Assembly: GCF_032883915.1 (NCBI RefSeq)
Contig: NZ_CP120717.1
Location: 3,231,697-3,295,696 of the forward strand
Origin: Endozoicomonas sp. 8E
GTDB taxonomy: Bacteria; Pseudomonadota; Gammaproteobacteria; Pseudomonadales; Endozoicomonadaceae
Reading direction: 5' to 3'
DNA: 64,000 bases
The notes beneath the pieces were generated by a model. It had not been told where the DNA came from. It saw only the letters and a program-made list of their open reading frames with translations, and did not search any database. The position numbers and the translations under genes were made by a program. Shown in pieces: positions 1 through 64,000 of this stretch (positions within the stretch are counted from its first letter, which is position 1; each line of letters opens with the position of its first letter).

Positions 1-1247
1 ATGGTCAGAGCAGTCTGTGTTGTTTTGATCTGATTTCCAATCAGGTAAAAAACAGGATATCTTGTTTCGTTATCTGCGGTTCCAACAAGAACAAACCCGC
101 CTTTGCGAAGAGGGTCGAGACGTGTGATACCGTCATTGGAAATGTCAACAGTGTTTTTGAAGACATCCATGGTGATTTTAGGACCCAGTCTGAACTCTGC
201 CGCCTCTGCCATATCGCCCTGGAATGTGTTCCCGATAACGGCCAATAGCCTCGACTGGTTTCTAATCGCAGGAAGATTGATTAATATTCCCTGATCAGGA
301 ATAAGATTGGAAAGAATGCGGTTGTGAAGCCTGGTGTATTTTCTCCCAATGACTGTGTTATTGGCAAACTGCAGGCCTGGGCCTCGGTACCAATAAGTGG
401 CGGATAAATTCAAAGGTATCTTGCAATCAAGATTAACTGCGGCCCGAACAGGAAGATGGAATACGTTTTCTTCTAATATCAGTCTTCGGTTATAACACTC
501 TGCAAAAACAATGGAGTCAATTAAAGGGAGGTTATTCTCTCGGCTTGGCTTGAAAGTGACGTGTCGTATATTACTCTCTCTTCTTTCCCCGAACAGGAAG
601 TTATCAGGGGCTCCAATCCTAACCATATTACTGCCTGTAAATCCTGGCCGATCCCTGATAACGATTTCAAAATCGATATTGGCAGCCCCAAGAATGTCCT
701 GACCGTCTTTCAATCGAATTTCACCGTCTATAAAGTATTCAACGGGAGTTTTACCAGGCACAGACGTCGTTGACGGAGAAGGCATTGCTGTGGTGCTATT
801 TGACTGAACTACCGAGGAAGAGGTCATATTCATCGAAGAGCTGGAAGTAACATTGGCAGGGGCAGTGGTTGTAGCAGAAGCAGAAGTAGTCGCAGAAGTA
901 GAAGCAGAAGCAGAAGCAGAAGCAGAAGCAGGGGTAAGCGCGGTTTCGGAGGAGAGCAAAATAACAGTGTTCTCAGGAATCCGTTCGATCAACTTATTTA
1001 AATTCTCTGTCGGGTTGGCTTTGAGAACAATGCACTGTCGATTGTAAACAAGGTTGCTATAAAGGTTCAGTTGTGCATCAACCCCCATCGTCTGTGGTGA
1101 AAGCTGTTCGCACAGTTCAGTCTGAAGGGGGGGAGCAGAAGCGGTTACAATTGGAGATTGAGTTGTGTTTTGTGCCTGCAGAATCAGAGCCTGTAACAGG
1201 AGTACAGGAGCGATTAAGCAGGCAAGATAATACTGTAGCTTGGTCAT
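1..1247 (-). CDS. Family A copy A1: exported beta-helix-like surface protein, 3' end beyond window
   Basis: Partial gene: 415 codons are visible from the ATG at 1245-1247 and the 3' end lies left of base 1. Residues 1-26 form a Sec signal peptide (MTK start, hydrophobic core, ending LILQAQ). Block 1 follows (GVDAQLNLYSNLVYNRQC), then an Ala/Ser/Thr linker of about 60 residues encoded partly by hexanucleotide gcagaa-type repeats near 868-935, then VEYFIDGEIRLKDGQDILGA. The family's usual AADDGFEIVI reads AANIDFEIVI here. Further on are HVTFKPS, FAECYNRRLILEENVFHLP and GPGLQFANNTVIG, the standard order. The visible part ends at GNQIKTTQTALT, so the C-terminal Cys module and tail are outside. 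Function is unknown; a surface or secreted role is inferred from the signal peptide and mucin-like linker. Confidence 0.85.
   Translation of the reverse strand, partial: MTKLQYYLACLIAPVLLLQALILQAQNTTQSPIVTASAPPLQTELCEQLSPQTMGVDAQLNLYSNLVYNRQCIVLKANPTENLNKLIERIPENTVILLSSETALTPASASASASASTSATTSASATTTAPANVTSSSSMNMTSSSVVQSNSTTAMPSPSTTSVPGKTPVEYFIDGEIRLKDGQDILGAANIDFEIVIRDRPGFTGSNMVRIGAPDNFLFGERRESNIRHVTFKPSRENNLPLIDSIVFAECYNRRLILEENVFHLPVRAAVNLDCKIPLNLSATYWYRGPGLQFANNTVIGRKYTRLHNRILSNLIPDQGILINLPAIRNQSRLLAVIGNTFQGDMAEAAEFRLGPKITMDVFKNTVDISNDGITRLDPLRKGGFVLVGTADNETRYPVFYLIGNQIKTTQTALT
868..935. repeat. gcagaa-type hexanucleotide repeat in A1
   Basis: Short in-frame repeat (mostly gcagaa, with gtagaa and gcagta variants) encoding alternating Ala/Ser/Thr in the A1 linker on the minus strand. 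Gain or loss of units would change linker length without shifting the frame. Confidence 0.7.
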
Positions 1248-1270
1248 GTTAAGGTCTCCCGATAAACCTA

Positions 1271-1320
1271 GATAGGAAGCCTAGACTCTGCATTTATACT
1301 TATCCATTAATATGATTAAG
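1271..1320 (-). promoter_or_regulatory. Family A upstream block and likely promoter of A1
   Basis: Read on the minus strand this block has TTAATGGATAAGTATAAATG followed by CAGAGTCTAGGCTTCC. TATAAA (1293-1298) is a plausible -10 box. The same block stands upstream of most other copies, which is the main support; no start site is known. Confidence 0.6.
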
Positions 1321-1524
1321 ATGTTTCAGGAAAATAGTTGGACTTTTCTTTCTACTCTCTCTTCAGTGCTCTTTCCCGGACTGCCAGCACTGACTCCAGA
1401 GCCATTTTATATCACTCGTTTTGCTCTTGAAGGGAATGTTTATCTCCCGAGATAATGTCTGGAGTCCCACGCAGGGACTTACAGGACCTGAAAGCACAGG
1501 AATCATGATAAACGCAGCTTACGC

Positions 1525-3396
1525 TTATAGATTCAACATTACAGCCAGAGTTGTTATAAAAGTTGTTATGACACCCAAAGCAGTCGTCGTGGCGGTTAAA
1601 CCGGCAGTTGAAGTGGTCACAACATCAGAGTCGTCTAAACCCGCTGATGTGGTGTTAACAACAGCAGGGGCAGCGACTGTAGGGCAGTTTGCTGCATTAT
1701 CAAAGTAGAGCTGACCCTGGATATTGGTCAGCCCGGATAGAACAGAAGCTCTGGAATAATTGATGGGAGTCCAGGTATTCATGATCTGGTTGAGTGTCGG
1801 TCTTCTGGTCGTCATGCCGGCGGTTGAACTCACGGATCTTTGGCACTCAGTTCCCAGCCGTAAGGAGTTAACTGCTATCACTGCATAATATTCGCTGTAT
1901 TGGTTCCACAGAGCCGTTCCCAGAAAGTCGTTACAGGCCAGGGCCAGTTCAATGCTGAAAGAGATGTTTATATCTTTCGTTGTGACGTAGATATAATTAC
2001 CAGCCAGTTTATAGCGAGGAACTTTACCGCCAAACCGATCACCTATAAGAGCGAATCCCCCTCGTCGGTCTGGAATTCCTGATGCAATTTCGTCACGCGT
2101 CACGCCTTCAGTATCAATGGTAACCGTGTTTCTGAAGATATCAATACTGCTTTCGGACGCAAGGTGAATCTCAGCCAATTGTGAGGTTTTGCCCCGGACT
2201 ATGTTCTCAATTATTTTGAGCTTGTTTGACTGTCTAGTGATGTAGCCAAAATTAATGATTATTGCTGCCAAGGGAATCATGCTGTGCTGTGTTGTGCGGA
2301 TGGTTTCACCTATTACCACGTTGTTGGCGAAACGCAAGCCTGGACCCGTTTGCAAATTATTGGCGGATGCATCCAGAGGTGTAGCGCATCTCATGTCGAC
2401 TGCGGCCAAGGTAGGGAGATATAAAACGTTGTTTTCTATAGCCAGTGTCCGGTTATAACAGTTTGTGTAAAAAATATTGTAGATTGGTCTATCAGGATCA
2501 GTTCCGGTTGGCCGGAAAGTTATGTGTTTTATATGATTGTCTATTGCTTCGCTGAAATTGAATCCGCCATTGTATTCAACTCCAACCTCGATCATGTTTC
2601 TGTCTGAAAAACCTGGGTGAAGCTTGATAACAATTTCATAACCGTCATCAGCAGCCCCGATGATGTCCTGACCGTTCTTCAAAGTTATTGCATTGGCGAT
2701 AAGATATTCAACAGTGGGCTTACCTGTCACGGGGGCAACGGTTGGAGAAGTTGTTTTGGAGGAAAGCAAGATAACAGTGTTATCAGGAATCTGTTTTATC
2801 AACTCACTTAAATCATCTGCAGGGTCGGCACTGAGAACAACGCACCGTCGTCTGCTAACAAGACCACTGTACTGTTTAAGCCGTTGTTCAACTCCCGTCG
2901 TTTGACCTCTGAGAGAGCTGCATAATTCCGGTAGGAGAGCTGCAGTAGTGGGCGTTGCAGTAGTAGCAGGAGCTGCAGTCGTAGGAGCTGCAGTTGACGA
3001 TTGAGCTGTAGCTGTCGATTGAACAGCGGCTGTTGATTGAACTCTGGCTGTCGGTTGAACTGAGGCTGTCGATTGAACTCCAGCGAACGGTTGAACTCCA
3101 GCGAACGGTTGAACTGCGACTGTTTGTTCAACTGCCGCTGTCGATTGAACTGCGGTTGTCGATTGAACTGCGGCTGTCGATTGAACTACGGCTGTCGATT
3201 GAACTGCGGCTGTCGATTGAACTGCGGCTGTCGGTTGAACTGCGGTTGACGATTGAACTGTTGCTGCCTGTTGAGCCATGGTTGTTGGATGAACTGCGGT
3301 TGTAAGTTGAGTCGTGTTTTGAGCCTGAAGGTTCAGGGGCAGTAACAGAAATACAGGAGCGATGAACAGGGCCGAATAATGCCGCAACTTAATCAT
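1525..3396 (-). CDS. Family A copy A2: exported beta-helix-like surface protein with 6-residue repeats
   Basis: 623 residues. The ATG at 3394-3396 is chosen because it gives MIKL as in most copies and AAGGAG stands just upstream; the frame stays open to 3441. Layout, which serves as the family description: signal peptide 1-26; linker 27-155, here of AAVQST-type units; block 1 (GQTTGVEQRLKQY, then RRRCVVLSADP and IPDNTVILLSS, about 159-213); a short variable linker; block 2 (YLIANAITLKNGQDIIGAAD, 230-250); a run of short strand-turn repeats with many Asn, typical of a right-handed beta-helix (ITFRPTG, TNCYNRTLAIENNVLYLP, GPGLRFANNVVIG, and so on); LACN and a second linker; NTWTPIN; and a hydrophobic tail ending VITTFITTLAVMLNL. 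Conserved Cys residues suggest disulphides in an exported protein. The beta-helix fold is inferred from the pattern. No catalytic motif is recognised. Confidence 0.88.
   Translation of the reverse strand: MIKLRHYSALFIAPVFLLLPLNLQAQNTTQLTTAVHPTTMAQQAATVQSSTAVQPTAAVQSTAAVQSTAVVQSTAAVQSTTAVQSTAAVEQTVAVQPFAGVQPFAGVQSTASVQPTARVQSTAAVQSTATAQSSTAAPTTAAPATTATPTTAALLPELCSSLRGQTTGVEQRLKQYSGLVSRRRCVVLSADPADDLSELIKQIPDNTVILLSSKTTSPTVAPVTGKPTVEYLIANAITLKNGQDIIGAADDGYEIVIKLHPGFSDRNMIEVGVEYNGGFNFSEAIDNHIKHITFRPTGTDPDRPIYNIFYTNCYNRTLAIENNVLYLPTLAAVDMRCATPLDASANNLQTGPGLRFANNVVIGETIRTTQHSMIPLAAIIINFGYITRQSNKLKIIENIVRGKTSQLAEIHLASESSIDIFRNTVTIDTEGVTRDEIASGIPDRRGGFALIGDRFGGKVPRYKLAGNYIYVTTKDINISFSIELALACNDFLGTALWNQYSEYYAVIAVNSLRLGTECQRSVSSTAGMTTRRPTLNQIMNTWTPINYSRASVLSGLTNIQGQLYFDNAANCPTVAAPAVVNTTSAGLDDSDVVTTSTAGLTATTTALGVITTFITTLAVMLNL
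3001..3300. repeat. 18-bp tandem repeats in the A2 linker
   Basis: About fifteen imperfect copies of an 18-bp unit (plus-strand form gcggctgtcgattgaact) encode the AAVQST hexapeptide on the minus strand. The unit is a multiple of three, so copy-number change keeps the frame. Confidence 0.8.
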
Positions 3397-3411
3397 TTTC
3401 AGGACTCCTTG

Positions 3412-3470
3412 GAAAGTCGATAGGAAGCCTAGACTCTGCATTAATACTTATCCATTAATATGATTAAGAT
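3412..3470 (-). promoter_or_regulatory. Family A upstream block and likely promoter of A2
   Basis: Same block as upstream of A1, with TATTAA (3441-3446) at the -10 position. The whole A1-A2 and A2-A3 spacers are near-identical over about 220 bp, including the following gene's 3' end, which points to a recent duplication of a gene-plus-spacer unit. Confidence 0.6.
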
Positions 3471-3672
3471 GTTTCAGGAAAATAGTTGGACTTTTCTTTC
3501 TACTCTCTCTTCAGTGCTCTTGCCCGGACTGCCAGCACGGACTCCAAAGCTATTTTATATCACCGGTTTTGCTCTTGATGGGAATGTAAATATGCCGAGA
3601 TGATGTCTGGAGTCCCACGCAGGGACTCACAGGACTTGAAAGCACAGGAATCAGGATAAACGCAGCTTACGC

Positions 3673-5493
3673 TTATAGATTCAACATTACAGCCAGAGTT
3701 GTTATAAAAGTTGTTATGACACCCAAAGCAGTCGTCGCGGCGGTTAGACCAGCAGATGAAGTGGTTACCAAGTCAGAGTCGTCTAAATCCGCTGATTTAG
3801 TGTTAATTAAAGCAGGGGGAGTGGCTGTCGGGCAGAGTGATGTACCAAAGTAGAACTGACCCTCGACGTTGGTCAGCCCAGTTAAAGCAGTAGCTTTGGA
3901 ATCATTGATGGGAGTCCAGCTATTCACGATCTGGCAGAGTGTCGGTGCACTGGTCGTTGCCATGCCGACGGTTGAACTCACGGATCTTCGGCACTCAGCT
4001 GCCAGTGGTAATGGATCAACGGCTTTCAGGGAGAAATATTCGTTACGTACATTCCACAGAGTCACTGCCATAAAGTGATTGCAGGCCAGGGTCAGATCAA
4101 GCTGTTTAATGATAGTTAAAGCTGTCGTTGTGAGGTAGATATCATTACCAGCCAGATTAATCAGAGGAGCTTTTCTATCGGTAAACCCAAGACCTCTTAA
4201 AGCGAATCCCCCTCGTCGGTTTTCAAATCCTGTTCTAATTTCACTGCGTGTTGTGCCTTTATTGTCGATGGAAATCGTGTTTCTGAAGATATCGATACTG
4301 CTTCCGGATCCAATTGAAATTTCAGCCAATTCTGAGATTTTGCCCCGGAATGTATTCTCAATTATTTCGAGCTTGTTTGACTGGTTATTGATCTTGCCAA
4401 GATTAATGAATATCGCTTCCTCGGCAATCATACTGTGCCGTGTTGTGCGGATGATTTCACCTATGACCTTGTTGTTGGCGAAACGCAAGCCCGGGCCCTT
4501 GCGCAAATCATTGGCGGATGCATCCAGAGCTGAATTGCAACTCATGTCAACTGCAGCCCAGGTAGGGAGATATAAAACGTTGTTTTCTATAGCCAGTGTC
4601 CGGTTATAACACTTTGTGTAAAAAATAGCGTAGATTGGATTATCGGGATTAGCTCCAGTTGGCCGGAAAGTTATGTGTTTTATATGATTGTCTATTGTTT
4701 CGCTAAAATTGAATTTACCATTGTATTCAACACCAACCCCGATCATGTATCTGTTTGTAAAACCTGGATGTAGCTTGATAACAATTTCAAAACCGTCATC
4801 AGCAGCTCCGATGATGTCCTGACCGTTCTTCAAAGCTATTGGACTGGCAATAAGATAATCAACAGTGGGCTTACCTGTTGTGGGGGCAACAGTTGGAGAA
4901 GTCGTTTTGGAGGAAAGCAAGATAACGGTGTTATCAGGAATCCGTTTTATCAACTCACTTAAATCATCTGCAGGGTCGGCACTGAGAACAATGCACTGTC
5001 GTCCGCTAAAAAGATCACTGTACTGATTCAGGCGTTGTTCAACCCCCGTCGTTTGACCTCTGAGAGAGTTGCATAATTCCGGTAGGAGAGCTGCAGTAGT
5101 GGGAGCTGCAGTAGTAGTAGGAGCTGCAGTCGTAGGAGCTGCGGTTGACGATTGAGCTGTAGCTGTCGATTGAGCTCTGGCTGTTGATTGAACTCCAGCT
5201 GTCGATTGAACTGCAGCGAACGGTTGAACTGCAGCGAACGGTTGAACTGCGACTGTTTGTTCAACTGCCGCTGTCGATTGAACGGCGGCTGTCGATTGAA
5301 CTGCCGCTGTCGATTGAACGGCGGCTGTCGATTGAACGGTGGTTGTCGGTTGAACTGCGGCTGTAGATTGAACTGCGGTTGTCGGCTGAACAGTGGTTGT
5401 AGATTGAGTCGTGTTTTGAGCCTGAAGGTTCAGAGCCAGTAACAGAAATACAGGGGCGAAAAACAGAGCCGGATCACGCTGCAACTTAATCAT
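3673..5493 (-). CDS. Family A copy A3: exported beta-helix-like surface protein with 6-residue repeats
   Basis: 606 residues, the closest relative of A2: the tail (ALGVITTFITTLAVMLNL) is identical and most body blocks match. Signal peptide is residues 1-25 (MIKLQRDPALFFAPVFLLLA...); the N-terminal linker of AAVQST-type units runs to about 135; block 1 has GVEQRLNQYSDLFSGRQC; block 2 is YLIASPIALKNGQDIIGAAD. The second linker is short, followed by NSWTPIN and LTNVEGQFYFG. The ATG at 5491-5493 begins MIKL and lies behind GGAGTCCCGAAA. Upstream is the 924-bp repeat-filled gap to A4. Exported surface protein of unknown function; paralogy is certain from the sequence, role is inferred. Confidence 0.88.
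   Translation of the reverse strand: MIKLQRDPALFFAPVFLLLALNLQAQNTTQSTTTVQPTTAVQSTAAVQPTTTVQSTAAVQSTAAVQSTAAVQSTAAVEQTVAVQPFAAVQPFAAVQSTAGVQSTARAQSTATAQSSTAAPTTAAPTTTAAPTTAALLPELCNSLRGQTTGVEQRLNQYSDLFSGRQCIVLSADPADDLSELIKRIPDNTVILLSSKTTSPTVAPTTGKPTVDYLIASPIALKNGQDIIGAADDGFEIVIKLHPGFTNRYMIGVGVEYNGKFNFSETIDNHIKHITFRPTGANPDNPIYAIFYTKCYNRTLAIENNVLYLPTWAAVDMSCNSALDASANDLRKGPGLRFANNKVIGEIIRTTRHSMIAEEAIFINLGKINNQSNKLEIIENTFRGKISELAEISIGSGSSIDIFRNTISIDNKGTTRSEIRTGFENRRGGFALRGLGFTDRKAPLINLAGNDIYLTTTALTIIKQLDLTLACNHFMAVTLWNVRNEYFSLKAVDPLPLAAECRRSVSSTVGMATTSAPTLCQIVNSWTPINDSKATALTGLTNVEGQFYFGTSLCPTATPPALINTKSADLDDSDLVTTSSAGLTAATTALGVITTFITTLAVMLNL
5141..5405. repeat. 18-bp tandem repeats in the A3 linker
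   Basis: Same 18-bp unit family as in A2 but with a different copy number and order, encoding AAVQST-type hexapeptides on the minus strand. Confidence 0.8.
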
Positions 5494-5518
5494 TTTCGGG
5501 ACTCCATGGAAAAGTCGA

Positions 5519-5566
5519 TAGGAAGCCTAGACGCTGTGTTTATACTTATCCATTAACATGATTAAG
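5519..5566 (-). promoter_or_regulatory. Family A upstream block and likely promoter of A3
   Basis: Conserved block with TATAAA (5539-5544) as -10 candidate, then the CTAGGCTTCC motif. The homology to the other copies stops soon after, where the repeat block of the A3-A4 gap begins. Confidence 0.6.
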
Positions 5567-5607
5567 GTGTTGCAAGAAAATTAGCAAAATCGTCGTAAAC
5601 CCTCGCC

Positions 5608-6312
5608 TAAGAGGCTGTCGCAAAACTCTTCATTCTCGTCATTCACGCGAAGGCGGGTGTCGCAAAACCCTCTCCAGCGAGGGAACGAGTTGACTCCAGT
5701 CATTCCCGGCTTCATTCTCGTCATTCCCGCGAAGGCGGGAATCCACACGACTCACCACCAGAACCATACTGCCCGATGCCCCCTTGGCCTTGTCATCCCC
5801 GAGAAGGCAGAGATCCACCGTTGGCGCTGGATTCCCGCCTTCGCGGGAATGACGACCTCAGAGCATGGGAACGAGTTGACTCCAGTCATTCCCGGCTTCA
5901 TTCTCGTCATTCCCGCGAAGGCGGGAATCCACACGACTCACCACCAGAACCATACTGCCCGATGCCCCCTTGGCCTTGTCATCCCCGAGAAGGCAGAGAT
6001 CCACCGTTGGCGCTGGATTCCCGCCTTCGCGGGAATGACGACCTCAGAGCATGGGAACGAGTTGACTCTCGTCATTCCCGACTTCATTCTCGTCATTCCC
6101 GACTTCATTCTCGTCATTCCCGCGAAGGCGGGAATCTACACTGACTCACCACCAGAACCACACTGCCCGGTGCCCCCTGGCCCTGTCATCCCCAAGAAGG
6201 CGGAAGCCCACTGTTGGCACTGGATTCCCGCCTTCGCGGGAATGACGACCTAACTCTGGTTTCCACGTTCCAGCATGGGAACGAGCTGTTAGAGTTTTGC
6301 GACAGCCTCGAT
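5608..6312. repeat. Composite repeat block with 186-bp direct repeats and REP-like palindromes
   Basis: Fills most of the 5494-6417 gap. It is bounded by inverted copies of GAGGCTGTCGCAAAACTC (left, near 5610; right complement near 6293-6310). Inside, a 186-bp unit is directly repeated (gggaacgagt at 5681, 5867 and 6053), with a diverged further copy. Each unit carries palindromes of the CATTCCCGCGAAGGCGGGAAT type, common in proteobacterial intergenic repeats. Open frames through it read VIPAKAGIH and WIPAFAGMT, the usual translation of such repeats, so it is not coding. A related palindrome occurs near 47150. Confidence 0.85.
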
Positions 6313-6417
6313 AAGGCGGGGAGCGTCACGTGGATCTTTCTGTCAATCCTCCCTTTAGTGCTGCTATCCAGGGTGTTGCAACAGCCTCTTTAAACCGGGG
6401 GGATGAGTCAGCTCAGG

Positions 6418-7977
6418 TTATAGTTTCAACAAAATGACCAGAGTGGCTATGAACTCCAAACCATTGGTCATTGAGGCTTTGACCGCCGATGAAGTGGAAA
6501 CCGGGCTGTTACTGAAAGTCATATTGGTAATAGAAGCAGAGGACTGAGGCTCTGTCATGCAAACAGCTGAGCCAAAGTAGAACTGACCCTCGACGTTGGT
6601 CAGTCCAGTCAAAGCAGTGGCTTTGGAATCATTGAAGGGAGTCCAGGTATTCACGATCTGGCAAAGTGTCGGTGCACTGGTCGTTGCCGGGCCGACGGTT
6701 GAACTCACGGAGCTTTGGCACTCACCTGCCAGTGGCAATGGATCAACGGCTTTCAGGGGGAAGTATTCGTTGTCTACTTTCCACAAAGTCATTCCCATAA
6801 AGTGGTTACAGGCCAGCGCCAGATCAAGCCTGTCATAGATAGTTAAAGCTGTCGTTGTGACGTAGATGTTGTTACCAGCCAGATTAATGAGAGGCGCTTT
6901 TCTATAGGCAAAAAGGAAAAGACTTTTTAAAGCGAATCCCCCCCTTCGGGTTTCAATTCCTGTACGAATTTCGCTACGTGTCTTGCCTTTATTGTCTATA
7001 ACAACAGTGTTTCTGAAGATATTAATATTGCTTCCGGACCCAATTGCAATCTGAGCCAATTCCGAGATTTTGCCCCGGAATGTGTTCTCAATTATTTCGA
7101 GTTTGTTTGACAGGTTGTTGATGTTGCGAAAATTAATGAATATTGCTTCCAGGGGAATCATACTGTGTTTTGTTGTGCGGATGGTATCACCAATGACCTT
7201 GTTATTAGCGAAACGTAAGCCCGGGCCCGTGTGCAAATCATTGGTGGATGCATCCAGATACGCAGTGCAATGAATGTTAACTGCGGCCCAGACAGGGAGA
7301 TAAAAAACGTTGTTTTCTATAGACAATGTCCGGTTATAGCAGTTTGTGTGAATAATAGCGTCAGTCAGAGTATCGGGATTAACTGCAGTTGGCCGGAAAG
7401 TAATATGTTTTATATGATTGTCTCCTGTTTCTCCAGAATTGAATTTGCGACTGTATCCAACTCCAACCCCGATCATATATCTGTTTGTAAAGTTATCATG
7501 AAGCTTGATAACAATTTCAAAACCGTCATCAGCAGCCCCGATGATGTCCTGACCGCTCTTCAAAACTATTGCACTGGCAATAAGATATTCAATAGTGGGC
7601 TTTCCTGTCACAGGGGTAAGGGTTGGAGAAGTCGTTTTGGAGGAGAGCAAGATAACGGTGTTATCAGGAATCCGTTTTATCAACTCACTTAAATCATCTG
7701 CAGGGTTGGCAGTGAGAACAACGCACTGTCGTCCGCTCACAAGATCACTGTAGTGGTTTAGCCGTTGTTCAACCCCCGTCGTTTGATCTCTGAGGGAGCT
7801 GCATAATTCTGTTGGAATGAGAGGTGCAGTAGTAGGAGCTGCAGTTGACGATTGAGCTGCGGCTGTCGGTTGAGCAGTGATTGTAGATTGAGTCGTGTTT
7901 TGAGCCTGAAGGTTCAGGGCAAGTAACAGAAACACAGGAGGGATGAACAGGGACGGATGGTGCTGCAAGTTAATCAT
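6418..7977 (-). CDS. Family A copy A4: exported beta-helix-like surface protein
   Basis: 519 residues, with a much shorter N-terminal linker than A2 and A3 (residues 26-57, no long hexapeptide run), though the body is close to A3. Signal peptide MINLQHHPSLFIPPVFLLLA. Block 1: DQTTGVEQRLNHYSDLVSGRQC. Block 2: YLIASAIVLKSGQDIIGAAD. Then TNCYNRTLSIENNVFYLP, GPGLRFANNKVIG, LACNHFM, NTWTPFN and NVEGQFYFG. The tail ends LEFIATLVILLKL. Comparison with A3 suggests the linker expands and contracts while the body is kept. The ATG at 7975-7977 aligns with the family start. Function unknown. Confidence 0.88.
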   Translation of the reverse strand: MINLQHHPSLFIPPVFLLLALNLQAQNTTQSTITAQPTAAAQSSTAAPTTAPLIPTELCSSLRDQTTGVEQRLNHYSDLVSGRQCVVLTANPADDLSELIKRIPDNTVILLSSKTTSPTLTPVTGKPTIEYLIASAIVLKSGQDIIGAADDGFEIVIKLHDNFTNRYMIGVGVGYSRKFNSGETGDNHIKHITFRPTAVNPDTLTDAIIHTNCYNRTLSIENNVFYLPVWAAVNIHCTAYLDASTNDLHTGPGLRFANNKVIGDTIRTTKHSMIPLEAIFINFRNINNLSNKLEIIENTFRGKISELAQIAIGSGSNINIFRNTVVIDNKGKTRSEIRTGIETRRGGFALKSLFLFAYRKAPLINLAGNNIYVTTTALTIYDRLDLALACNHFMGMTLWKVDNEYFPLKAVDPLPLAGECQSSVSSTVGPATTSAPTLCQIVNTWTPFNDSKATALTGLTNVEGQFYFGSAVCMTEPQSSASITNMTFSNSPVSTSSAVKASMTNGLEFIATLVILLKL

Positions 7978-8014
7978 TTTCAGGACTCCCCGGAAAAGTC
8001 GATTGGAAGCCTAG

Positions 8015-8174
8015 CAGCCTGTCGGACTTAAGTCTGCCCTACTGCGGTTGCGATAAATTGGTCTAAAAATTCCTGCCTCTTCGTCAAATAGCCCCGCTAT
8101 TCTCCTCAGAAGCAGAAATTTTTATCCTCAATTTCTCGCAATCCTCGCTACGGGCGCTTAAGTCCGACAGGCTG
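8015..8174. mobile_element. Miniature inverted-repeat element, type 1, with CTAG duplication
   Basis: 160-bp non-coding element with perfect 18-bp terminal inverted repeats (CAGCCTGTCGGACTTAAG). It is flanked on both sides by CTAG (8011-8014 and 8175-8178). The undisturbed family A upstream block has a single CTAG at this point (gcctagacg), so CTAG is the target duplication. The insertion separates the A4 start from its conserved promoter block. Confidence 0.85.
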
Positions 8175-8215
8175 CTAGACGCTGTGTTTATACTTATCCA
8201 TTAATATGATTAGGG
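8175..8215 (-). promoter_or_regulatory. Family A upstream block for A4, displaced by an insertion
   Basis: Conserved block with TATAAA (8187-8192). The 160-bp miniature element lies between it and the A4 start, so the transcript leader of A4 would be lengthened by about 164 bases. Confidence 0.55.
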
Positions 8216-8357
8216 TGTTGCAAGAAAATAGATGGACCTTTCTGCCTGTCCTCTCTTGCGTTTCTTTTACTCAGGGTGTTGGCCCTGACTCCTGAGCCAT
8301 TCATACACAGGGTTTTGCAACAACCGATTTAAACCGAAAGGATGAATCAGTTCAGGT

Positions 8358-9875
8358 CTATAGTTTCAACAATATGGCCAGAGTGACTATGACCCCCAAA
8401 CCATTGGTCACTGGGGCGGTACCTGATGATGAAGTCGGAACCGGACTGGTAGTGAAAGTCGTATTGGTAATAGAAGAAGAGGGCTGAGCGTCTGCCATGC
8501 AAGCAGCTGAGTCAAAGTAGAACTGACCCTCGACGTTGCTCAGTCCAGTTAAAGCAGTCACTGTGGAATCATTAATAGCCGTCCAGGTATTCACGATTTG
8601 GCAGAGTGTAGGTGGACTGCCAGTTGCCATGCCAACAGTTGAATTCGCGGACCTTTCGCACTCATCTGCCAGTGTTAATGGGTCAACGGCTTTCAGGCTG
8701 TGATTTGTAGGTTTTTGCCACGGACTGCCAGCCTGCAGGTGGTTACAGGCCAGAGCCAGTTGAATGCTGTCACTAACGACTATAGCTGCTGCTGTTACCC
8801 GGATCTGATTGCCTGCAAAATTATAAAGAGGAGGTTCTTCAATTTTACTGGTATGACCTATCAGAATGAATCCCCCTTGTATTAATTTTCCTTGACCAGC
8901 AAGTTCCTTGAAGGTCAGACCGACATTGGAAATATTGACCGTATTTCTGAAAACATCCATACTGGTTCCGGCTCCAAGCATTATCTCTCCCGCTCCTGCC
9001 ATTGTGCTTTGAAATATGTTCTCTATAGCAGCGACCCTCTGTGTCTGGTTCTTGATGGCAGGAAGTCGAATACGTATCCCTCTCTCGGGAGTTAAGTCTT
9101 TTATATGCGTTGGGACAGTGTTACCTGTAACTGTGTTATTGACGAACAGCAGGCCCGGGCCCGGACGACTGTCATTTTGGGCCGCATTCAGATGTTCTCT
9201 ACACTCAAGGTTAACCGCAGACTCGTAAGGAAGATGGAATACATTGTTGCCTAAAATCAGTCTCCGGTTAAAGCACTCTGCTAAAACAATCACATTAATT
9301 GGTCTGGGTAGCTTAGGTCCAGTTGGCAGGAAAGTAACGTGTCTTATATGGCTGTCTTCTGTTTCTCCAAACTGGAAGTTATAAGGGTTTCCAACCCTGA
9401 CCATCTGTTCATCTGTATAACCTGCGTCATTCTTGATGACGATTTCAAAACCGTCATTAGCGGCCCCAAGAATGTTCTGACCGTCTTTCAAAACGATTGC
9501 ACTGCCAATAGGGTAGTTAATCTGGGTAATGCCCGATGCAGGGTCAGGGGTGACGGATGGTATAGGTGTGGTTACATTAGTGACAGCCTCTGAGGAGAGC
9601 AGTATCACGGTGTTTTCAGGAAGCCGGTTTATCAACTGAGCAAAATCTTTTGTCGAATTGGCATTGAGAACAACGCATTGCCGCCCGCTGACAAGGCTAC
9701 TGTATAGATTTAGCCGTTGCTGAACCCCTGTCGTTTGTCCTGACAGAGAGTCACACGCCACCGCTGCAGGGTGTATTGTGGTTGGAGTCTGGGTCGTCTG
9801 AGCCTGCAGACTCAGAGCCAGTAGCAGGAATACTGTGACGATTAATCGAGCAAAATAATGTTGCAACTTAATCAT
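8358..9875 (-). CDS. Family A copy A5: exported beta-helix-like surface protein
   Basis: 505 residues; a compact copy with almost no N-terminal linker (residues 27-40). Signal peptide MIKLQHYFARLIVTVFLLLA ending LSLQAQ. Block 1: GQTTGVQQRLNLYSSLVSGRQC; then a Thr/Pro linker; block 2: YPIGSAIVLKDGQNILGAAN, with N instead of the usual D. Then HVTFLPTGP, AECFNRRLILGNNVFHLP, GPGLLFVNNTVTG, LACNHLQAG, NTWTAIN and NVEGQFYFD, and a tail ending LGVIVTLAILLKL. From this copy onward the array belongs to a subgroup distinct from A2-A4 (VRVG-NFQFGETEDSHIRH in place of the A2-type segment). Function unknown. Confidence 0.88.
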   Translation of the reverse strand: MIKLQHYFARLIVTVFLLLALSLQAQTTQTPTTIHPAAVACDSLSGQTTGVQQRLNLYSSLVSGRQCVVLNANSTKDFAQLINRLPENTVILLSSEAVTNVTTPIPSVTPDPASGITQINYPIGSAIVLKDGQNILGAANDGFEIVIKNDAGYTDEQMVRVGNPYNFQFGETEDSHIRHVTFLPTGPKLPRPINVIVLAECFNRRLILGNNVFHLPYESAVNLECREHLNAAQNDSRPGPGLLFVNNTVTGNTVPTHIKDLTPERGIRIRLPAIKNQTQRVAAIENIFQSTMAGAGEIMLGAGTSMDVFRNTVNISNVGLTFKELAGQGKLIQGGFILIGHTSKIEEPPLYNFAGNQIRVTAAAIVVSDSIQLALACNHLQAGSPWQKPTNHSLKAVDPLTLADECERSANSTVGMATGSPPTLCQIVNTWTAINDSTVTALTGLSNVEGQFYFDSAACMADAQPSSSITNTTFTTSPVPTSSSGTAPVTNGLGVIVTLAILLKL

Positions 9876-9900
9876 TTTCAGAACTCTTCATAAAAAGTCG

Positions 9901-9950
9901 ATGGCAAGCCTGGACTCTTCATAAATACTTATCCATTAACGATAACAGGG
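9901..9950 (-). promoter_or_regulatory. Family A upstream block of A5
   Basis: Diverged copy of the conserved block (GTTAATGGATAAGTATTTATG), with TATTTA at the -10 position and CCAGGCTTGCC instead of CTAGGCTTCC. Confidence 0.5.
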
Positions 9951-10078
9951 CGTTTCTATAGAATAGGTGGTTTTTTCTGCCTATTCTTCCCCTGGCTTTC
10001 TGCCAAAGTTGCAGTTCTGACGACAGAGCCATTCACATGCGGGGTTTTGCCACGGCCTCTATAAACCGGAGGGACGTA

Positions 10079-11581
10079 TCATTTCAGGTATAGATTCAAT
10101 AATAGGGTCAGAGTGGTCATGACACCCAAAGCAGCTCTCATGGAGGTCACAGCCGCCGATGAATGGTGGGCCACTGCTATACGGATACCTGGAGCTGAGA
10201 GAGCACTGAACAGCTGGCAGACTTCTGAGTCAAACAAAAACTGACCTTCGAAGTTGACCAGTCCAGTGCATGCAGTCGCTGTGGAGTTATAGATTGCCGT
10301 CCAGGTATTTGCATCCCTGCTAGTGTATGAAGTGTGTGCTGGTCTGGCAACGGGTGGACTCAATGGTCTTAGACATTCATCTGCTATCAGTAATGGATCA
10401 ACCGCTTTCAGGCTGAATTGTTTTAAAAGTTGTCGCCACGGAGTGACTGCTTGCAGGTGGTTACAAGCCATTGCCAGTTCAAGAGGTGGACTGACAGCTA
10501 AAGCTGTCCCTGTCACCCGTATCTGATTGCCTGCAAGATTAAAGAGAGGACGTTCTGAACCGGTATTTTTTATATGGCTCACCAGAGCAAATCCACATTC
10601 TCTTTGTTGTCGTTGACTTCTGGCGGCGCGATGTGTGGTACCGGCATTGTTAATATCGATTGTGTTTCTGAAAACATCCATACTGGTTCCGGGTCCAAGA
10701 ATAAACTCACCCGCGTCTGCCATCCTGCCACGGAAGGTGTTGCCGTTAACAGCGATTCTCATCGACTGATTCTTGATGGCAGGAAGATGAATAAATAGCC
10801 CTTCTTCAGGGATATAGTCCAGGTACCATGTGTTAATTTTGTTGCCTATGACCGTATTGTTGGTGAACAGCAGGCCCGGGCCCGGGCGTCTGTCATTGAC
10901 CGACGCATCCAGAGGTTGTTTGCAATCAAGATCCACGGCGGACCAGTCAGGAAGATGGAACAGGTTGTTTTCTAAAATCAGCCTCCGGTTGTAGCACTCG
11001 GCGAAAACAATAGCGCCGATGGGCGGAAAGTACTCAGGATAAGTTGGCAGGAAAGTAATGTGACTTATATGACTGTCTCTTGTTTCTCCAAACTGGAAGT
11101 TGGCAGTGGCTCCGACCCTGACCATATATTTGTTTGTATACTTTGACACCGGCGTGATGATGATTTCAAAACCGTCATCAGCAGCCCCGATAATGTCTTG
11201 CCCGTCCTTCAAAACGATTTCGCTATTAATGAAGTACTTGACCGGTACTGTACCTGTCACAGGGTAAAAGGATGAAGAAGGCGTCACGTCAGGGACAGTG
11301 TTGGACGAAAGCAGTATCACAGTGTTTTCAGGAATCTGATTGATCAAATGAGCTAAATCCTTTTTCGGTTCAGCACTGAGAACGATGCATTGTCGTCCAC
11401 GAACAAGGTTTGCGTACTGTTTGAGCCGTTGCTGAACCCCTGCCGACTTTCCCAAAAGAGAGTCACAGGAAACCCTTGCAGGGAGCTGGGGAGGCGGAGT
11501 TTTCTGAGCCTGAACAGTCAGAGTCTGTAAAAGGAATACTGTGGTGATTAAACAGGCCAGATAATGTTGCAGCCTGTTCAT
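10079..11581 (-). CDS. Family A copy A6: exported beta-helix-like surface protein
   Basis: 500 residues from the ATG at 11579-11581, chosen because MNRLQHYLACL matches the family N-terminus; the frame is open to 11644 and that region is the conserved upstream block. Signal peptide to about residue 26 (LTVQAQ). Block 1: GKSAGVQQRLKQYANLVRGRQC. Block 2: YFINSEIVLKDGQDIIGAAD. Then ITFLPTYPEY, AECYNRRLILENNLFHLP, GPGLLFTNNTVIGN, MACNHLQAV, NTWTAIY and NFEGQFLFDSEVC. The tail is unusual in ending LLLNLYLK, with a final Lys. Function unknown. Confidence 0.88.
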   Translation of the reverse strand: MNRLQHYLACLITTVFLLQTLTVQAQKTPPPQLPARVSCDSLLGKSAGVQQRLKQYANLVRGRQCIVLSAEPKKDLAHLINQIPENTVILLSSNTVPDVTPSSSFYPVTGTVPVKYFINSEIVLKDGQDIIGAADDGFEIIITPVSKYTNKYMVRVGATANFQFGETRDSHISHITFLPTYPEYFPPIGAIVFAECYNRRLILENNLFHLPDWSAVDLDCKQPLDASVNDRRPGPGLLFTNNTVIGNKINTWYLDYIPEEGLFIHLPAIKNQSMRIAVNGNTFRGRMADAGEFILGPGTSMDVFRNTIDINNAGTTHRAARSQRQQRECGFALVSHIKNTGSERPLFNLAGNQIRVTGTALAVSPPLELAMACNHLQAVTPWRQLLKQFSLKAVDPLLIADECLRPLSPPVARPAHTSYTSRDANTWTAIYNSTATACTGLVNFEGQFLFDSEVCQLFSALSAPGIRIAVAHHSSAAVTSMRAALGVMTTLTLLLNLYLK

Positions 11582-11605
11582 AGTCAGGGCTCCCTGGAAA
11601 AGTAG

Positions 11606-11650
11606 ATAGGAAGCCTGGACTCTGCACTTGTACTTATCCATCAAACTCTA
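11606..11650 (-). promoter_or_regulatory. Family A upstream block of A6
   Basis: Conserved block reading GATGGATAAGTACAAGTG then CAGAGTCCAGGCTTCC on the minus strand; the -10-like box is weaker (TACAAG) than in A1, A3 or A10. Confidence 0.45.
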
Positions 11651-11736
11651 TTCCCGCGCTTTTGAGTGTCGTAAAACCCATGGTAACCAGATTTTTGCAA
11701 CGGCCTTTTTAAACCTTAGGGATGAATTAGCCCGGG

Positions 11737-13230
11737 TTACAGAGTCAATAAAATGGCCAGAGTTGTTATGACAGCCAAGCCAGTAGTCACTGCGGTTGTA
11801 CCTGCTGAAAAACTGGGGAACGCGGCGTTAATGGAAGCTGTGTCGGTAATAGAAGCAGGGGATCTGATTGCTGTCTGGCAGATGTCTGAGTCAAAAAAAA
11901 ACGGACCTTCGAAGTTGATCAGTCCGCTGCAGGCAGTCGCCGGGGAGTTATTTATAGCCGCCCAGGTATTCATGACATGGCCGTTTGAAAACAGAATGAG
12001 TGTGGCCGTGACAGCTGCAGAACCTGGAGTGGGCAATAAAACGGTTGAACTGACGAAGGTTTCGCACTCAGCTGCCAGTGGTAATGGATCTGCAGCTTTC
12101 AGGATGAATTGTGGTTGAAGTTGTCGCCATGGGTTGACTGCCTGCAGCTGGTTACAAGCCAGAGCCAGTGTAAGGGGTGTGCTGACGGTTATAGCCGTCC
12201 CTGTTACATAGATCTGATTGCCGGCCAGATTAAAGAGAGGACGTTCTGCGTCGGTATTAGCATAACCTGTAAGAACAAAACCTCGTTGGGGTTGTCCTTC
12301 GGCAATGTAAATCACGGCTCTATTTCTGAAAACATCCATACTGGCTCCGGGTCCAAGATTAAACTCACCTGCATATGCCATTTTGCCCACGAACAGGTTC
12401 CCAATAACTGCGACCCTCTTCGAATGGTTCATGATGTTGGGAAGGTTAATATAGACCCCTCCATCGGGAATAGTTCCATGGTGCATCGCACTGACGGTGT
12501 CAACTCTGAGCGTGTTATTGGCGAACAGCAGACCCGGGCCGGGACGTGTGGCATTGGCCGATGCATTCAGAGGTTCTTTGCAATCAATGTAAACTGCGGC
12601 CGATTTGGGAAGAAAGAAAAAGTTGTCTTTTACAATTAATCTTCGGTTATAGCACTCTGCGAAAATAATGGTGTTGACCGGCCTGTGGTGTTTAGGTCCA
12701 GTAGACAGGAAAGTAATGTGTCTTATATGACTGTCTCTTGTTTTTTCAAACTGAAAGTTGTCAGTGGTTCCAGCCCTGATCATCTCTTTCTTTTGATAAT
12801 ATGAGTGAAACGTAATGACGATTATAAAACCGTCATCAGCAGCCCCGAGAATGTCGTGACCGTCCTTTAAAACTATCTCTCTGCCAATAAAGTACTTAAC
12901 CGGTATTATACCTGTCGCTGGGGTGACAGTTGGGGCAGTGGTATTGGAAGAGAGTAGTATAACGGTGTTCTCGGGAATCTGTTTTATCAGCTCACTTAAA
13001 TCATCTGCAGGGTTGGCAGTGAGAACAATGCATTGTCGTCCGCTAACAAGTTTACTGTACTGGTTTAGTCGTTGACTAACCCCCGTCGTCTGTCCTCTAA
13101 GAGAGTTGCACGCTGTTGGAAGGCTTGTTGTGGCTGAAGATTGAGTCGTTGTCTGGGCCTTTAAACTCAGAGTATGAAAGAGGAATACAGGGGCGATTAA
13201 CCAGGCCGTATAATGCTGCAACTTAATCAT
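11737..13230 (-). CDS. Family A copy A7: exported beta-helix-like surface protein
   Basis: 497 residues. Signal peptide MIKLQHYTAWLIAPVFLFHT ending LSLKAQ; very short linker; block 1: GQTTGVSQRLNQYSKLVSGRQC; block 2: YFIGREIVLKDGHDILGAAD, with H for the usual Q. Then HITFLSTGP, AECYNRRLIVKDNFFFLP, GPGLLFANNTLRV, LACNQLQAV, NTWAAIN and NFEGPFFFDSDIC; tail LAVITTLAILLTL. The spacer to A8 is only 80 bp and lacks the AATGGATAAGTATAAA part of the usual upstream block, so this copy may depend on transcription from A8. Function unknown. Confidence 0.87.
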   Translation of the reverse strand: MIKLQHYTAWLIAPVFLFHTLSLKAQTTTQSSATTSLPTACNSLRGQTTGVSQRLNQYSKLVSGRQCIVLTANPADDLSELIKQIPENTVILLSSNTTAPTVTPATGIIPVKYFIGREIVLKDGHDILGAADDGFIIVITFHSYYQKKEMIRAGTTDNFQFEKTRDSHIRHITFLSTGPKHHRPVNTIIFAECYNRRLIVKDNFFFLPKSAAVYIDCKEPLNASANATRPGPGLLFANNTLRVDTVSAMHHGTIPDGGVYINLPNIMNHSKRVAVIGNLFVGKMAYAGEFNLGPGASMDVFRNRAVIYIAEGQPQRGFVLTGYANTDAERPLFNLAGNQIYVTGTAITVSTPLTLALACNQLQAVNPWRQLQPQFILKAADPLPLAAECETFVSSTVLLPTPGSAAVTATLILFSNGHVMNTWAAINNSPATACSGLINFEGPFFFDSDICQTAIRSPASITDTASINAAFPSFSAGTTAVTTGLAVITTLAILLTL

Positions 13231-13310
13231 GTTCAGAACCTTTTGGAAGAATCGACAGGATGCCCGGACGCTTCATCCCTCTGGCCTTTAAGCCGAAGGG
13301 ATGGGTTCGG

Positions 13311-14819
13311 TTACAGATTCAACAATAGCGCCAGGGCTGTTATGACAACCAAACCCGTTGTTACTGAGGTTGTAGCCGTTGATGAATCGGAGCCTATGTT
13401 ACCGGCAGGCCTGTTGTTATTGCCTGGAGATAGTGTAGTCGCTTTCAGACAGTCTTCCGGGCCAAAGAAGAACTTTCCTTCAACGTTGGTCAGTCCACTC
13501 AAGGCGTTGATCGAGCAGTTATTGATGGCCGTCCAGCTATTCTCGATCTGGCTGATTGTATAGGAACCGGAAGCGGGTGTTGACATAACAAAGGTTGAAC
13601 TCACGAATTTTTTGCACTCACCTGCAAGGGGAAATGGATCAGCGGCTTTCAGGGTGAATTCTTTGTATAGTTGTAGCCACGGGCTGTATCCCTGCAGGTG
13701 GTTACAAGCCAGAGCCAGTTCAAGGGGTGGAATGACAGTCAGGGCTCTCCCTGTTACCCGGATCTGGTTGCCTGCCAAATTGTAGAGTGGACGTTCTGCA
13801 TCACTTTCTGAATGACCTTTGAGAACGAAACCACTTCTTCGTGTTTTTCGCAGGCCAGTAGTGTCGAGAAGAGTGGGGCCAGCATTGATAATGTCGACCC
13901 TGTTTCTGAAAACATCCATACTGTTTCCGGGTCCAAGTTCAAACTGACCTGCATCTGCCATTACGCCCCTGATTGTGTTCCCGATAAGCGCGACTCTCTT
14001 TGACTGATTCCTGATGGCAGGAAGACTGATAAATACCCCCTCTCTGGGAATGGTGATTGTGTAGTCTTTCGTACTGATGATCTTACCGATAACCGTGTTA
14101 TTGGTGAACAGCAAGCCAGGGCCCTGATTCCAGACATTGACAGACGCATCCAGAATATTTCTGCAATCAAGGTCAACCGCAGACCAGTTAGGAAGATGAA
14201 ATAGGTTGTCTTCTACAATCAGTCTCCGGTTATAGCACTCTGCGAAAACAATGGTGTTAACGGGGTGCTGGTCCAAAGGTCCGGTCGGAAGGAAAGTCAG
14301 ATGACTTAGACGATTGTCACTGGTTCTGCCAAAATGGAAATTGTCAGCGGTTCCAACCCTGACCATATTTTTATCCCGAAAACGTCCCCAAAGCGAAATA
14401 ACGATTTCAAAACCATCATCAGCAGCCCCAAGAATGAACTGACCATTCTTCAAAACTATTTCATTCTTAATGTAATAGTGAATCCGGGTTTTTCCTGTCA
14501 AGGAGGGAGTGGTTGGGAAAATCGTGTGCGAGGAGAGCAGTATAACTCTGTTATCCGGAAGCTGTTTTATCAACTCACTTAAATCTTCTGCAGGGTTAGC
14601 ACTGAAAACAGTGCAATGCCGTCCGCGAATCAGTTTGCTGTATTGGGTCGCTCGTTGCCTAACCCCCATCGTGTGATTCATAAGTGGCAATGCAACAGAC
14701 TTGCATTCGGTCGGGTCAAGTTTATTATTGCGGTGAGCGCCCGGAACCTCCTGGTTCAGAGCCTGTAACAGAAATAAAGGAGCAATCAACCGGGCCAGAT
14801 AATGTTGCAGTTTGATCAT
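13311..14819 (-). CDS. Family A copy A8: exported beta-helix-like surface protein, diverged N-terminus
   Basis: 502 residues. Signal peptide MIKLQHYLARLIAPLFLLQA, then a non-standard charged stretch (EVPGAHRNNKLDPTE) instead of a Thr-rich linker. Block 1 is diverged: MNHTMGVRQRATQYSKLIRG followed by RHCTVFSANP. Block 2: YYIKNEIVLKNGQFILGAAD. Then LTFLPTGPLD, AECYNRRLIVEDNLFHLP, GPGLLFTNNTVIGK, LACNHLQGY, NSWTAIN and NVEGKFFFGPEDC; tail VVITALALLLNL. The upstream block is present only in a diverged form near 14831-14870. Function unknown. Confidence 0.87.
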   Translation of the reverse strand: MIKLQHYLARLIAPLFLLQALNQEVPGAHRNNKLDPTECKSVALPLMNHTMGVRQRATQYSKLIRGRHCTVFSANPAEDLSELIKQLPDNRVILLSSHTIFPTTPSLTGKTRIHYYIKNEIVLKNGQFILGAADDGFEIVISLWGRFRDKNMVRVGTADNFHFGRTSDNRLSHLTFLPTGPLDQHPVNTIVFAECYNRRLIVEDNLFHLPNWSAVDLDCRNILDASVNVWNQGPGLLFTNNTVIGKIISTKDYTITIPREGVFISLPAIRNQSKRVALIGNTIRGVMADAGQFELGPGNSMDVFRNRVDIINAGPTLLDTTGLRKTRRSGFVLKGHSESDAERPLYNLAGNQIRVTGRALTVIPPLELALACNHLQGYSPWLQLYKEFTLKAADPFPLAGECKKFVSSTFVMSTPASGSYTISQIENSWTAINNCSINALSGLTNVEGKFFFGPEDCLKATTLSPGNNNRPAGNIGSDSSTATTSVTTGLVVITALALLLNL

Positions 14820-14907
14820 GCTGGGTCATACTCTTGGACGCTGCAATTTTACTCATCTATTAATCAAAACCGTTTGCCATGCTTGCGTGGGGATGAATAA
14901 GCTCAGG

Positions 14908-16761
14908 TCATAGAGATAACAATATGGCCAGAGTGACTATGACTCCCAGGGCAGAAGTAGTCACCAGATTTGTAACCGCTGACGAAGTGGGGATTACAGG
15001 GGTAATGAAAGTCTTGACGGTATCATGGGTCCTGCTGTTAATGGCTGTCGTATCGGTAATAAAAAAAGCGTGGGTCATCATATTAACTGTCTGGCAGACT
15101 TCTTTGTCAAAGAAGAACTGACCTTCGAAGTTGAGCAATCCGCTGCAGGCGTTGGCAGTGGAACCATTGATGGCGGTCCAGGTGTTCCTGATCTGGTTGA
15201 TTGTATAGGAATTGGGTGTTGGCATGACAAGGGTTGAGTAAGGAGTTGGTCTGTCAAAGGTTGAGTTTGGAGTTGGCATACCAACGGTTGATTCCAGACC
15301 TGGCATGACAGAGGTAGAGTTTGGAGTTGACAGGCCAGCGGTTGATTCCAGACCCGGCATGACAGAGGTAGAGTCTGGAGTTGATAGGCCAGTGGTTGAT
15401 TCCAGACCTGGCATGACAGAGGTAGAGTCTGTAGTTGACAGGCCAGCGGTTGATTTTGGAGCTTGTGTGGAAACGGTTGAATTCAGGGTTGGTATGTCAA
15501 CGGTTGAGTATAGAGTTGGCATGTCAATGGTTGAGTCAGGTGTAGGTATGACAATGGATGAACTCATCACTCTTCCGCACTCATTTCCCAGTGGTAACGG
15601 GTTAGCAGATTTCAGGCTGATTGTTGGTTGAAGTTGTAGCCAGGGACTGACAGCCTGCAGGTGATTGCAAGCCAGGGCCAGTTTAAGGGGACCACTGACG
15701 GTTATAGCGGCTGCTGTAGCCCGGATCTGATTGCCTGCCAGATTATAGACAGGAGGTTCAGAGTCGCTGTCTTTGTGGCCTATGAGAGCAAAGCCTCCCT
15801 GCAGTGATTGTTGTTGACCACGGGCGCTGCGCAGTGTGATACCGATATTAGAAATGGCGACTCTGTTTCTAAAGACATCCAAACGGGCACCGGGCCCAAG
15901 AATAAATTCACCGGCTTCTGCCATTCTGCCCAAGAATCTGTTGCCAATAACCGCGAGTCTCTGTGACTGATTCTGGATGGCTGGAAGGTTAATGTGTATC
16001 CCTTCTTCGGCAAAAAAGAGGCCGAACAGCGTTCTGATACCAGCACCAAGGATCAAATTATTAGCGAACAGCAGGCCCGGGCCCGGTTGATTAACATTGG
16101 CGGATGCATCCAGAGGTTTTTTGCAATCAAGATTAATCGCCGTCCAATAAGGAAGAAGGAACTCGTTGTTTTCCATAATCAGTTTTCGGTTATAGCACTC
16201 TGCTAAAACAATTGCGTTAACTGGACTACGGTACCTGGGGCCTTTTGGCACGAAAGTAACGTGCCTTATATGACTGCTTTTTGTTTTTTCAAACTGGAAG
16301 TTGTCACGGGTTCCAACCCTGATCATAAATTTCTCTTTATAACTTGGCTTAAGCTTAATCACGATTTGAAAACCGTCATCAGCTGCGCCAATAATGTCCT
16401 GCCCGTCCTTCAAAACGATTTCACTATTAATAAAGTAGTCAATCGGGGTGTCACCTGTTGGGTGGATAATGGGTCGAATCGTCGTATGGGACGAGAGCAG
16501 TATCACAGTATTTTCAGGAATTCGATTGATCAGCTGAGCGCTATCCATCCTTGGGTCTGAACTGAGAACAACACACTTTCGTCCACGAACAAGTTCACTG
16601 TACTGGTCAAGCCGCTGACGAACCCCCGTCGGTTGTTTTGAAAGAGAGTCGCACCAATCTGTTGGAAGTGGTGGCTGAGTCACCTGAGCTTCCGGATTCA
16701 GAGCCTGTAAAAGGAATACAGGAACGATAAAACGGGCTAAATAATACTGTAACTTGTTCAT
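14908..16761 (-). CDS. Family A copy A9: exported beta-helix-like surface protein with long second linker
   Basis: 617 residues. It has a short N-terminal linker but a greatly expanded second linker (about residues 415-530) made of 18-residue units such as STTGLSTPDSTSVMPGLE plus looser STxxMPTPN units, rich in Ser, Thr and Pro. Signal peptide MNKLQYYLARFIVPVFLLQA. Block 1: KQPTGVRQRLDQYSELVRGRKC. Block 2: YFINSEIVLKDGQDIIGAAD. Then HVTFVPKGP, AECYNRKLIMENNEFLLP, GPGLLFANNLILG, LACNHLQAV, NTWTAIN and NFEGQFFFDKEVC; tail ALGVIVTLAILLSL. It shows that both linkers can expand. Function unknown. Confidence 0.88.
   Translation of the reverse strand: MNKLQYYLARFIVPVFLLQALNPEAQVTQPPLPTDWCDSLSKQPTGVRQRLDQYSELVRGRKCVVLSSDPRMDSAQLINRIPENTVILLSSHTTIRPIIHPTGDTPIDYFINSEIVLKDGQDIIGAADDGFQIVIKLKPSYKEKFMIRVGTRDNFQFEKTKSSHIRHVTFVPKGPRYRSPVNAIVLAECYNRKLIMENNEFLLPYWTAINLDCKKPLDASANVNQPGPGLLFANNLILGAGIRTLFGLFFAEEGIHINLPAIQNQSQRLAVIGNRFLGRMAEAGEFILGPGARLDVFRNRVAISNIGITLRSARGQQQSLQGGFALIGHKDSDSEPPVYNLAGNQIRATAAAITVSGPLKLALACNHLQAVSPWLQLQPTISLKSANPLPLGNECGRVMSSSIVIPTPDSTIDMPTLYSTVDIPTLNSTVSTQAPKSTAGLSTTDSTSVMPGLESTTGLSTPDSTSVMPGLESTAGLSTPNSTSVMPGLESTVGMPTPNSTFDRPTPYSTLVMPTPNSYTINQIRNTWTAINGSTANACSGLLNFEGQFFFDKEVCQTVNMMTHAFFITDTTAINSRTHDTVKTFITPVIPTSSAVTNLVTTSALGVIVTLAILLSL
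15301..15462. repeat. Three 54-bp tandem repeats in the A9 second linker
   Basis: Direct repeats starting at 15301, 15355 and 15409, differing at only a few bases except at the end of the third unit. They encode 18-residue Ser/Thr/Pro-rich units on the minus strand and preserve the frame. Confidence 0.85.
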
Positions 16762-16774
16762 ATTCAGGACTACC

Positions 16775-16830
16775 GATAAATCTAGATAGGAAGCCTAGAC
16801 GTTGCATTTACAATTAGCCATCAGTCTCTT
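16775..16830 (-). promoter_or_regulatory. Family A upstream block of A9
   Basis: Conserved block, here GATGGCTAATTGTAAATG then CAACGTCTAGGCTTCC on the minus strand. TGTAAAT replaces the TATAAAT seen in the better copies. Confidence 0.5.
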
Positions 16831-16850
16831 TAAGGAGGAGGAGATTTAGT

Positions 16851-18338
16851 TTACAGGTTCAGCAGAAGGGCCAGAAAAGTCATGACGCTCAAACCGGTTA
16901 TCGTGTTTGTAGCAACTGATGAAGTGGTAACTGGAGTGGTAATAGAAACAGAAGACGCATTGACTGTCACGCAGACTACCGGGTCAAAGTTGAACTGACC
17001 CTCGACGTTGGACAGTCCACTTAAAGCAGTCGCTGTGGAATTAATATCGGCGGTCCAGGTATTCACAATCTGACAGAGTCCGGGTGGACGGGTCGTTGCC
17101 ATGGCTGCGGTCGAATTCACAGGTTTTTCGCACTCACCTGCCAGTGGCAATGGATCAGCGGCTTTGAAGCGGTGTTCCCGTTTGGTTTGTCGCCACAGTT
17201 TGAATGCCCGCAGCTGGTTACAAGCCAGGGCCAGTTCAATTAGTGCCTCGACATTTATAGCGGTACCTGTTACGTGAATCTGGTTGCCTGCCAGATTGTA
17301 GAGAGGTGGTTCTTTAGCGGGTTCACTATGACCGACAAGAATGAAACCACCTTTTCGTACTATTGTTCCATGCATTTGTTGCAGTGTCATGCCATAGTTG
17401 TCAATGTCGACACTATTTCTGAAGATGTCCATACTGCTTCCGGGTCCAAGGTCAAAATGACCCACATCTCCCATCTTGCCCTGGAATGTGTTCTCAATAA
17501 CAAAGACCCTCCGGGACTGGTTCTCGATTTCAGGAAGAAAGATATATAACGCATACACAGGGATATGCACGTCGCCGTTCGAGTTGATTGAGTCGGCCAG
17601 TACCGTGTTATTGATGAACTGCAGGCCAGGGCCCGGACGCAAATTATTGGCAGCTGCATCCAGAGGTTCTCTGCAATCAAGTCTGACTCCAATCCAGTTT
17701 GGGAGATAAAATACGTTGTTGTCCACAAACAGTCGGCGGTTAGTGCACTCAGCGAAGATAATTGTGTGAATGGGTGAACTGTTGTCAGGTAGAATGGGTT
17801 GGAACGTAACGTGTTTTATATGACTGTCTCTTGTTTCTCCAAACTGAAAATCGAAATGGTAACCCATCCTGACCATATAATGTTGATCAAAACTTGGCCA
17901 AAGCGAAATAACGATTTCAAAACCGTCATCAGCAGCCCCGATAATATCCATACCACCTTTTATAAATATGTGACTGTCAATGAAGTAGTTAACCGGTTTT
18001 TTAGTTGTCGCAGGGGTAACGGAGGGAGTAGACGTCGCTCCATGGATAATGTTGGAGGAGAGCAGTATCACGGTGTTTTCAGGAGTTCGATTAATCAGCT
18101 CAGCGGTATCCTCTATCGGATCGGCACTGAGGACAATGCACTGTCGTCCACGAAAAAGATCATTATACTGGTTCAGCCGTTGCTGAACCCCCGCTGTTTG
18201 CCCTGTAAGATTGTCGCACAATGTTGACGGCAAGGATGTTGTGGTTGGAGACTGAGTCGTCCGGGCGTTCAGGCTCAAGGCCTGTATCAGAAATAAAGTA
18301 ACGATTAACCGAGCTATATAACGCTGCAACTTAATCAT
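16851..18338 (-). CDS. Family A copy A10: exported beta-helix-like surface protein
   Basis: 495 residues, one of the shortest complete copies and close to the minimal form. Signal peptide MIKLQRYIARLIVTLFLIQA ending LSLNART. Block 1 has GQTAGVQQRLNQYNDLFRGR before the second Cys, then RTPENTVILLSS. Block 2: YFIDSHIFIKGGMDIIGAAD. Then HVTFQPILP, AECTNRRLFVDNNVFYLP, GPGLQFINNTVLA, LACNQLRAF, NTWTADIN and NVEGQFNFDPVVC; tail LSVMTFLALLLNL. The usual CYNR is CTNR here. Function unknown. Confidence 0.88.
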   Translation of the reverse strand: MIKLQRYIARLIVTLFLIQALSLNARTTQSPTTTSLPSTLCDNLTGQTAGVQQRLNQYNDLFRGRQCIVLSADPIEDTAELINRTPENTVILLSSNIIHGATSTPSVTPATTKKPVNYFIDSHIFIKGGMDIIGAADDGFEIVISLWPSFDQHYMVRMGYHFDFQFGETRDSHIKHVTFQPILPDNSSPIHTIIFAECTNRRLFVDNNVFYLPNWIGVRLDCREPLDAAANNLRPGPGLQFINNTVLADSINSNGDVHIPVYALYIFLPEIENQSRRVFVIENTFQGKMGDVGHFDLGPGSSMDIFRNSVDIDNYGMTLQQMHGTIVRKGGFILVGHSEPAKEPPLYNLAGNQIHVTGTAINVEALIELALACNQLRAFKLWRQTKREHRFKAADPLPLAGECEKPVNSTAAMATTRPPGLCQIVNTWTADINSTATALSGLSNVEGQFNFDPVVCVTVNASSVSITTPVTTSSVATNTITGLSVMTFLALLLNL

Positions 18339-18360
18339 TTTCAGGATTCCTTGGGAAGGT

Positions 18361-18410
18361 CGATAAGAAGCCTAGACGCTGTATTTATACTTATCCATTG
18401 ACCTGTGTTG
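18361..18410 (-). promoter_or_regulatory. Family A upstream block and likely promoter of A10
   Basis: Well-conserved block with CAATGGATAAGTATAAATAC on the minus strand; TATAAA at 18384-18389 is the -10 candidate. Confidence 0.6.
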
Positions 18411-18571
18411 AGAAAGTACAACTCGTTTCCATGCAATGCCCGGGAAAGCATGTAACCCGAAAACCGGTCTCGATAACTTGAGACAGGCTATTGGGTTTCA
18501 ACTCTGGGCCCAAAGCTTGAAAAGGAACCAGGTTTTTTAACAGCCTGCCTGAACTGGAAGGATGAATTAGC

Positions 18572-20104
18572 TCACATCACACAAAACAGACCCATGAGGG
18601 TCATGAGAAAACACAGACCAAAAAATTTGACGGTGTGATCTGGTAATCTTCTGTAGTTCATGCAGATACTCTCAGTTGTAGTGGTGCTGTCAGTTGTGCG
18701 GGTACTGGAAATAAAGGATGGAGCGAAGGACTGGCAGTTACCTGTGTCAAAGAAGAGCTGGCCTTCAAAGTTGACCAAACCGGAACAAGCCGTATCAGAG
18801 GAATAATGTGTGGCCGTCCAGGTATTTGCAGCCCGGATGTTTTCACGTGGGGTTGGTATAACATCGTTAAAACTCACAACGTTTTCACACTGTCTTCCAA
18901 TATCACCAAATGTTGCCGGGAGTGCCTTCAAGTTGTATTGCGGTTGAAATTGCCACCATGCATTGAAGGCTTGCAGGTGGTTGCAAGACATAGACAGTTC
19001 AATCAGTCCCCCGATAGTTATAGCTGTTGCTGTCACCCGGATCTTATTGCCAACCACATTAAAGAGAGGCGTTTTTGCACCACTATTGGCATGACCTAAA
19101 AGAGCAAAACCACCTTTGAGGAAAGCGGGGCGACCAATGCTGCCGTAATTGCTAATATCAACCGTGTTTTTGAAAATGTTTATACCGCTTCCGGAGCCAA
19201 GCTTAAATTCACCCGCTTCTGCCATTTTGCCCCGAATTCTGTTCCCGCTAACAGTTAATGCCTCTTGCTGATTTCTGATGGCAGGTAGATTAATAGATAT
19301 TCCTTTTTCGGGAACAAGGGTTTTGTTGAGCTTTTTGAAGCTTGTACCTATGACTGTGTTTTCGGCGAACAGCAGGCCCGGCCCCTGGCGGTTGACATTG
19401 TCTGATGCATCCAGAGATTTATTACAATCAAGGACAAGTGAAGCCTGGAGAGGAAGGTGAAATACGTTGTCTTTTAAAATGAGTTTCCGGTTATAGCACT
19501 CTGCAAAAACAATGGAGTCAATTGCGGGGGAGCCATTTTCCCGACTGGGCTGGAAGCTAAGGTGTCTGATATGACTGTCTTTGGTTTCGTCAAACTGGAA
19601 ATTGTCAGTGGTTCCGACCTTAACAAAATGTTTATCTACAAATCCCGGCCGGTCCCTGATGACGATTTCATGGCCATCATCAGCTGCCCCGAGAATGTCT
19701 TGACCGTTTTTTAAACGTATTTCACCGCCAATAAGGTACTCAACCGGGACTTTGCCCGAGACAGGGTAACCTGATGGAGAAGGCGTCTTCACTGCGGGGG
19801 CAGTATTGGAGGAGAGCAGTATCACGGTGTTTTCAGGAATTTGATTGATCAGCTGATCGGTATCCACTGTACGGTCGGCACTGAGAACAATGCACTGTCG
19901 ACCGCGAACATGGCTTTTATACTGGTTTAGCCGACTCTGAACCCCTGGCGTCCGCCCTGAAAGAGCGTTGCAGGACATCGTTGGAGGGGGAGATGAAGGA
20001 GAAGGAGCTTCGAATGCAGTCGATTGAGTTGTCGTTTGGGCGTGGAGACTCAGAGCCTTTATAAGAAACACAGGAGCGATTAATCGGATTAAATTATGAA
20101 TCAC
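18572..20104 (-). CDS. Family A copy A11: exported beta-helix-like protein with replaced C-terminus
   Basis: 510 residues. The GTG at 20102-20104 is the likely start: the family ATG position is not conserved, GGAAG stands 8 bases upstream, and the N-terminus (IHNLIRLIAPVFLIKALS) aligns with the others minus a few residues. Block 1: GRTPGVQSRLNQYKSHVRGRQC. Block 2: YLIGGEIRLKNGQDILGAAD. Then AECYNRKLILKDNVFHLP, GPGLLFAENTVIG, MSCNHLQAF, NTWTATH and NFEGQLFFDTGNC. The end differs from all others: after Thr-rich STTTES it has CMNYRRLPDHTVKFFGLCFL and a terminal FCVM. The tail is still hydrophobic but of separate origin, perhaps after a 3' recombination. Function unknown. Confidence 0.85.
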   Translation of the reverse strand: MIHNLIRLIAPVFLIKALSLHAQTTTQSTAFEAPSPSSPPPTMSCNALSGRTPGVQSRLNQYKSHVRGRQCIVLSADRTVDTDQLINQIPENTVILLSSNTAPAVKTPSPSGYPVSGKVPVEYLIGGEIRLKNGQDILGAADDGHEIVIRDRPGFVDKHFVKVGTTDNFQFDETKDSHIRHLSFQPSRENGSPAIDSIVFAECYNRKLILKDNVFHLPLQASLVLDCNKSLDASDNVNRQGPGLLFAENTVIGTSFKKLNKTLVPEKGISINLPAIRNQQEALTVSGNRIRGKMAEAGEFKLGSGSGINIFKNTVDISNYGSIGRPAFLKGGFALLGHANSGAKTPLFNVVGNKIRVTATAITIGGLIELSMSCNHLQAFNAWWQFQPQYNLKALPATFGDIGRQCENVVSFNDVIPTPRENIRAANTWTATHYSSDTACSGLVNFEGQLFFDTGNCQSFAPSFISSTRTTDSTTTTESICMNYRRLPDHTVKFFGLCFLMTLMGLFCVM

Positions 20105-20130
20105 TTTAAAAACTTCCGGAAATCCTAAAA

Positions 20131-20180
20131 CAAGGAAGCCTAGACTCTGAATTTATACCTATCCATTAATATTATGCGAT
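20131..20180 (-). promoter_or_regulatory. Family A upstream block and likely promoter of A11
   Basis: Conserved block (TTAATGGATAGGTATAAATT on the minus strand) with TATAAA at 20152-20157, followed by CAGAGTCTAGGCTTCC. Confidence 0.6.
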
Positions 20181-20334
20181 CTCATGTAATTCGATCATGA
20201 AAAAATTTGCAAGAACGTATCGGTTCCCAAGTGTCGGACCACAGGACCTGAAAGCATGGGAACCAGGGTTCTGTAATGCTGTTTTGCGGGGAATGATTGC
20301 GTCAAAAGGATGAATTATCTGAGGTTACAGATTC

Positions 20335-20470
20335 AACCGCTACTAAAAATCTAACATAATCTGTAATTATGTAGACTTATCTACGCCGTCGGCATGGATG
20401 CACGACGAATCGTGTCTAACTCCACTCTTGCGTAGGGTTTAGGGTCTGGGCGACCCCGTCGAGCTGCAAC
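20335..20470 (-). ncRNA. Putative omega (guide) RNA at the tnpB 3' end
   Basis: TnpB nucleases use an RNA encoded at and beyond the 3' end of tnpB, ending at the element's right end. Here that stretch holds three hairpins (CACGATTCGTCGTG, GTAGATAAGTCTAC, CATAATTACAGATTATG on the minus strand). The RNA's guide would then be the flank just past the right end, inside the A12 C-terminal codons and downstream spacer. Position follows family knowledge; transcription is not shown. Confidence 0.4.
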
Positions 20471-21558
20471 GTGTCTCGACCATAATTATCAAGGTTCAAA
20501 CTTGCACTGTAATCTCTGTCATGCAGGGTTTTACATTTTGGACACCGCCACTCACGATCAGACAGAGTGAGATTGTCATTTATGTAGTCGCAAGTGTGAA
20601 CCGCACACTTTTTTGAACTTGGAAAGAACCGATCTGCAATCACAACCTGGCATCCTCTCAGCTCTGCCTTGTATTCAACAAGTTCTCTCAGCTTACCGAA
20701 ACCTGCGTCACTGATTGCTCTTGCCAGTTTGCGGTTTTTTACCATGCCTTTGACATTCAGATTTTCGAGGGTGATTATTTTGAATCTTGACGTCAGATAA
20801 TCACTTACCTCATGTAGTACGGCTGATCGCTGGTTACTTATCCGGTAATGCAGTTTGGCAACCGCTCGCTTGGCTTTCACATAGCGGTTGCTTCCCTTTG
20901 TTTTGCGGCTTAACGCCCTCTGTTTTCTGTTAAGGCGTTTCAGAGAGCCTTTCAGTTTCTGATTAGCAGCAAAGGTTTTGCCATTCGAACAAATAGCTAA
21001 ATCCTTGATGCCAAAATCAACGCCTACAGACTCATTGCTTTGTGCTTTTGGGTCGTAATCCTGAGTGTCTACCAAAATAGAAGCGAAATACTTTCCGGCT
21101 CGCTTACTGATCGTCACCTGACAGGGTGTTCCTGTGAATCTCAGCTCTTGGCGCATCTTGATGCGGGTTTTCAGTTTCTCAATGCGAAGTGTTCTGTCAT
21201 CAACATCGAACTTGGGTTTTTCTCTGAGAGAAAAACTGTCGTGTAGTCCTCGCTTCTTGAACCTTGGATAACCTGCTTTTTCTCCTTTCTTCACCCGACG
21301 AAAGAAGTGAGTAAAGGCGTCATGAAGATCGTCGATTGTGTTCCTGGTGACACGTTGGCTGACTTCGGCATACCAGGGAAACTCAAGCCTGAGTTCCTGG
21401 TATTTTTCATTCGCAGCCTTCTTTGACCATTTAACGCCTTCTTTATTGAAATGTGCTAACAGTTGATTGAACGCATGACGACGAGAACCACAAGCCCTAT
21501 CAAGATAATCGGCTTGTTGTTTTGTCGGTCTGAGTTCAATCTTGTGAGCTAACAACAT
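20416..21558 (-). CDS. tnpB: TnpB, RNA-guided nuclease of an IS200/IS605-group element
   Basis: 380 residues from the ATG at 21556-21558. This start gives MLLAHKIELRPTKQQADYLD, the usual TnpB N-terminus; the frame is open 44 codons further but without family-like sequence. The RuvC-like catalytic residues are visible: Asp in GVDFGIKDLAI (about 181), Glu in ITLENLNVKGM (about 265) and Asp in HDRDYSASLNL (about 347-349). A zinc ribbon lies between the last two (CAVHTC and CPKC); the first pair is C-x4-C, looser than the usual C-x2-C. TnpB proteins are RNA-guided DNA nucleases that help the element persist at its site. Length and motifs look intact. The insertion truncates neighbour A12. Confidence 0.93.
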   Translation of the reverse strand: MLLAHKIELRPTKQQADYLDRACGSRRHAFNQLLAHFNKEGVKWSKKAANEKYQELRLEFPWYAEVSQRVTRNTIDDLHDAFTHFFRRVKKGEKAGYPRFKKRGLHDSFSLREKPKFDVDDRTLRIEKLKTRIKMRQELRFTGTPCQVTISKRAGKYFASILVDTQDYDPKAQSNESVGVDFGIKDLAICSNGKTFAANQKLKGSLKRLNRKQRALSRKTKGSNRYVKAKRAVAKLHYRISNQRSAVLHEVSDYLTSRFKIITLENLNVKGMVKNRKLARAISDAGFGKLRELVEYKAELRGCQVVIADRFFPSSKKCAVHTCDYINDNLTLSDREWRCPKCKTLHDRDYSASLNLDNYGRDTLQLDGVAQTLNPTQEWS

Positions 21559-21897
21559 CTCGCAAAGTCTCAAGCATTTTTTCGTATAACCTGAGTTCGC
21601 CAACCTTCTATAGAACAGTAGGCTTCCAGTAACTCTTGCTGCCTGTCTAAGTCTGGCTTTTGGTCGTGACCGGATACTCTGCAATAGCAAAGCGTAGGCG
21701 CAGCTTCGTTACTTTAGCCCATCAATTCAGACACGTCGTAGTAACAAGTTCCAACTTTGGTCTTTCTGGCAGGAAGCAGCTCACCTGTACTTTCCGATTT
21801 TCGTAGTGTTACTGGGTCTGTACCATGTAAACGAGCTGCCTCACCTATCTTCAGTAATCACTTATCAATGCTTGAGATTTTATAAGATAGTTTTGGA

Positions 21898-23583
21898 TTA
21901 TAATAGATTTCTGCGAACTGTTTTTAACCCTATGACCAGACTAGCCAAAACACCCAAACCATTAATCTCTGCGGTTGTTCCCGCTGCTTTAGTTGGGGTC
22001 AAAAGGGAACTGGACGTTGTATTAGCAACAGAAGCAGAAGCAGAACCAGAACCAGAACGTAGAGTGAATGGTTGGCAGATTTCTGAGTAAAAAAAGAACT
22101 GACCCTCGAAGTTAGCCAGACCGGCACAGGCAGTGGACGAGGAATTGTTTATGGGAGTCCAGGTATTTGCAAACCGGATGCTTCCATGTGTTGTGGGAGT
22201 TGGTATGGCAACCGTTGAATTTACAGCGGGAGTTGACATAACAACGGTTGAATTTGGAGTGAGTGTTGACATGGCAAGGGTTGCATTTGGAGTGGAAGCC
22301 GATATAACAACGGTTGAGTCCGGACCGGATGTCGGCATGACAGTCGTTGGGCCCACAAGGCTAGCGCACACTCCTGACACTTCTCCCAAAGGTGCTGGCA
22401 TTGCTCTAATGCTGGATTGTTTTAAGGGTTGCCACCATGGATTGAAGGCCTGCAGGCGGTTACAAGCCAGAGTCAGTCCAATCTGTCCCCTGACGTTTAT
22501 AGCGGTCCGTGTTACCTTGATTCGATTGCCTGCCAGGAAAAAAACAGGCAGTTTTGAAGGGCTATGTGTAGGCCCAACCAGAACGAAACCTCCTTTGCGA
22601 GCAGAGCTTCGAATTGTGAGGCCAGCATTGGATATATTGACAATGTTATTGAAGACATTGATTTTAGATCCGGGTCCAAGTCTAAACTCAGCCGCTTGTG
22701 CAATATGGTCCTCAAATGTGTTTCCAATAACCGATAGTCGATCTGACTGGTTAATAATAGAAGGAAGATTAATCAATATCCCTTGTTCCTGAGTCACATA
22801 GTAATAAGTATTGTCCATAATCCAGCTGTATTTTCCTCCATAGATTTTGTTATTGGCGAACAGCAAGTTTGGGCCAGGGTTCCGGGTTGAGTCAGAGGCA
22901 TCGGAGAATTTTTTGCAATCAAGAGCGAAGGCGGCCTTTGCAGGACTTACGAATAGGTTATCCTCTATGATCAGCTTCCGGTTGAAGCACTCTGCAAAAA
23001 CAATGGATTCAATGGGATGGTGTATACTTCTCTTCCATGGCGAGAAAGCAAGGTGTCTTATATGGCTGTCTTTCGTTTCTTCAGGTTTGAAGCTTTCAGG
23101 GTATCCAACTCTGAGTATGTGTCTGTATTTAAAATATGAGCGATCCTCGATGACAATATCAAAACCGTCATCAGCCGCTCCGATAATGTCCTGACCGTTT
23201 TTCAAAACTATTTCACTGTCAACAGAATACACAGCTGGAGTTTTATCTGTCACGGGGAAAGCGGACGGAGAAGGTGTCGCGCCAGGTGCAGTCGCGGAGG
23301 AGAGCAAGATAACGGTGTTCTCTGGGATCTTTTTTACCAACGCACCTAAATCCTCTGATGGGTCGACACTGAGAACAACGCACTGTTTTCCATTAACAAG
23401 TTCTCTGTATTGCTTCAGCCGTTGCTCAACCCCTGACGTCTGTCCCGTGAGAGTGTTGCAAGATGATATCTGAAGGCATGATATATAAGAAGAGATGGTC
23501 GGCACATGGGCCTGAAGAATCAGAGCTTGCAAAAGGAATAAAGGCGCGATCAATCTGGTCAGATAATTTGGCAGCTTGGTCAT
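21898..23583 (-). CDS. Family A copy A12: exported beta-helix-like protein, C-terminus altered by TnpB element
   Basis: 561 residues from the ATG at 23581-23583 (MTKLPNYLTRLIAPLFLLQA). The frame is open to 23640 but without family similarity. Block 1: GQTSGVEQRLKQYRELVNGKQC. Block 2: YSVDSEIVLKNGQDIIGAAD. Then AECFNRKLIIEDNLFVSP and LACNRLQAF; the second linker has units like STVVMSTPAVN and is shared with A13; then NTWTPIN and NFEGQFFFYSEIC. The tail reads LASLVIGL and then KTVRRNLL from element DNA, instead of the expected final Asn-Leu. The altered end adds three basic residues after the hydrophobic segment. The upstream spacer lacks the promoter block, so it may be cotranscribed with A13. 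Confidence 0.86.
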   Translation of the reverse strand: MTKLPNYLTRLIAPLFLLQALILQAHVPTISSYISCLQISSCNTLTGQTSGVEQRLKQYRELVNGKQCVVLSVDPSEDLGALVKKIPENTVILLSSATAPGATPSPSAFPVTDKTPAVYSVDSEIVLKNGQDIIGAADDGFDIVIEDRSYFKYRHILRVGYPESFKPEETKDSHIRHLAFSPWKRSIHHPIESIVFAECFNRKLIIEDNLFVSPAKAAFALDCKKFSDASDSTRNPGPNLLFANNKIYGGKYSWIMDNTYYYVTQEQGILINLPSIINQSDRLSVIGNTFEDHIAQAAEFRLGPGSKINVFNNIVNISNAGLTIRSSARKGGFVLVGPTHSPSKLPVFFLAGNRIKVTRTAINVRGQIGLTLACNRLQAFNPWWQPLKQSSIRAMPAPLGEVSGVCASLVGPTTVMPTSGPDSTVVISASTPNATLAMSTLTPNSTVVMSTPAVNSTVAIPTPTTHGSIRFANTWTPINNSSSTACAGLANFEGQFFFYSEICQPFTLRSGSGSASASVANTTSSSLLTPTKAAGTTAEINGLGVLASLVIGLKTVRRNLL

Positions 23584-23704
23584 GTTCCGGGCTCTTTGGG
23601 GATATCTGTGGGTAATTGAACCCACAAGGCCTGTAAGCACCTGAACCAGAATTTTGCAACAGACGCTTTGTGGGGAATGATTGCCTCGAAAGAATTCGCT
23701 CAGG

Positions 23705-25474
23705 TTATAGATTCAACCATATGGCCAGCGTAGCTAAAACACCCAAACCACTAATCTCTGCGGTTGATCCCGCTGCCGTAGTTGGGACCAAAAGGGAACC
23801 GGACGTTGTATTAGCAACAGAAGCAGAAGCAAAAGCAGAAGCCAGAGTGAATGGTTGGCAGATTTCTGAGTAAAAAAAGAACTGACCCTCGAAGTTAACC
23901 AGACCGGCACAGGCAGTGGACGAGGAATCCTTTATGGGAGTCCAGATATTTGCAAACCGGATGCTTCCATGTGTAGTGGGAGTGGGTATGGCAACCGTTG
24001 AATTTACAGCGGGAGTTGACATGACAACGGTTGAATTTGGAGTGGGAGTTGACATGGCAAGGGTTGCATTCGGAGTAGAAGCCGACATAACAACGGTTGA
24101 GTCCGGACCGGATGTCGACATGACAGCCATTGAATCTGGAGTGAAGGTTGACATAACAAAGTTTGAATTTGGACCAGCTGTTGGCATGACAGTAGTTGGG
24201 CCCACAAAGCTACTGCACACTCCTGATACTTTTCTCAAAGGTGCTGGCATTGCTTTAATGCTGAATTGTTTTAAGGGTTGCCTCCATGGATTGACGGCCT
24301 GCAGGTGGTTACAAGCCAGGGTCAGTCCAAGCTGTCCACTGACGGTTATAGCGGTCCGTGTTACCTTGATTTGATTGCCAGCCAGGAAAAAAACAGGCCG
24401 TTTTGAAAGGCTATAGGTAGGCCCAACCAAAATGAAACCTCCTTTGCGAGCAGAGCTGCGAGTTGTGGGGCCAAAATTGTTTATATTGACAATGTTATTG
24501 AAGACATTGATTTTAGATCCGGGAGCCAGTCTGAACTCAGCCGCTTCTGCAATGTCGTCCTCAAATAGGTTCCCAATAACCGATAGCCGATCTGACTGGT
24601 TAATGACAGAAGAAATATTAATAAATATCCCTTGTTCCTGAATAAAATAGGAATACATTTTGTTCATAATCGAGGTGTATTTTCCTCCGTAGATTTTGTT
24701 ATTAGTAAACAGTAAGCCTGGGCCAAGATGCCGGGTTGGGTCGGAGGCATCGGAAAATTCTTTGCAATCAAGAGCAAGGGCGGCCTTTACAGGGGTACGG
24801 AATACGTTATCTTCTACGATCAGCTTCCGGTTGTAGCACTCTGCAAAAATGATAGAGTCAATGGGGAGGCGTGCATTATTCAGTGATGGCGAGAAAGTAA
24901 GGTGTCTTATGTGGCTGTCTTTCGTTTCCTCAGGTTTGAAGCTTCCAGGGTATCCAACTCTCAGTAAGTGTCTGTGTATAAAATCTGATCGATCCCTGAT
25001 GACAATCTCAAAACCGTCATCAGCTGCTCCAATAATGTCCTGACCGTTTTTCAAAACTATTTCACTGTCAACAAGATACTCAACCGAGGTTTTATATGAC
25101 GCGGGGGTAGTTGGAGAAAGCGTTGCGCCGGGTGTAATACTGGATGCGGGGGTAGCTGGAGAAAGCGTTGCGCCGGGTGCAGTATTGGAGGAGAGGAAGA
25201 TAACGGTGTTCTCTGGAATCTGTTTTACCAATTCACCTAAATCCGTTGAAGGGTTGGCATTGAGAACAACGCACTGTCTTCCATTAATCAGTTCTCTGTA
25301 TTGCCTTAGCCGTTGTTCAACCCCTGTCGTCTGTCCCGTGAGAGTGTTGCACGATGATGTCGGAAGGCTTGATGTAGAAGAAGAGATTGTCGGGGTCTGG
25401 GCCTGTAGAATCAGAGCCTGCAAAAGGAATAAAGGCGCGATCAATCGGGCCAGACAATGTTGCTGCTTGATCAT
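23705..25474 (-). CDS. Family A copy A13: exported beta-helix-like surface protein
   Basis: 589 residues from the ATG at 25472-25474 (MIKQQHCLARLIAPLFLLQA); the longer frame to 25537 runs into a miniature element and is rejected. It is the nearest relative of A12. Block 1: GQTTGVEQRLRQYRELINGRQC. A linker with a duplicated TPGATLSP-type unit follows (ITPGATLSPTTPAS), then YLVDSEIVLKNGQDIIGAAD. The second linker, about 90 residues, is built of STxVMSxxTPN-type units. NIWTPIK and NFEGQFFFYSEIC precede a tail ending LGVLATLAIWLNL, the form A12 would have had. Two miniature elements separate the gene from its upstream block at 25815-25860. Function unknown. Confidence 0.87.
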   Translation of the reverse strand: MIKQQHCLARLIAPLFLLQALILQAQTPTISSSTSSLPTSSCNTLTGQTTGVEQRLRQYRELINGRQCVVLNANPSTDLGELVKQIPENTVIFLSSNTAPGATLSPATPASSITPGATLSPTTPASYKTSVEYLVDSEIVLKNGQDIIGAADDGFEIVIRDRSDFIHRHLLRVGYPGSFKPEETKDSHIRHLTFSPSLNNARLPIDSIIFAECYNRKLIVEDNVFRTPVKAALALDCKEFSDASDPTRHLGPGLLFTNNKIYGGKYTSIMNKMYSYFIQEQGIFINISSVINQSDRLSVIGNLFEDDIAEAAEFRLAPGSKINVFNNIVNINNFGPTTRSSARKGGFILVGPTYSLSKRPVFFLAGNQIKVTRTAITVSGQLGLTLACNHLQAVNPWRQPLKQFSIKAMPAPLRKVSGVCSSFVGPTTVMPTAGPNSNFVMSTFTPDSMAVMSTSGPDSTVVMSASTPNATLAMSTPTPNSTVVMSTPAVNSTVAIPTPTTHGSIRFANIWTPIKDSSSTACAGLVNFEGQFFFYSEICQPFTLASAFASASVANTTSGSLLVPTTAAGSTAEISGLGVLATLAIWLNL

Positions 25475-25498
25475 GTTCCGGGCTCCTGGCGAGTCTGG

Positions 25499-25602
25499 CA
25501 GCCTGTCGGACTTAAGCGTCCCTAGCGAGGATTGCAAGAAACAGGGATTTTTAGACCAATTTATCGCAACCGCAGTAGGACAGTCTTAAGTCCGACAGGC
25601 TG
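25499..25602. mobile_element. Miniature inverted-repeat element, type 1, shorter copy
   Basis: 104 bp with the same 18-bp terminal repeats as the element at 8015-8174 (CAGCCTGTCGGACTTAAG) but reversed and internally deleted. Followed by CTAG at 25603-25606 and preceded by CTGG, a near-match to the CTAG duplication of the first copy. Confidence 0.8.
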
Positions 25603-25610
25603 CTAGGAGG

Positions 25611-25808
25611 CTGACCGAGAATAGACTGCCCTACGCGGCAACTGCTCCTGCGTTGCTCTAGCTCCTGCATCCATGCAGTCGTGCGGCGGCAGCAAATTGG
25701 TCTGAAAATCCGCTTTTGTTCGTCAAATAGCTCGCTATTCTCCTCACAAAACCGAATTTTCATCCTCAATTTTCTGCCGTCCTCGCTACGGGCGCTATTC
25801 TCGGTCAG
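25611..25808. mobile_element. Miniature inverted-repeat element, type 2
   Basis: 198 bp bounded by 14-bp inverted repeats (CTGACCGAGAATAG). Its middle shares stretches with type 1 (aaattggtct, ttcgtcaaata, gctattctcctca, tcctcaattt), so the two types are related. It contains one copy of a 48-bp segment that is tandemly amplified near 59461. It lies directly beside the type 1 copy in the A13 leader. Confidence 0.8.
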
Positions 25809-25814
25809 TCTCAT

Positions 25815-25860
25815 AGATAGGAAGCCTAGACGCTCCATTAATAGTTGGCCATTATCAGGC
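25815..25860 (-). promoter_or_regulatory. Family A upstream block for A13, displaced by two insertions
   Basis: Contains GGCTTCCTATC, AGCGTCTAGG and AATGGCCAACTATTAATGG on the minus strand, matching the family block. The two miniature elements put about 340 bp between it and the A13 start. Confidence 0.5.
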
Positions 25861-25936
25861 ATTAAGAAAATAAACAGGACTTCTTTTTAATCGTTCCCAT
25901 GTTCCCGGAATGCCTGCGAGGATAAACAGGCTCTGG

Positions 25937-27505
25937 TTATAGATTCAACAATATGGCCAGAGTGGTCATGATGCCCAGAGGGGTTGCCACTGTAGCTGTA
26001 CTTGTTGATGAGGTAGGGACTGCTATCGTGCTGGTATCGGGAGCAGAATCGGAAATGACGGGCTGGCAGACTTCTGTAGCAAAGAAAAACTGACCTTCGA
26101 AGTTGACCAGACCCTTACAGGCAGTGAAGAAGGAGCCGTTGATGGCTGTCCAGGTATTTGCAAACCGGCTGCTTATTGAAGGTGGAATGGACGTTGACTT
26201 GTTATGGGCTGAGCCTGAAGTGGGCGTGACAGTCGTTGAACTCACAACGTTATTGCACCGTTCTGGTTCTCTTCCCGAGGGAAAGGGGAGTGCTTTCAGA
26301 CTGAATTGTTTTTGGGGTTGCCACCATGGATTAACTGCCTGCAGGTGATTACAAGCCAGTATCAGACTGAGTTGCCCCCATAGGGTTATAGCTGTCCGTG
26401 TTGCCATGATCCGATTGCCAGCCAGAAAAAAAACAGGGGGGATTTTCGTGTTATCTGCAGGTCCTGCAAGAACGATCCCCCCTTTGCGAACAGAGTAGCG
26501 CGTTGTGTTGCCAACATTGGAAATGTTGATAGTGTTTTTGAAGATCCCCATACGGGTCCCGGGTCCAAGTCTGAACTCAGCTGCTTCTGCAATATTACCT
26601 TCGAATATATTACCGAAAACAGCTATTTTCTCCGACTGTTTCACGATGGCAGGAAGATTAATAAACAGGCCTTGGTCGGGAATAATATAGGGAAAAAGTT
26701 TGTCGAAAATCGAGTCGTACCTTTCACCGATGATCCTGTTATCTGCAAACTGCAACTTTGGGCCCTGGAGCCGTTCATTGACAGATGCATCCAGATTTTT
26801 TTTGCAATCAATAATAACCGCGGCCCGGACAGGGGGATAAAATACATTTTCTTCTACAATCAGTTTTCGGTTATAACATTCTGCGAAAATAATGGAGTCA
26901 ATGGGGAGGCGCTTATTATTTCGAGTGGGTCGAAAAGTAATGTGTTTTATATTGCTGTCGCCGGTATAGGCTGGCTGAAATTTGTTGGCGGTTCCCACCC
27001 TGATCAGATGTCTGCCTTCAAATATTGGCCGATCCCTGATGACGATCTCAAAACCGTCATCAGCAGCTCCTATGATGTCCTGACCATTCTTTAAACGTAT
27101 TTCATGGTCAGCAAAGTACTCAACCGGTGTTTTACCCGTCACAGAGGTAGCCGTTGGAGAGGATGTTACGGCAGGGGCAGTGTTGGATGAGAACACTATA
27201 AAGGTGTTTCCGGGAATCTGTTTTATTAACTCACTTAAATCCTTTGACGGGTTGGCACTGAGAATAACGCACTGCCGTCCCTTAACAAGTTTTCTATACT
27301 GGTTCAGTCGTTGCTGTACCCCTGTCGTCTGTAGTGCAAGAATTGCTGGCCTCAGAAGATCGTCGCAGGATGTCGTCGAAGTCGGAGTTATGGCAGAAGG
27401 GGTTACTGTTGAAGATTGCGATGTTGTTTGAGCCGGTATACTCAGGGCCTGAAACAGGAATAGAGGCACGATTAATCGGGCCAGATATCGCTGTAGCTTC
27501 GCCAT
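25937..27505 (-). CDS. Family A copy A14: exported beta-helix-like surface protein, first gene of the array
   Basis: 522 residues; the upstream end of the array, next to the divergent giant protein. Signal peptide MAKLQRYLARLIVPLFLFQA ending LSIPAQ. A Thr/Ser linker leads to CDDLLRPAILALQTTGVQQR, an 8-residue expansion of block 1. Block 2: YFADHEIRLKNGQDIIGAAD. Then ITFRPTRNNK, AECYNRKLIVEENVFYPP, GPKLQFADNRIIG (K for the usual G), LACNHLQAV, NTWTAIN and NFEGQFFFATEVC; tail LGIMTTLAILLNL. The conserved upstream block precedes it. Function unknown. Confidence 0.88.
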   Translation of the reverse strand: MAKLQRYLARLIVPLFLFQALSIPAQTTSQSSTVTPSAITPTSTTSCDDLLRPAILALQTTGVQQRLNQYRKLVKGRQCVILSANPSKDLSELIKQIPGNTFIVFSSNTAPAVTSSPTATSVTGKTPVEYFADHEIRLKNGQDIIGAADDGFEIVIRDRPIFEGRHLIRVGTANKFQPAYTGDSNIKHITFRPTRNNKRLPIDSIIFAECYNRKLIVEENVFYPPVRAAVIIDCKKNLDASVNERLQGPKLQFADNRIIGERYDSIFDKLFPYIIPDQGLFINLPAIVKQSEKIAVFGNIFEGNIAEAAEFRLGPGTRMGIFKNTINISNVGNTTRYSVRKGGIVLAGPADNTKIPPVFFLAGNRIMATRTAITLWGQLSLILACNHLQAVNPWWQPQKQFSLKALPFPSGREPERCNNVVSSTTVTPTSGSAHNKSTSIPPSISSRFANTWTAINGSFFTACKGLVNFEGQFFFATEVCQPVISDSAPDTSTIAVPTSSTSTATVATPLGIMTTLAILLNL

Positions 27506-28117
27506 GTTCCGGACTCCTGAGAAATTCAGATAAGAAGCCTAGACGCTACATTTATAGTTAGCCATTGATCGATGTCAGGTAAAAGGATAGATCTTCCGAG
27601 CTGTCAAAACACTGACTGGCACATCGCTTCATAATGGGTCACAGTTTCCAACGGCAGAGCCTCTGCTATGGTCTTAACCATCGACCAGATAATAACTCTG
27701 TGGGAGAAGATTCATAATGACCTTTATGAGTCTAAGGCAGCAGGTATAGCCGAAGTCTTCCAGATCTTTCATGGAGCCGTCGCGCGTTGCAGTGAGCTTT
27801 ACCTCGATGAAAGGCTTCATGAATCTTCCTGATTTTTCACTGCCAGTGAAAAACCTTCATCACTAACCTGAGAATCGTGCTGGCTATTGAGGCTCTGGTG
27901 CATAAAAAGCTACGAATTCATCTTTCCCTAAAGCTGTTCAATGTAAAAAATCCCACATCTATTTCAAACTATTTTAATTGTTGGAAATATTTTTTCTAAC
28001 TTATTAATTATCAGTTTTTTTATATCTGAAGTTAAACGACTAATTACTCAAACATTCTGTCATTGAAGATGCGTTTGGTTTTTTATTAATTTTTATAGAT
28101 ATGGCTTACTAATTATT
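27506..28117. other. Divergent spacer between family A and the giant surface protein
   Basis: 612 bp. The left end holds the A14 promoter block. A 54-codon open frame (27668-27832, plus strand, MVLTIDQIITLWEKIHNDLY...) has no recognisable relative and no clear ribosome site; it may be a remnant. From about 27950 to 28117 the DNA becomes strongly AT-rich with T- and A-runs and probably contains the promoter of the giant gene, but no convincing -35/-10 pair stands out. Confidence 0.5.
27530..27576 (-). promoter_or_regulatory. Family A upstream block and likely promoter of A14
   Basis: Minus strand reads CAATGGCTAACTATAAATG then TAGCGTCTAGGCTTC; TATAAA at 27551-27556 is the -10 candidate. It may drive the distal end of the array. 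Confidence 0.55.
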
Positions 28118-31100
28118 ATGAAAAGTTCATGTGCAACTATTTGTTATCCGTCGTATAAAATACGATGTTTTTTATCGGTTTTTTTCCTGGCATTCTGCGC
28201 TCTGTCTCTTTCCGCTTATAGTGTCGGTGATGATAGTGCTCCAGACACGACTGCGGCCCCACCAGATACTCCGACTAATACGACTGCTCCTCCAGAAGCC
28301 ACTCCGACTGGCCTGTCACCAAACAGAACTTCAGCTACGGCTACGACATTAGCAACAACAATAGCCCCGACAACGGTATTCAGCGCCAGTGCTCCAGACA
28401 CGACAGCGCCCCCACCAGAGACTCCGACTGGCCTGTCACCAAACAGAACTTCAGCTACGGCTACGACAATAGCCACAACAATAGCCCCGACAACGGTAAT
28501 CAGCAGAAGCAATCCCTGTGATGATTTATTCCGTAATCAGTTAGCCCTGGAGACTTGTAACAGGTTTTTCAACAATGAAACAGCGGCCGGAGAGACGGAA
28601 TCCTTTGAAACGGCACGGGTTGTCACTAATGCCAGTGAACTAGTCAGTGCGGTCGAAAGCGCCAGGCCCGGAGGCACTATTATTGTTCTGGCTCCCGGAA
28701 CTTATACGCTTACCAAAGTATTGAAGCCCGCTCAGAGAATTGCTCTGGTGGGTATTAAATCGGCCGGAGCCCGAGCAAAGATCACTGCAAATGTTGATTT
28801 GGCGAAGACTAATCCAAACGGTCTGGTTCATTTGCAGCAGCCAAAAGAGGGGTCTTCAGCTGGCTTTTACAGTGCATTTATAAACTGGGAAACCAACGTG
28901 ATTTCGAATCACGGTGATGCTAACAACTACAGCACCATTTTCGGGGAGAATTATCCGGGGGAAATCAGGCTTTATGACAACATATTTACACAAAAGAACA
29001 ATAGCTTTCATGCCAGTGAGCTTGTTTATCTGTCGAACAAGCGTGACACAGCAAAAAAAATAGTGATCGACAGCAACCAGTTCAATACCAGTAACATCAG
29101 ACTTTCTGCGGTATACTCAGAGACGAGTGCCTCCGGTAGAGACCAGGATGAAATCATTATTACCAACAATGTATTATCCAGCGAGAGTGGTGCGAGCAGT
29201 GTCAGTGATAATGCCTTTCGTCTTACCAATCACAAAAAATTCACGATCAAAAATAATATTTCGCTGAGCCGTCGGGCTAACGCTTCCATAGTGGTTGAAT
29301 TACTTAACCAGCCCGGGGTGCAAGGCTCTATTGAAGACAATATCGCTGATCCTGCCGCAAATGAGCTCAATCGATTAATCAAGGTAGAAGTAGCAAAAAA
29401 AACAGGCGAGGAAGATTCCAAAGTTACGGGTGTTCTGGCCATTTCAGGCAATGACTATTTCGTCCTTGGGAGCAAGGATGAAAAGGGCGCTTATATTACC
29501 TTCACGCAAGGAAAAAAGATTCCTGCCGAAGGTTCTCCATTACCAATCTGCGGCAACTTAAGTCGGGACGCTGCTGCCTTCAAGATCTGTAACGACTTTC
29601 TCAATAACTCGCTGGCAACAGGCGGCGATAAAAACTTCTCTCACGCCTTTGCGGTAAGCAACGCAGAGGAGCTGCTTAACGCAGTTGAGCGATATTACCC
29701 TGACGACAGTGGATTCACAGGCAGCATTATCGTGTTACGCGCAGGAACCTACCTGCTACCCAGACAGTTAATCACCAACCATAAATTGGCTCTGGTTGGT
29801 GAGAAATCCGGTGACTCTTTTCCCAAGATAAAAGCTACTAACGAGATCCTCCTGACGTCCCGTGAACGGTTATCGCTGGTTGATTTGAGGAACAGTTCAT
29901 CAGAACCATCCTCCGGCTTTTACAGTGCTCATATCAAGTGGGATACCGGCATTGATAATATTGGTGATATTTATCATGTGCATGAAGCGGTTTCTGAAGA
30001 CAGCACAATCAGCGGGGTGTCTTATTCGGGCAAGATCAGGATTTTTGATAACTACTTTATGCATCATTTGGACACTAACAACGTTCGCTACTTCCTGATG
30101 CTGAATAATTTTAACGACGATGCTTACATAGGACATAATACATTTGATAGCACCCGTCTTAAATTTTGGGCAGTTGCTGCCCAATGTGCCGATTGTTCTG
30201 AGCTTGGTACAAAAATGGAAGTTGTCTCAAACCGTTTTATCAGTGATCAGGCTTCACCGACCTATTCAGTTGCTCACGGCATTGAACTCAGGGGCTACAA
30301 ACAATTCCGGATTGAAAATAATCGACAGGAAAACAGCAAAGCTGCCGCTAAAATCAGTGTTTTTCTGAAAGATAATACCGGGGGAGTTAGTGGTGTAATC
30401 CGCAACAATACCGTGAGCACAAGTGCTCCGGGAAACCAGAGGATGATAAGAATCGAGTCCTACATGCTTGAAGGGCTCCCACATGTCACCGGATCGCTGA
30501 TTGTGGCGCAAAACAGCGGTTATACATTCTTTGACCCGGACAATCTGATGGCTCTTATTGGATTGACCGTCGATGCTACGACCACTGCCAGGGCATCAAC
30601 CACTACTCAACCCCTGGTGTCGCCTTCGCAGGTCGTCCGGACATCCGCCCCGGGAATGTCTGCACAAGCACATCGGGATATTGCCAGTAGCACAACGCCT
30701 TTACCGACTCGGGCAATAGCGTCAAGCTATTCCGTTACTCCAACAGGTTCTTCTGGGCCAATCTGCGATCGCATGCAATCAACTACAGAGGTCACGGCCA
30801 GTGAAATTGACGCCTGTAAAGCCTTTCTTAACAATAACAAAGCATCGGGCGGTCACTCTTTTTCCCTGGCGGTTGTCGTCAGTAATGCCAGGGAACTGGA
30901 TGCAGCCGTTACCGGCAAGTTCCCGAAAGGCCATCCGGATGCCAGCAGACTGGTTGTATTAAAAAGCGGAACCTATCCACTCACCGAGCCCCTGGATATT
31001 ACGCGCAAGGTAGCTCTGGTTGGAGTCCTTAAAGACGGTGAATATCCTACTATCAAAGTCGCCGAGAAACGGAAATACCGTTTTTTGGCTAATCTTCACC

Positions 31101-34100
31101 ACAATCCAAAGGTAGCTGAAACCGGCTTTTACAGTCACCATATTCACTGGGACATCTCTAGTGCTCCATTCTTTTCATTCTTTTTTGGGTTTATAAAAAA
31201 ACGAGCTATCTACAGTAATTCCTATCAGGGGGATATCCGAATTTATGAAAACAAATTCTCGGAAGCAAGATTGAGTTATATCAACTCTTATATCGAGTTA
31301 AGGGATGCTATTGGTGGTGCGTTTATAGAAGACAACAGGTTTGATACCGCTTATTTAACCGAGTGTACTATTATCGCCAGATGTGAAAGTGAAGTCTGTC
31401 GGGCAGCAGAACCACCGCTTGATGTTAGTGATAACCATTTCTACATCGAAACCGCCCCATCCCCAGACGCCCTGGAATTCTTAAAGCGCTATAGAAAAGA
31501 ACCACCGAAATCGATATGCGTTTTAGGTTATATGCGCTTCAGGATCGCTGGTAACCAGCAGAAAACCAAAGACGCAACAGGTAGCATTATTTTAAGAGAT
31601 CATTACGACGTTAAGCGCTTGCATGGCTATGTGTTGAATAACATTGCCCACAAAGATGCACCTGAGCTTCAACGCAGAATTATCTACCAGTCTTACCACT
31701 TTGCCGAACATTATCTGAGGGTTACCGGAAAACTTCATGTTTCAGGAAATGATTATTACACCTTTGATGAATCCGGACTCGCCCCGAGTTTTGTTGATTA
31801 CTCCCCGGGCAAACAGGTTATTGTGCCTTCACAGACAGCTGCAGCGTCATCGACGGTAAAAGCGGCCTCATCAGCCAATGTTTCTCCTGATGTTATTACG
31901 CCAAGTACACTGATATCTGCCACCGCCTCTGTCCGCCTGCCTGCGAAAAAGAAACCCTGTAACGATATCCTGGAGCATCCGACCGCATTTGCTACTTGTG
32001 AGGCATTTCTGCAAAACGAACTGGCCTCGGGGCCCGCTGCCAATAAGCCAGCCTTTTCTCACGCCATGGTAGTTAGCACTACTTCGGAGTTGATCGACGC
32101 CATCAATAAAACGATCGGTTATGATGGCAAACCTGTTAGCGGTAGAATTATTCTATTGGAGCCGGATACCTATGAACTGTCAAAAGCTCTGCTCGCCAGC
32201 CACCGGGTTGCCATGGTCGGCTTAAAAAGTGCAGACGGATTGCCTGTTATAACGGCGGCACGCGACTTCAGTGGCAGCCAGGGGCCAAATCGTTCACTGC
32301 TTTACCTGAAAGCTGTCTCTAATCCTGTGGATACCGGCTTTTACAGTTGGAATCTGGAGTGGAGAACCAGAATGCCTTATCCCAAGTACTTTTTTGAATT
32401 TCAAGCCTTCATCTTCGCAGAAGGTTACAACGGAGATATACGGATTTACCAGAATCGCTTCAGTGACCGGAACCACTACATATCCTGGCCCTTGCACTCT
32501 GTAGTGTTGAACGACAATGCGGGTTACGCGTACTACGTTGGTCACAATATATTTGATACAGAGGCAGTGACGTATAATGTGATTGAATCCACTGCCAGCC
32601 CAAACTCCCGGGCAGCTATCGAGGTCGACGCCAATGAGTTCAGAAGTGTCGATGCATTTCATAGAGACAGGCCAAACGCTATTGTTCTTGCTGATTACCA
32701 ACAGCTGAAAATTAACAACAACATACAAAAAGACAGCAGTGCTGCGGGTGCGATAAAAGTTGGATTTAAAAATAACCAGCGTATTGAAAGTGCCTCTATA
32801 AAAAACAACAGAGCACACATAGATGCATCGGGAGAAGACAGAACCATTGAGCTAAAACTCAACAAGAAATCATTTGATGAAAGGTCCAACTTATCGGGTT
32901 ACGTAGAAGTAACCGGAAATGACTACTATGAATTGGCGCTTCTGGATGTAACGGATAGCAATTATCGCTACACCGCTGGTCTGGATGTAGCTACTGCAAG
33001 GTTGGCACACTCCAAATCCACTGTAACGCCCTCTTTGTCAGTCACGACCGCCGGGATGAGAGTAAAGCCTTCGCAGTCTTTGCCGACTCCGCTTGAGACC
33101 ACTGTCGTATCATCCGTCACAGCAGGCTCGACACCGTCATCTCTTCCACCACTCAGCAGCCCATGTGATCAGCTGATCGACTCAGACAAGGCTCAGCTCT
33201 GCCAGCGATTTCTGAATGAGCTTGAGGAAATGAATATAAGGACTACGTTTTCCGAGGTGGTGATTGTAAAAAATACGTGGGAACTGCTTCACGAAGTAGA
33301 CATGACATCGGAGTCTGGCAAGGTTATTTTACTTCAGGCAGGCAGCTATGAACTGTACGAGCAGCTTCGTGTGGTTCGGCCTGTGGCACTGGTCGGTATT
33401 GGCAATACGGTTATTAAGCAAGCCGTTGATTATCCTGCCGAGGAAGAATCACTGGTTCTGCTCGATTATGCCAGTACGGGTTTGGGTTTCTTCAGCAAAG
33501 GCATAACCTGGGATATTTCCGCTGCAGACAGTATCCGGAGCAACCCCCTCAGCACGGCAGTCAAGGCCGTCGACTATCGTGGAAAACTCGTGATGAGTGG
33601 TGATGAGTTTCAATATAACGCCATCAGGGAGAACGAAAAAGCACCTTCCCACTATGTTGAGGTACGGGGCTCATCAGGTGATGTGATAATTACTGGCAGT
33701 ACGTTTTTTTCCGGAGGTCTGAAAAAAGCCGCCATTTACGCCGATTGTAAAGATTGCCTGGAAGAAGTCCAGAAGATGGATATTTCCGATAATCGCTTCA
33801 CAGACTCAAATTCTGGCGAGTCTGCACCGTCTGCCATTGATGTTCGTCACTACAGAATCCTGAAAGTTCATGACAATGTTCAGGAGACCGAGTCTGTTTC
33901 GGTGAACATCAATGTTGAACTGCCAAATAATAGGGGCGGTATCTTTGCTCTTATCGTTGACAACATTGCCATGGGTTCAGCTATTGACGAGAAGAAAACC
34001 ATTGACGTCACGGTTGGCAGGCTGGCTAAAGAGCCTGCCAGAATTGATGGCCTGGTTCGGGTGTACAGTAACCGTTGCTTCTCCGTTAACCTCGATGAAA

Positions 34101-34543
34101 TACCTTCTGATGTTGTTGAGTTTGCTGAGGGTAATTGCAGCGCTTTGCCCAATATTCAGGCCTTGAGGGGGGCACCGACACCTTCACACAATGGTCTGAG
34201 CACGGGCCAATGGGTCGGCATAGGGTTCGCTGTCGGTGCAGCTGCTGTTTACGGCGGGTGTGGTCTCTATGGTCTTACAAATCTGCCTGGACATGCGAGA
34301 GCCTGGTCATTCTTTATCTTGCCCAAAACCCTTGCGCTAGCTGCCACTGCTAAAGTGCTTGCATGGTGTAACCAACGCAAATGGCGCAGTTTAAGTGAGG
34401 ATGATGATGCAGTTAGTTATTCGCCATCCGCGGGCGTAGAAATGAAAACAGCACTGCCGAAAGAACCTGAAATGAATTTGGGCGAAAGCGAAGGTGATCA
34501 ATTCCCTTTGATTGAAAATCCGATAGTAGAAGGTCAGCTGTAA
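28118..34543 (+). CDS. Giant modular surface protein with five beta-helix-like modules
   Basis: 2141 residues. Signal peptide about 1-33 (basic start, FLSVFFLAFCALSLSA), then a Thr/Pro-rich linker to about 130. Five homologous modules begin near residues 132, 474, 880, 1277 and 1682. Each opens with C(D/N)x(L/I)...C..FLNN, then a segment such as AFAVSNAEELLNAVE, then IIVLRAGTYLL and ALVGEKSG, then GFYSAHIKWD, then Asn-rich strand-turn repeats (YSGKIRIFDNYF) ending GNDYY. Modules 2-3, 3-4 and 4-5 are separated by Ser/Thr-rich linkers. Near 2030-2060 is a Gly/Ala-rich membrane segment, a second hydrophobic stretch, then a cytoplasm-like acidic tail. The pattern resembles pectate-lyase-type parallel beta-helices and parallels family A in layout (opening Cys, NTVILL versus IIVL, strand repeats). 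Probably a surface adhesin or polysaccharide-binding protein; no enzyme motif is assigned. No strong ribosome site is seen before the ATG. Confidence 0.9.
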   Translation: MKSSCATICYPSYKIRCFLSVFFLAFCALSLSAYSVGDDSAPDTTAAPPDTPTNTTAPPEATPTGLSPNRTSATATTLATTIAPTTVFSASAPDTTAPPPETPTGLSPNRTSATATTIATTIAPTTVISRSNPCDDLFRNQLALETCNRFFNNETAAGETESFETARVVTNASELVSAVESARPGGTIIVLAPGTYTLTKVLKPAQRIALVGIKSAGARAKITANVDLAKTNPNGLVHLQQPKEGSSAGFYSAFINWETNVISNHGDANNYSTIFGENYPGEIRLYDNIFTQKNNSFHASELVYLSNKRDTAKKIVIDSNQFNTSNIRLSAVYSETSASGRDQDEIIITNNVLSSESGASSVSDNAFRLTNHKKFTIKNNISLSRRANASIVVELLNQPGVQGSIEDNIADPAANELNRLIKVEVAKKTGEEDSKVTGVLAISGNDYFVLGSKDEKGAYITFTQGKKIPAEGSPLPICGNLSRDAAAFKICNDFLNNSLATGGDKNFSHAFAVSNAEELLNAVERYYPDDSGFTGSIIVLRAGTYLLPRQLITNHKLALVGEKSGDSFPKIKATNEILLTSRERLSLVDLRNSSSEPSSGFYSAHIKWDTGIDNIGDIYHVHEAVSEDSTISGVSYSGKIRIFDNYFMHHLDTNNVRYFLMLNNFNDDAYIGHNTFDSTRLKFWAVAAQCADCSELGTKMEVVSNRFISDQASPTYSVAHGIELRGYKQFRIENNRQENSKAAAKISVFLKDNTGGVSGVIRNNTVSTSAPGNQRMIRIESYMLEGLPHVTGSLIVAQNSGYTFFDPDNLMALIGLTVDATTTARASTTTQPLVSPSQVVRTSAPGMSAQAHRDIASSTTPLPTRAIASSYSVTPTGSSGPICDRMQSTTEVTASEIDACKAFLNNNKASGGHSFSLAVVVSNARELDAAVTGKFPKGHPDASRLVVLKSGTYPLTEPLDITRKVALVGVLKDGEYPTIKVAEKRKYRFLANLHHNPKVAETGFYSHHIHWDISSAPFFSFFFGFIKKRAIYSNSYQGDIRIYENKFSEARLSYINSYIELRDAIGGAFIEDNRFDTAYLTECTIIARCESEVCRAAEPPLDVSDNHFYIETAPSPDALEFLKRYRKEPPKSICVLGYMRFRIAGNQQKTKDATGSIILRDHYDVKRLHGYVLNNIAHKDAPELQRRIIYQSYHFAEHYLRVTGKLHVSGNDYYTFDESGLAPSFVDYSPGKQVIVPSQTAAASSTVKAASSANVSPDVITPSTLISATASVRLPAKKKPCNDILEHPTAFATCEAFLQNELASGPAANKPAFSHAMVVSTTSELIDAINKTIGYDGKPVSGRIILLEPDTYELSKALLASHRVAMVGLKSADGLPVITAARDFSGSQGPNRSLLYLKAVSNPVDTGFYSWNLEWRTRMPYPKYFFEFQAFIFAEGYNGDIRIYQNRFSDRNHYISWPLHSVVLNDNAGYAYYVGHNIFDTEAVTYNVIESTASPNSRAAIEVDANEFRSVDAFHRDRPNAIVLADYQQLKINNNIQKDSSAAGAIKVGFKNNQRIESASIKNNRAHIDASGEDRTIELKLNKKSFDERSNLSGYVEVTGNDYYELALLDVTDSNYRYTAGLDVATARLAHSKSTVTPSLSVTTAGMRVKPSQSLPTPLETTVVSSVTAGSTPSSLPPLSSPCDQLIDSDKAQLCQRFLNELEEMNIRTTFSEVVIVKNTWELLHEVDMTSESGKVILLQAGSYELYEQLRVVRPVALVGIGNTVIKQAVDYPAEEESLVLLDYASTGLGFFSKGITWDISAADSIRSNPLSTAVKAVDYRGKLVMSGDEFQYNAIRENEKAPSHYVEVRGSSGDVIITGSTFFSGGLKKAAIYADCKDCLEEVQKMDISDNRFTDSNSGESAPSAIDVRHYRILKVHDNVQETESVSVNINVELPNNRGGIFALIVDNIAMGSAIDEKKTIDVTVGRLAKEPARIDGLVRVYSNRCFSVNLDEIPSDVVEFAEGNCSALPNIQALRGAPTPSHNGLSTGQWVGIGFAVGAAAVYGGCGLYGLTNLPGHARAWSFFILPKTLALAATAKVLAWCNQRKWRSLSEDDDAVSYSPSAGVEMKTALPKEPEMNLGESEGDQFPLIENPIVEGQL

Positions 34544-34551
34544 GTTTGTTT

Positions 34552-34574
34552 GAGAGGGTCTTAAAAGCCCTCTT
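34552..34574. terminator. Possible bidirectional terminator hairpin
   Basis: AGAGGG/CCCTCT stem with a 9-base loop between the convergent giant gene and the lipase-like gene. The T-run is short, so this is weak. Confidence 0.35.
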
Positions 34575-34590
34575 AATCAAAGGTAAAGGC

Positions 34591-35637
34591 TCAGCGGGAC
34601 TCGTTTTTGGCATAGTGCTCAATATGTTTTGTGAACTTGTCATGCCGATCCAGAAACGAATCGTAAGCATGTTTGGCCGGAAGCGTGATGACTTTGCCGG
34701 TATGGGACAAACCACTGATAAATTTTCCGGCAAGCGTCACCGGGTCTTTGCTGACCTTATAATGGGTGACCTTCTCGTGGGCGCTGGCCAGATTTTCTCT
34801 GGGAATGTCTGATAAAGCTGCACGACTCAGCTCCGCACTTGAGAAGCAAACCGCTTCCACTGGGGGCACCATGGAGAGCGCTGCATAGCTTGCTTCGGCT
34901 CCCCCTTTGGAATGGCCATTGAGTTTCAGAGAAAAAGGCTCGCCTTCAGGCGTTACAGGTAGATTTTTCATAAGACTGGCGGTCAGGGCTTTGGCTTGTT
35001 TATAGCTGTCAGGGATGCCTCTTCCCGTAAGATTCTTGATATTGGCTTGCCATTGCTTGCCTGAAAACTGCATGTTTTTTCTCGAACGTTCGACTAGCCC
35101 TCCTGCTGCCAGTCCGGATGTCGTGCCGCCAAACACCAGACGGACTTCCTTACGTTCAGGATTCATTAGAACGTAAGCCGTGAGTCCTGTTTTCTTGTCG
35201 TACAGGAATCCGGGTTCCTTGGTGCTGAGAGTCACTCCTGTCTCATCGGAAATCAGTTTTGCGATATCCTCAGAAGGTTGCCATTGAGCGGCAAAATCCT
35301 CTTTTTCTGGTTTGTGAATATCTCCGGCTTCGCTGATTTTCTCAAGCGAGCGGTGATAGGGATAAGCGGCCAACTGAGCATCAATGGCCATAGATCTGAG
35401 AACTCTGGGTTCTGTGGGCGGTTGGCTGTTCATGGCCAGTTTTTTGATTTCCCGTTGCTCGAGTTTTATGGGGGCATCGTTTTTAAGAGTGGCTTTTTGG
35501 GGAGAATATTTGCCCATGGACTTGGAAAGTTTGACTTTCCACCGGCCAAATACACCTGTTTTCTGAGACTTATCGAACTGTTTTTCAGAAATAGGCCTGA
35601 ATTGAGCCGCTTGCGTATCGAGTCTGGATCTATCCAT
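34591..35637 (-). CDS. Lipase class 3-like alpha/beta-hydrolase, possible effector
   Basis: 348 residues. The nucleophile elbow GHSKGG (Ser about 243) sits after a hydrophobic strand (SLKLN), and LVFGGTTSG upstream is in the position of the oxyanion strand, as in class 3 lipases. Asp in SKDPVTLAG and His in GLSHTGK downstream are candidates for the rest of the triad. Residues 1-70 are highly basic and polar with no signal peptide, so if exported it would need a specialised system; such cytosol-translocated lipases are known among effectors of host-associated bacteria. It stands alone and converges on the giant surface gene. Substrate unknown; the hydrolase call is good, the effector role is inference. 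Confidence 0.75.
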   Translation of the reverse strand: MDRSRLDTQAAQFRPISEKQFDKSQKTGVFGRWKVKLSKSMGKYSPQKATLKNDAPIKLEQREIKKLAMNSQPPTEPRVLRSMAIDAQLAAYPYHRSLEKISEAGDIHKPEKEDFAAQWQPSEDIAKLISDETGVTLSTKEPGFLYDKKTGLTAYVLMNPERKEVRLVFGGTTSGLAAGGLVERSRKNMQFSGKQWQANIKNLTGRGIPDSYKQAKALTASLMKNLPVTPEGEPFSLKLNGHSKGGAEASYAALSMVPPVEAVCFSSAELSRAALSDIPRENLASAHEKVTHYKVSKDPVTLAGKFISGLSHTGKVITLPAKHAYDSFLDRHDKFTKHIEHYAKNESR

Positions 35638-35755
35638 GATGATCTGATTCTTATGCCTGTTGTGAAACTTTTCAACTCAGCTCTTAAGGCAGAGTGTCTT
35701 TCCTCAGTATAGGGGGCATATTCAAAGTCTGGTAACACTGCTTTTTATCGGCGGG

Positions 35756-37360
35756 TCAGTCAAGTATTCGGTACAGGTGCCAGCTTTGAACCCAGCCTTC
35801 CGGATTGGTGGAGTAGAAGCCACCGATATCAGGATTGACGAGTGTTATCCGGGAAGGGTGGAGGACAGGAATCAGTGGTAATTCTCTGGCCAGAATAGCC
35901 TCGGCATTCTGATAGTTCGGTAAACGGGCTACAGCGGTTTGCTTGCTTGCAGCCAGGGAAAGTTCTCTGAGATAGGCTGGATCCCTGAAGGGGCCAAAGA
36001 ATTTACTTTCGGTTAGAGGAATCAGGAAAGCCGTGGCATCATTGTAGTCAGCTAACCACTCAAACCATGCCAGCTCGTAGTCTCCTTTGGATATGTGCTC
36101 GAGGTAACTACTCCATTCCTCACTCTTACTGCTCAGGGATGTGCCCAGAGTGCTGTTAATCTGGTGGCAGATCTCTGGCAGAATATCCAGAGAATCGTAC
36201 CTTGGGCTTGATAATACAGTTAGTTTTATATCACTCCCTTTAATGCCTGATTCGGCCAGTAACTTGATGGCCTGTTCCCTGCGATCCGGATTATCGAGCA
36301 GTCTTTTGCAGTTGGCCGGGTCCGGGTCGAAGCCCCGGGTATGGGGGGGCACGAAACTGCACGCTGGTGTGGTATGACTGTGGGGGTAGATCTTTTTGAC
36401 CAGCGCATTCCGGTCAATAGCCATCGATAGAGCCTGCCTTGCTTTTACATTATGAAGGGCTGTTACCCTTGGGCTGACCATAAGGCTGGCAGTGGCAAGA
36501 ACCTGATCTTCAAACACAGACACAGGGTGCTTTTTCTTCAACTCCCGAATATGCAACGCTGGCAATTGAGCCGTTACATCCAGTACGTGATTCTCAAATT
36601 GTTCTATCTGACGATGGACGGATGGAATAATCTGGTAATTGACCCGTTGCAGGTCAGTATCCAGATGACGGAAATAATGGGGGTTGCTGCTTAACTCTAT
36701 ACGGGTTTCAGGGACTACTTGATGAATCTTGAAGGGACCGTTGGTGACCGGAATGGTTGAGGTATCGCCCTTGAGATTACTCTTGTGGACAGGCAGGAAG
36801 CTGGGAAAGGTCATCAGGCCCAGAAAATAAGGAGCAGGCTGATCCAGTTCGATAATGACCTTGTCGTCGAATGCCTTCACCGCCAGGGCATCAAGATCGC
36901 CATTCAGAGCCTGCTCAGCTCCTTTTATTCCAGCGACTTTCAAGTACCAGCGGTAGGTGGCTCGACGTTCAGGATCGGCCAGTGCCCTGAAGCTACGGGG
37001 AAAGTCTTCAGCCGTGAGGGCGCTGCCATCTGACCATTTCAGATTTTTCCTGATGATAAAGGTATATCGGGTGCCGTCAGGGGCGAGTTCAACATCGCTG
37101 GCCACTCCGGGCACGGGTTCACCGTTTTTGTTCTGCACCATTAACCCTTCAAAAACATCCTTGAGCACCTGGGCGCTGGGAGAACCCCCAAAATAGTGGG
37201 GGTGCAGGGATTTTGGGTTGGCTAGCAGACCTCTTTCAAGGGGCAAAGAGAAAACCTGCACAGAAGCAGTGAAGGCCAACAGGAAACAGGGCAGGGCAAG
37301 GAGGGTTCTATGCAGCCAGTCGCGAACCCTGAACATAAGGGGCTTGAATGTAAAGGACAT
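35756..37360 (-). CDS. Periplasmic peptide-binding protein of an ABC transporter (SBP family 5)
   Basis: 534 residues, usual for OppA/DppA-type proteins. A signal peptide at about 20-40 (LLALPCFLLAFTASVQVFS) precedes the family's opening LERGLLANPKSLHPHY. Further hallmarks are VLKDVFEGLMVQN, GVASDVELAPDGTRYTFIIR, LKWSDGSALTAEDF, TNGPFKI and RQALSMAIDRNALVKKIY. It binds oligopeptides or similar solutes in the periplasm for an inner-membrane permease, but no permease or ATPase genes are adjacent, so it is an orphan component or works with a distant transporter. The start at 37360 gives an unusually long n-region; MFRVRDW a few codons later is an alternative. Confidence 0.88.
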   Translation of the reverse strand: MSFTFKPLMFRVRDWLHRTLLALPCFLLAFTASVQVFSLPLERGLLANPKSLHPHYFGGSPSAQVLKDVFEGLMVQNKNGEPVPGVASDVELAPDGTRYTFIIRKNLKWSDGSALTAEDFPRSFRALADPERRATYRWYLKVAGIKGAEQALNGDLDALAVKAFDDKVIIELDQPAPYFLGLMTFPSFLPVHKSNLKGDTSTIPVTNGPFKIHQVVPETRIELSSNPHYFRHLDTDLQRVNYQIIPSVHRQIEQFENHVLDVTAQLPALHIRELKKKHPVSVFEDQVLATASLMVSPRVTALHNVKARQALSMAIDRNALVKKIYPHSHTTPACSFVPPHTRGFDPDPANCKRLLDNPDRREQAIKLLAESGIKGSDIKLTVLSSPRYDSLDILPEICHQINSTLGTSLSSKSEEWSSYLEHISKGDYELAWFEWLADYNDATAFLIPLTESKFFGPFRDPAYLRELSLAASKQTAVARLPNYQNAEAILARELPLIPVLHPSRITLVNPDIGGFYSTNPEGWVQSWHLYRILD

Positions 37361-37556
37361 TTAGGAGGTCAGATCAAAAAACTACACGAATCTTTTGTAT
37401 AGCTTATTCATAAAGCTTCTGCCGAAAAAAGTCAGAAAGATGCATCTGGTTTTCCACGCTAAAGACTTTTTTGAAGGCTGCGCTCAACCACTGGCTGGCA
37501 GACTTCTGTATTGATCTATCCTTCCTTTCTGGAAACCAGAAGGCAAGGATAAAATC

Positions 37557-39170
37557 ATTAAACACTCTCGCTTTGCAATACTGCTGTTATTGTCGTTGTC
37601 TGTCATCTGCCGGGCCAAATCGTTGACCGGAGGTTTTATTATCGAGCTTGAACAGAATACAGATTTCTCAAACCAGGATTTTTCTATCAAGCCTGACTGG
37701 CCTGCATTGTCAGGCACGCGATCAGATTTTGCCGGCTCAAGCCTCTATCCAGAACCCGATTTGCAATCGGATCACAAGCGACACAGACCTGACAGTTACG
37801 AGGTGGAAACGCCCCCTGTTGAGTCGACTTCGTGGCAATGGCCTTACGTCACGAACCTGCTGGTTGCTTATGAACTGATCCTGGCCACCAAAGACAAGCC
37901 TCTAAGCTACAACCCCTATTCATGGGTAGCTGCTAAAGCAGTTATCGCCGTCGGTTGGCTTTTAAAAAGCTATTGGAACCGCGATTCACTGCTGTTTAAC
38001 CTGATTGAACAACAAGAAGTGAGTCAAAATCGCCCGTTTGCGGTTACTACTGTGATGCCAGGCTCTGAACATGACCAACCACAGGGGCAGCCTCCAGAAT
38101 CATCCGGCCAGCAGGCAACAGAGGTCGCCGCCCACCCTGCAGGCTATTTAACCCATTTTCTGTACCCTGACTCCGGCGACGGTAACGAAGATCCGCAACA
38201 AGACTCGCATACTTTGGGCTTAAATTGTTTCGTCCACCCCTGTAATGGCGTTTGTCGATTACGACAATCTTCCGGCTCAATAGCTACAGGGACAGACGAT
38301 ACAAACACTCCTGCCGGACGATTAGTCTGCAATGTGGTAGTATTCGAAAAGCATGGCCATCTGCGGCAATGCGGGAAGGTCTGTAAAAACGAAAGAAGAC
38401 TATCGTGTCACAAAAGCAAATGCCATACCGGGGAAAAAACCTGTGACGTCATGGTGACCGGGGAGGATAACCAGTCGCAACCATGTGGAACCTTCTGCCA
38501 GAATGCCGGAGCCCTGTCGATTCACAAAGCCAGAGTCCATGGCAATCAACGAATCTGTAAATTGACCTTACTCGGGAAGGATGGCCAGCTGCGGCCTTGC
38601 GAGAAAGTCTTCAAGAACAATCGATCTTTTGCGACTCACAAATACAAATTCCACATCGGGCAGAGAACCTGTGACTTTATGGTGACCGGGGAGGATAGCC
38701 AGCAGCGGCCATGCGGGGTAGTCTGCAAGAATGCCCAAGACCTGTTGACCCACAAAAGAAGTGGACACATCGGGCAAACAAGCTGCGACGTGATTGTGGT
38801 CTCGGAAGATGGCCAGAAGCGGTCATGCGCGTTTGTCGGCAAGAATCCTCAGGCTCTGTGGTCTCACAAAAGCAAAATCCACAGTGGACAACGAATCTGT
38901 AACGTAACCCTGACCGGTGAGAATGGCCAGCAGCAATCATGCGGAAAGGTCTGCAGGAATGCTGGAGCCCTGACGGATCACAAAAGAACTGGCCACAGCG
39001 GGCAACAAACCTGTTACTTCACAGTGGTCGGAGAGGATGGCCAGCGTTGGCGATGCGGAAAGGTCTGCAAGAATACAAAAGCCCTGTCGAGCCACAAAAG
39101 AACACATCGAAAACACAAGACTGTTGATATGAACCAGAGCATCGACATGGGTTCCCAAAAAGTAAAGTGA
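37557..39170 (+). CDS. Exported protein with seven C2H2-like zinc-finger repeats, probable ATT start
   Basis: About 537 residues if translation starts at ATT 37557, which gives (M)KHSRFAILLLLSLSVICRA, a textbook signal peptide with AAGGATAAA-like DNA upstream. The first standard start, TTG 37590, would remove its charged n-region and half its core; no in-frame ATG or GTG lies between. The middle (to about residue 255) is unremarkable with a hydrophobic patch. From 38328 seven repeats of 38 residues follow: C-x13-C-x12-H-x4-H, e.g. PCGVVCKNAQDLLTHKRSGH, with linkers like IGQRT and TGEKT resembling the classical finger linker. The finger has a long first hairpin compared with ordinary C2H2. Unit 5 keeps the ligands though nearby residues differ. 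Such fingers bind nucleic acid or protein in eukaryotes; here a host-directed role is inferred. Confidence 0.8.
   Translation: MKHSRFAILLLLSLSVICRAKSLTGGFIIELEQNTDFSNQDFSIKPDWPALSGTRSDFAGSSLYPEPDLQSDHKRHRPDSYEVETPPVESTSWQWPYVTNLLVAYELILATKDKPLSYNPYSWVAAKAVIAVGWLLKSYWNRDSLLFNLIEQQEVSQNRPFAVTTVMPGSEHDQPQGQPPESSGQQATEVAAHPAGYLTHFLYPDSGDGNEDPQQDSHTLGLNCFVHPCNGVCRLRQSSGSIATGTDDTNTPAGRLVCNVVVFEKHGHLRQCGKVCKNERRLSCHKSKCHTGEKTCDVMVTGEDNQSQPCGTFCQNAGALSIHKARVHGNQRICKLTLLGKDGQLRPCEKVFKNNRSFATHKYKFHIGQRTCDFMVTGEDSQQRPCGVVCKNAQDLLTHKRSGHIGQTSCDVIVVSEDGQKRSCAFVGKNPQALWSHKSKIHSGQRICNVTLTGENGQQQSCGKVCRNAGALTDHKRTGHSGQQTCYFTVVGEDGQRWRCGKVCKNTKALSSHKRTHRKHKTVDMNQSIDMGSQKVK
38328..39110. repeat. 114-bp coding repeats of the zinc-finger protein
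   Basis: Seven imperfect units of 38 codons, conserved at the Cys and His ligands and at the KNAxALxxHK core, diverged elsewhere. Confidence 0.85.
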
Positions 39171-39205
39171 AGAAATAAGGATCAAAAGTGACTGAGTTTT
39201 CACTG

Positions 39206-40072
39206 CTACTTTGTTTGGTTGTTGGCTCGCTGAACAAAAAAGTGCTTTCCTGAAATCAAGGTCAAGATGCCGCCGAGTATCATCAGTGAAGACAGAACCA
39301 GCCTCATAGATAAGGTCTCATTGGCAAACAACACACCTCCTGTTGCGGCAATAACAGGAACGAGCAACTGCACTACAGCCGATTGTGTGCCAGAAAGCCC
39401 TGGCAGCGCAATATACCAGACCATGTAACCAATCCCCGATGTGATGCCACCAGATACCACTGCCAGTAAGACACCTTCGGTGGACAAGCGGCTCTCCTGA
39501 ATGGATACAAGCCCCAAAATCAATACAAAAGGTAGCGTACGAACGAAATTATAGGTGGTATCACCCAGCGGATTTTGTGAGCCCCTGCCAGCAAGCGTAT
39601 AGACGCCCCAGGCTACGCCAGAGATAGTCATCAGGATAAATCCCGTAAGTGATGGCGTTGACAAACCGGGTATCACTAAATAAACAAAACCCAAGAAAGC
39701 AATAAAAACTCCAAGGCACTCAACAAGCAAAAGTTTTTTTCCTGTAACAAGCTCAGCAGCAATAATCGTAATTTGTACCGAAGCGAACAAGATTAATGCC
39801 CCTGTTCCCGTATCCAGAGACAGGTAGGCAAAAGAAAAAGCGATGGCGTAAAGAAATAACATGAAGGAAGCTTTCCAGCTCCCTTTTGATGTTGAAAGGC
39901 AATTAAATTGAGATAACCTGAGTATCAGCAGCAATACCAAAACGCCGCTAAGTAATCGAATCCACGTAAAGCTAACGGCGTCAATCTCGTTATTACCCAA
40001 AGCCAATCTGCACAGAATGGAATTTCCCGCGAATGCTATCAGGGCAAGGCTCGTTAACAGAATGGTTTTCAT
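39206..40072 (-). CDS. EamA/DMT-family membrane transporter
   Basis: 288 residues with about ten hydrophobic segments in two halves, the layout of EamA (drug/metabolite transporter) proteins. N-terminus MKTILLTSLALIAFAGNSIL with CRLAL following; typical motifs are FTWIRLLSG in helix 2, SFAYLSLDTGTGALI in helix 4 and GVAWGVYTLAGR opening the second half. These proteins export or import small metabolites; the substrate cannot be told from sequence. It converges on the zinc-finger gene with a 35-bp gap and lies downstream of the aminotransferase on the same strand, 77 bp away, separated by a hairpin. Confidence 0.87.
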   Translation of the reverse strand: MKTILLTSLALIAFAGNSILCRLALGNNEIDAVSFTWIRLLSGVLVLLLILRLSQFNCLSTSKGSWKASFMLFLYAIAFSFAYLSLDTGTGALILFASVQITIIAAELVTGKKLLLVECLGVFIAFLGFVYLVIPGLSTPSLTGFILMTISGVAWGVYTLAGRGSQNPLGDTTYNFVRTLPFVLILGLVSIQESRLSTEGVLLAVVSGGITSGIGYMVWYIALPGLSGTQSAVVQLLVPVIAATGGVLFANETLSMRLVLSSLMILGGILTLISGKHFFVQRANNQTK

Positions 40073-40108
40073 GTCGAGAGATAATTGCAGCGAAAGGAAA
40101 TTCTACAA

Positions 40109-40131
40109 CCAGCATTCGAAAAGAATGCTGG
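40109..40131 (-). terminator. Hairpin downstream of the aminotransferase gene
   Basis: Perfect 9-bp stem (CCAGCATTC / GAATGCTGG) with a 5-base loop between the aminotransferase stop and the EamA gene. The T-run after it is weak, so termination is likely but not certain. Confidence 0.5.
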
Positions 40132-40149
40132 CTGGGATGACGAGAAAGA

Positions 40150-41328
40150 TCAGCTGAGAGCTGCTTCCATTCGATCAAGGGCTTTTTCCAGGGCTTCATC
40201 ACTGGTGGCGTAGGAGAGACGCATACAGCCTTCCATGCCAAAGGCTGAGCCCGGTACCAAGGCAACTCCTTTTTCCAGTAGCATCTCTGCCAGTTGGGTG
40301 TCTTTTTCAAAGCCCAGCTTCTGCATGGCTTCGCTGAAATCAGGGAAGGTGTAAAATGTACCGTCACTTTCGATGGCGCTAACACCAGGCAGCTTCTTCA
40401 GGCGACCTACGACGTAATCGTGGCGTTTTTTGAAAGAGACCAGCATTTCCTTTACGCACTCCTGTGAACCGGCCAGAGCTTCAGTCGCTGCAGCCTGGGC
40501 AACAGAGCAGGGGTTGGAGGTACTCTGGGACTGAATCTTTTTCATGTTCTTGATCAGCCAGGCGGGTCCACCGGCATAGCCAATACGCCATCCGGTCATG
40601 GAGTAGGCTTTGGATACACCGTTCAGAACAATTGTTCTGTCGTACAGTTCCGGGCAGGCCATCAGGATGTTGCAGAAAGGCTCGTCACTCCAGAGGATGT
40701 GCTCGTACATATCATCGGTAGCCACCATAACATGAGGGTGTTTCAGCAGAACAGCGGCCAGACCTTCCAGTTCTTTGCGGGTGTAGGCTGTACCGGACGG
40801 GTTGGAGGGGCTGTTCAGAACAACCAGCCTGGTTTTTGGTGTAATGGCCGATTCCAGAAGCTCAGGAGTCAGTTTGAAACGGTTCTCAAGGCTGCCCTTG
40901 ACGATCACCGGGACACCTTCAGCAATAGTGACCATATCCGGGTAGGAAACCCAGTAAGGGGCGGGAATAACGACCTCATCGCCCTTATTGATCAGCGCCA
41001 GACAGAGGTTGAAGAAGCTCTGTTTACCACCGGAGGAAACCAGAATCTGGTCTGGCGCGTATTCGTGACCATTGTCGCGCTTGAACTTATCAATAATGGC
41101 CTGTTTCAGTTCCACAGTACCGTCAACGGCAGTGTACTTGGTTTTTCCTTCGTTAATGGCCCTGATCGCAGCAGCCTTGATGTGATCAGGCGTATCGAAG
41201 TCGGGTTCACCGGCACCGAGGCCAATAATGTCGTGTCCGGCAGCGCGAAGTTCAGCGGCTCGGGCAGTGACTGCCATGGTAGGTGATGGTTTGACCATCT
41301 GAACGCGGTGGGAAGGTTGACCAGTCAC
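40150..41328 (-). CDS. Class I PLP-dependent aminotransferase, aspartate aminotransferase type
   Basis: 392 residues, full length for the family. PLP-site features: SSGGKQSFFNL (phosphate-binding start of the small-domain helix), NSPSNPSGT (Asn and Pro contacts), ATDDMYEHI (Asp and Tyr contacts to the ring) and GVSKAYSMTGWRIGY, whose Lys forms the Schiff base. The Arg in MRLSYA near the end is the likely carboxylate-binding residue. It transfers amino groups between aspartate (or related acids) and 2-oxoglutarate in the cytoplasm. The ATG at 41326-41328 begins MTGQPSHRVQMVKPSPTMA. It is divergent to uvrB across a 330-bp spacer. The specific substrate is not proven. Confidence 0.92.
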   Translation of the reverse strand: MTGQPSHRVQMVKPSPTMAVTARAAELRAAGHDIIGLGAGEPDFDTPDHIKAAAIRAINEGKTKYTAVDGTVELKQAIIDKFKRDNGHEYAPDQILVSSGGKQSFFNLCLALINKGDEVVIPAPYWVSYPDMVTIAEGVPVIVKGSLENRFKLTPELLESAITPKTRLVVLNSPSNPSGTAYTRKELEGLAAVLLKHPHVMVATDDMYEHILWSDEPFCNILMACPELYDRTIVLNGVSKAYSMTGWRIGYAGGPAWLIKNMKKIQSQSTSNPCSVAQAAATEALAGSQECVKEMLVSFKKRHDYVVGRLKKLPGVSAIESDGTFYTFPDFSEAMQKLGFEKDTQLAEMLLEKGVALVPGSAFGMEGCMRLSYATSDEALEKALDRMEAALS

Positions 41329-41658
41329 GATGTTCCTCGTTAATCGTTATTCAAACCCGTATGAAATCAGACAGGCTCCTGGCGCAATGCTCAGCCAGTG
41401 TCCTGACTGATACTGATTCCGGAGCGAATCTTATAAGGTTGACAAGCTGACTTGTCAGGGAATCATGCATCAGCAATGCGCATCATACACAAGCCCTCTT
41501 CACTGCGCCATCTGAAAACCGAAAGTCTGGTTGCATTTTTGCAACTCAGCGAGTGTGGCTGCTTTTCCTGATTAAGCGCAGTTTTCTCTGGCTGCATTTA
41601 CTGACCGGGGCTGTTTATAATCAACAAATAATTTAAGTGCTTCTGTCAGTGGATACGT
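41329..41658. other. Divergent spacer of aminotransferase and uvrB
   Basis: 330 bp with no gene. TATAAT at 41616-41621 is a plausible -10 for uvrB. The surrounding CTGTTTATAATCAACA resembles a LexA box only in its left half (CTGT), so SOS control of uvrB is possible but not supported by the sequence. Nothing else is recognised. Confidence 0.5.
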
Positions 41659-43665
41659 ATGGGAAAGACATTCAAGGTATCATCAAAATTCCAGCCTTCC
41701 GGAGATCAGCCTGAAGCCATTGAAAAGCTGCTGGCCGGCATACATTCGGGACTGGCCTGCCAGACATTGCTGGGGGTGACTGGTTCAGGGAAAACCTTCA
41801 CCATTGCCAATGTCATTGAAAAGCTGCAAAGACCCGCTATAGTTATGGCCCATAACAAGACCCTGGCTGCCCAGTTGTATGGCGAATTCAAGGAGTTTTT
41901 CCCTGGCAATGCGGTGGAGTATTTTGTTTCCTACTACGACTATTATCAGCCTGAAGCTTACGTGCCCAGTTCAGACACCTTTATCGAGAAAGATGCCTCG
42001 GTCAATGAACACATTGAGCAGATGAGACTTTCGGCCACCAAAGCGCTGATGGAAAGGGAAGATGCCATTATTGTTGCGACGGTTTCAGCGATTTATGGTC
42101 TGGGTGATCCCAAGTCGTACCTGAAGATGATGTTGCATATTTCCCGGGGTGAAATGATTGACCAGCGGGAAGTGTTGCGCAGGTTGGCTGAGCTGCAATA
42201 TACCCGCAACGATACAGAATTGAAAAGGGCTACTTACCGTGTACGCGGTGATGTCATTGATATCTTCCCGGCAGAATCTGAAAAAGAAGCCATCAGGCTG
42301 GAGCTGTTTGATGAAGAGGTGGAGGAGATCAGTGAATTTGATCCTCTGACCGGTGAAGTGCTCAGAAAACTGCCCCGGGTGACTATCTACCCCAAGACTC
42401 ACTATGTCACACCACGGCAGACCATTATTGAGGCGACAGAAGCTATCAAGGAAGAGATGGTTGAACGTCTGCAAGTGCTCAGAAACAACAATAAACTGGT
42501 GGAAGCCCAGCGTCTGGAGCAGAGGGTCAAGTACGATGTGGAAATGATGCTGGAACTGGGATACTGCACCGGTATTGAAAACTATTCCCGCTATCTTTCA
42601 GGCACTCAACCCGGCGAAGCACCTCCAACACTGTTTGATTATATTCCCGATAACGCCCTGTGTGTGATTGACGAATCACACGTCACGGTGCCTCAGGTGG
42701 GCGGAATGTATAAAGGCGACCGTTCTCGTAAGGAGACCCTCGTGGAGTACGGCTTCAGACTGCCTTCTGCGCTGGATAACCGGCCCCTGAAGTTTGAAGA
42801 GTGGGAAGGACGACGCCCGCAAACTATTTTTGTTTCCGCGACTCCCGGTCCTTATGAAGCGGAACATCAGGGACAGATAGTGGATCAGGTGGTTCGACCT
42901 ACCGGGCTGGTTGATCCGGAGATTGAAGTTCGTCCTGCTACGACCCAGGTGGATGATCTGTTTACTGAGCTCAATAAAACCGTGGCTAAAGGCGACAGAG
43001 TTCTGGTAACGACTTTGACCAAGCGCATGGCGGAAGATTTAACCGATTATCTCCATGAAAACGGTGTTCGCTGCCGCTATTTGCACTCTGGTATCGACAC
43101 AGTAGAGCGGGTTGAGATCATTCGTGATCTGCGGATAGGGACGTTTGACGTACTGGTGGGCATTAACCTGTTGAGAGAAGGTCTGGATATGCCGGAAGTT
43201 TCATTGGTGGCTATTCTCGATGCCGACAAGGAAGGTTTCCTTCGTTCTGATCGCTCTCTGATTCAGACCATTGGTCGTGCAGCTCGTAATATTAATGGTA
43301 AGGCTATTCTTTATGCCGACAAAATAACGGGCTCGATGCAGCGGGCGATCGATGAAACCGAGCGTCGCCGAAAAAAACAGCTTGCCTACAACGAAGAGCA
43401 TGGCATTACACCGAAGAGTGTCCATAAATCGGTTGCCGATATTCTTGAAGGCGCCGTCATTCCCGGCAAGAAGAAAGGGCAGCCCAGTCGCAAGGTTGCT
43501 GAGCCGAAAGCGGACTATCACCATGAGATGTCGGCTCAGGAGCTGGCTAAAGAGATCAGCAAGCTGGAAAACAAGATGATGGAACATGCCCGCAATCTGG
43601 AGTTTGAAGACGCGGCAGCTGTCCGTGATCAGGTGGCCAGGCTCAGGGATCGGGTATTGAAATGA
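41659..43665 (+). CDS. uvrB: UvrB, excinuclease ABC subunit B
   Basis: 668 residues, close to the E. coli length. UvrB takes the damaged DNA from UvrA, verifies the lesion with its beta-hairpin and recruits UvrC in nucleotide excision repair. Visible: Walker A GVTGSGKT near 39-46; the hairpin [13 protein letters not shown] near 93-105; the DESHVT helicase motif near 340; SATPGPYE; and [19 protein letters not shown] with IGRAARN in the second helicase domain. The C-terminal UVR motif ([20 protein letters not shown]) that binds UvrC is complete. Start ATG 41659 gives [20 protein letters not shown], the standard N-terminus. Confidence 0.97.
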
Positions 43666-43720
43666 TTTTACTCTCTTCCTGAGCCAGCCCGGCAGCGATT
43701 GTCTATGGGGGGGCGCCTGA

Positions 43721-43744
43721 CGCACCGGTATTAAGCCCGGTGCG
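43721..43744. terminator. Hairpin between uvrB and the convergent exported protein
   Basis: Perfect 8-bp stem CGCACCGG/CCGGTGCG with an 8-base loop in the 86-bp convergent gap; no long T-run on either side, so the function is tentative. Confidence 0.4.
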
Positions 43745-43751
43745 ACTGGTG

Positions 43752-44501
43752 TTAATGGATAAAATTGTGAGAAAAAGCCTCAGCCATATCCATTGCATCG
43801 AGCAGTTTGCCATTGTGGTTTGAAACAGCTTGCAATTCAGCTCTGACCGTCTCACTACCATTATCTATAAATACTTCCTTTACCGGGAAGTTGGGGGTAT
43901 CAAAGCTGGCCAGCCGAGTATTACCTACGTATACATTGAATCGTTTAGTAGAGCCACTGACAGACCAGCTTAAATGAGCTTTACCGTCAATCGCACTTGC
44001 ACCTCTGTTGATTGGGATGATGTTATGGGTACTTTTTTTCTGATTTGAAAATGCAGCCTGAGTTATCTGGAAATATTGTGGCTGATTGAAAAGTGTCAGC
44101 ATCACATATTGCCCCTTGTCAGCACCCATCAAAGAAACCTTGATTTCATTACTTCCACTTTTAATGTCCGAGCTGATAGTCAATAGACCAGCCCCGGCAT
44201 AAAAATCATGACGAGTCAGGCTCTGTGGTCTAGTGACTACAGAAATAATCTTGCTGTTTTGTGAGTGACTTTTTATTTCTTTAAAGCTCTTTAGTTTTCC
44301 ATTAACCGATTTGCTTTTCGTCACTGTAGTAACCTTGCTCTCAAAGATAGTAGCCTTGACTAAAAAACCACTTGCCTGAGCTTTTCTTTTCTCTTCCTCA
44401 ATGTCAAATGCTTGTGCTTTACTAGCGCCGATACCTGAAGAAAAAACAAAAAGAAATAAGAAGACGGATTTTAAACGAAGTTTTTTATTAATTAGTAACA
44501 T
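43752..44501 (-). CDS. Exported protein of unknown function
   Basis: 249 residues. A signal peptide is clear: basic MLLINKKLRLKSVFLFLFVF, then SSGIGASKAQA. The mature part is Ser/Lys-rich and hydrophilic, with no cysteine and no transmembrane segment. Short strand-like stretches (GKAHLSWSVSGSTKRFNVYV, SETVRAELQAVSNHNGKLLD) recall an immunoglobulin- or fibronectin-like fold, but I recognise no named family. GAGAGAAAC stands upstream of the ATG. The 375 bp above it are AT-rich, with an insertion-sequence remnant, so the gene sits at the edge of an accessory region. Confidence 0.75.
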   Translation of the reverse strand: MLLINKKLRLKSVFLFLFVFSSGIGASKAQAFDIEEEKRKAQASGFLVKATIFESKVTTVTKSKSVNGKLKSFKEIKSHSQNSKIISVVTRPQSLTRHDFYAGAGLLTISSDIKSGSNEIKVSLMGADKGQYVMLTLFNQPQYFQITQAAFSNQKKSTHNIIPINRGASAIDGKAHLSWSVSGSTKRFNVYVGNTRLASFDTPNFPVKEVFIDNGSETVRAELQAVSNHNGKLLDAMDMAEAFSHNFIH

Positions 44502-44638
44502 GTTTCTCTCCTAAATCAGTTTATTGATACGAAAATATATGCTTCTGGATAAAAATTAATTTTTCTGAAGGGATGTTTATCTCACCTACATAATACTTTG
44601 ACCTGAAAAATGAGTGATAGTTCAAAAGTACCAGGTCA

Positions 44639-44737
44639 GGGAGTGATGATGCCCAGGAGCCTCAAAAAATTGCCGACTGCCTGCTGGCGGTAAAAGGGCA
44701 AAAAAATGAACGTTTTTTGCACAGAAATCTGGACTGA
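44639..44737 (+). pseudogene. Degenerate transposase fragment, ISAs1-like
   Basis: One frame reads DAQEPQKIADCLLAVKGQKN and on to a stop at 44735-44737. This matches by pattern the stretch after the second catalytic Asp of ISAs1-family transposases (DA..QK.IA...LLAVKGNQ..L). Only about 32 codons remain and no ends are visible. Identification is by eye. Confidence 0.4.
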
Positions 44738-44876
44738 TTTTTAGCTATATCTATGCTCTGTTTTGTACATATTTTAACCAAGCTGATGTTCAGCTAAGCG
44801 CCTGATTTTCTTTTAGATTAATCGGGAATCGGGGGTTGCATTTTTCAGCAACGTTGATACTATACGCAGCAACTTC

Positions 44877-44953
44877 AGGCGGTTAGCTCAGCTGGTTAGA
44901 GCGTTACGTTGACATCGTAAAGGTCGCTGGTTCGACTCCAGTACCGCCTACCA
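44877..44953 (+). tRNA. tRNA-Val (GAC anticodon)
   Basis: 77 bases including an encoded CCA. Acceptor arms AGGCGGT and ACCGCCT pair fully; D stem GCTC/GAGC; anticodon stem TTACG/CGTAA with loop TTGACAT gives GAC; the T arm carries GGTTCGACTCC. Its 3' end abuts an integrase remnant, the usual layout of a tRNA used as an integration site. Confidence 0.95.
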
Positions 44954-44980
44954 TTTAATTGATTGATTTCAATAAAGAAA

Positions 44981-45007
44981 AGCCCATTTTTTACAATGGG
45001 CTTTTTT
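44981..45007 (+). terminator. Rho-independent terminator of the tRNA gene
   Basis: 8-bp stem AGCCCATT/AATGGGCT with a 6-base loop, followed by six T residues (45002-45007). Strong canonical form. Confidence 0.85.
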
Positions 45008-45045
45008 GCGTCGTAAAAAAATCGTAAAAAAATCGAAAAAAACGA

Positions 45046-45246
45046 TCAAATCTCCAAACCTTCCAAGCTCAGTTCAGCTTCTACAGACTCGTATGTGATC
45101 TCGTGTGCTTCCTGGTATTCCGTCGTCACTTTTCCAGTTGAATGGCCCATCGGCATCTGAACATATCTACTTTCAGGTCCCTGTTTTTCTGCTGGGCCGA
45201 CTCGGAAACCTGGCGAACGCCATGGATGAAGAAGTCCAATATCTTC
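45046..45246 (-). pseudogene. Tyrosine-recombinase (integrase) C-terminal remnant
   Basis: The open frame ends with RYVQMPMGHSTGKVTTEYQ then EAHEITYESVEAELSLEG and a stop. This fits the end of phage-type integrases: the (L/M)GHS box followed about ten residues later by the catalytic Tyr (TTEY). The HxxR box is only vaguely present (LHPWR), and the rest of the enzyme is missing, replaced by DNA leading to the RING gene. Position just past the tRNA 3' end and orientation toward it are typical of integrative elements. Non-functional. Confidence 0.65.
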
Positions 45247-45401
45247 ATGCTCAACACGGGAGTTGGAAAACACGATGGGTGTTACAACTCCGGTTGAATG
45301 GTTACGGCTATTCAATAACGAAAAAAAATACAGAGGACCAAGGAACTGAAAGAGTTAACGCAAGTCAAACAAGCACAATCAGGCGAATAGGAATAAATAT
45401 T

Positions 45402-46016
45402 ATGAACAGAATAACAAGCTCTTCTGGCCAATATTACCAGCCCACTACTGAATACATGCAAGAGGACGAATGTACTATTTGTAAACTCAGTCTTGCAGGA
45501 AGAGCAGTATCGGTTACCAAATGCAACCATAATTTCCATATATCCTGTCTAGAAACCTGGCTACAGCATGGAGATCAATGTCCTTTGTGTAGAACTCCCC
45601 TCAAGAATAGGACAATCCAGCAAGAGGACTCACCTGTTGATGCCTTGATAGCAGTTTATAGCTTCACATCTATCCAGCATCCGGAGGACCCTGACCTTGA
45701 TCACTCGCAAGCGCTAAATCTGTTGATTGAAGCTGGTAACTATACATCTAACAGGCACCTGGAGAACCCTGACCTTGATCACTCGCAAGCGCTAAATCTG
45801 TTGATTGAAGCTGGTAACTATACATCTAACAGGCACCTGGAGAACCCTGACCTTGATCACTCGCAAGCGCTAAATCTGTTGATTGAAGCTGGTAACTATA
45901 CATCTAACAGGCACCTGGAGAACCCTGACCTTAATCACTCGCAAGCGCTAAATGTGTTGATCGGAATTCGCAACAGCCTGGGAAATGGCGATAGCACGCA
46001 GGCCAGCGGACTTTAA
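45402..46016 (+). CDS. RING-H2 finger protein with 26-residue tandem repeats
   Basis: 204 residues from the ATG at 45402 (MNRITSSSGQYYQPT), preceded by AGGAATAAATATT. The frame is open 99 codons further upstream but that part is antisense to the integrase remnant. Residues about 24-66 form a RING-H2 finger: C-x2-C (CTIC), C-x-H-x2-H core (CNHNFHISC), C-x2-C (CPLC), with the Trp (TWLQHG) usual at the E2-binding face. It is followed by four repeats of LNLLIEAGNYTSNRHLENPD LDHSQA type. RING fingers recruit ubiquitin-conjugating enzymes in eukaryotes; bacteria use such proteins as host-targeted E3 ligases. No signal peptide is seen, so delivery would need a secretion system. E3 activity is inferred, not shown. 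Confidence 0.82.
   Translation: MNRITSSSGQYYQPTTEYMQEDECTICKLSLAGRAVSVTKCNHNFHISCLETWLQHGDQCPLCRTPLKNRTIQQEDSPVDALIAVYSFTSIQHPEDPDLDHSQALNLLIEAGNYTSNRHLENPDLDHSQALNLLIEAGNYTSNRHLENPDLDHSQALNLLIEAGNYTSNRHLENPDLNHSQALNVLIGIRNSLGNGDSTQASGL
45693..45982. repeat. Four 78-bp tandem repeats in the RING gene
   Basis: Units begin at 45693, 45771, 45849 and 45927; the middle ones are essentially identical and the last diverges at its end. 26 codons each, in frame, so copy number can change without loss of reading frame. Confidence 0.92.
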
Positions 46017-46176
46017 ACTTTGAGGTAAGAGCTTGCTCCTGTTGTTGTATCTCCTACTCATACAGACTTTAACTCGAAAAATGATTAATAGTTCAAAAGT
46101 AAAAATGTTTATTTTCCAATGAACTTTAAAGCGAAGTAATGGTCAAAAAAGTAATGCGAATTACGAGGCTCATACT

Positions 46177-47064
46177 ATGGATAGACTAGCGACAAATTGT
46201 TCAAGACATGAAATTTCATCACTTGTTGTCAATCAGCAAAGTGATAGTCATGTCAGTGGTTCTTACGGTGATTTTTTCTATGCATTTTCAAAGAGCGTTG
46301 TACTCCACGAAATGATAGGGTGTGGACTTTTTTCCCATGTTTATGCCGGGTCATCGTCTACTGGAGAAAAAAGGCTGCCTGAGAGATTTGCGGTAAAAGT
46401 TTACGATGGTTTTTTTAAGGATGAAATATTTTTTAAGGTAGAAGTTAAAGCCCTGACTTTAATGAAAGAATGTCCCTTTATCGTTGATATCTTCGCATCT
46501 TATATTGATAAGTATCCGCACGTCTTATTGGAATTGGGAGATATTGATTTAGATAGCCTGGTAAGGGAAATGATTGGGCATAAAATTAAGTTCACTGAAG
46601 GTCATTTGAATTTTATCATTGATAACCTGTCAAGAGCTGCTGAATTCATGTTGAAAAATGGGATTGAGAACAAGGATCTTTTTGATGATAATGTCGTGTA
46701 TTTTTTCAATCAGGGAGTTTTGAAATTCATAGACTTTAACAGTGCATGTTTTGACATTGCTGCCGAGAAAAATGAAATCATGAAAAATGTCGGATTAATT
46801 GTTCTTTATTGTAAATTGAAAGAATCTCATGAGTGCAAAGAGAGTGTTACTTATAAATGCAAAGTCTGCCATCAGGCTGAAGATAAGCTTAAAGATAAGG
46901 TTGAGCTTGATAGATTCATAGATGAAACAATGCGGGGAAGCGTTTCTTTAAATACATTGATCAAAAGATTAATCAAATTAGACGCTTCTTCCCCAATAGA
47001 CCCTTCACAAGTATACAGCTCGCTTGGATTAAAAGAGGCCCTCCCGCAATTGACTCGCAGCTGA
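46177..47064 (+). CDS. Protein-kinase-like protein with altered catalytic motifs
   Basis: 295 residues, AT-rich relative to the neighbours. Kinase landmarks in order: glycine loop IGCGLFSHVYAG (47-58), Lys74 in FAVKVYD, Glu89 in KVEVKAL, catalytic-loop NKDLFDDN (165-172) where HRDLKxxN is expected, and DFN (186-188) for DFG. The catalytic Asp167, Asn172 and metal-binding Asp186 survive, but the HRD His and the loop Lys are lost and Gly of DFG is Asn, so activity is doubtful. A Cys cluster (HECKESVTYKCKVC, about 217-232) could bind metal. GAGG lies 8 bases before the ATG. It follows the RING gene and is likely another host-directed protein; no signal peptide. Confidence 0.75.
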   Translation: MDRLATNCSRHEISSLVVNQQSDSHVSGSYGDFFYAFSKSVVLHEMIGCGLFSHVYAGSSSTGEKRLPERFAVKVYDGFFKDEIFFKVEVKALTLMKECPFIVDIFASYIDKYPHVLLELGDIDLDSLVREMIGHKIKFTEGHLNFIIDNLSRAAEFMLKNGIENKDLFDDNVVYFFNQGVLKFIDFNSACFDIAAEKNEIMKNVGLIVLYCKLKESHECKESVTYKCKVCHQAEDKLKDKVELDRFIDETMRGSVSLNTLIKRLIKLDASSPIDPSQVYSSLGLKEALPQLTRS

Positions 47065-47396
47065 CGTCTGGTTCAGGTGCGCACGACGGCCTTCAGAGCA
47101 CGGGGACGAATTGAGGCCAGGTAAAAGTTCCACACGAGTAAGAGGGTGTCGCAAAGCTCTGGTTCCCATGCTCCAGCGTGGGAACGAGTTGTTGGAGTTT
47201 TGCGAAGTGGCCAGCATGCAATAAGGTTTCTGGAACTGCTCTGAAGTCAGATACCGAAAATCCTGGCTTGCTTGAATATCTTTCAGTGTTTAAAAAAAAC
47301 ACTCTGTCCTGAACTTTTTTATATATTGACGGTCTAAGTTAATGTCTGAGTTTCATTAATTTCTAGAAAGTTCCATTAATTGTTATAGGGGGAGTT
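47065..47396. other. Spacer with REP-like palindrome
   Basis: 332 bp. Bases about 47160-47210 hold GTTCCCATGCTCCAGCG then TGGGAAC, with a following GAGTTGTTGGAGTTTTGCGA that recurs near 6280-6305 and 61040-61065. The right part is AT-rich and presumably carries the promoter of the next gene. No gene is seen. Confidence 0.6.
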
Positions 47397-49256
47397 ATGT
47401 CTGATTCGAGTTATTTTATGCGTGCTTGTTCTGCTTCTCTGTCTTTCTTGTTGCTGGTTATTTCGAGTCTGGTTCAGGCGGATGAAGCTGTCCAGGACTA
47501 TCGTAGTCTGTTGTCGGAATATCATATTGATATTAACGACGATCTGAGTTACACCCGTATCGTCACCTTTGAGTATCAGGTGTTGACTCCTGCAGGTGCA
47601 GAGGAGTTGCAGGAATACCACTACAGTTATTTTTCCGAGAATGAATCCCTGAAGGTTCTGGAAGCTTCGATTACCCATCCGGATGGTAAGGTGTTCCCTG
47701 TTGAAAACGATAATATTTACGAACAGGACCTGGGAGGGCGTGATCAGGAGCGGCGTTCCAGGGAAGTCGTGGTGATTTTCTCCCGGTTGACACCAGGCAG
47801 TACCATGAAACTGAAGTTTGAGCATGTGGTGAACAAGGACAGTCCCATGGGCTTTAATATGGTGATGCAACCCGAATTGGAACTGGAACAAAAGAAATTG
47901 GCTGCTACCATTCTGCTGCCTGAAAACGTACCCATGAAATGGGGGAGCAGAGGCAATTTCTCTGTTAAAGAACTCTGGAAAGGCAAGCGTAAAGCGTTGA
48001 CGGTCAGCCTTGAAAACTTCCCTTATCAGGAGATGGAGCCAAATATGGTCAGTCCGGATGATGTACTGCCGATGTTTGCGATAACCTCTCTGAAAAGCTG
48101 GGAAGAGATCGGCCAGATATACTACGAGAGTAGCCTGAACAGACAGACTGACAGTGAAGAAATCCATAAGCTGGCTAAAGAGATCACCCGGGGAGCCAGG
48201 CATCCACGGGAGGAGGCAGAACTCATCTATAACTGGGTGGCCCAAAATATTAATTACCTGTCTCTGAGCTTCAACCTTGAAGATACGCTGGTCCCTCACC
48301 CGGTGGAAGATATTCTTCTTCATGGTTATGGCGACTGCAAAGATCAGGCCCTGTTGTTGCAGGCATTGCTAAAAGCCCGTGGTATAGAGTCAAAGTCGGC
48401 ATTGGTCAGCTGGGATAACAGCTATAAGGATTGGCCGGTGCCGACTTCCATGCAGTTTAATCATGCGCTGTTATACATTCCTGAAATGAACACCTGGCTC
48501 AATCCTGTTTCACCCCTGTCTCCATTCGGATTACTGGATTACAGCCTTTCGGGCAAGCGGGTGGTGTTGGCCAGCCCTGAAGGTGAAACTCAATTTCTTC
48601 CCGTCATGCAAGCGGATCAGAACCGTTATTGGGTAAAAAACCAGTCGCTGCTGTCCGGGAATGGATTTTTGAGAGGGGAGAGTAAAGTCACCGGGACTGG
48701 AACCATCGGAGAAGAGATTCGCGAGCTGCTGGCATCCAGTGGCAGCGGTAAATGGAAGGCCGGTAATCTTCTGGCGGACACCCTGATCGGCGGTTTTGGC
48801 TCTATCTCTCAGGGTGCGTCTGCTTATGATCTGACAACACAGCCCGCCTATAAGGGTAATTGGCACAGTCCCTATGCTTTTGAACTGGGCAAGGTAGGGT
48901 TTATCACCACTGCACCAGGGCTGGATTTTCAGGATGTGCTGGCTCTGAGAACCTATCTGGTGGATGGAGAGCGCAAGTACCCATTTACGGTCGGACCCCG
49001 ACATTATCAATGGGAACACCGAATGAAACTCCCCAAAAATTATAAAGTCACCCGGCTTCCGGAAAATTTGCAGGTGGATAACCAGGCCGGCACTTACAGC
49101 AGTCATTACAGAATGGAGGGTGACACTCTGGTTGTGAAGCGGCAGATCGTCATCAAGAAAAACCTCTATCAACCCGGTGAATACCCTGAATTCGAGCGGT
49201 TGGCGTACCTGGCTATTAATGATCGCCGTGCCGTTATCGCTTTGAAGCGACGCTGA
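47397..49256 (+). CDS. Exported DUF3857 / transglutaminase-like protein
   Basis: 619 residues. Signal peptide to about residue 28 (FLLLVISSLVQA). The first half matches the DUF3857 pattern (ASITHPDGKVFPVENDNIYE, then VVIFSRLTPGSTMKLKFEH). The second is a transglutaminase-like core: EAELIYNWVAQNINYLS, YGDCKDQALLLQALLKARGI with Cys314, and MQFNHALLYIP with His356. The third triad position reads WLNPV, with Asn369 where Asp is usual, so activity as a protease or transglutaminase is uncertain. Such proteins act in the periplasm; their substrates are mostly unknown. GGGGGAG lies very close to the ATG, so the MRACSAS start seven codons in is possible. It converges on maiA. Confidence 0.87.
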   Translation: MSDSSYFMRACSASLSFLLLVISSLVQADEAVQDYRSLLSEYHIDINDDLSYTRIVTFEYQVLTPAGAEELQEYHYSYFSENESLKVLEASITHPDGKVFPVENDNIYEQDLGGRDQERRSREVVVIFSRLTPGSTMKLKFEHVVNKDSPMGFNMVMQPELELEQKKLAATILLPENVPMKWGSRGNFSVKELWKGKRKALTVSLENFPYQEMEPNMVSPDDVLPMFAITSLKSWEEIGQIYYESSLNRQTDSEEIHKLAKEITRGARHPREEAELIYNWVAQNINYLSLSFNLEDTLVPHPVEDILLHGYGDCKDQALLLQALLKARGIESKSALVSWDNSYKDWPVPTSMQFNHALLYIPEMNTWLNPVSPLSPFGLLDYSLSGKRVVLASPEGETQFLPVMQADQNRYWVKNQSLLSGNGFLRGESKVTGTGTIGEEIRELLASSGSGKWKAGNLLADTLIGGFGSISQGASAYDLTTQPAYKGNWHSPYAFELGKVGFITTAPGLDFQDVLALRTYLVDGERKYPFTVGPRHYQWEHRMKLPKNYKVTRLPENLQVDNQAGTYSSHYRMEGDTLVVKRQIVIKKNLYQPGEYPEFERLAYLAINDRRAVIALKRR

Positions 49257-49263
49257 GTTTTAA

Positions 49264-49893
49264 TCATAAGGTGCTGTCAGGCTGTTGCTCTGGACTGGCA
49301 TCAATAAACGCATTGAGTTCATTACAGTGCTGGTGGATTTTCTGGATTTTTGGATAATCCGTCAACGGCACCTTAAACCGCAAGGCATTGTAGACCTGAG
49401 GTATCAGACAGATGTCGGCCAGGGTAGGGGTGTCTCCGATACAGAAACGGTCATCCCCCAATTGCTGCTCACAGGCATCGAAGCCTGTCTTTATCCAGTG
49501 CTGGTACCATTGGTTTTTTTGCTCGTCGCTGATTGTAAATTCTGACTTCAGATACTTTAGTGTTCTCAGATTATTCAGGGGGTGGATATCACAGCTGATG
49601 ATATTGGCCAGACTTCGAATCCGGGCTTTCTGCCAGGCATCACCGGGAATAATGGCCGGGTCCGGGCAGGTTTCTTCAAGCCATTCCAGAATAGCCATGG
49701 ACTGAATCAGTCTGTTATTGCCGACTTCCAGTGCCGGTACCAGTCCCTGGGGTTGAATGTTTTTATATTTATCCTTTGTCTGTTCTGACTTCAACAGGTT
49801 AACCGGAACCAATTCGTAATCCACCCCTTTCAGGTTCAGGGCGATCCTGACCCGATAAGCCGCTGAAGATCGGAAGTAGCTGTATAGCTTCAT
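49264..49893 (-). CDS. maiA: Maleylacetoacetate isomerase
   Basis: 209 residues from the ATG at 49891-49893, which gives MKLYSYFRSSAAYRVRIALN, the family's exact N-terminus with the SSAAYRVR glutathione-site motif; the frame extends 15 codons further into fahA and is rejected. Glutathione-S-transferase zeta fold: NPQGLVPALEV-like IQPQGLVPALEV, then SMAILEWLEE, and a helical domain with LADICLIPQVYNA. It converts maleylacetoacetate to fumarylacetoacetate with glutathione. Last gene of hmgA-fahA-maiA, beginning 4 bases after the fahA stop, so translation is probably coupled. Confidence 0.95.
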   Translation of the reverse strand: MKLYSYFRSSAAYRVRIALNLKGVDYELVPVNLLKSEQTKDKYKNIQPQGLVPALEVGNNRLIQSMAILEWLEETCPDPAIIPGDAWQKARIRSLANIISCDIHPLNNLRTLKYLKSEFTISDEQKNQWYQHWIKTGFDACEQQLGDDRFCIGDTPTLADICLIPQVYNALRFKVPLTDYPKIQKIHQHCNELNAFIDASPEQQPDSTL

Positions 49894-49897
49894 TGTG

Positions 49898-51208
49898 TTA
49901 TCCCTTTGCAGGCAGAAGAGTGGCCGAGACTTCACCAAAGCCGATTCTGGCAGCGCCTTCTTTCTCGCACCAGCCTCTCATGACCACGGTATCTCCGTCC
50001 TGCAGAAACGTTCTTTGTTCACCATTGGTCAGGTTCAGAGCCTCCTTACCGCCCCGGGTCAGTTCCAGCAGAGAGCCTGCTTCCTCGGGCCTGGGGCCTG
50101 ACTGGGTACCCGTTCCCAGTAAATCGCCGGATTGCAGGTTGCAACCATTACTGGCGTGATGAGTCACCATCTGAGCCACACTCCAGTAGGAATGTTTGAA
50201 GCTGGATTGAGACAGCTTTTCCATGCTTTGTTGAGAACCTTTCATGGCGAGTGTTTGCAGCAGGACTTCCAGCTGAATATCCAGAGCGCCCAAAGCAGTG
50301 TTTTCTTCCGAGCTTAAATAAGGCAGAGGTTGAGGATCACCGGCAGGACGAAGGTAACCGGTTCGGTATGGAGCCAGTGCTTCCAGCGTCACAATCCACG
50401 GCGAAATAGTTGAGGCAAAGCTTTTCGCCAGAAACGGTCCCAGGGGCTGGTATTCCCAGGCCTGAATATCTCGTGCAGACCAATCATTGAGAAGACACAG
50501 GCCAAATACATGTTGATCGGTCTTATCCAGCACAATAGGGTCACCCAAAGGGTTGCCCTGACCAATGAAAATGCCCATTTCAAGCTCATAGTCCAGTCGT
50601 TTACAGGGACCAAAGGAAGGTTGTTCTGCATCCGGCGCTTTGGTTTGACCAATCGGACGGTGAAAAGTTTGCCCTGAAACCCCAATAGATGAGGCTCTGC
50701 CGTGGTAGCCAATGGGCACCCACTTATAGTTGGGTAGCAGAGGATTGTCGGGTCTGAACAGCGAACCGACGGCTGTGGCATGATAGATAGAGGAATAGAA
50801 GTCGGTGTAATCCCGAATCTGGCAGGGCAGGGAAAATTCGGCTTTGTTCATGGTGATCAGACAGGGCTTCAATTGGCTTTCCAGTTCCGACCCTGTTCTC
50901 AGTGCTCTGGACAGGCTGAGCCTGAGAGCGCTCCAGTATTCAAAACCCAACTCCATCAGGGGCGTTAAATTTTCCTGAGCACAGGCTGTCAGTGCCACGG
51001 CTGCCTTGCCGTCAAATGGCTTCAGGGCGTCTGTTGCCTTCAGGTCCAGAATCTGGTTGCCAATGGCTACGCCACAGCGGAAAGGCTCACTGCCTGAGCG
51101 AAAAACAGCAAAAGGCAAATTTTGAATGGTAAAGTCGGCATCAGATTTGTTAGCACAAATTACCCAGCTGGTTAGATTAACGTCATGGGTCTCGTTCAGT
51201 GAAATCAT
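49898..51208 (-). CDS. fahA: Fumarylacetoacetase
   Basis: 436 residues, normal length. It hydrolyses fumarylacetoacetate to fumarate and acetoacetate, the last step of tyrosine and homogentisate breakdown. Family signatures: DYTDFYSSIYHATAVGSLFR (Asp metal ligand and catalytic His), YHGRASSIGVSG, ELEMGIFIGQGN (Glu metal ligands), LLNDWSARDIQAWEYQPLGP (Asp ligand) and FLAKSFASTISPW (Lys). Middle gene of the operon: 93 bp after hmgA, 4 bp before maiA. Start ATG 51208 (MISLNETHDVN). Confidence 0.96.
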   Translation of the reverse strand: MISLNETHDVNLTSWVICANKSDADFTIQNLPFAVFRSGSEPFRCGVAIGNQILDLKATDALKPFDGKAAVALTACAQENLTPLMELGFEYWSALRLSLSRALRTGSELESQLKPCLITMNKAEFSLPCQIRDYTDFYSSIYHATAVGSLFRPDNPLLPNYKWVPIGYHGRASSIGVSGQTFHRPIGQTKAPDAEQPSFGPCKRLDYELEMGIFIGQGNPLGDPIVLDKTDQHVFGLCLLNDWSARDIQAWEYQPLGPFLAKSFASTISPWIVTLEALAPYRTGYLRPAGDPQPLPYLSSEENTALGALDIQLEVLLQTLAMKGSQQSMEKLSQSSFKHSYWSVAQMVTHHASNGCNLQSGDLLGTGTQSGPRPEEAGSLLELTRGGKEALNLTNGEQRTFLQDGDTVVMRGWCEKEGAARIGFGEVSATLLPAKG

Positions 51209-51301
51209 TGGTTATCCTGAATGCATTGAGAAACAGGGTACCAGCAACTGCAAACAGCCTGATCTGGCACGCGTGATTTTTCTTGTTAATGACTGTCTGA
51301 C

Positions 51302-52618
51302 TTAAGGCTTCTGACTGGGATCAAAATGCTTCTTCAGGCCAGACCAGCATTTAAGATAGTCTTTTTGTCGAAGGTCGCTCTCCATGGCAAACTTTGAGGG
51401 TACGTAGACATATCGGGATTCAAACATGAACGCCAGAGTGTTTTCATAACGCACGGGCTTCAGCTCCGCTTCGCTGGCTTTCCTGAATACGTCCGCTTCG
51501 GGGCCGTGGGGTGACATACAGTTATGCAGACTGCTGCCACCGGGTACGAATCCTTTTTCCTTGGCGTCGTAAACACCCTGAATCAGACCCATGAACTCAC
51601 TCATAATATTTCGGTGATACCAGGGGGGCCGGAAGGTGTTTTCAGCCACCATCCAGCGGGGAGGGAAGATGACAAAATCCAGGTTGGCTACGCCGGGTGA
51701 GTGAGACTGAGAGGTCAGAACCGTAAAGATAGAGGGGTCCGGATGGTCGTAACTCACCGTATTGATGACATTAAAACGGGACAGCTCGTATTTATAGGGT
51801 GCCGAAGTTCCTACCCAGGCAACGACATCCAGGGGTGAGTGATCGAGCTCACAGGCATAAAGCTGACCAGCAAATTTAGCGATCAGTTCGAAGTTACCTT
51901 CTTTGTCCTCATACCAGGCAACGGGGTATTGGAAATCCCGGTCATTGGCGAAGCCATTGGCGCCTGCCGGGCCGCGTTCCGGCAGTGTCAGAGGGGCTCC
52001 ATAGTTTTCACAAAGATAACCGCTGGCCTGACTCTCCAGAAGATCTACCCTGAATTTCATACCTCGCGGAATCACGGCGATATCTCCCGGGCTGACCTGT
52101 AATCGACCCAGTTCGGTACAGATCATCAGAGCGCCTGACTGGGGCACAATCAGCAGCTCGCCATCGGCATTATAAAAAAAACGCTTTTCCATGCTTTGGT
52201 TAGCGGCGTAAAGATGAATGGCACTACCGATCTGTGTAATGGCTTTACCATTAGCCGCAAGAGTGGTCAGACCGCTGATAAAATCAGTGGGTTGTTGTGG
52301 AGCGGGCAGCGGGTCCCAACGAAGTGGACTTGGCACAGGCGGCAGGTCTGTCAGGGGAGCGGTTTCCAGCAGGGGACTGTTATCCCAGGGCTGGAAGTCT
52401 CCCTGCACAACAGAAGGGCGGATTCGATAGGTCCAGGTTCGGCGGTTCTGGTGTTTGGGCGCCGTGAAGGCCGTGGAGGAAAACTGTTCACAATAGAGAC
52501 CATAAGCCACTTTCTGAGGGTTGAAGCAGGCCTTGGGCAGGGCACCGGGTAATGCCTCTGATTCGTGTTCGTTACCAAAGCCCGTCTGGTATTCAAGATC
52601 GTCAGGTAATGTCATCAA
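51302..52618 (-). CDS. hmgA: Homogentisate 1,2-dioxygenase
   Basis: 438 residues, full length. It opens the ring of homogentisate with O2 and Fe(II) to maleylacetoacetate. N-terminus [19 protein letters not shown] is the family signature. Iron ligands are visible: His and Glu in [16 protein letters not shown] and His in [11 protein letters not shown]. First gene of a three-gene operon for tyrosine/phenylalanine degradation. Start ATG 52616-52618 (MMTLPDD); the second ATG is equally possible. The 197-bp spacer to divergent polB holds the promoter, but no regulator gene is adjacent. Confidence 0.97.
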
Positions 52619-52815
52619 ACTGAACCTATCGTTTTTCTTATTTTCAAGCCTAATTTCCGGGTAAGAGTGAAAGTTGTTTGTTGAGGTCCTGAATTGTTTC
52701 CATTTTTAGCCAGTCCTGAGAGTTTGTCCATACGGATTCTGGATTTTTAATCTCCCGGAGATATTGCGGCAATGTTAATATCTCTCAGAACCTGATTGAC
52801 CGGATAGACCAACGT

Positions 52816-55188
52816 TTGAGAACTGACTTGCCAAATACCCAGCCTGTACAAAAAGGCTTTCTTCTTAGCCGACATAGCCAGGACCGCAGAGGACAGACGG
52901 AAGTTATTTTGTGGGCCGTCACTGATGACGGCCCTGCAAAGTTGGTGGTTGAAGGGGAGCGTCCCGTCTGTTTTGTTGTTTCCTCCGGGTTTGAGCCGCT
53001 ACAGAGTGAGTTTTTCAGGAGTTATCCAACGATTGAGGCAAAGCCGCTGTCTCTTAAGAACTTTCGTCATGAGCCAGTCACGGCCCTTTATAGTCAAAAC
53101 GTGAACCAATCGTTTCAGGTGCATGATTATTTTCGTACCAGAGGCGTAGAGTTGCTGGAAGCCGATGTCAGGCTGGCTGACCGGTTTCTGATGGAGCGTT
53201 TTGTAAACGGTGGCATGGCATTCACTGGTGATTTGGTGCAGAAGTCAGGCTATCAGGAATACCACAAGGTGCGAATTCGTCCTGCTGAGTTTAATCCCGA
53301 CTTCAAGGTGGTCTCCCTGGATATTGAATGTTCCGAGCGAGGTGAACTTTACTCCATTGGACTTTCAGCCGGGGACTTTGAACGGGTCATCATGGTGGGC
53401 GATCAGGAGCCGGTTGACTGGATACATTGGGTTGCTAATGAGAGAGCGCTTCTGGAGGCACTTGAAGAGACGCTCGGAACTCTGGACCCCGACATAGTGA
53501 TTGGCTGGAATGTCATTAATTTTGATTTTCGGCTGCTGCTTAAACGGGCAGAACGCCATGGCATGTCGTTGAAACTGGGCAGGGGGCAACAGGCAGCCAC
53601 CTGGAGAAGTCGCAGAGGTGATAGTGGGCAGGGGTTTATTACCCTGCCGGGTCGAATGGTCATTGATGGCATTGAGGCTTTAAAGGCGGCCACTTATCAG
53701 TTTGACAGCTTTAGTCTGGAGTTTGTGGCACAGACGCTTCTGGGCAAAGGTAAGGCGACAGAAGACGTAGATAACCGGATGGCTATCATTAATCATGACT
53801 TTCACCATAACAAGGAAAAACTGGCCCGTTACAATCTGCAGGACTGCCGACTGGTTGAAGAGATTTTTCAACACACCAACATTCTTGATTACCTGAGATT
53901 ACGAAGTCATCTGACCGGGCTGGAGCTTGATCGTATGGGCGGCTCAGTCCAGGCATTCACCAACCTTTATATGCCCCGTTTGCACAGGGCCGGTTATGTG
54001 GCTCCGAATTTACCGGAAGGGGGTGGTCTGGCCAGTCCGGGGGGGTATGTTATGGATTCCATACCCGGACTCTATCGCAATGTCATCGTTCTGGATTTCA
54101 AGAGCCTTTATCCTTCGATCATCAGAACCTTCAAAATCGATCCACTGGGACTGGTGGAAGGTTTGCAGGAACCGGAAGGGGCGATCCCCGGTTTTCGTGG
54201 CGGCCTGTTCTCCCGCGACCGGCATTTTCTTCCAGATATTATTGCTTCTTTCTGGGCTCAACGGGATGAGGCCAAGAAGCAAAAGGATGCTGCCCGCTCC
54301 CAGGCGCTGAAGATTATTATGAATTCCTTTTATGGCGTGCTGGGCTCAGGCGGCTGTCGTTTCTATGATACCCGGCTGGCCAGCTCCATTACCCTGCGAG
54401 GGCATGAAATCATGCAGCAGACGGCCCGCTGGGTAGAAGAGCAGGGCTATCAGGTGATTTATGGCGATACCGATTCTACGTTCGTGCTCTTGAATGAAGA
54501 CTATTCCGATGAGCAGGCCAGGTCCACCGGGAAAGAACTGGAGCGGCTGATTAACGACCGCTGGACAGCCAAATTAAAAGAGGATTATCAACTGGACTCG
54601 GCGCTGGAGCTTGAGTTTGAAACCTGTTACCGAAGGTTTCTGATGCCGACCATTCGAGGAGCGGATACCGGCAGTAAAAAACGCTACGCCGGCATTACAG
54701 CCACTGCCAGCGGGCAGCAACTGGTATTCAAGGGGCTGGAAACGGTTCGTTCTGACTGGACGGCACTGGCAAAGTATTTTCAAACAGAACTGTTTACGTT
54801 GGTGTTTAACGATCAATCTCCGGAAAACCTGGTCAGGGAGACTGTGCAGAAAACGCTGGCCGGAGACTGGGATGACAAACTGGTGTATCGAAAGCGACTG
54901 CGGCGTAATCTCAGGGACTACGTTAAAAACATTCCTCCCCAGGTCAGGGCGGCCAGAAAAGCCGATGAGATCAATCAGTCACTGGGAAAACCACTAAAGT
55001 ACCAGCGAAAAGGCTGGATTCAATACCTGATGACCGTCAACGGCCCTGAGCCGCTGGAATATCGCACCAGCCCTATTGATTATCAACATTACATCGACAA
55101 GCAGCTAAAGCCGGTGGCAGAGGGTGTTCTTCCGTTTATAAATCTCGATTTTAATACCTTGATTGACGAACAGATGGGACTGTTCTGA
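52816..55188 (+). CDS. polB: DNA polymerase II
   Basis: 790 residues (E. coli 783). Family B polymerase for damage-tolerant and repair synthesis. Exonuclease motifs: DIECSE (about 169), NVINFDF (about 231), YNLQDCR (about 338). Polymerase motifs: DFKSLYPSIIRT (about 430), IIMNSFYGVLG (about 500) and YGDTDSTFV (about 549), plus KKRYAG. All catalytic residues look intact. The start is TTG at 52816; the conserved region begins only at GFLLSRH (residue 14), and no ATG lies nearer, so the exact start is uncertain. No LexA box was recognised upstream. Confidence 0.95.
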   Translation: MRTDLPNTQPVQKGFLLSRHSQDRRGQTEVILWAVTDDGPAKLVVEGERPVCFVVSSGFEPLQSEFFRSYPTIEAKPLSLKNFRHEPVTALYSQNVNQSFQVHDYFRTRGVELLEADVRLADRFLMERFVNGGMAFTGDLVQKSGYQEYHKVRIRPAEFNPDFKVVSLDIECSERGELYSIGLSAGDFERVIMVGDQEPVDWIHWVANERALLEALEETLGTLDPDIVIGWNVINFDFRLLLKRAERHGMSLKLGRGQQAATWRSRRGDSGQGFITLPGRMVIDGIEALKAATYQFDSFSLEFVAQTLLGKGKATEDVDNRMAIINHDFHHNKEKLARYNLQDCRLVEEIFQHTNILDYLRLRSHLTGLELDRMGGSVQAFTNLYMPRLHRAGYVAPNLPEGGGLASPGGYVMDSIPGLYRNVIVLDFKSLYPSIIRTFKIDPLGLVEGLQEPEGAIPGFRGGLFSRDRHFLPDIIASFWAQRDEAKKQKDAARSQALKIIMNSFYGVLGSGGCRFYDTRLASSITLRGHEIMQQTARWVEEQGYQVIYGDTDSTFVLLNEDYSDEQARSTGKELERLINDRWTAKLKEDYQLDSALELEFETCYRRFLMPTIRGADTGSKKRYAGITATASGQQLVFKGLETVRSDWTALAKYFQTELFTLVFNDQSPENLVRETVQKTLAGDWDDKLVYRKRLRRNLRDYVKNIPPQVRAARKADEINQSLGKPLKYQRKGWIQYLMTVNGPEPLEYRTSPIDYQHYIDKQLKPVAEGVLPFINLDFNTLIDEQMGLF

Positions 55189-55227
55189 CGGTCCAACCCA
55201 TAGGTCGTCTCTCGCATCAATTGTCTG

Positions 55228-56445
55228 TCAGTTAAACAAGGTATACAAATAATCCAAAGGGGCTTGAAATTTCTTCCACTGGTTACGGACTGTTTCGGTG
55301 AAACTTTCTTCAAGTGAGTAACCATAAACCGCATTGTTTGAAAAGCCATTGATCAGAGCGAGAGTCAATGCGGGAGCCAGAGTAAGAGCAACGTTTTTCA
55401 ATAAATGATTTGAGTCCAGTGCTGAGCGTTGATGACTGAGAAGAGCCAAGGCCAGGTTTCCGGCCATCAATCCTCCCACCATTCCAACAGCGGTGTCCCT
55501 TCCTCTGGTATAAGGAGAAATCAAAATCGCGGTGTAAACTATGAAGGCGGCGCGCGAGGATAGGTCTGATGTGTGCGCGGCCCTTACGCCTCCGGATATG
55601 GCTGTAGCCCATGATCCAGCTAAGGCTCCGACTCCTGTTCCAGCCAAGACATCTGCTCCTGCTTCTGTCCAAACGCCGGCAACACCATTTGAGTTGTGTT
55701 TTGAAAGAGGGTTTATTGTTGATAATCCCTCAACCAATGCATGGGATATTATGTAAGCAAAGATTGCTTTTACGTGTGAGACATCTCTGGCGATCATCAT
55801 GTCATAGACTATCGACCCGACCATCATGCCAGCGATTGATGACAACATGGAAAATTCATTTTGTGCATAATCCAGGGGTTGAGTTGTGCTTCTGTCCTGA
55901 TACCTTGAGCTCCGGATAGAAGTGGCTCCGGCTACCGTTCTTGCCATTACCTCATGGGTAAAGTAACCCGCAGTCACTATGGGTATAAGATAAGGATTGC
56001 GGTTAGTGTATGCTGCATAACCACTGTAGGCTGTTCCAGCATATCGCAATGTCTGCCACCAGGGTTGCTTAAGGGGCCAGGGTGATGCGTGCCCGGCTAA
56101 AGCGACCTCGGTGGATGTGATAACGGCTGCGAGTTGATTACAAAAAGATGATTTGACCTCCTGTAGCTCTTTTTGCTCTGTGCCTGACAGATCAAAGCGA
56201 CCTGCAAGGGCAGAGACCACCTCGGGTGTTTTGCAGATGCCGTACCAGAATCCATAATTGATCACGGTGGAAATGGCCAGGCCGGAGCTGCTGGTTGCCA
56301 GCTTCAGGCTGTCTTCAACCAACGATGTATTACTGTAGTGGCTCAATAACTTAACTTGTTCTTCTTTTGATAGGCCTGAATGAGCGACTGAGCATAAAAA
56401 TAATAAGCACGAGAAAAGCGCTGTTAGTTTACCGGATATTTTCAT
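55228..56445 (-). CDS. Family B copy B1: exported hydrophobic protein
   Basis: 405 residues; the family description is given here. Signal peptide 1-23 (MKISGKLTALFSCLLFLCSV ending AHS). Conserved N-terminal block: SKEEQVKLLSHYSNTSLVED, then LAISTVINYGFWYGICK, a loop with AGRFDLSGTEQ, VKSSFCNQLAAVITSTEVAL and WPLKQPWWQTLRYAGTAY. Middle: YFTHEVMARTVAGAT, SIAGMMVGSIVYD, and Gly/Ala-rich hydrophobic helices, the most variable part. C-terminal block: LDSNHLLKNVALTLAPALTL, then YGYSLEESFTETVRNQWKKF and LDYLYTLFN. Two conserved Cys (GICK, SFCN) could form a disulphide. About six to eight hydrophobic segments suggest a membrane or pore-like protein. I recognise no known family. Start ATG 56443-56445; upstream motif at 56475-56500 is shared with B3 and B6. 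Confidence 0.85.
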   Translation of the reverse strand: MKISGKLTALFSCLLFLCSVAHSGLSKEEQVKLLSHYSNTSLVEDSLKLATSSSGLAISTVINYGFWYGICKTPEVVSALAGRFDLSGTEQKELQEVKSSFCNQLAAVITSTEVALAGHASPWPLKQPWWQTLRYAGTAYSGYAAYTNRNPYLIPIVTAGYFTHEVMARTVAGATSIRSSRYQDRSTTQPLDYAQNEFSMLSSIAGMMVGSIVYDMMIARDVSHVKAIFAYIISHALVEGLSTINPLSKHNSNGVAGVWTEAGADVLAGTGVGALAGSWATAISGGVRAAHTSDLSSRAAFIVYTAILISPYTRGRDTAVGMVGGLMAGNLALALLSHQRSALDSNHLLKNVALTLAPALTLALINGFSNNAVYGYSLEESFTETVRNQWKKFQAPLDYLYTLFN

Positions 56446-56768
56446 TATTGAAATCCATAATCAGGGTAACTGACTTGTTATAAAGCAAATGACCAGTCAA
56501 ATTTTTCCTGCCAGAATTAATCTGTTTTTTTTATAGCATTCAGCATGAGGTTCAAGGGTGACAGATGCTTAATATACGCCCTCCTTTGGCTGGTCTTTGC
56601 AGTTATGAGAGTTCGATCAGTATATACAGGAAGCGGTAGTGCCTGACCTTTTATTGTTTACGGGAGATTTTATAGTACAGCAACTGAACTTTCGCTACTC
56701 AGAAACAGTAATTGTTTGGCGATTCACGAAACTGGTTAGCTGTCTCTCGCATCTAACCTAACCATTTG
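56446..56768. other. Family B spacer, B1 upstream region
   Basis: 323 bp. Holds the shared TGACTGGTCATTTGCTTTAT motif (minus strand, 56475-56500). From 56517 upward, the minus strand has a 44-codon open stretch ending YIKHLSPLNLMLNAIKKTD, homologous to 59309-59446 but without a start codon; most differences between the two are amino-acid changing, so it looks like a decaying duplicated remnant rather than a gene. Confidence 0.5.
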
Positions 56769-58067
56769 TTAATTAAACAAGGTGTACAAATAATCCAAAG
56801 GAGCATGAAATTTCTTCCATTGGTTACGGGTTGTTTCGGTCAAAGTGTCCTCAAGTGAGTAACCGTAAACCGCATAGTTTGAAATGCCGTTGATCAGGAC
56901 GATTGTCAGTGCAGGACCCAGGGTAATAGCAATATTTCTCAATAAATGGTTTGAGTCCAGCTCTAAGCTTTGTTTAAACAGAATGATCAGGACTGTGAGT
57001 CCGGTTCCAGCTCCGGCCATAGTTCCAAGCAGGACTTCGTCTTCAACTCCAGATAAAAATTCAGTTTTACTGAGTGAGAAGGCCATATAACCCACAACGG
57101 CTGTGGACAATGCCAAGTCAAAGAACCCAACATAGAAGGCTCCGTTTAAGGCTCCGGCTATTGATCCAGCCAAGGCGCTGGCTAAGGTTTCTGCCCCTGC
57201 TTTCAGCCCAACAGCATGGGCACTGCCTGAATGAGATGCTGAAAAATGGCTTACGGGTAGTAATAACTCTATCAATGCAGCAAACGCAAGATAAGCAGAG
57301 ATGGCTTTACCCGTTGAAGAGCCTGCGGCGAGAAACTGGCGATAAAACATTGCTCCAAACATCACGCATGTGATTGATTTGACTACGGCATATTCACTGC
57401 AGGTATAATTTTCAGGTTGGATTGAAGGTCTGTCACGAGTCCTTAAAGCCAGTGTGGTCAGAGCTCCGGCTACCGTTCTCGCCACTATTTCATGGGTAAA
57501 GTAAGTCGCAGTCATTATGGGTATAAAACCAGGGTCGCATTTTGTGTATGCTAAATAACCAATGTATGCGGTTCCAACAAATCGCAGTGGCCGCCACCAG
57601 GGCCGCTTAAGGGGCCAAAGTGATAGCTGTCCTGCTAATGCAACCTCAGTGGAGGTGATGACGGCTGCGAGTTGATGACAATAAGAAGATTTCAATTCCT
57701 GGAACTCATTTCGCTCTCGGCCATCCGGGCCAGAGCGACGACCCGCAAGGGAAGAGACCAGCTCAGGTGATTTGCAGAAGATGCCGTACCATAATCCGTA
57801 GTTGATCACTGTGGAAAAGGCCAACACGGTACCACTCCTGACCAGTTTCAGACTGTCTTCGGCTAATGATGCATTATTGTAGTGGTCCAATAAATTAAAT
57901 TGCTTTTCTTTCGATACGCTTGAATGAGCGTCTGAGCCTATGAATAGCAAGCATGAGAAAAGCGTGATTAGTGTCCTGTGTACGGCGTTCTGCCATGCTG
58001 AGAGGGTGAAAGAACTTATAAACTCTCTGTCATTGAAACAAGGTGTACAAATAATCCAAAGGAGCAT
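56769..58067 (-). CDS. Family B copy B2: exported hydrophobic protein with lost start region
   Basis: Family similarity begins at about TLITLFSCLLFIGSDAHS, but the MKTSGK start of the other copies is absent. The frame is open through the end of B3 to 58136. The nearest in-frame ATG is 58067, inside B3's last codons; between it and the signal-like core there is no ATG, GTG or TTG. The roughly 300-bp spacer present between other copies is missing, so a deletion fused B3's end to B2's signal peptide. The body is complete: CHQLAAVITSTEVAL, YFTHEIVARTVAGAL, LDSNHLLRNIAITLGPALTI, YGYSLEDTLTETTRNQWKKF. It carries an altered RRSGPDGRERNE loop. It could be translated by coupling to B3, or be silent. 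Confidence 0.7.
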   Translation of the reverse strand: MLLWIICTPCFNDREFISSFTLSAWQNAVHRTLITLFSCLLFIGSDAHSSVSKEKQFNLLDHYNNASLAEDSLKLVRSGTVLAFSTVINYGLWYGIFCKSPELVSSLAGRRSGPDGRERNEFQELKSSYCHQLAAVITSTEVALAGQLSLWPLKRPWWRPLRFVGTAYIGYLAYTKCDPGFIPIMTATYFTHEIVARTVAGALTTLALRTRDRPSIQPENYTCSEYAVVKSITCVMFGAMFYRQFLAAGSSTGKAISAYLAFAALIELLLPVSHFSASHSGSAHAVGLKAGAETLASALAGSIAGALNGAFYVGFFDLALSTAVVGYMAFSLSKTEFLSGVEDEVLLGTMAGAGTGLTVLIILFKQSLELDSNHLLRNIAITLGPALTIVLINGISNYAVYGYSLEDTLTETTRNQWKKFHAPLDYLYTLFN

Positions 58068-59241
58068 GAAACTTCTGCCATTGTTTACGGGTTGTTTCGG
58101 ACAAACTGTCCTCAAGTGAGTAACCATAAACAGCATAGTTTGAAATGCTATTGATCAGGGCGAGAGCCAATGCAGGAGCCAGGGAAAGAGCAACGTTATT
58201 CAATAAATGGTTTGAGTCCAGTCTTAAGCATTGTTGCTTCAGAAGGACCATAACTCCGGCTCCGACTATCGCTCCGGTATTCATTCCAGCGACCCCCCAT
58301 AGTCCAATAGGAGGAGCAGTCAAAAACAGGGTGAAAGCTGCGATTATGCCCGAGAGTTCACTGGGTGATGACAGCGCAACTGTTCCGGCTCCGACTATGG
58401 CTGTGGCCCATGCTCCAGCTATGGCTCCGGTTCCGGCTAAGACTTCTGCTGCCGTTACTGTCCCAACTCTAAAAATGCAGTCTGAACGATGTCTTGAGAG
58501 AGAGCTTATTGCTGATATTCCGTCCGTCAATGCGGCGGATATAACGTAACCAAAAGATGCTTTTACCGACGAGAACTCTCTGGCGATCATCTTCTCATAG
58601 ACTATTGTTCCGACCATCATGCCAGCGATTAATGACATCATATTATATTCAGTGCAGGTATAGTCTAAAGGTTGGATTGCACTTTTATTCTGATGCCTTA
58701 AACCCGTGACAGCAGTGGCTCCGGCTACCGTTCTTGCCACTACCTCACCGGTAAAGTAAGCCGCAGTCGTTATGGGTATAAGATCAGGATCGAAGTTAGT
58801 GTATACATCATAAACACTGTATGCTGTTCCTACAAATCGCAGTGGCTGCCACCAGGGCAGCTCAAGGGGCCAGAGCGATAAGTGTCCTGCTAATGCAACC
58901 TCAGTGGAGGTGATAACGGCTGCGAGTTGATTACAGAAAGATGATTTGACCTCCCGTAGCTCATTTTGCTCTGTGCCTGACAGATCAAAGCGACCCGCAA
59001 GGGCAGAGACCACCTCGGGTGATTTGCAGATGCCGTACCAGAACCCATAATTGATCACGGTGGAAATGGCCAGCCCGGAACTGCTGGTTGCCAGTTTCAG
59101 GCTGTCTTCAACTAACGATGCATTACTGTAGTGGCTCAGTAATTTAAGTTGTCCTTCTTTTGATATGCCTGAATGAGCGGCTGAACATAAAAATAACAAG
59201 CACGGGAGCAGCGCTCTTACTTTACCGGATGTCTTCATCAT
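58030..59241 (-). CDS. Family B copy B3: exported hydrophobic protein
   Basis: 403 residues from the ATG at 59239-59241 (MMKTSGKVRALLPCLLFLCS), with GAGGACTTC upstream; a TTG at 59253 only extends the n-region. Close to B1: INYGFWYGICKSPEVVSALA, GRFDLSGTEQNELREVKSSF. The variable middle differs (SSLSRHRSDCIFRVG, then a Gly/Ala-rich helix and SSPSELSGIIAAFTLFLTAP). C-terminal block ends YGYSLEDSLSETTRKQWQKF and LDYLYTLFQ. The stop is directly fused to B2. Function unknown. Confidence 0.85.
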   Translation of the reverse strand: MMKTSGKVRALLPCLLFLCSAAHSGISKEGQLKLLSHYSNASLVEDSLKLATSSSGLAISTVINYGFWYGICKSPEVVSALAGRFDLSGTEQNELREVKSSFCNQLAAVITSTEVALAGHLSLWPLELPWWQPLRFVGTAYSVYDVYTNFDPDLIPITTAAYFTGEVVARTVAGATAVTGLRHQNKSAIQPLDYTCTEYNMMSLIAGMMVGTIVYEKMIAREFSSVKASFGYVISAALTDGISAISSLSRHRSDCIFRVGTVTAAEVLAGTGAIAGAWATAIVGAGTVALSSPSELSGIIAAFTLFLTAPPIGLWGVAGMNTGAIVGAGVMVLLKQQCLRLDSNHLLNNVALSLAPALALALINSISNYAVYGYSLEDSLSETTRKQWQKFHAPLDYLYTLFQ

Positions 59242-59308
59242 TGAAGTCCTCAATCAGGGTAACTGGTTTGTTGTAAGCAAATGACCAGTCAAACCTTAAC
59301 TACCAGAA

Positions 59309-59446
59309 TTAACCTGCTTCTTTTATAGCATCCAGTATCAGGTTCATGGGTGACAGATGCTTAATATACGCTCTCCTTTGGTTGGTCTTTGCAGTTACGA
59401 AAGCTCGATCAGCATACACAGGAAGCTGAAGTATCCGACCTTTCAT
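59309..59446 (-). pseudogene. Small open frame remnant upstream of B3
   Basis: 45 codons: MKGRILQLPVYADRAFVTAK, then TNQRRAYIKHLSPMNLILDA and a short end. A homologous stretch lies at 56517 and a third, with an internal stop, at the right window edge. The repeated position upstream of family B genes shows it travelled with the duplicated unit. Differences are not biased toward silent sites, which argues against a conserved peptide. Origin unknown. Confidence 0.35.
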
Positions 59447-59449
59447 TGT

Positions 59450-59676
59450 GCTGCCGCCGTACGACTGCATGGATGCAGGAGTTAGAGCAACGCAGGAGCA
59501 GTTGCCGCACGACTGCATGGATGCAGGAGTTAGAGCAACGCAGGAGCAGTTGCCGCACGACTGCATGGATGCAGGAGTTAGAGCAACGCAGGAGCAGTTG
59601 CCGCACGACTGCATGGATGCAGGAGTTAGAGCAACGCAGGAGCAGTTGCCGTGCAGGGCAGTCTATTCTCGGTCAG
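59450..59676. mobile_element. Partial type 2 miniature element with 48-bp segment amplified four times
   Basis: Ends in CTATTCTCGGTCAG, the type 2 terminal repeat, preceded by the sequence seen at that end of the 25611-25808 element. The internal 48-bp segment, single at 25640-25690, is repeated four times (units at 59461, 59509, 59557 and 59605), nearly identical. The other end of the element is missing. Confidence 0.85.
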
Positions 59677-59717
59677 GTTCCTGGTTAGCTGTCTCTCGCA
59701 TCTAACCTAATCATTTG

Positions 59718-60926
59718 TTAATTAAACAAGGTGTACAAATAATCCAAAGGAGCATGAAACTTCTGCCATTGTTTACGGACTGTTTCGGTGAAACTTTCTT
59801 CAAGTGAGTAACCATAAACACGATGGTTTGAAAAACCATTGATCGCAGCGATTGCCAGTGCCGGACCCAGAGTGTGAGCGATGTTTTTCAATAAATGTTT
59901 TGAGTCCAGTTTTGAGTGTTGCAGCATCAGAATTCCAATGACTTGTGTCCCGGCTAGCAATCCGACGAAGGCTCCAAAACAGACTTCCAGCATAACTGTG
60001 GGGACGGCTATGACCAGAGTGACAAATGTGGTTCCTCTGAAGACTAAATCTGAGTGCTCAGCAGACATCATTAGGGCTGCGGCTGTGGCTGCGGCTAATG
60101 ATCCAGCTATGGCTCCGGCTCCGGCCAGGACTTCTGCTCCTGCCTCGACTCTATCAGTATCGCCTGAATTAAGTGTTGAAAAAGAACTTCTTGTAAATAT
60201 TCTCTCTGTCAATACAGACGATATCAGGTAAGCACTGATCGCTTGTGCCGTTGTAAAACCTCCGGCGAGCATAGTGTCGTAGACTACTGCCCCGACCATC
60301 AGACCCGCCATGGATGACAACATAGTATATTCACTACGGAGATAATCCAAAGTTTGGGTCGTGCCTCTGTCTTGCTGCCTTAAAGCCTGGATGGCAAAGG
60401 TTCCGGCTACCGTTCTTGCAACGACCTCATGGGTGAAGTATGCCGCAGTGACCACGGGTATAAGAAAAGGAGGATTGCAGGTAGTGTATGTTTTATAACC
60501 AACGTATGCAGTTCCCGGAAATCGCAGCGGCTGCCACCAATGCAGCTCAAGGGGCCAGGCCGATACGCGTCCGGCTAATGCAACCTCAATGGAAGTGATA
60601 ACGGCCGCGAGTTGATAACAAAAAAGTGATTTAATTTCTTGCAGCTCATTTTGCTCTGTGCCAGACGGATCAGAGCGACCCGCAAGGGCAGAGACCAGCT
60701 CGGGTGATCTGCAGAGGCCGTACCAGAATCCGTAATTGATCATGGTGGAAACGGCCAGCCTGGAACCACTACTGACCAGTTTCAGGCTGTCTTCAACTAA
60801 GGATGCATTATTATTGTAGTGGCTTAATAAGTTAAATTGCTCTTCTCTTGTTAAGCTTGAGTGAGCGACTGAACATAAAAATAATAAGCACGAGAATAAT
60901 GGTATTAGTTTACCGGATGTTTTCAT
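59718..60926 (-). CDS. Family B copy B4: exported hydrophobic protein
   Basis: 402 residues from the ATG at 60924-60926 (MKTSGKLIPLFSCLLFLCSV); a TTG at 60941 would add MWTRR and is less likely. Block 1: REEQFNLLSHYNNNASLVED, with one extra Asn. Then INYGFWYGLCRSPELVSALA, GRSDPSGTEQNELQEIKSLF, CYQLAAVITSIEVAL. Variable middle: a Gly/Ala-rich helix, SAEHSDLVFRGTTFVTLVIA and CFGAFVGLLAGTQVIG. C-terminal block: LDSKHLLKNIAHTLGPALAI, YGYSLEESFTETVRKQWQKF. The spacer above lacks the motif shared by B1, B3 and B6. Function unknown. Confidence 0.85.
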   Translation of the reverse strand: MKTSGKLIPLFSCLLFLCSVAHSSLTREEQFNLLSHYNNNASLVEDSLKLVSSGSRLAVSTMINYGFWYGLCRSPELVSALAGRSDPSGTEQNELQEIKSLFCYQLAAVITSIEVALAGRVSAWPLELHWWQPLRFPGTAYVGYKTYTTCNPPFLIPVVTAAYFTHEVVARTVAGTFAIQALRQQDRGTTQTLDYLRSEYTMLSSMAGLMVGAVVYDTMLAGGFTTAQAISAYLISSVLTERIFTRSSFSTLNSGDTDRVEAGAEVLAGAGAIAGSLAAATAAALMMSAEHSDLVFRGTTFVTLVIAVPTVMLEVCFGAFVGLLAGTQVIGILMLQHSKLDSKHLLKNIAHTLGPALAIAAINGFSNHRVYGYSLEESFTETVRKQWQKFHAPLDYLYTLFN

Positions 60927-61291
60927 TCTTCGTGTCCACAATCAGGGTGGCTGATTTGTTACAAGCATCTTTTGCTCTCAGAAGGTCTCATTTATAGAAC
61001 AGCAATGGAGTTTTCGCCAACCATTGGCAGACACCCGCGTGAGAACGAGTTGTTGGAGTTTTGCGACACCCTCTAAAAGTACGGAGCTTTACGCCTACTC
61101 GGTAAATCCATTCGGAAGCCAATATGGCTCAGCCTTGTTTTATTGGCAAAACGACAGAGACATGTTATGTGGAAGAGCAGGAGAAAGCATTGGTTTTCAC
61201 TGGCTTAAACGATATTCAGGAAATGAAATGTCCAATTCAGCTTGCTGATTGTAAAAGGTATGACAAAGAGGGTGCGATTGACTTCACTCTG
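60927..61291. other. Family B spacer B4-B5 with foreign insert
   Basis: 365 bp. Near 61030-61075 is the GAACGAGTTGTTGGAGTTTT repeat with GCGACACCCT following. The rest does not resemble the other family B spacers. A plus-strand frame from 61124 (MAQPCFIGKTTETCYVEEQE, then KALVFTGLNDIQEMKCPIQL) looks protein-like but runs antisense into B5 and has no recognised relative. It may be a fragment of a lost gene brought by an insertion. Confidence 0.4.
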
Positions 61292-62581
61292 TCAATGAAA
61301 CAAGGTGTACAAATAATCCAAGGGCGCATGAAATTTCTTCCATTGGCTGTGGGCCGTTTCGGTGAAACTTTCTTCAAGTGAGTAACCAGAAACAGCATTG
61401 TTTGAAACGCCATGGATCAGAGCGAGAGCCAATGCAGGAGCCAGGGTAAGAGCGATGTTTCTCGATAAATGGTTTGAGTCCAGGTTTGAGTTTTGTTTCA
61501 TCAGAAGTATCATGACTCCGGCTCCAACTGCCATTCCGCACAAAGCTCCAGACAGGACCTCACTTTTAACTCCGGATAAAGATTCAACTTCAGCAAGAGA
61601 GCAGGAGGCCAGGGTGCCAACTGTGGCTATGAACAAGACTGGATCAAAGCTCCCGCTGGCTATGGCTCCGATAGCTCTGTCTTCGTCTCTGACTGCTGCT
61701 ACGGATATGACTATTGATCCAACTAAGGCTGCGGCTCCGAGGGCAACGGCCAGAGCTTCGGCTAAGGCTCCTGCTCCGGCTAAGGTTTTTGCTTCTGCTT
61801 CTACCTCGACTGCATGAACACCGTCTGAATGAGATGCTAAAAAAAAGCCTGTTAATATTGATTTTGTCAATAAAGCAGACAACAGGTAAGCCAAGATTCC
61901 TTCTAAAGCTGAATAACCTCTTTTAAGCGTCTTTCTATAGGCTACTGACCCGACTATCAAGCCAGCCATTGATTTCAACGTGTCATATTCACTGGACACA
62001 AAATCTTCAGGTTGGATTGAACCTGTGTCATGAGACCTTAAAGCCTTTATAGTATGAGCTCCCGCTGCCGTCCTTGCCGCTAACTCATGGGTAAAGTAAG
62101 CGATTGCCGTTATGGGTGTAAAATAAGAATCGTCGGTAGTGTACGCTTTGAAACCAGCGAATCCTGTTCCTACAAATCGCAGTGGCTTCCACCAGTGCTG
62201 CTGAAGAGGCCAGGTCGATAGTTGTCCGGCCAAAGCAACCTCAGTGGAGGTGATAACGGCTGCGAGTTGATTACAAAAAGATGATTTGACCTCCTGTAAC
62301 TGATTCTCTTCTGTGACTGACAGGCCAGAGCCACCTGCAAGGGCAGATACCACCCCGATTGATTTGCAGAGGCCGTACCAGAATCCATAACTGATCGCGG
62401 TGGAAATTACCAGCCCGGAACTACTACTAACCAATTTCAGACCATCTTCAACTAACGATGCATTATTGTAGTGGTTGAATGAGTGTAATTGCTCTTCTTT
62501 TGATAGACCTGAATGAGCGGCTGTGCATATAAATAAAAAGTGCGACAGAAGCACTATAACTTTACCGGATGTTTTCATCAC
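61292..62581 (-). CDS. Family B copy B5: exported hydrophobic protein, longest copy
   Basis: 429 residues; ATG ATG at 62576-62581 (MMKTSGKVIVLLSHFLFICT). The conserved blocks are kept with changes: ISYGFWYGLCKSIGVVSALA, GGSGLSVTEENQLQEVKSSF, CNQLAAVITSTEVAL, YFTHELAARTAAGAH. The variable middle is about 25 residues longer than in B1, with VEVEAEAKTLAGAGALAEAL, an acidic/Ala helix, and RDEDRAIGAIASGSFDPVLF. C-terminal block: LDSNHLSRNIALTLAPALAL, SGYSLEESFTETAHSQWKKF, with S for the usual Y before GYSLE. The spacer above (62582-62651) is only 70 bp. Function unknown. Confidence 0.85.
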   Translation of the reverse strand: MMKTSGKVIVLLSHFLFICTAAHSGLSKEEQLHSFNHYNNASLVEDGLKLVSSSSGLVISTAISYGFWYGLCKSIGVVSALAGGSGLSVTEENQLQEVKSSFCNQLAAVITSTEVALAGQLSTWPLQQHWWKPLRFVGTGFAGFKAYTTDDSYFTPITAIAYFTHELAARTAAGAHTIKALRSHDTGSIQPEDFVSSEYDTLKSMAGLIVGSVAYRKTLKRGYSALEGILAYLLSALLTKSILTGFFLASHSDGVHAVEVEAEAKTLAGAGALAEALAVALGAAALVGSIVISVAAVRDEDRAIGAIASGSFDPVLFIATVGTLASCSLAEVESLSGVKSEVLSGALCGMAVGAGVMILLMKQNSNLDSNHLSRNIALTLAPALALALIHGVSNNAVSGYSLEESFTETAHSQWKKFHAPLDYLYTLFH

Positions 62582-62651
62582 TCATATCCTGAATTAGAGG
62601 AACTGATTCTTGACTAGAATCAGTCAAACCCTAGTGTAAGAATCAGCTCTA

Positions 62652-63866
62652 TCAGTGAAACAATATGTGCAAATAATCCAAAGGGTCATAAAATTTCTGC
62701 CATTGGTTGCGGGCTGTTTCGGTGAAGCTTTCTGCCAGTGAGTAACCATAAACAGCATGGTTTGAAACGCCATTGATCAAAGCGAGAGTTAATGCAGGAG
62801 CCAGGGTAACAGCGACGTTTCTCATTAAATGCCTTGAGTCCAGTTCCCGCCTTTGTTGCAATAGAAATTGCAAGAGTACGAGTCCGACTGTCATTCCGAC
62901 TTCGGCTTTAAGTCCGATCAATCCGTCTATGTGTCCAACTTCAGGTATCGCTAAGGCCATGGTAAGAATTGCGGCTATGTTCAAGAAGAGATCTGATCTG
63001 TGCCAAGTAGCCACAGCTCCGCTTGAGGCTACAGCCATTGATCCCGCAATGGCTCCGGTTCCGGCCGCAATCACGGCTCCTGCTTCTTCCACAAGCGCAT
63101 GACCACTGTCTGAGTTAACTATTAAAAGAGAACTTATGGCTGATATTGTCTTCGTCAATGAAGCAGATATCATGTAAGCGAAGGCTGCTTTCACAGGTGT
63201 CAAACCTCTGTCGAGCATCTTTTCGTAGACTATTGCCCCGATCATCATGCCAGCGATTGATGACAACATTTTATATTCAATACGGGCAAAATTTAGCGGT
63301 TGGATTGTGCTTATGTCCTGATGCCTCAGAGTTCGGATGGTAAGCGCTCCGGCTAAGGTTCTTGCCACTACCGCATGGGAAAAATAGGCAGCAGTCTCAA
63401 TGGTGGCATGATTAGGGTTGTTGTGTGTATATGACTGATAACCAACGTATGCTGTTCCTACAAACCGCAGTGGCTGCCACCATGGCAGCTCAAGGGGCCA
63501 GGGCGATATGTGCCCGGCTAAGGCAACCTCAGTGGAGGTGATAATGGCTGCAAGCTGGTTACAAAAAGATGATCTGACCTGCTGTAACTCATTTTCGTCA
63601 GAGCCTGACAGGCCAAAGCGACCCGTAAGGGTAGATATCAGCTCGGTTGATTTGCAGATGCTGTACCAGAATCCATAATTGATGACAGTAGAAACTGCGA
63701 GCCCGGAACTGCTGGTTATCAGTTCCAGGCTATCTTCAACTAACGATGCATTATTGTAGTGGCTCAACAAGTTAAATTGTTCTTCTTTTGATCTGCCTGA
63801 ATGAGCGACTGAACATAAAAATAATAAGCACGAGAAGAGTGTTGTTAGTTTACCGAATGTCGTCAT
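62652..63866 (-). CDS. Family B copy B6: exported hydrophobic protein
   Basis: 404 residues from the ATG at 63864-63866 (MTTFGKLTTLFSCLLFLCSV), with AAGGACTTC upstream; the frame is open to 63920 but that region is the shared upstream motif. Blocks: SKEEQFNLLSHYNNASLVED, INYGFWYSICKSTELISTLT, SSFCNQLAAIITSTEVAL, YFSHAVVARTLAGAL. Variable middle: SSLLIVNSDSGHALVEEAGA and GLKAEVGMTVGLVLLQFLLQ. C-terminal block: LDSRHLMRNVAVTLAPALTL, YGYSLAESFTETARNQWQKF, ending LDYLHILFH. Spacer sequence to its right repeats that of B1 and B3, so the array may continue beyond the window. Function unknown. Confidence 0.85.
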   Translation of the reverse strand: MTTFGKLTTLFSCLLFLCSVAHSGRSKEEQFNLLSHYNNASLVEDSLELITSSSGLAVSTVINYGFWYSICKSTELISTLTGRFGLSGSDENELQQVRSSFCNQLAAIITSTEVALAGHISPWPLELPWWQPLRFVGTAYVGYQSYTHNNPNHATIETAAYFSHAVVARTLAGALTIRTLRHQDISTIQPLNFARIEYKMLSSIAGMMIGAIVYEKMLDRGLTPVKAAFAYMISASLTKTISAISSLLIVNSDSGHALVEEAGAVIAAGTGAIAGSMAVASSGAVATWHRSDLFLNIAAILTMALAIPEVGHIDGLIGLKAEVGMTVGLVLLQFLLQQRRELDSRHLMRNVAVTLAPALTLALINGVSNHAVYGYSLAESFTETARNQWQKFYDPLDYLHILFH

Positions 63867-63895
63867 TATTGAAGTCCTTAATTGGAGTAACTGAT

Positions 63896-63920
63896 TTGTT
63901 ATAAGCAAATGACCAGTCAA
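63896..63920 (-). promoter_or_regulatory. Shared upstream motif of family B (B6 copy)
   Basis: Minus strand TGACTGGTCATTTGCTTATA then ACAA. The same motif lies at about the same distance from the starts of B1 (56475-56500) and B3 (59268-59297). TTATAA may be part of a -10 box; function is inferred from conservation only. Confidence 0.45.
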
Positions 63921-64000
63921 AGCTTAATTGTCAGAATTAATCTGCTTCTTTTATAGCATTTGTTATGAGATTCAAGGGCGACAGATGCTATGTATACACC

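Follow-up and report, generated by a model that had tools for sequence, protein, structure and literature searches.

Putative surface adhesins with predicted beta-helix heads form a diversifying gene array in Endozoicomonas sp. 8E

Introduction

What purpose would be served by fourteen related genes, side by side on one strand, each with the appearance of encoding an exported protein? Such a locus lies at the start of the window analyzed here, a 64,000-nucleotide stretch (C1:3231697-3295696) of the 7.38-Mb single-contig genome of Endozoicomonas sp. 8E. Members of this genus live widely in association with corals and other marine animals. The answer we favor, and hold to be fairly probable, is that the array genes, A1-A14, belong to a lineage-specific family of exported right-handed beta-helix proteins, stapled by Cys and without catalytic activity, most likely surface adhesins or receptor-binding proteins directed towards the animal host. 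Among the titles and abstract openings surveyed in the open-licence literature, none describes the family.

Results

Organization of the array

Fourteen homologous minus-strand ORFs are found between positions 3 and 27505 of the window (Table 1), and all 14 are open frames. They can be aligned across a signal peptide, a Cys block, a GAADDG-type motif, Asn-rich strands and a C-terminal Cys module, the same set of common parts that the sequence-only reading had listed. Identity of the array proteins to A14 is 42-58% (A1 compared in part). No family match adjoins the array on either side in its own genome, so the array comprises 14 genes, as that reading had proposed. Its description of fourteen copies side by side is correct, but the row is not unbroken, as a transposase-like ORF, presumably a TnpB-type transposase, lies inside it. 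A1 is truncated by the window start; in the genome it is complete, with an open frame at 3231159-3232976 (606 codons), and its ortholog occupies the same array end in two other species. Outside the array the genome carries five further copies at scattered sites, of which two are broken, together with two short remnants.

Table 1. Positions in the window of array genes and associated features.
Feature	Position	Strand	Remark
A1	1-1247 (3-1247 as ORF)	-	truncated by window start
Shared family leader upstream of A1	1248-1310	-
A2	1525-3396	-	Met at 3396; 18-nt-repeat stalk near N-terminus
A3	3673-5493	-	recent duplicate of A2
A4	6418-7977	-	92% identity over 492 residues to lone copy in Endozoicomonas sp. 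ISHI1
MITE-like element	8015-8174		18-bp inverted ends; inside A4 leader
A5	8358-9875	-	family ORF
A6	10079-11581	-	Met at 11581
A7	11737-13230	-	low-dS match in G002, at a different locus
A8	13311-14819	-	family ORF
A9	14908-16761	-	27/54-nt repeats in C-terminal half
A10	16851-18338	-	modeled as right-handed beta-helix
A11	18572-20104	-	GTG start
Transposase-like ORF	20416-21690	-	non-member between A11 and A12; interrupts array
A12	21898-23583	-	Met at 23583
A13	23705-25474	-	Met at 25474; recent duplicate of A12
Second MITE-like element	25499-25602		upstream of A13
A14	25937-27505	-	family ORF
Neighboring 2141-aa protein	28118-34543	+	five beta-solenoid-like repeats
Leader matches besides that of A1	3427-3453, 5525-5551, 8173-8199, 11613-11639, 18370-18396, 20138-20164, 27537-27563		at most 3 mismatches

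The neighboring 2141-aa protein was considered as a relative of A1-A14 and set aside: the hhalign probability is 1.2%, and a beta-solenoid model is the only common feature (five sequences). An acidic dileucine motif proposed for the tails of this protein and of a 1769-aa protein of Endozoicomonas sp. ISHI1 was also rejected, being absent by eye from the neighbor's ortholog.

Predicted fold, conserved residues and variable turns

A10 is predicted with good confidence to be a right-handed beta-helix (pLDDT 82.9, pTM 0.79), which, with its structure matches, supports the fold proposed from the sequence. The best matches of the model are an alginate epimerase/lyase, RbmB and a polygalacturonase, and the nearest structures are mostly enzymes; TM-scores from Foldseek are modest, at 0.27-0.35 relative to query length for the ten matches with E ≤0.001. 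The earlier statement that no named family could be recognized also stands, since Pfam and NCBIfam searches gave nothing at or near cut-off and no clear enzyme-family match. The best relevant score was that of A4 against the pectate-lyase-like PF12708 (19.4 bits, cut-off 27), a family hit by 2 of the 34 members at E ≤0.1. A profile of 34 sequences had zero matches among all PDB chain sequences at E 1, and autotransporter families are absent from the Pfam matches of the 34 members at E 0.1. Three PHROGs are matched: phrog_7964 (best E 2.5e-8) and phrog_5070, both without an assigned function, in 2 of the 14 proteins each, and phrog_26672 (virion structural) in one.

Six ladder positions carry an invariant or nearly invariant Asn (entropy 0-0.13). 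C41, C67, C198, C222, C373 and C403 are constant in 56 heads wherever aligned, and these residues could form disulfides that staple the helix. Variation has a place of its own: mean entropy is 2.18 at positions +6 to +13 after the ladder Asn vs 1.27 at -4 to +5, although 111 of 5000 random phases are as high and the offsets were picked after the data were seen. In a fold of this kind, the variable positions would be turns on one face of the helix.

Many carbohydrate-active families use the beta-helix fold, and, given the structure matches above, the principal alternative is that A1-A14 are secreted polysaccharide lyases, epimerases or hydrolases acting on host mucus or algal glycans, with copies differing in substrate. 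K127, H176, R201 and Y118 are conserved across the family heads and could make up a lyase-like site, and toward the N-terminus of the heads Asp is frequent at D77 and D137; among the 14 window proteins, D89 and D150 of A14 reach 90%. Over 34 sequences, however, no Asp or Glu is found in any column conserved at 90% or more, and for this reason we think binding likelier than catalysis, as argued for PfbA and Awp1-type adhesins. Motifs of known enzyme classes are absent or sporadic in 54 family rows (NTD 4, GHG/GQG 5, DPH 1, WxDH 0, RxPxxR 2, RIK-type 21). Together with the lack of a Pfam or NCBIfam match at cut-off and with a hydrophobic tail and stalk that suggest tethering, these counts make an enzymatic role unlikely.

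The shared leader

A block of about 65 nt, the leader, is conserved before the start codon. A 27-nt leader pattern with at most 3 mismatches precedes 8 of the 14 array genes, against a chance expectation of 0 in the window. By eye the leader is also present before A5 and A9, is degenerate before A7 and A8, and is not seen before A12 and A13; a well-kept leader is missing in 4 of the 14. Leader extraction covered 9 of the 14 genes in the window, and 28 of the 36 leaders left after dropping 2 spurious ones of 38 score at least 26/40 to a single consensus. A longer pattern matches five places in the own genome, all within the array. The leader contains a TATAAA-like box and is probably a promoter with a ribosome site.

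Two further features of the leader were tried and rejected. A small upstream frame (often MDKYKxxV-stop) stops at different codons, and its changes by codon position (30, 46, 41) are not third-position biased. For a hairpin hiding the Shine-Dalgarno sequence no consensus pairs are predicted, and a hand-drawn helix, tested on 24 of the 28 leaders, scores no higher than shuffles and falls below its own slides by 1-3 columns.

The stalk and the C-terminal tail

The coding repeats have periods divisible by 3, so they alter length and not frame. The family tail approximates TSSAGTTAVTTGLGVITTLAILLxL, ends at the stop codon and is mostly without basic residues. Of 54 family rows, 31 satisfy a strict test (a hydrophobic run of 14 residues, at most 4 residues after it, and no K, R, D or E in the last 17), as does 1 of 202 other ORFs; the 23 failing rows include fragments, three orthologous copies from which the tail is missing, and tails that carry one charge or run a few residues longer. 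Sampling of the own genome (40 stretches of 20 kb, 0.8 Mb, 439 ORFs) gave 106 signal-peptide-like ORFs without inner membrane segments, and none passed. Unrelated signal-peptide ORFs with such a tail were likewise absent from samples of G040 (0 of 22) and G007 (0 of 27), with 10 stretches each. Of ORFs with several membrane segments, one in each of the own genome, G040 and G007 passed the tail test taken by itself, and one unrelated exported protein of G005 carries such a tail. A general sorting system was rejected as an explanation: in 10 genomes of the genus, a tail profile at E <0.01 hit family members or short frames beside them and nothing else.

Distribution among relatives

The comparison of copy number between relatives that the sequence-only reading called for gives 14, 11 and 3 genes at one locus and none in four genomes. 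The array is flanked by genes that we take to be serS, a MATE transporter and cysG on one side, and lipase-like, oppA-like, aspC and uvrB on the other. Between the same neighbors are 14 genes in the own genome (G000), 11 in G003 and 3 in G002, where one more copy lies beyond the oppA-like gene and cysG is missing at that site. In G001, G004, G007 and G008, cysG and uvrB are separated by 4 to 10.5 kb, and this interval contains no family member. In G005 they are placed on separate contigs among other neighbors, and in G006 and G009 they lie far apart, so these three genomes are uninformative on the locus.

Heads spanning more than 250 profile positions number 19 in G000, 19 in G003 and 21 in G002 (two short rows dropped). 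G001, G004, G006 and G009 have one remote match each, bringing to 7 of 10 the genomes matched at E 1e-5; G005, G007 and G008 have none at this threshold. Among 57 relatives, 6 including the own genome are matched, all in the same genus and none outside it. The own genome is the sole match at E 1e-8 in 274 genomes of the class, a search in which few candidates were scored per genome, and all 11 loci in a named genome collection, which may omit the own genome, are from ISHI1. An origin from phage or plasmid was rejected, no relative being found in viral contigs or plasmids.

Heads also occur in larger proteins. Open frames of 1050, 1062, 1115 and 1677 residues in G002 carry two or three heads. 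The 1769-residue protein of ISHI1 has one head between other regions and ends in a membrane segment and a basic tail. In the own genome an A4-like head lies behind a long repeat region (PF05342, 25.0 bits, below the cut-off of 27.7).

Duplication, exchange and tempo of change

The spacers upstream of A1 and A2 (277 and 276 nt) are 90% identical over the 260 nt compared. A1 and A2 are 88-96% alike in the spacer but 35-69% alike in the body. A2 and A3 are 68-98% alike per 100 nt, and the alike spacers lie downstream of these two genes; since both body and downstream spacer are alike, the duplicated unit is the gene with its downstream spacer. Recent duplication, which had been read from the spacers, holds only for A2/A3/A4 and A12/A13; most members are old paralogs in the tree. 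In this tree of 61 heads (35 of 58 inner branches well supported), A1, A10, A11, A12/A13, A2/A3/A4 and dispersed copies group with relatives in other species. The G000 array heads require 13 changes against a mean of 12.8 for shuffled labels; they are no more clustered than shuffled labels, and most duplications are thus old. Unlike G000, ISHI1 has five array heads that form a clade of their own.

Two pairs point to transfer across species, as they are much younger than their flanks: A4 and its ISHI1 copy have a dS of 0.12 (0.32-0.54 in 8 flank genes), and A7 and its G002 copy a dS of 0.16 (0.32-0.75 in 4 flank genes). The suggestion that the copies serve as a reservoir for recombination draws slight support from such traces of exchange, namely the spacer breakpoint and the low-dS pairs, but the tree consists mostly of old, separately kept paralogs. 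A rival reading, a store for antigenic or phase variation with one copy expressed at a time or recombining into an expression site, would suit the tandem copies and the 90% identical spacers beside diverged bodies. We consider it very unlikely, since most copies come with a leader of their own and every frame is open, so that no single expression site is seen, while orthologs are kept across species and repeats change length rather than frame.

The dN/dS of 11 family pairs is 0.27-0.82, vs 0.03-0.09 in 7 housekeeping comparisons and 0.14-0.19 for the lipase-like and oppA-like flank genes. Rapid change extends beyond the family, as an unrelated exported protein of the window (0.46) and the 2141-aa neighbor (0.41) also have high values. 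Overall dN/dS exceeds 1 in none of the 11 pairs; pooled pN/pS, taken as a descriptive ratio, does so in the linker (1.24) and tail (1.02) only. Amplification of a structural envelope protein for dosage, or neutral expansion, without functional divergence would agree with dN/dS below 1 in all 11 pairs and with old paralogs, but near-identical copies would then be expected rather than such distance from A14 and variation concentrated in turns, and this explanation is improbable. Diversification, as proposed earlier, is supported by copy numbers of 14, 11, 3 and 0 at one locus and by fast protein change.

Discussion

The family is best read as a diversifying family of putative surface adhesins, and the array is unusual in its tail and leader. 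A typical copy would be a self-contained cassette of leader, Sec-type signal peptide, Cys block, beta-helix, C-terminal Cys module, stalk and tail. Its beta-helix head would keep a constant core and vary its turns, a Ser/Thr/Ala/Pro-rich stalk would change in length between copies, and the hydrophobic tail would hold the protein in a membrane or be cleaved off in exchange for an anchor. Duplication and loss of genes at a single conserved locus, changes in turns and stalk repeats, fusion of two or three heads, and occasional exchange across species could all give rise to new specificities. A large, species-specific, fast-evolving putative adhesin family at one locus, for which some relatives in the genus, such as G007, have no match, is a testable candidate for host specificity. 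The array may be how the symbiont grips host surfaces.

Comparison with known systems

Pectate-lyase-like enzymes (PL/GH28/epimerase) have the right-handed beta-helix that is predicted for the A family, and the score to the curated family is below cut-off. The alginate epimerases AlgE4 and AlgE6 and the polysaccharide lyase RbmB are enzymes matched at 11-14% identity, whereas the A coils lack a conserved acidic set. Autotransporter passengers differ in having a C-terminal beta-barrel domain, as none of 34 family members has a Pfam match to an autotransporter family at E 0.1. PfbA of Streptococcus pneumoniae is a similar beta-helix adhesin, for which binding rather than catalysis has been argued (PMC3718772). 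It is attached to a Gram-positive cell wall, whereas LPXTG is absent from the last 80 residues of all 54 family rows.

GlyGly-CTERM, PEP-CTERM, PGF-CTERM and MYXO-CTERM tags, as described, end in a basic cluster (PMC11980579). Like them, the A tail has a hydrophobic segment at the C-terminus, preceded by a short signature stretch. It differs in that at least two K/R within the last 8 residues occur in 2 of 56 rows and that NCBIfam models have no match to 17 tails at E 1. The best score to rhombosortase TIGR03902 in the own genome is 60.9 bits (cut-off 84), and all 14 control genomes likewise score below cut-off. The tail is unlike the bacterial sorting tags compared here. A speculative proposal, which we think rather doubtful, is that it constitutes a new class of bacterial anchoring signal at the C-terminus that works in a GPI-like manner and would be cleaved by an envelope enzyme with addition of a lipid or glycan anchor; a Gram-negative symbiont would then display yeast-adhesin-style beta-helix heads on stalks.

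The Awp1-related adhesins of Candida glabrata have a pectate-lyase-like beta-helix head in which no active site can be predicted, a Ser/Thr-rich repeat stalk and a C-terminal anchor signal, and form a large multigene family with 42 assignable members (PMC8746771). They belong to a eukaryote, are GPI-modified proteins of the wall and carry an alpha-crystallin domain behind the helix, whereas the A family is bacterial and its profile is without a sequence match to any PDB chain at E 1. The order of signal peptide (read by eye), beta-helix, Ser/Thr-rich stalk and hydrophobic C-terminus is nevertheless common to both. With a close match in layout and no sequence kinship found, the A proteins may work, by analogy, like Awp1-type adhesins, and their layout is a notable convergence with these fungal proteins.

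Tail variants

Three orthologous members of the A family, the tandemly arrayed exported beta-helix putative adhesins, stop after the C-terminal Cys module and lack the hydrophobic tail (loci L084, L093 and L068). These tail-less proteins are possibly a secreted form of the family. The genome of Endozoicomonas sp. 8E holds the same form in broken pieces. A dispersed A-family copy in this genome (L069, G000:C1:5792965-5795361) has an open frame with several consecutive weak matches to the profile of the A-family tail, as if tail-like units had been repeated. An exported protein unrelated to the A family, encoded in another Endozoicomonas genome, G005 (L102, 3813-4811), contains a Ser-rich region, and its hydrophobic tail ends at the stop codon; no A-family match was found in G005.

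Neighboring genes and elements

The 2141-aa protein has hydrophobic segments in its C-terminal part, followed by a soluble tail. Its ortholog is present in Endozoicomonas genome G002 (53%) and absent from the array locus of Endozoicomonas sp. ISHI1. The third tandem family is multiplied in ISHI1 too, where it adjoins the A array (36201-45000 of the ISHI1 contig). The six ORFs of the second tandem family have in common a C-terminus of the PLDYLYTLFN type. One ORF from each of these two families was scanned against Pfam, and neither gave a match. The GC content is low around 44-48 kb of the window, and a tRNA-Val gene adjoins. By eye, the stalk of an A4-like ISHI1 protein seems to include, in frame, part of the second MITE-like element.

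Features in and to the left of the window
Feature	Position	Strand	Remarks
Third tandem family	L066 2710-10326 (G000:C1:3218709-3226325)		Left of window; four ORFs, about 520-560 aa
MITE-like element	8015-8174		18-bp inverted ends, identical between the two elements
MITE-like element	25499-25602		As preceding
2141-aa protein	28118-34543		Five beta-solenoid-like repeats
C2H2 zinc-finger-like protein	37590-39170		Eukaryote-like
RING finger protein	45105-46016		Eukaryote-like, with repeats
Protein kinase	46177-47064		Eukaryote-like
Second tandem family	55228-63920	Minus	Six ORFs, about 405-455 aa
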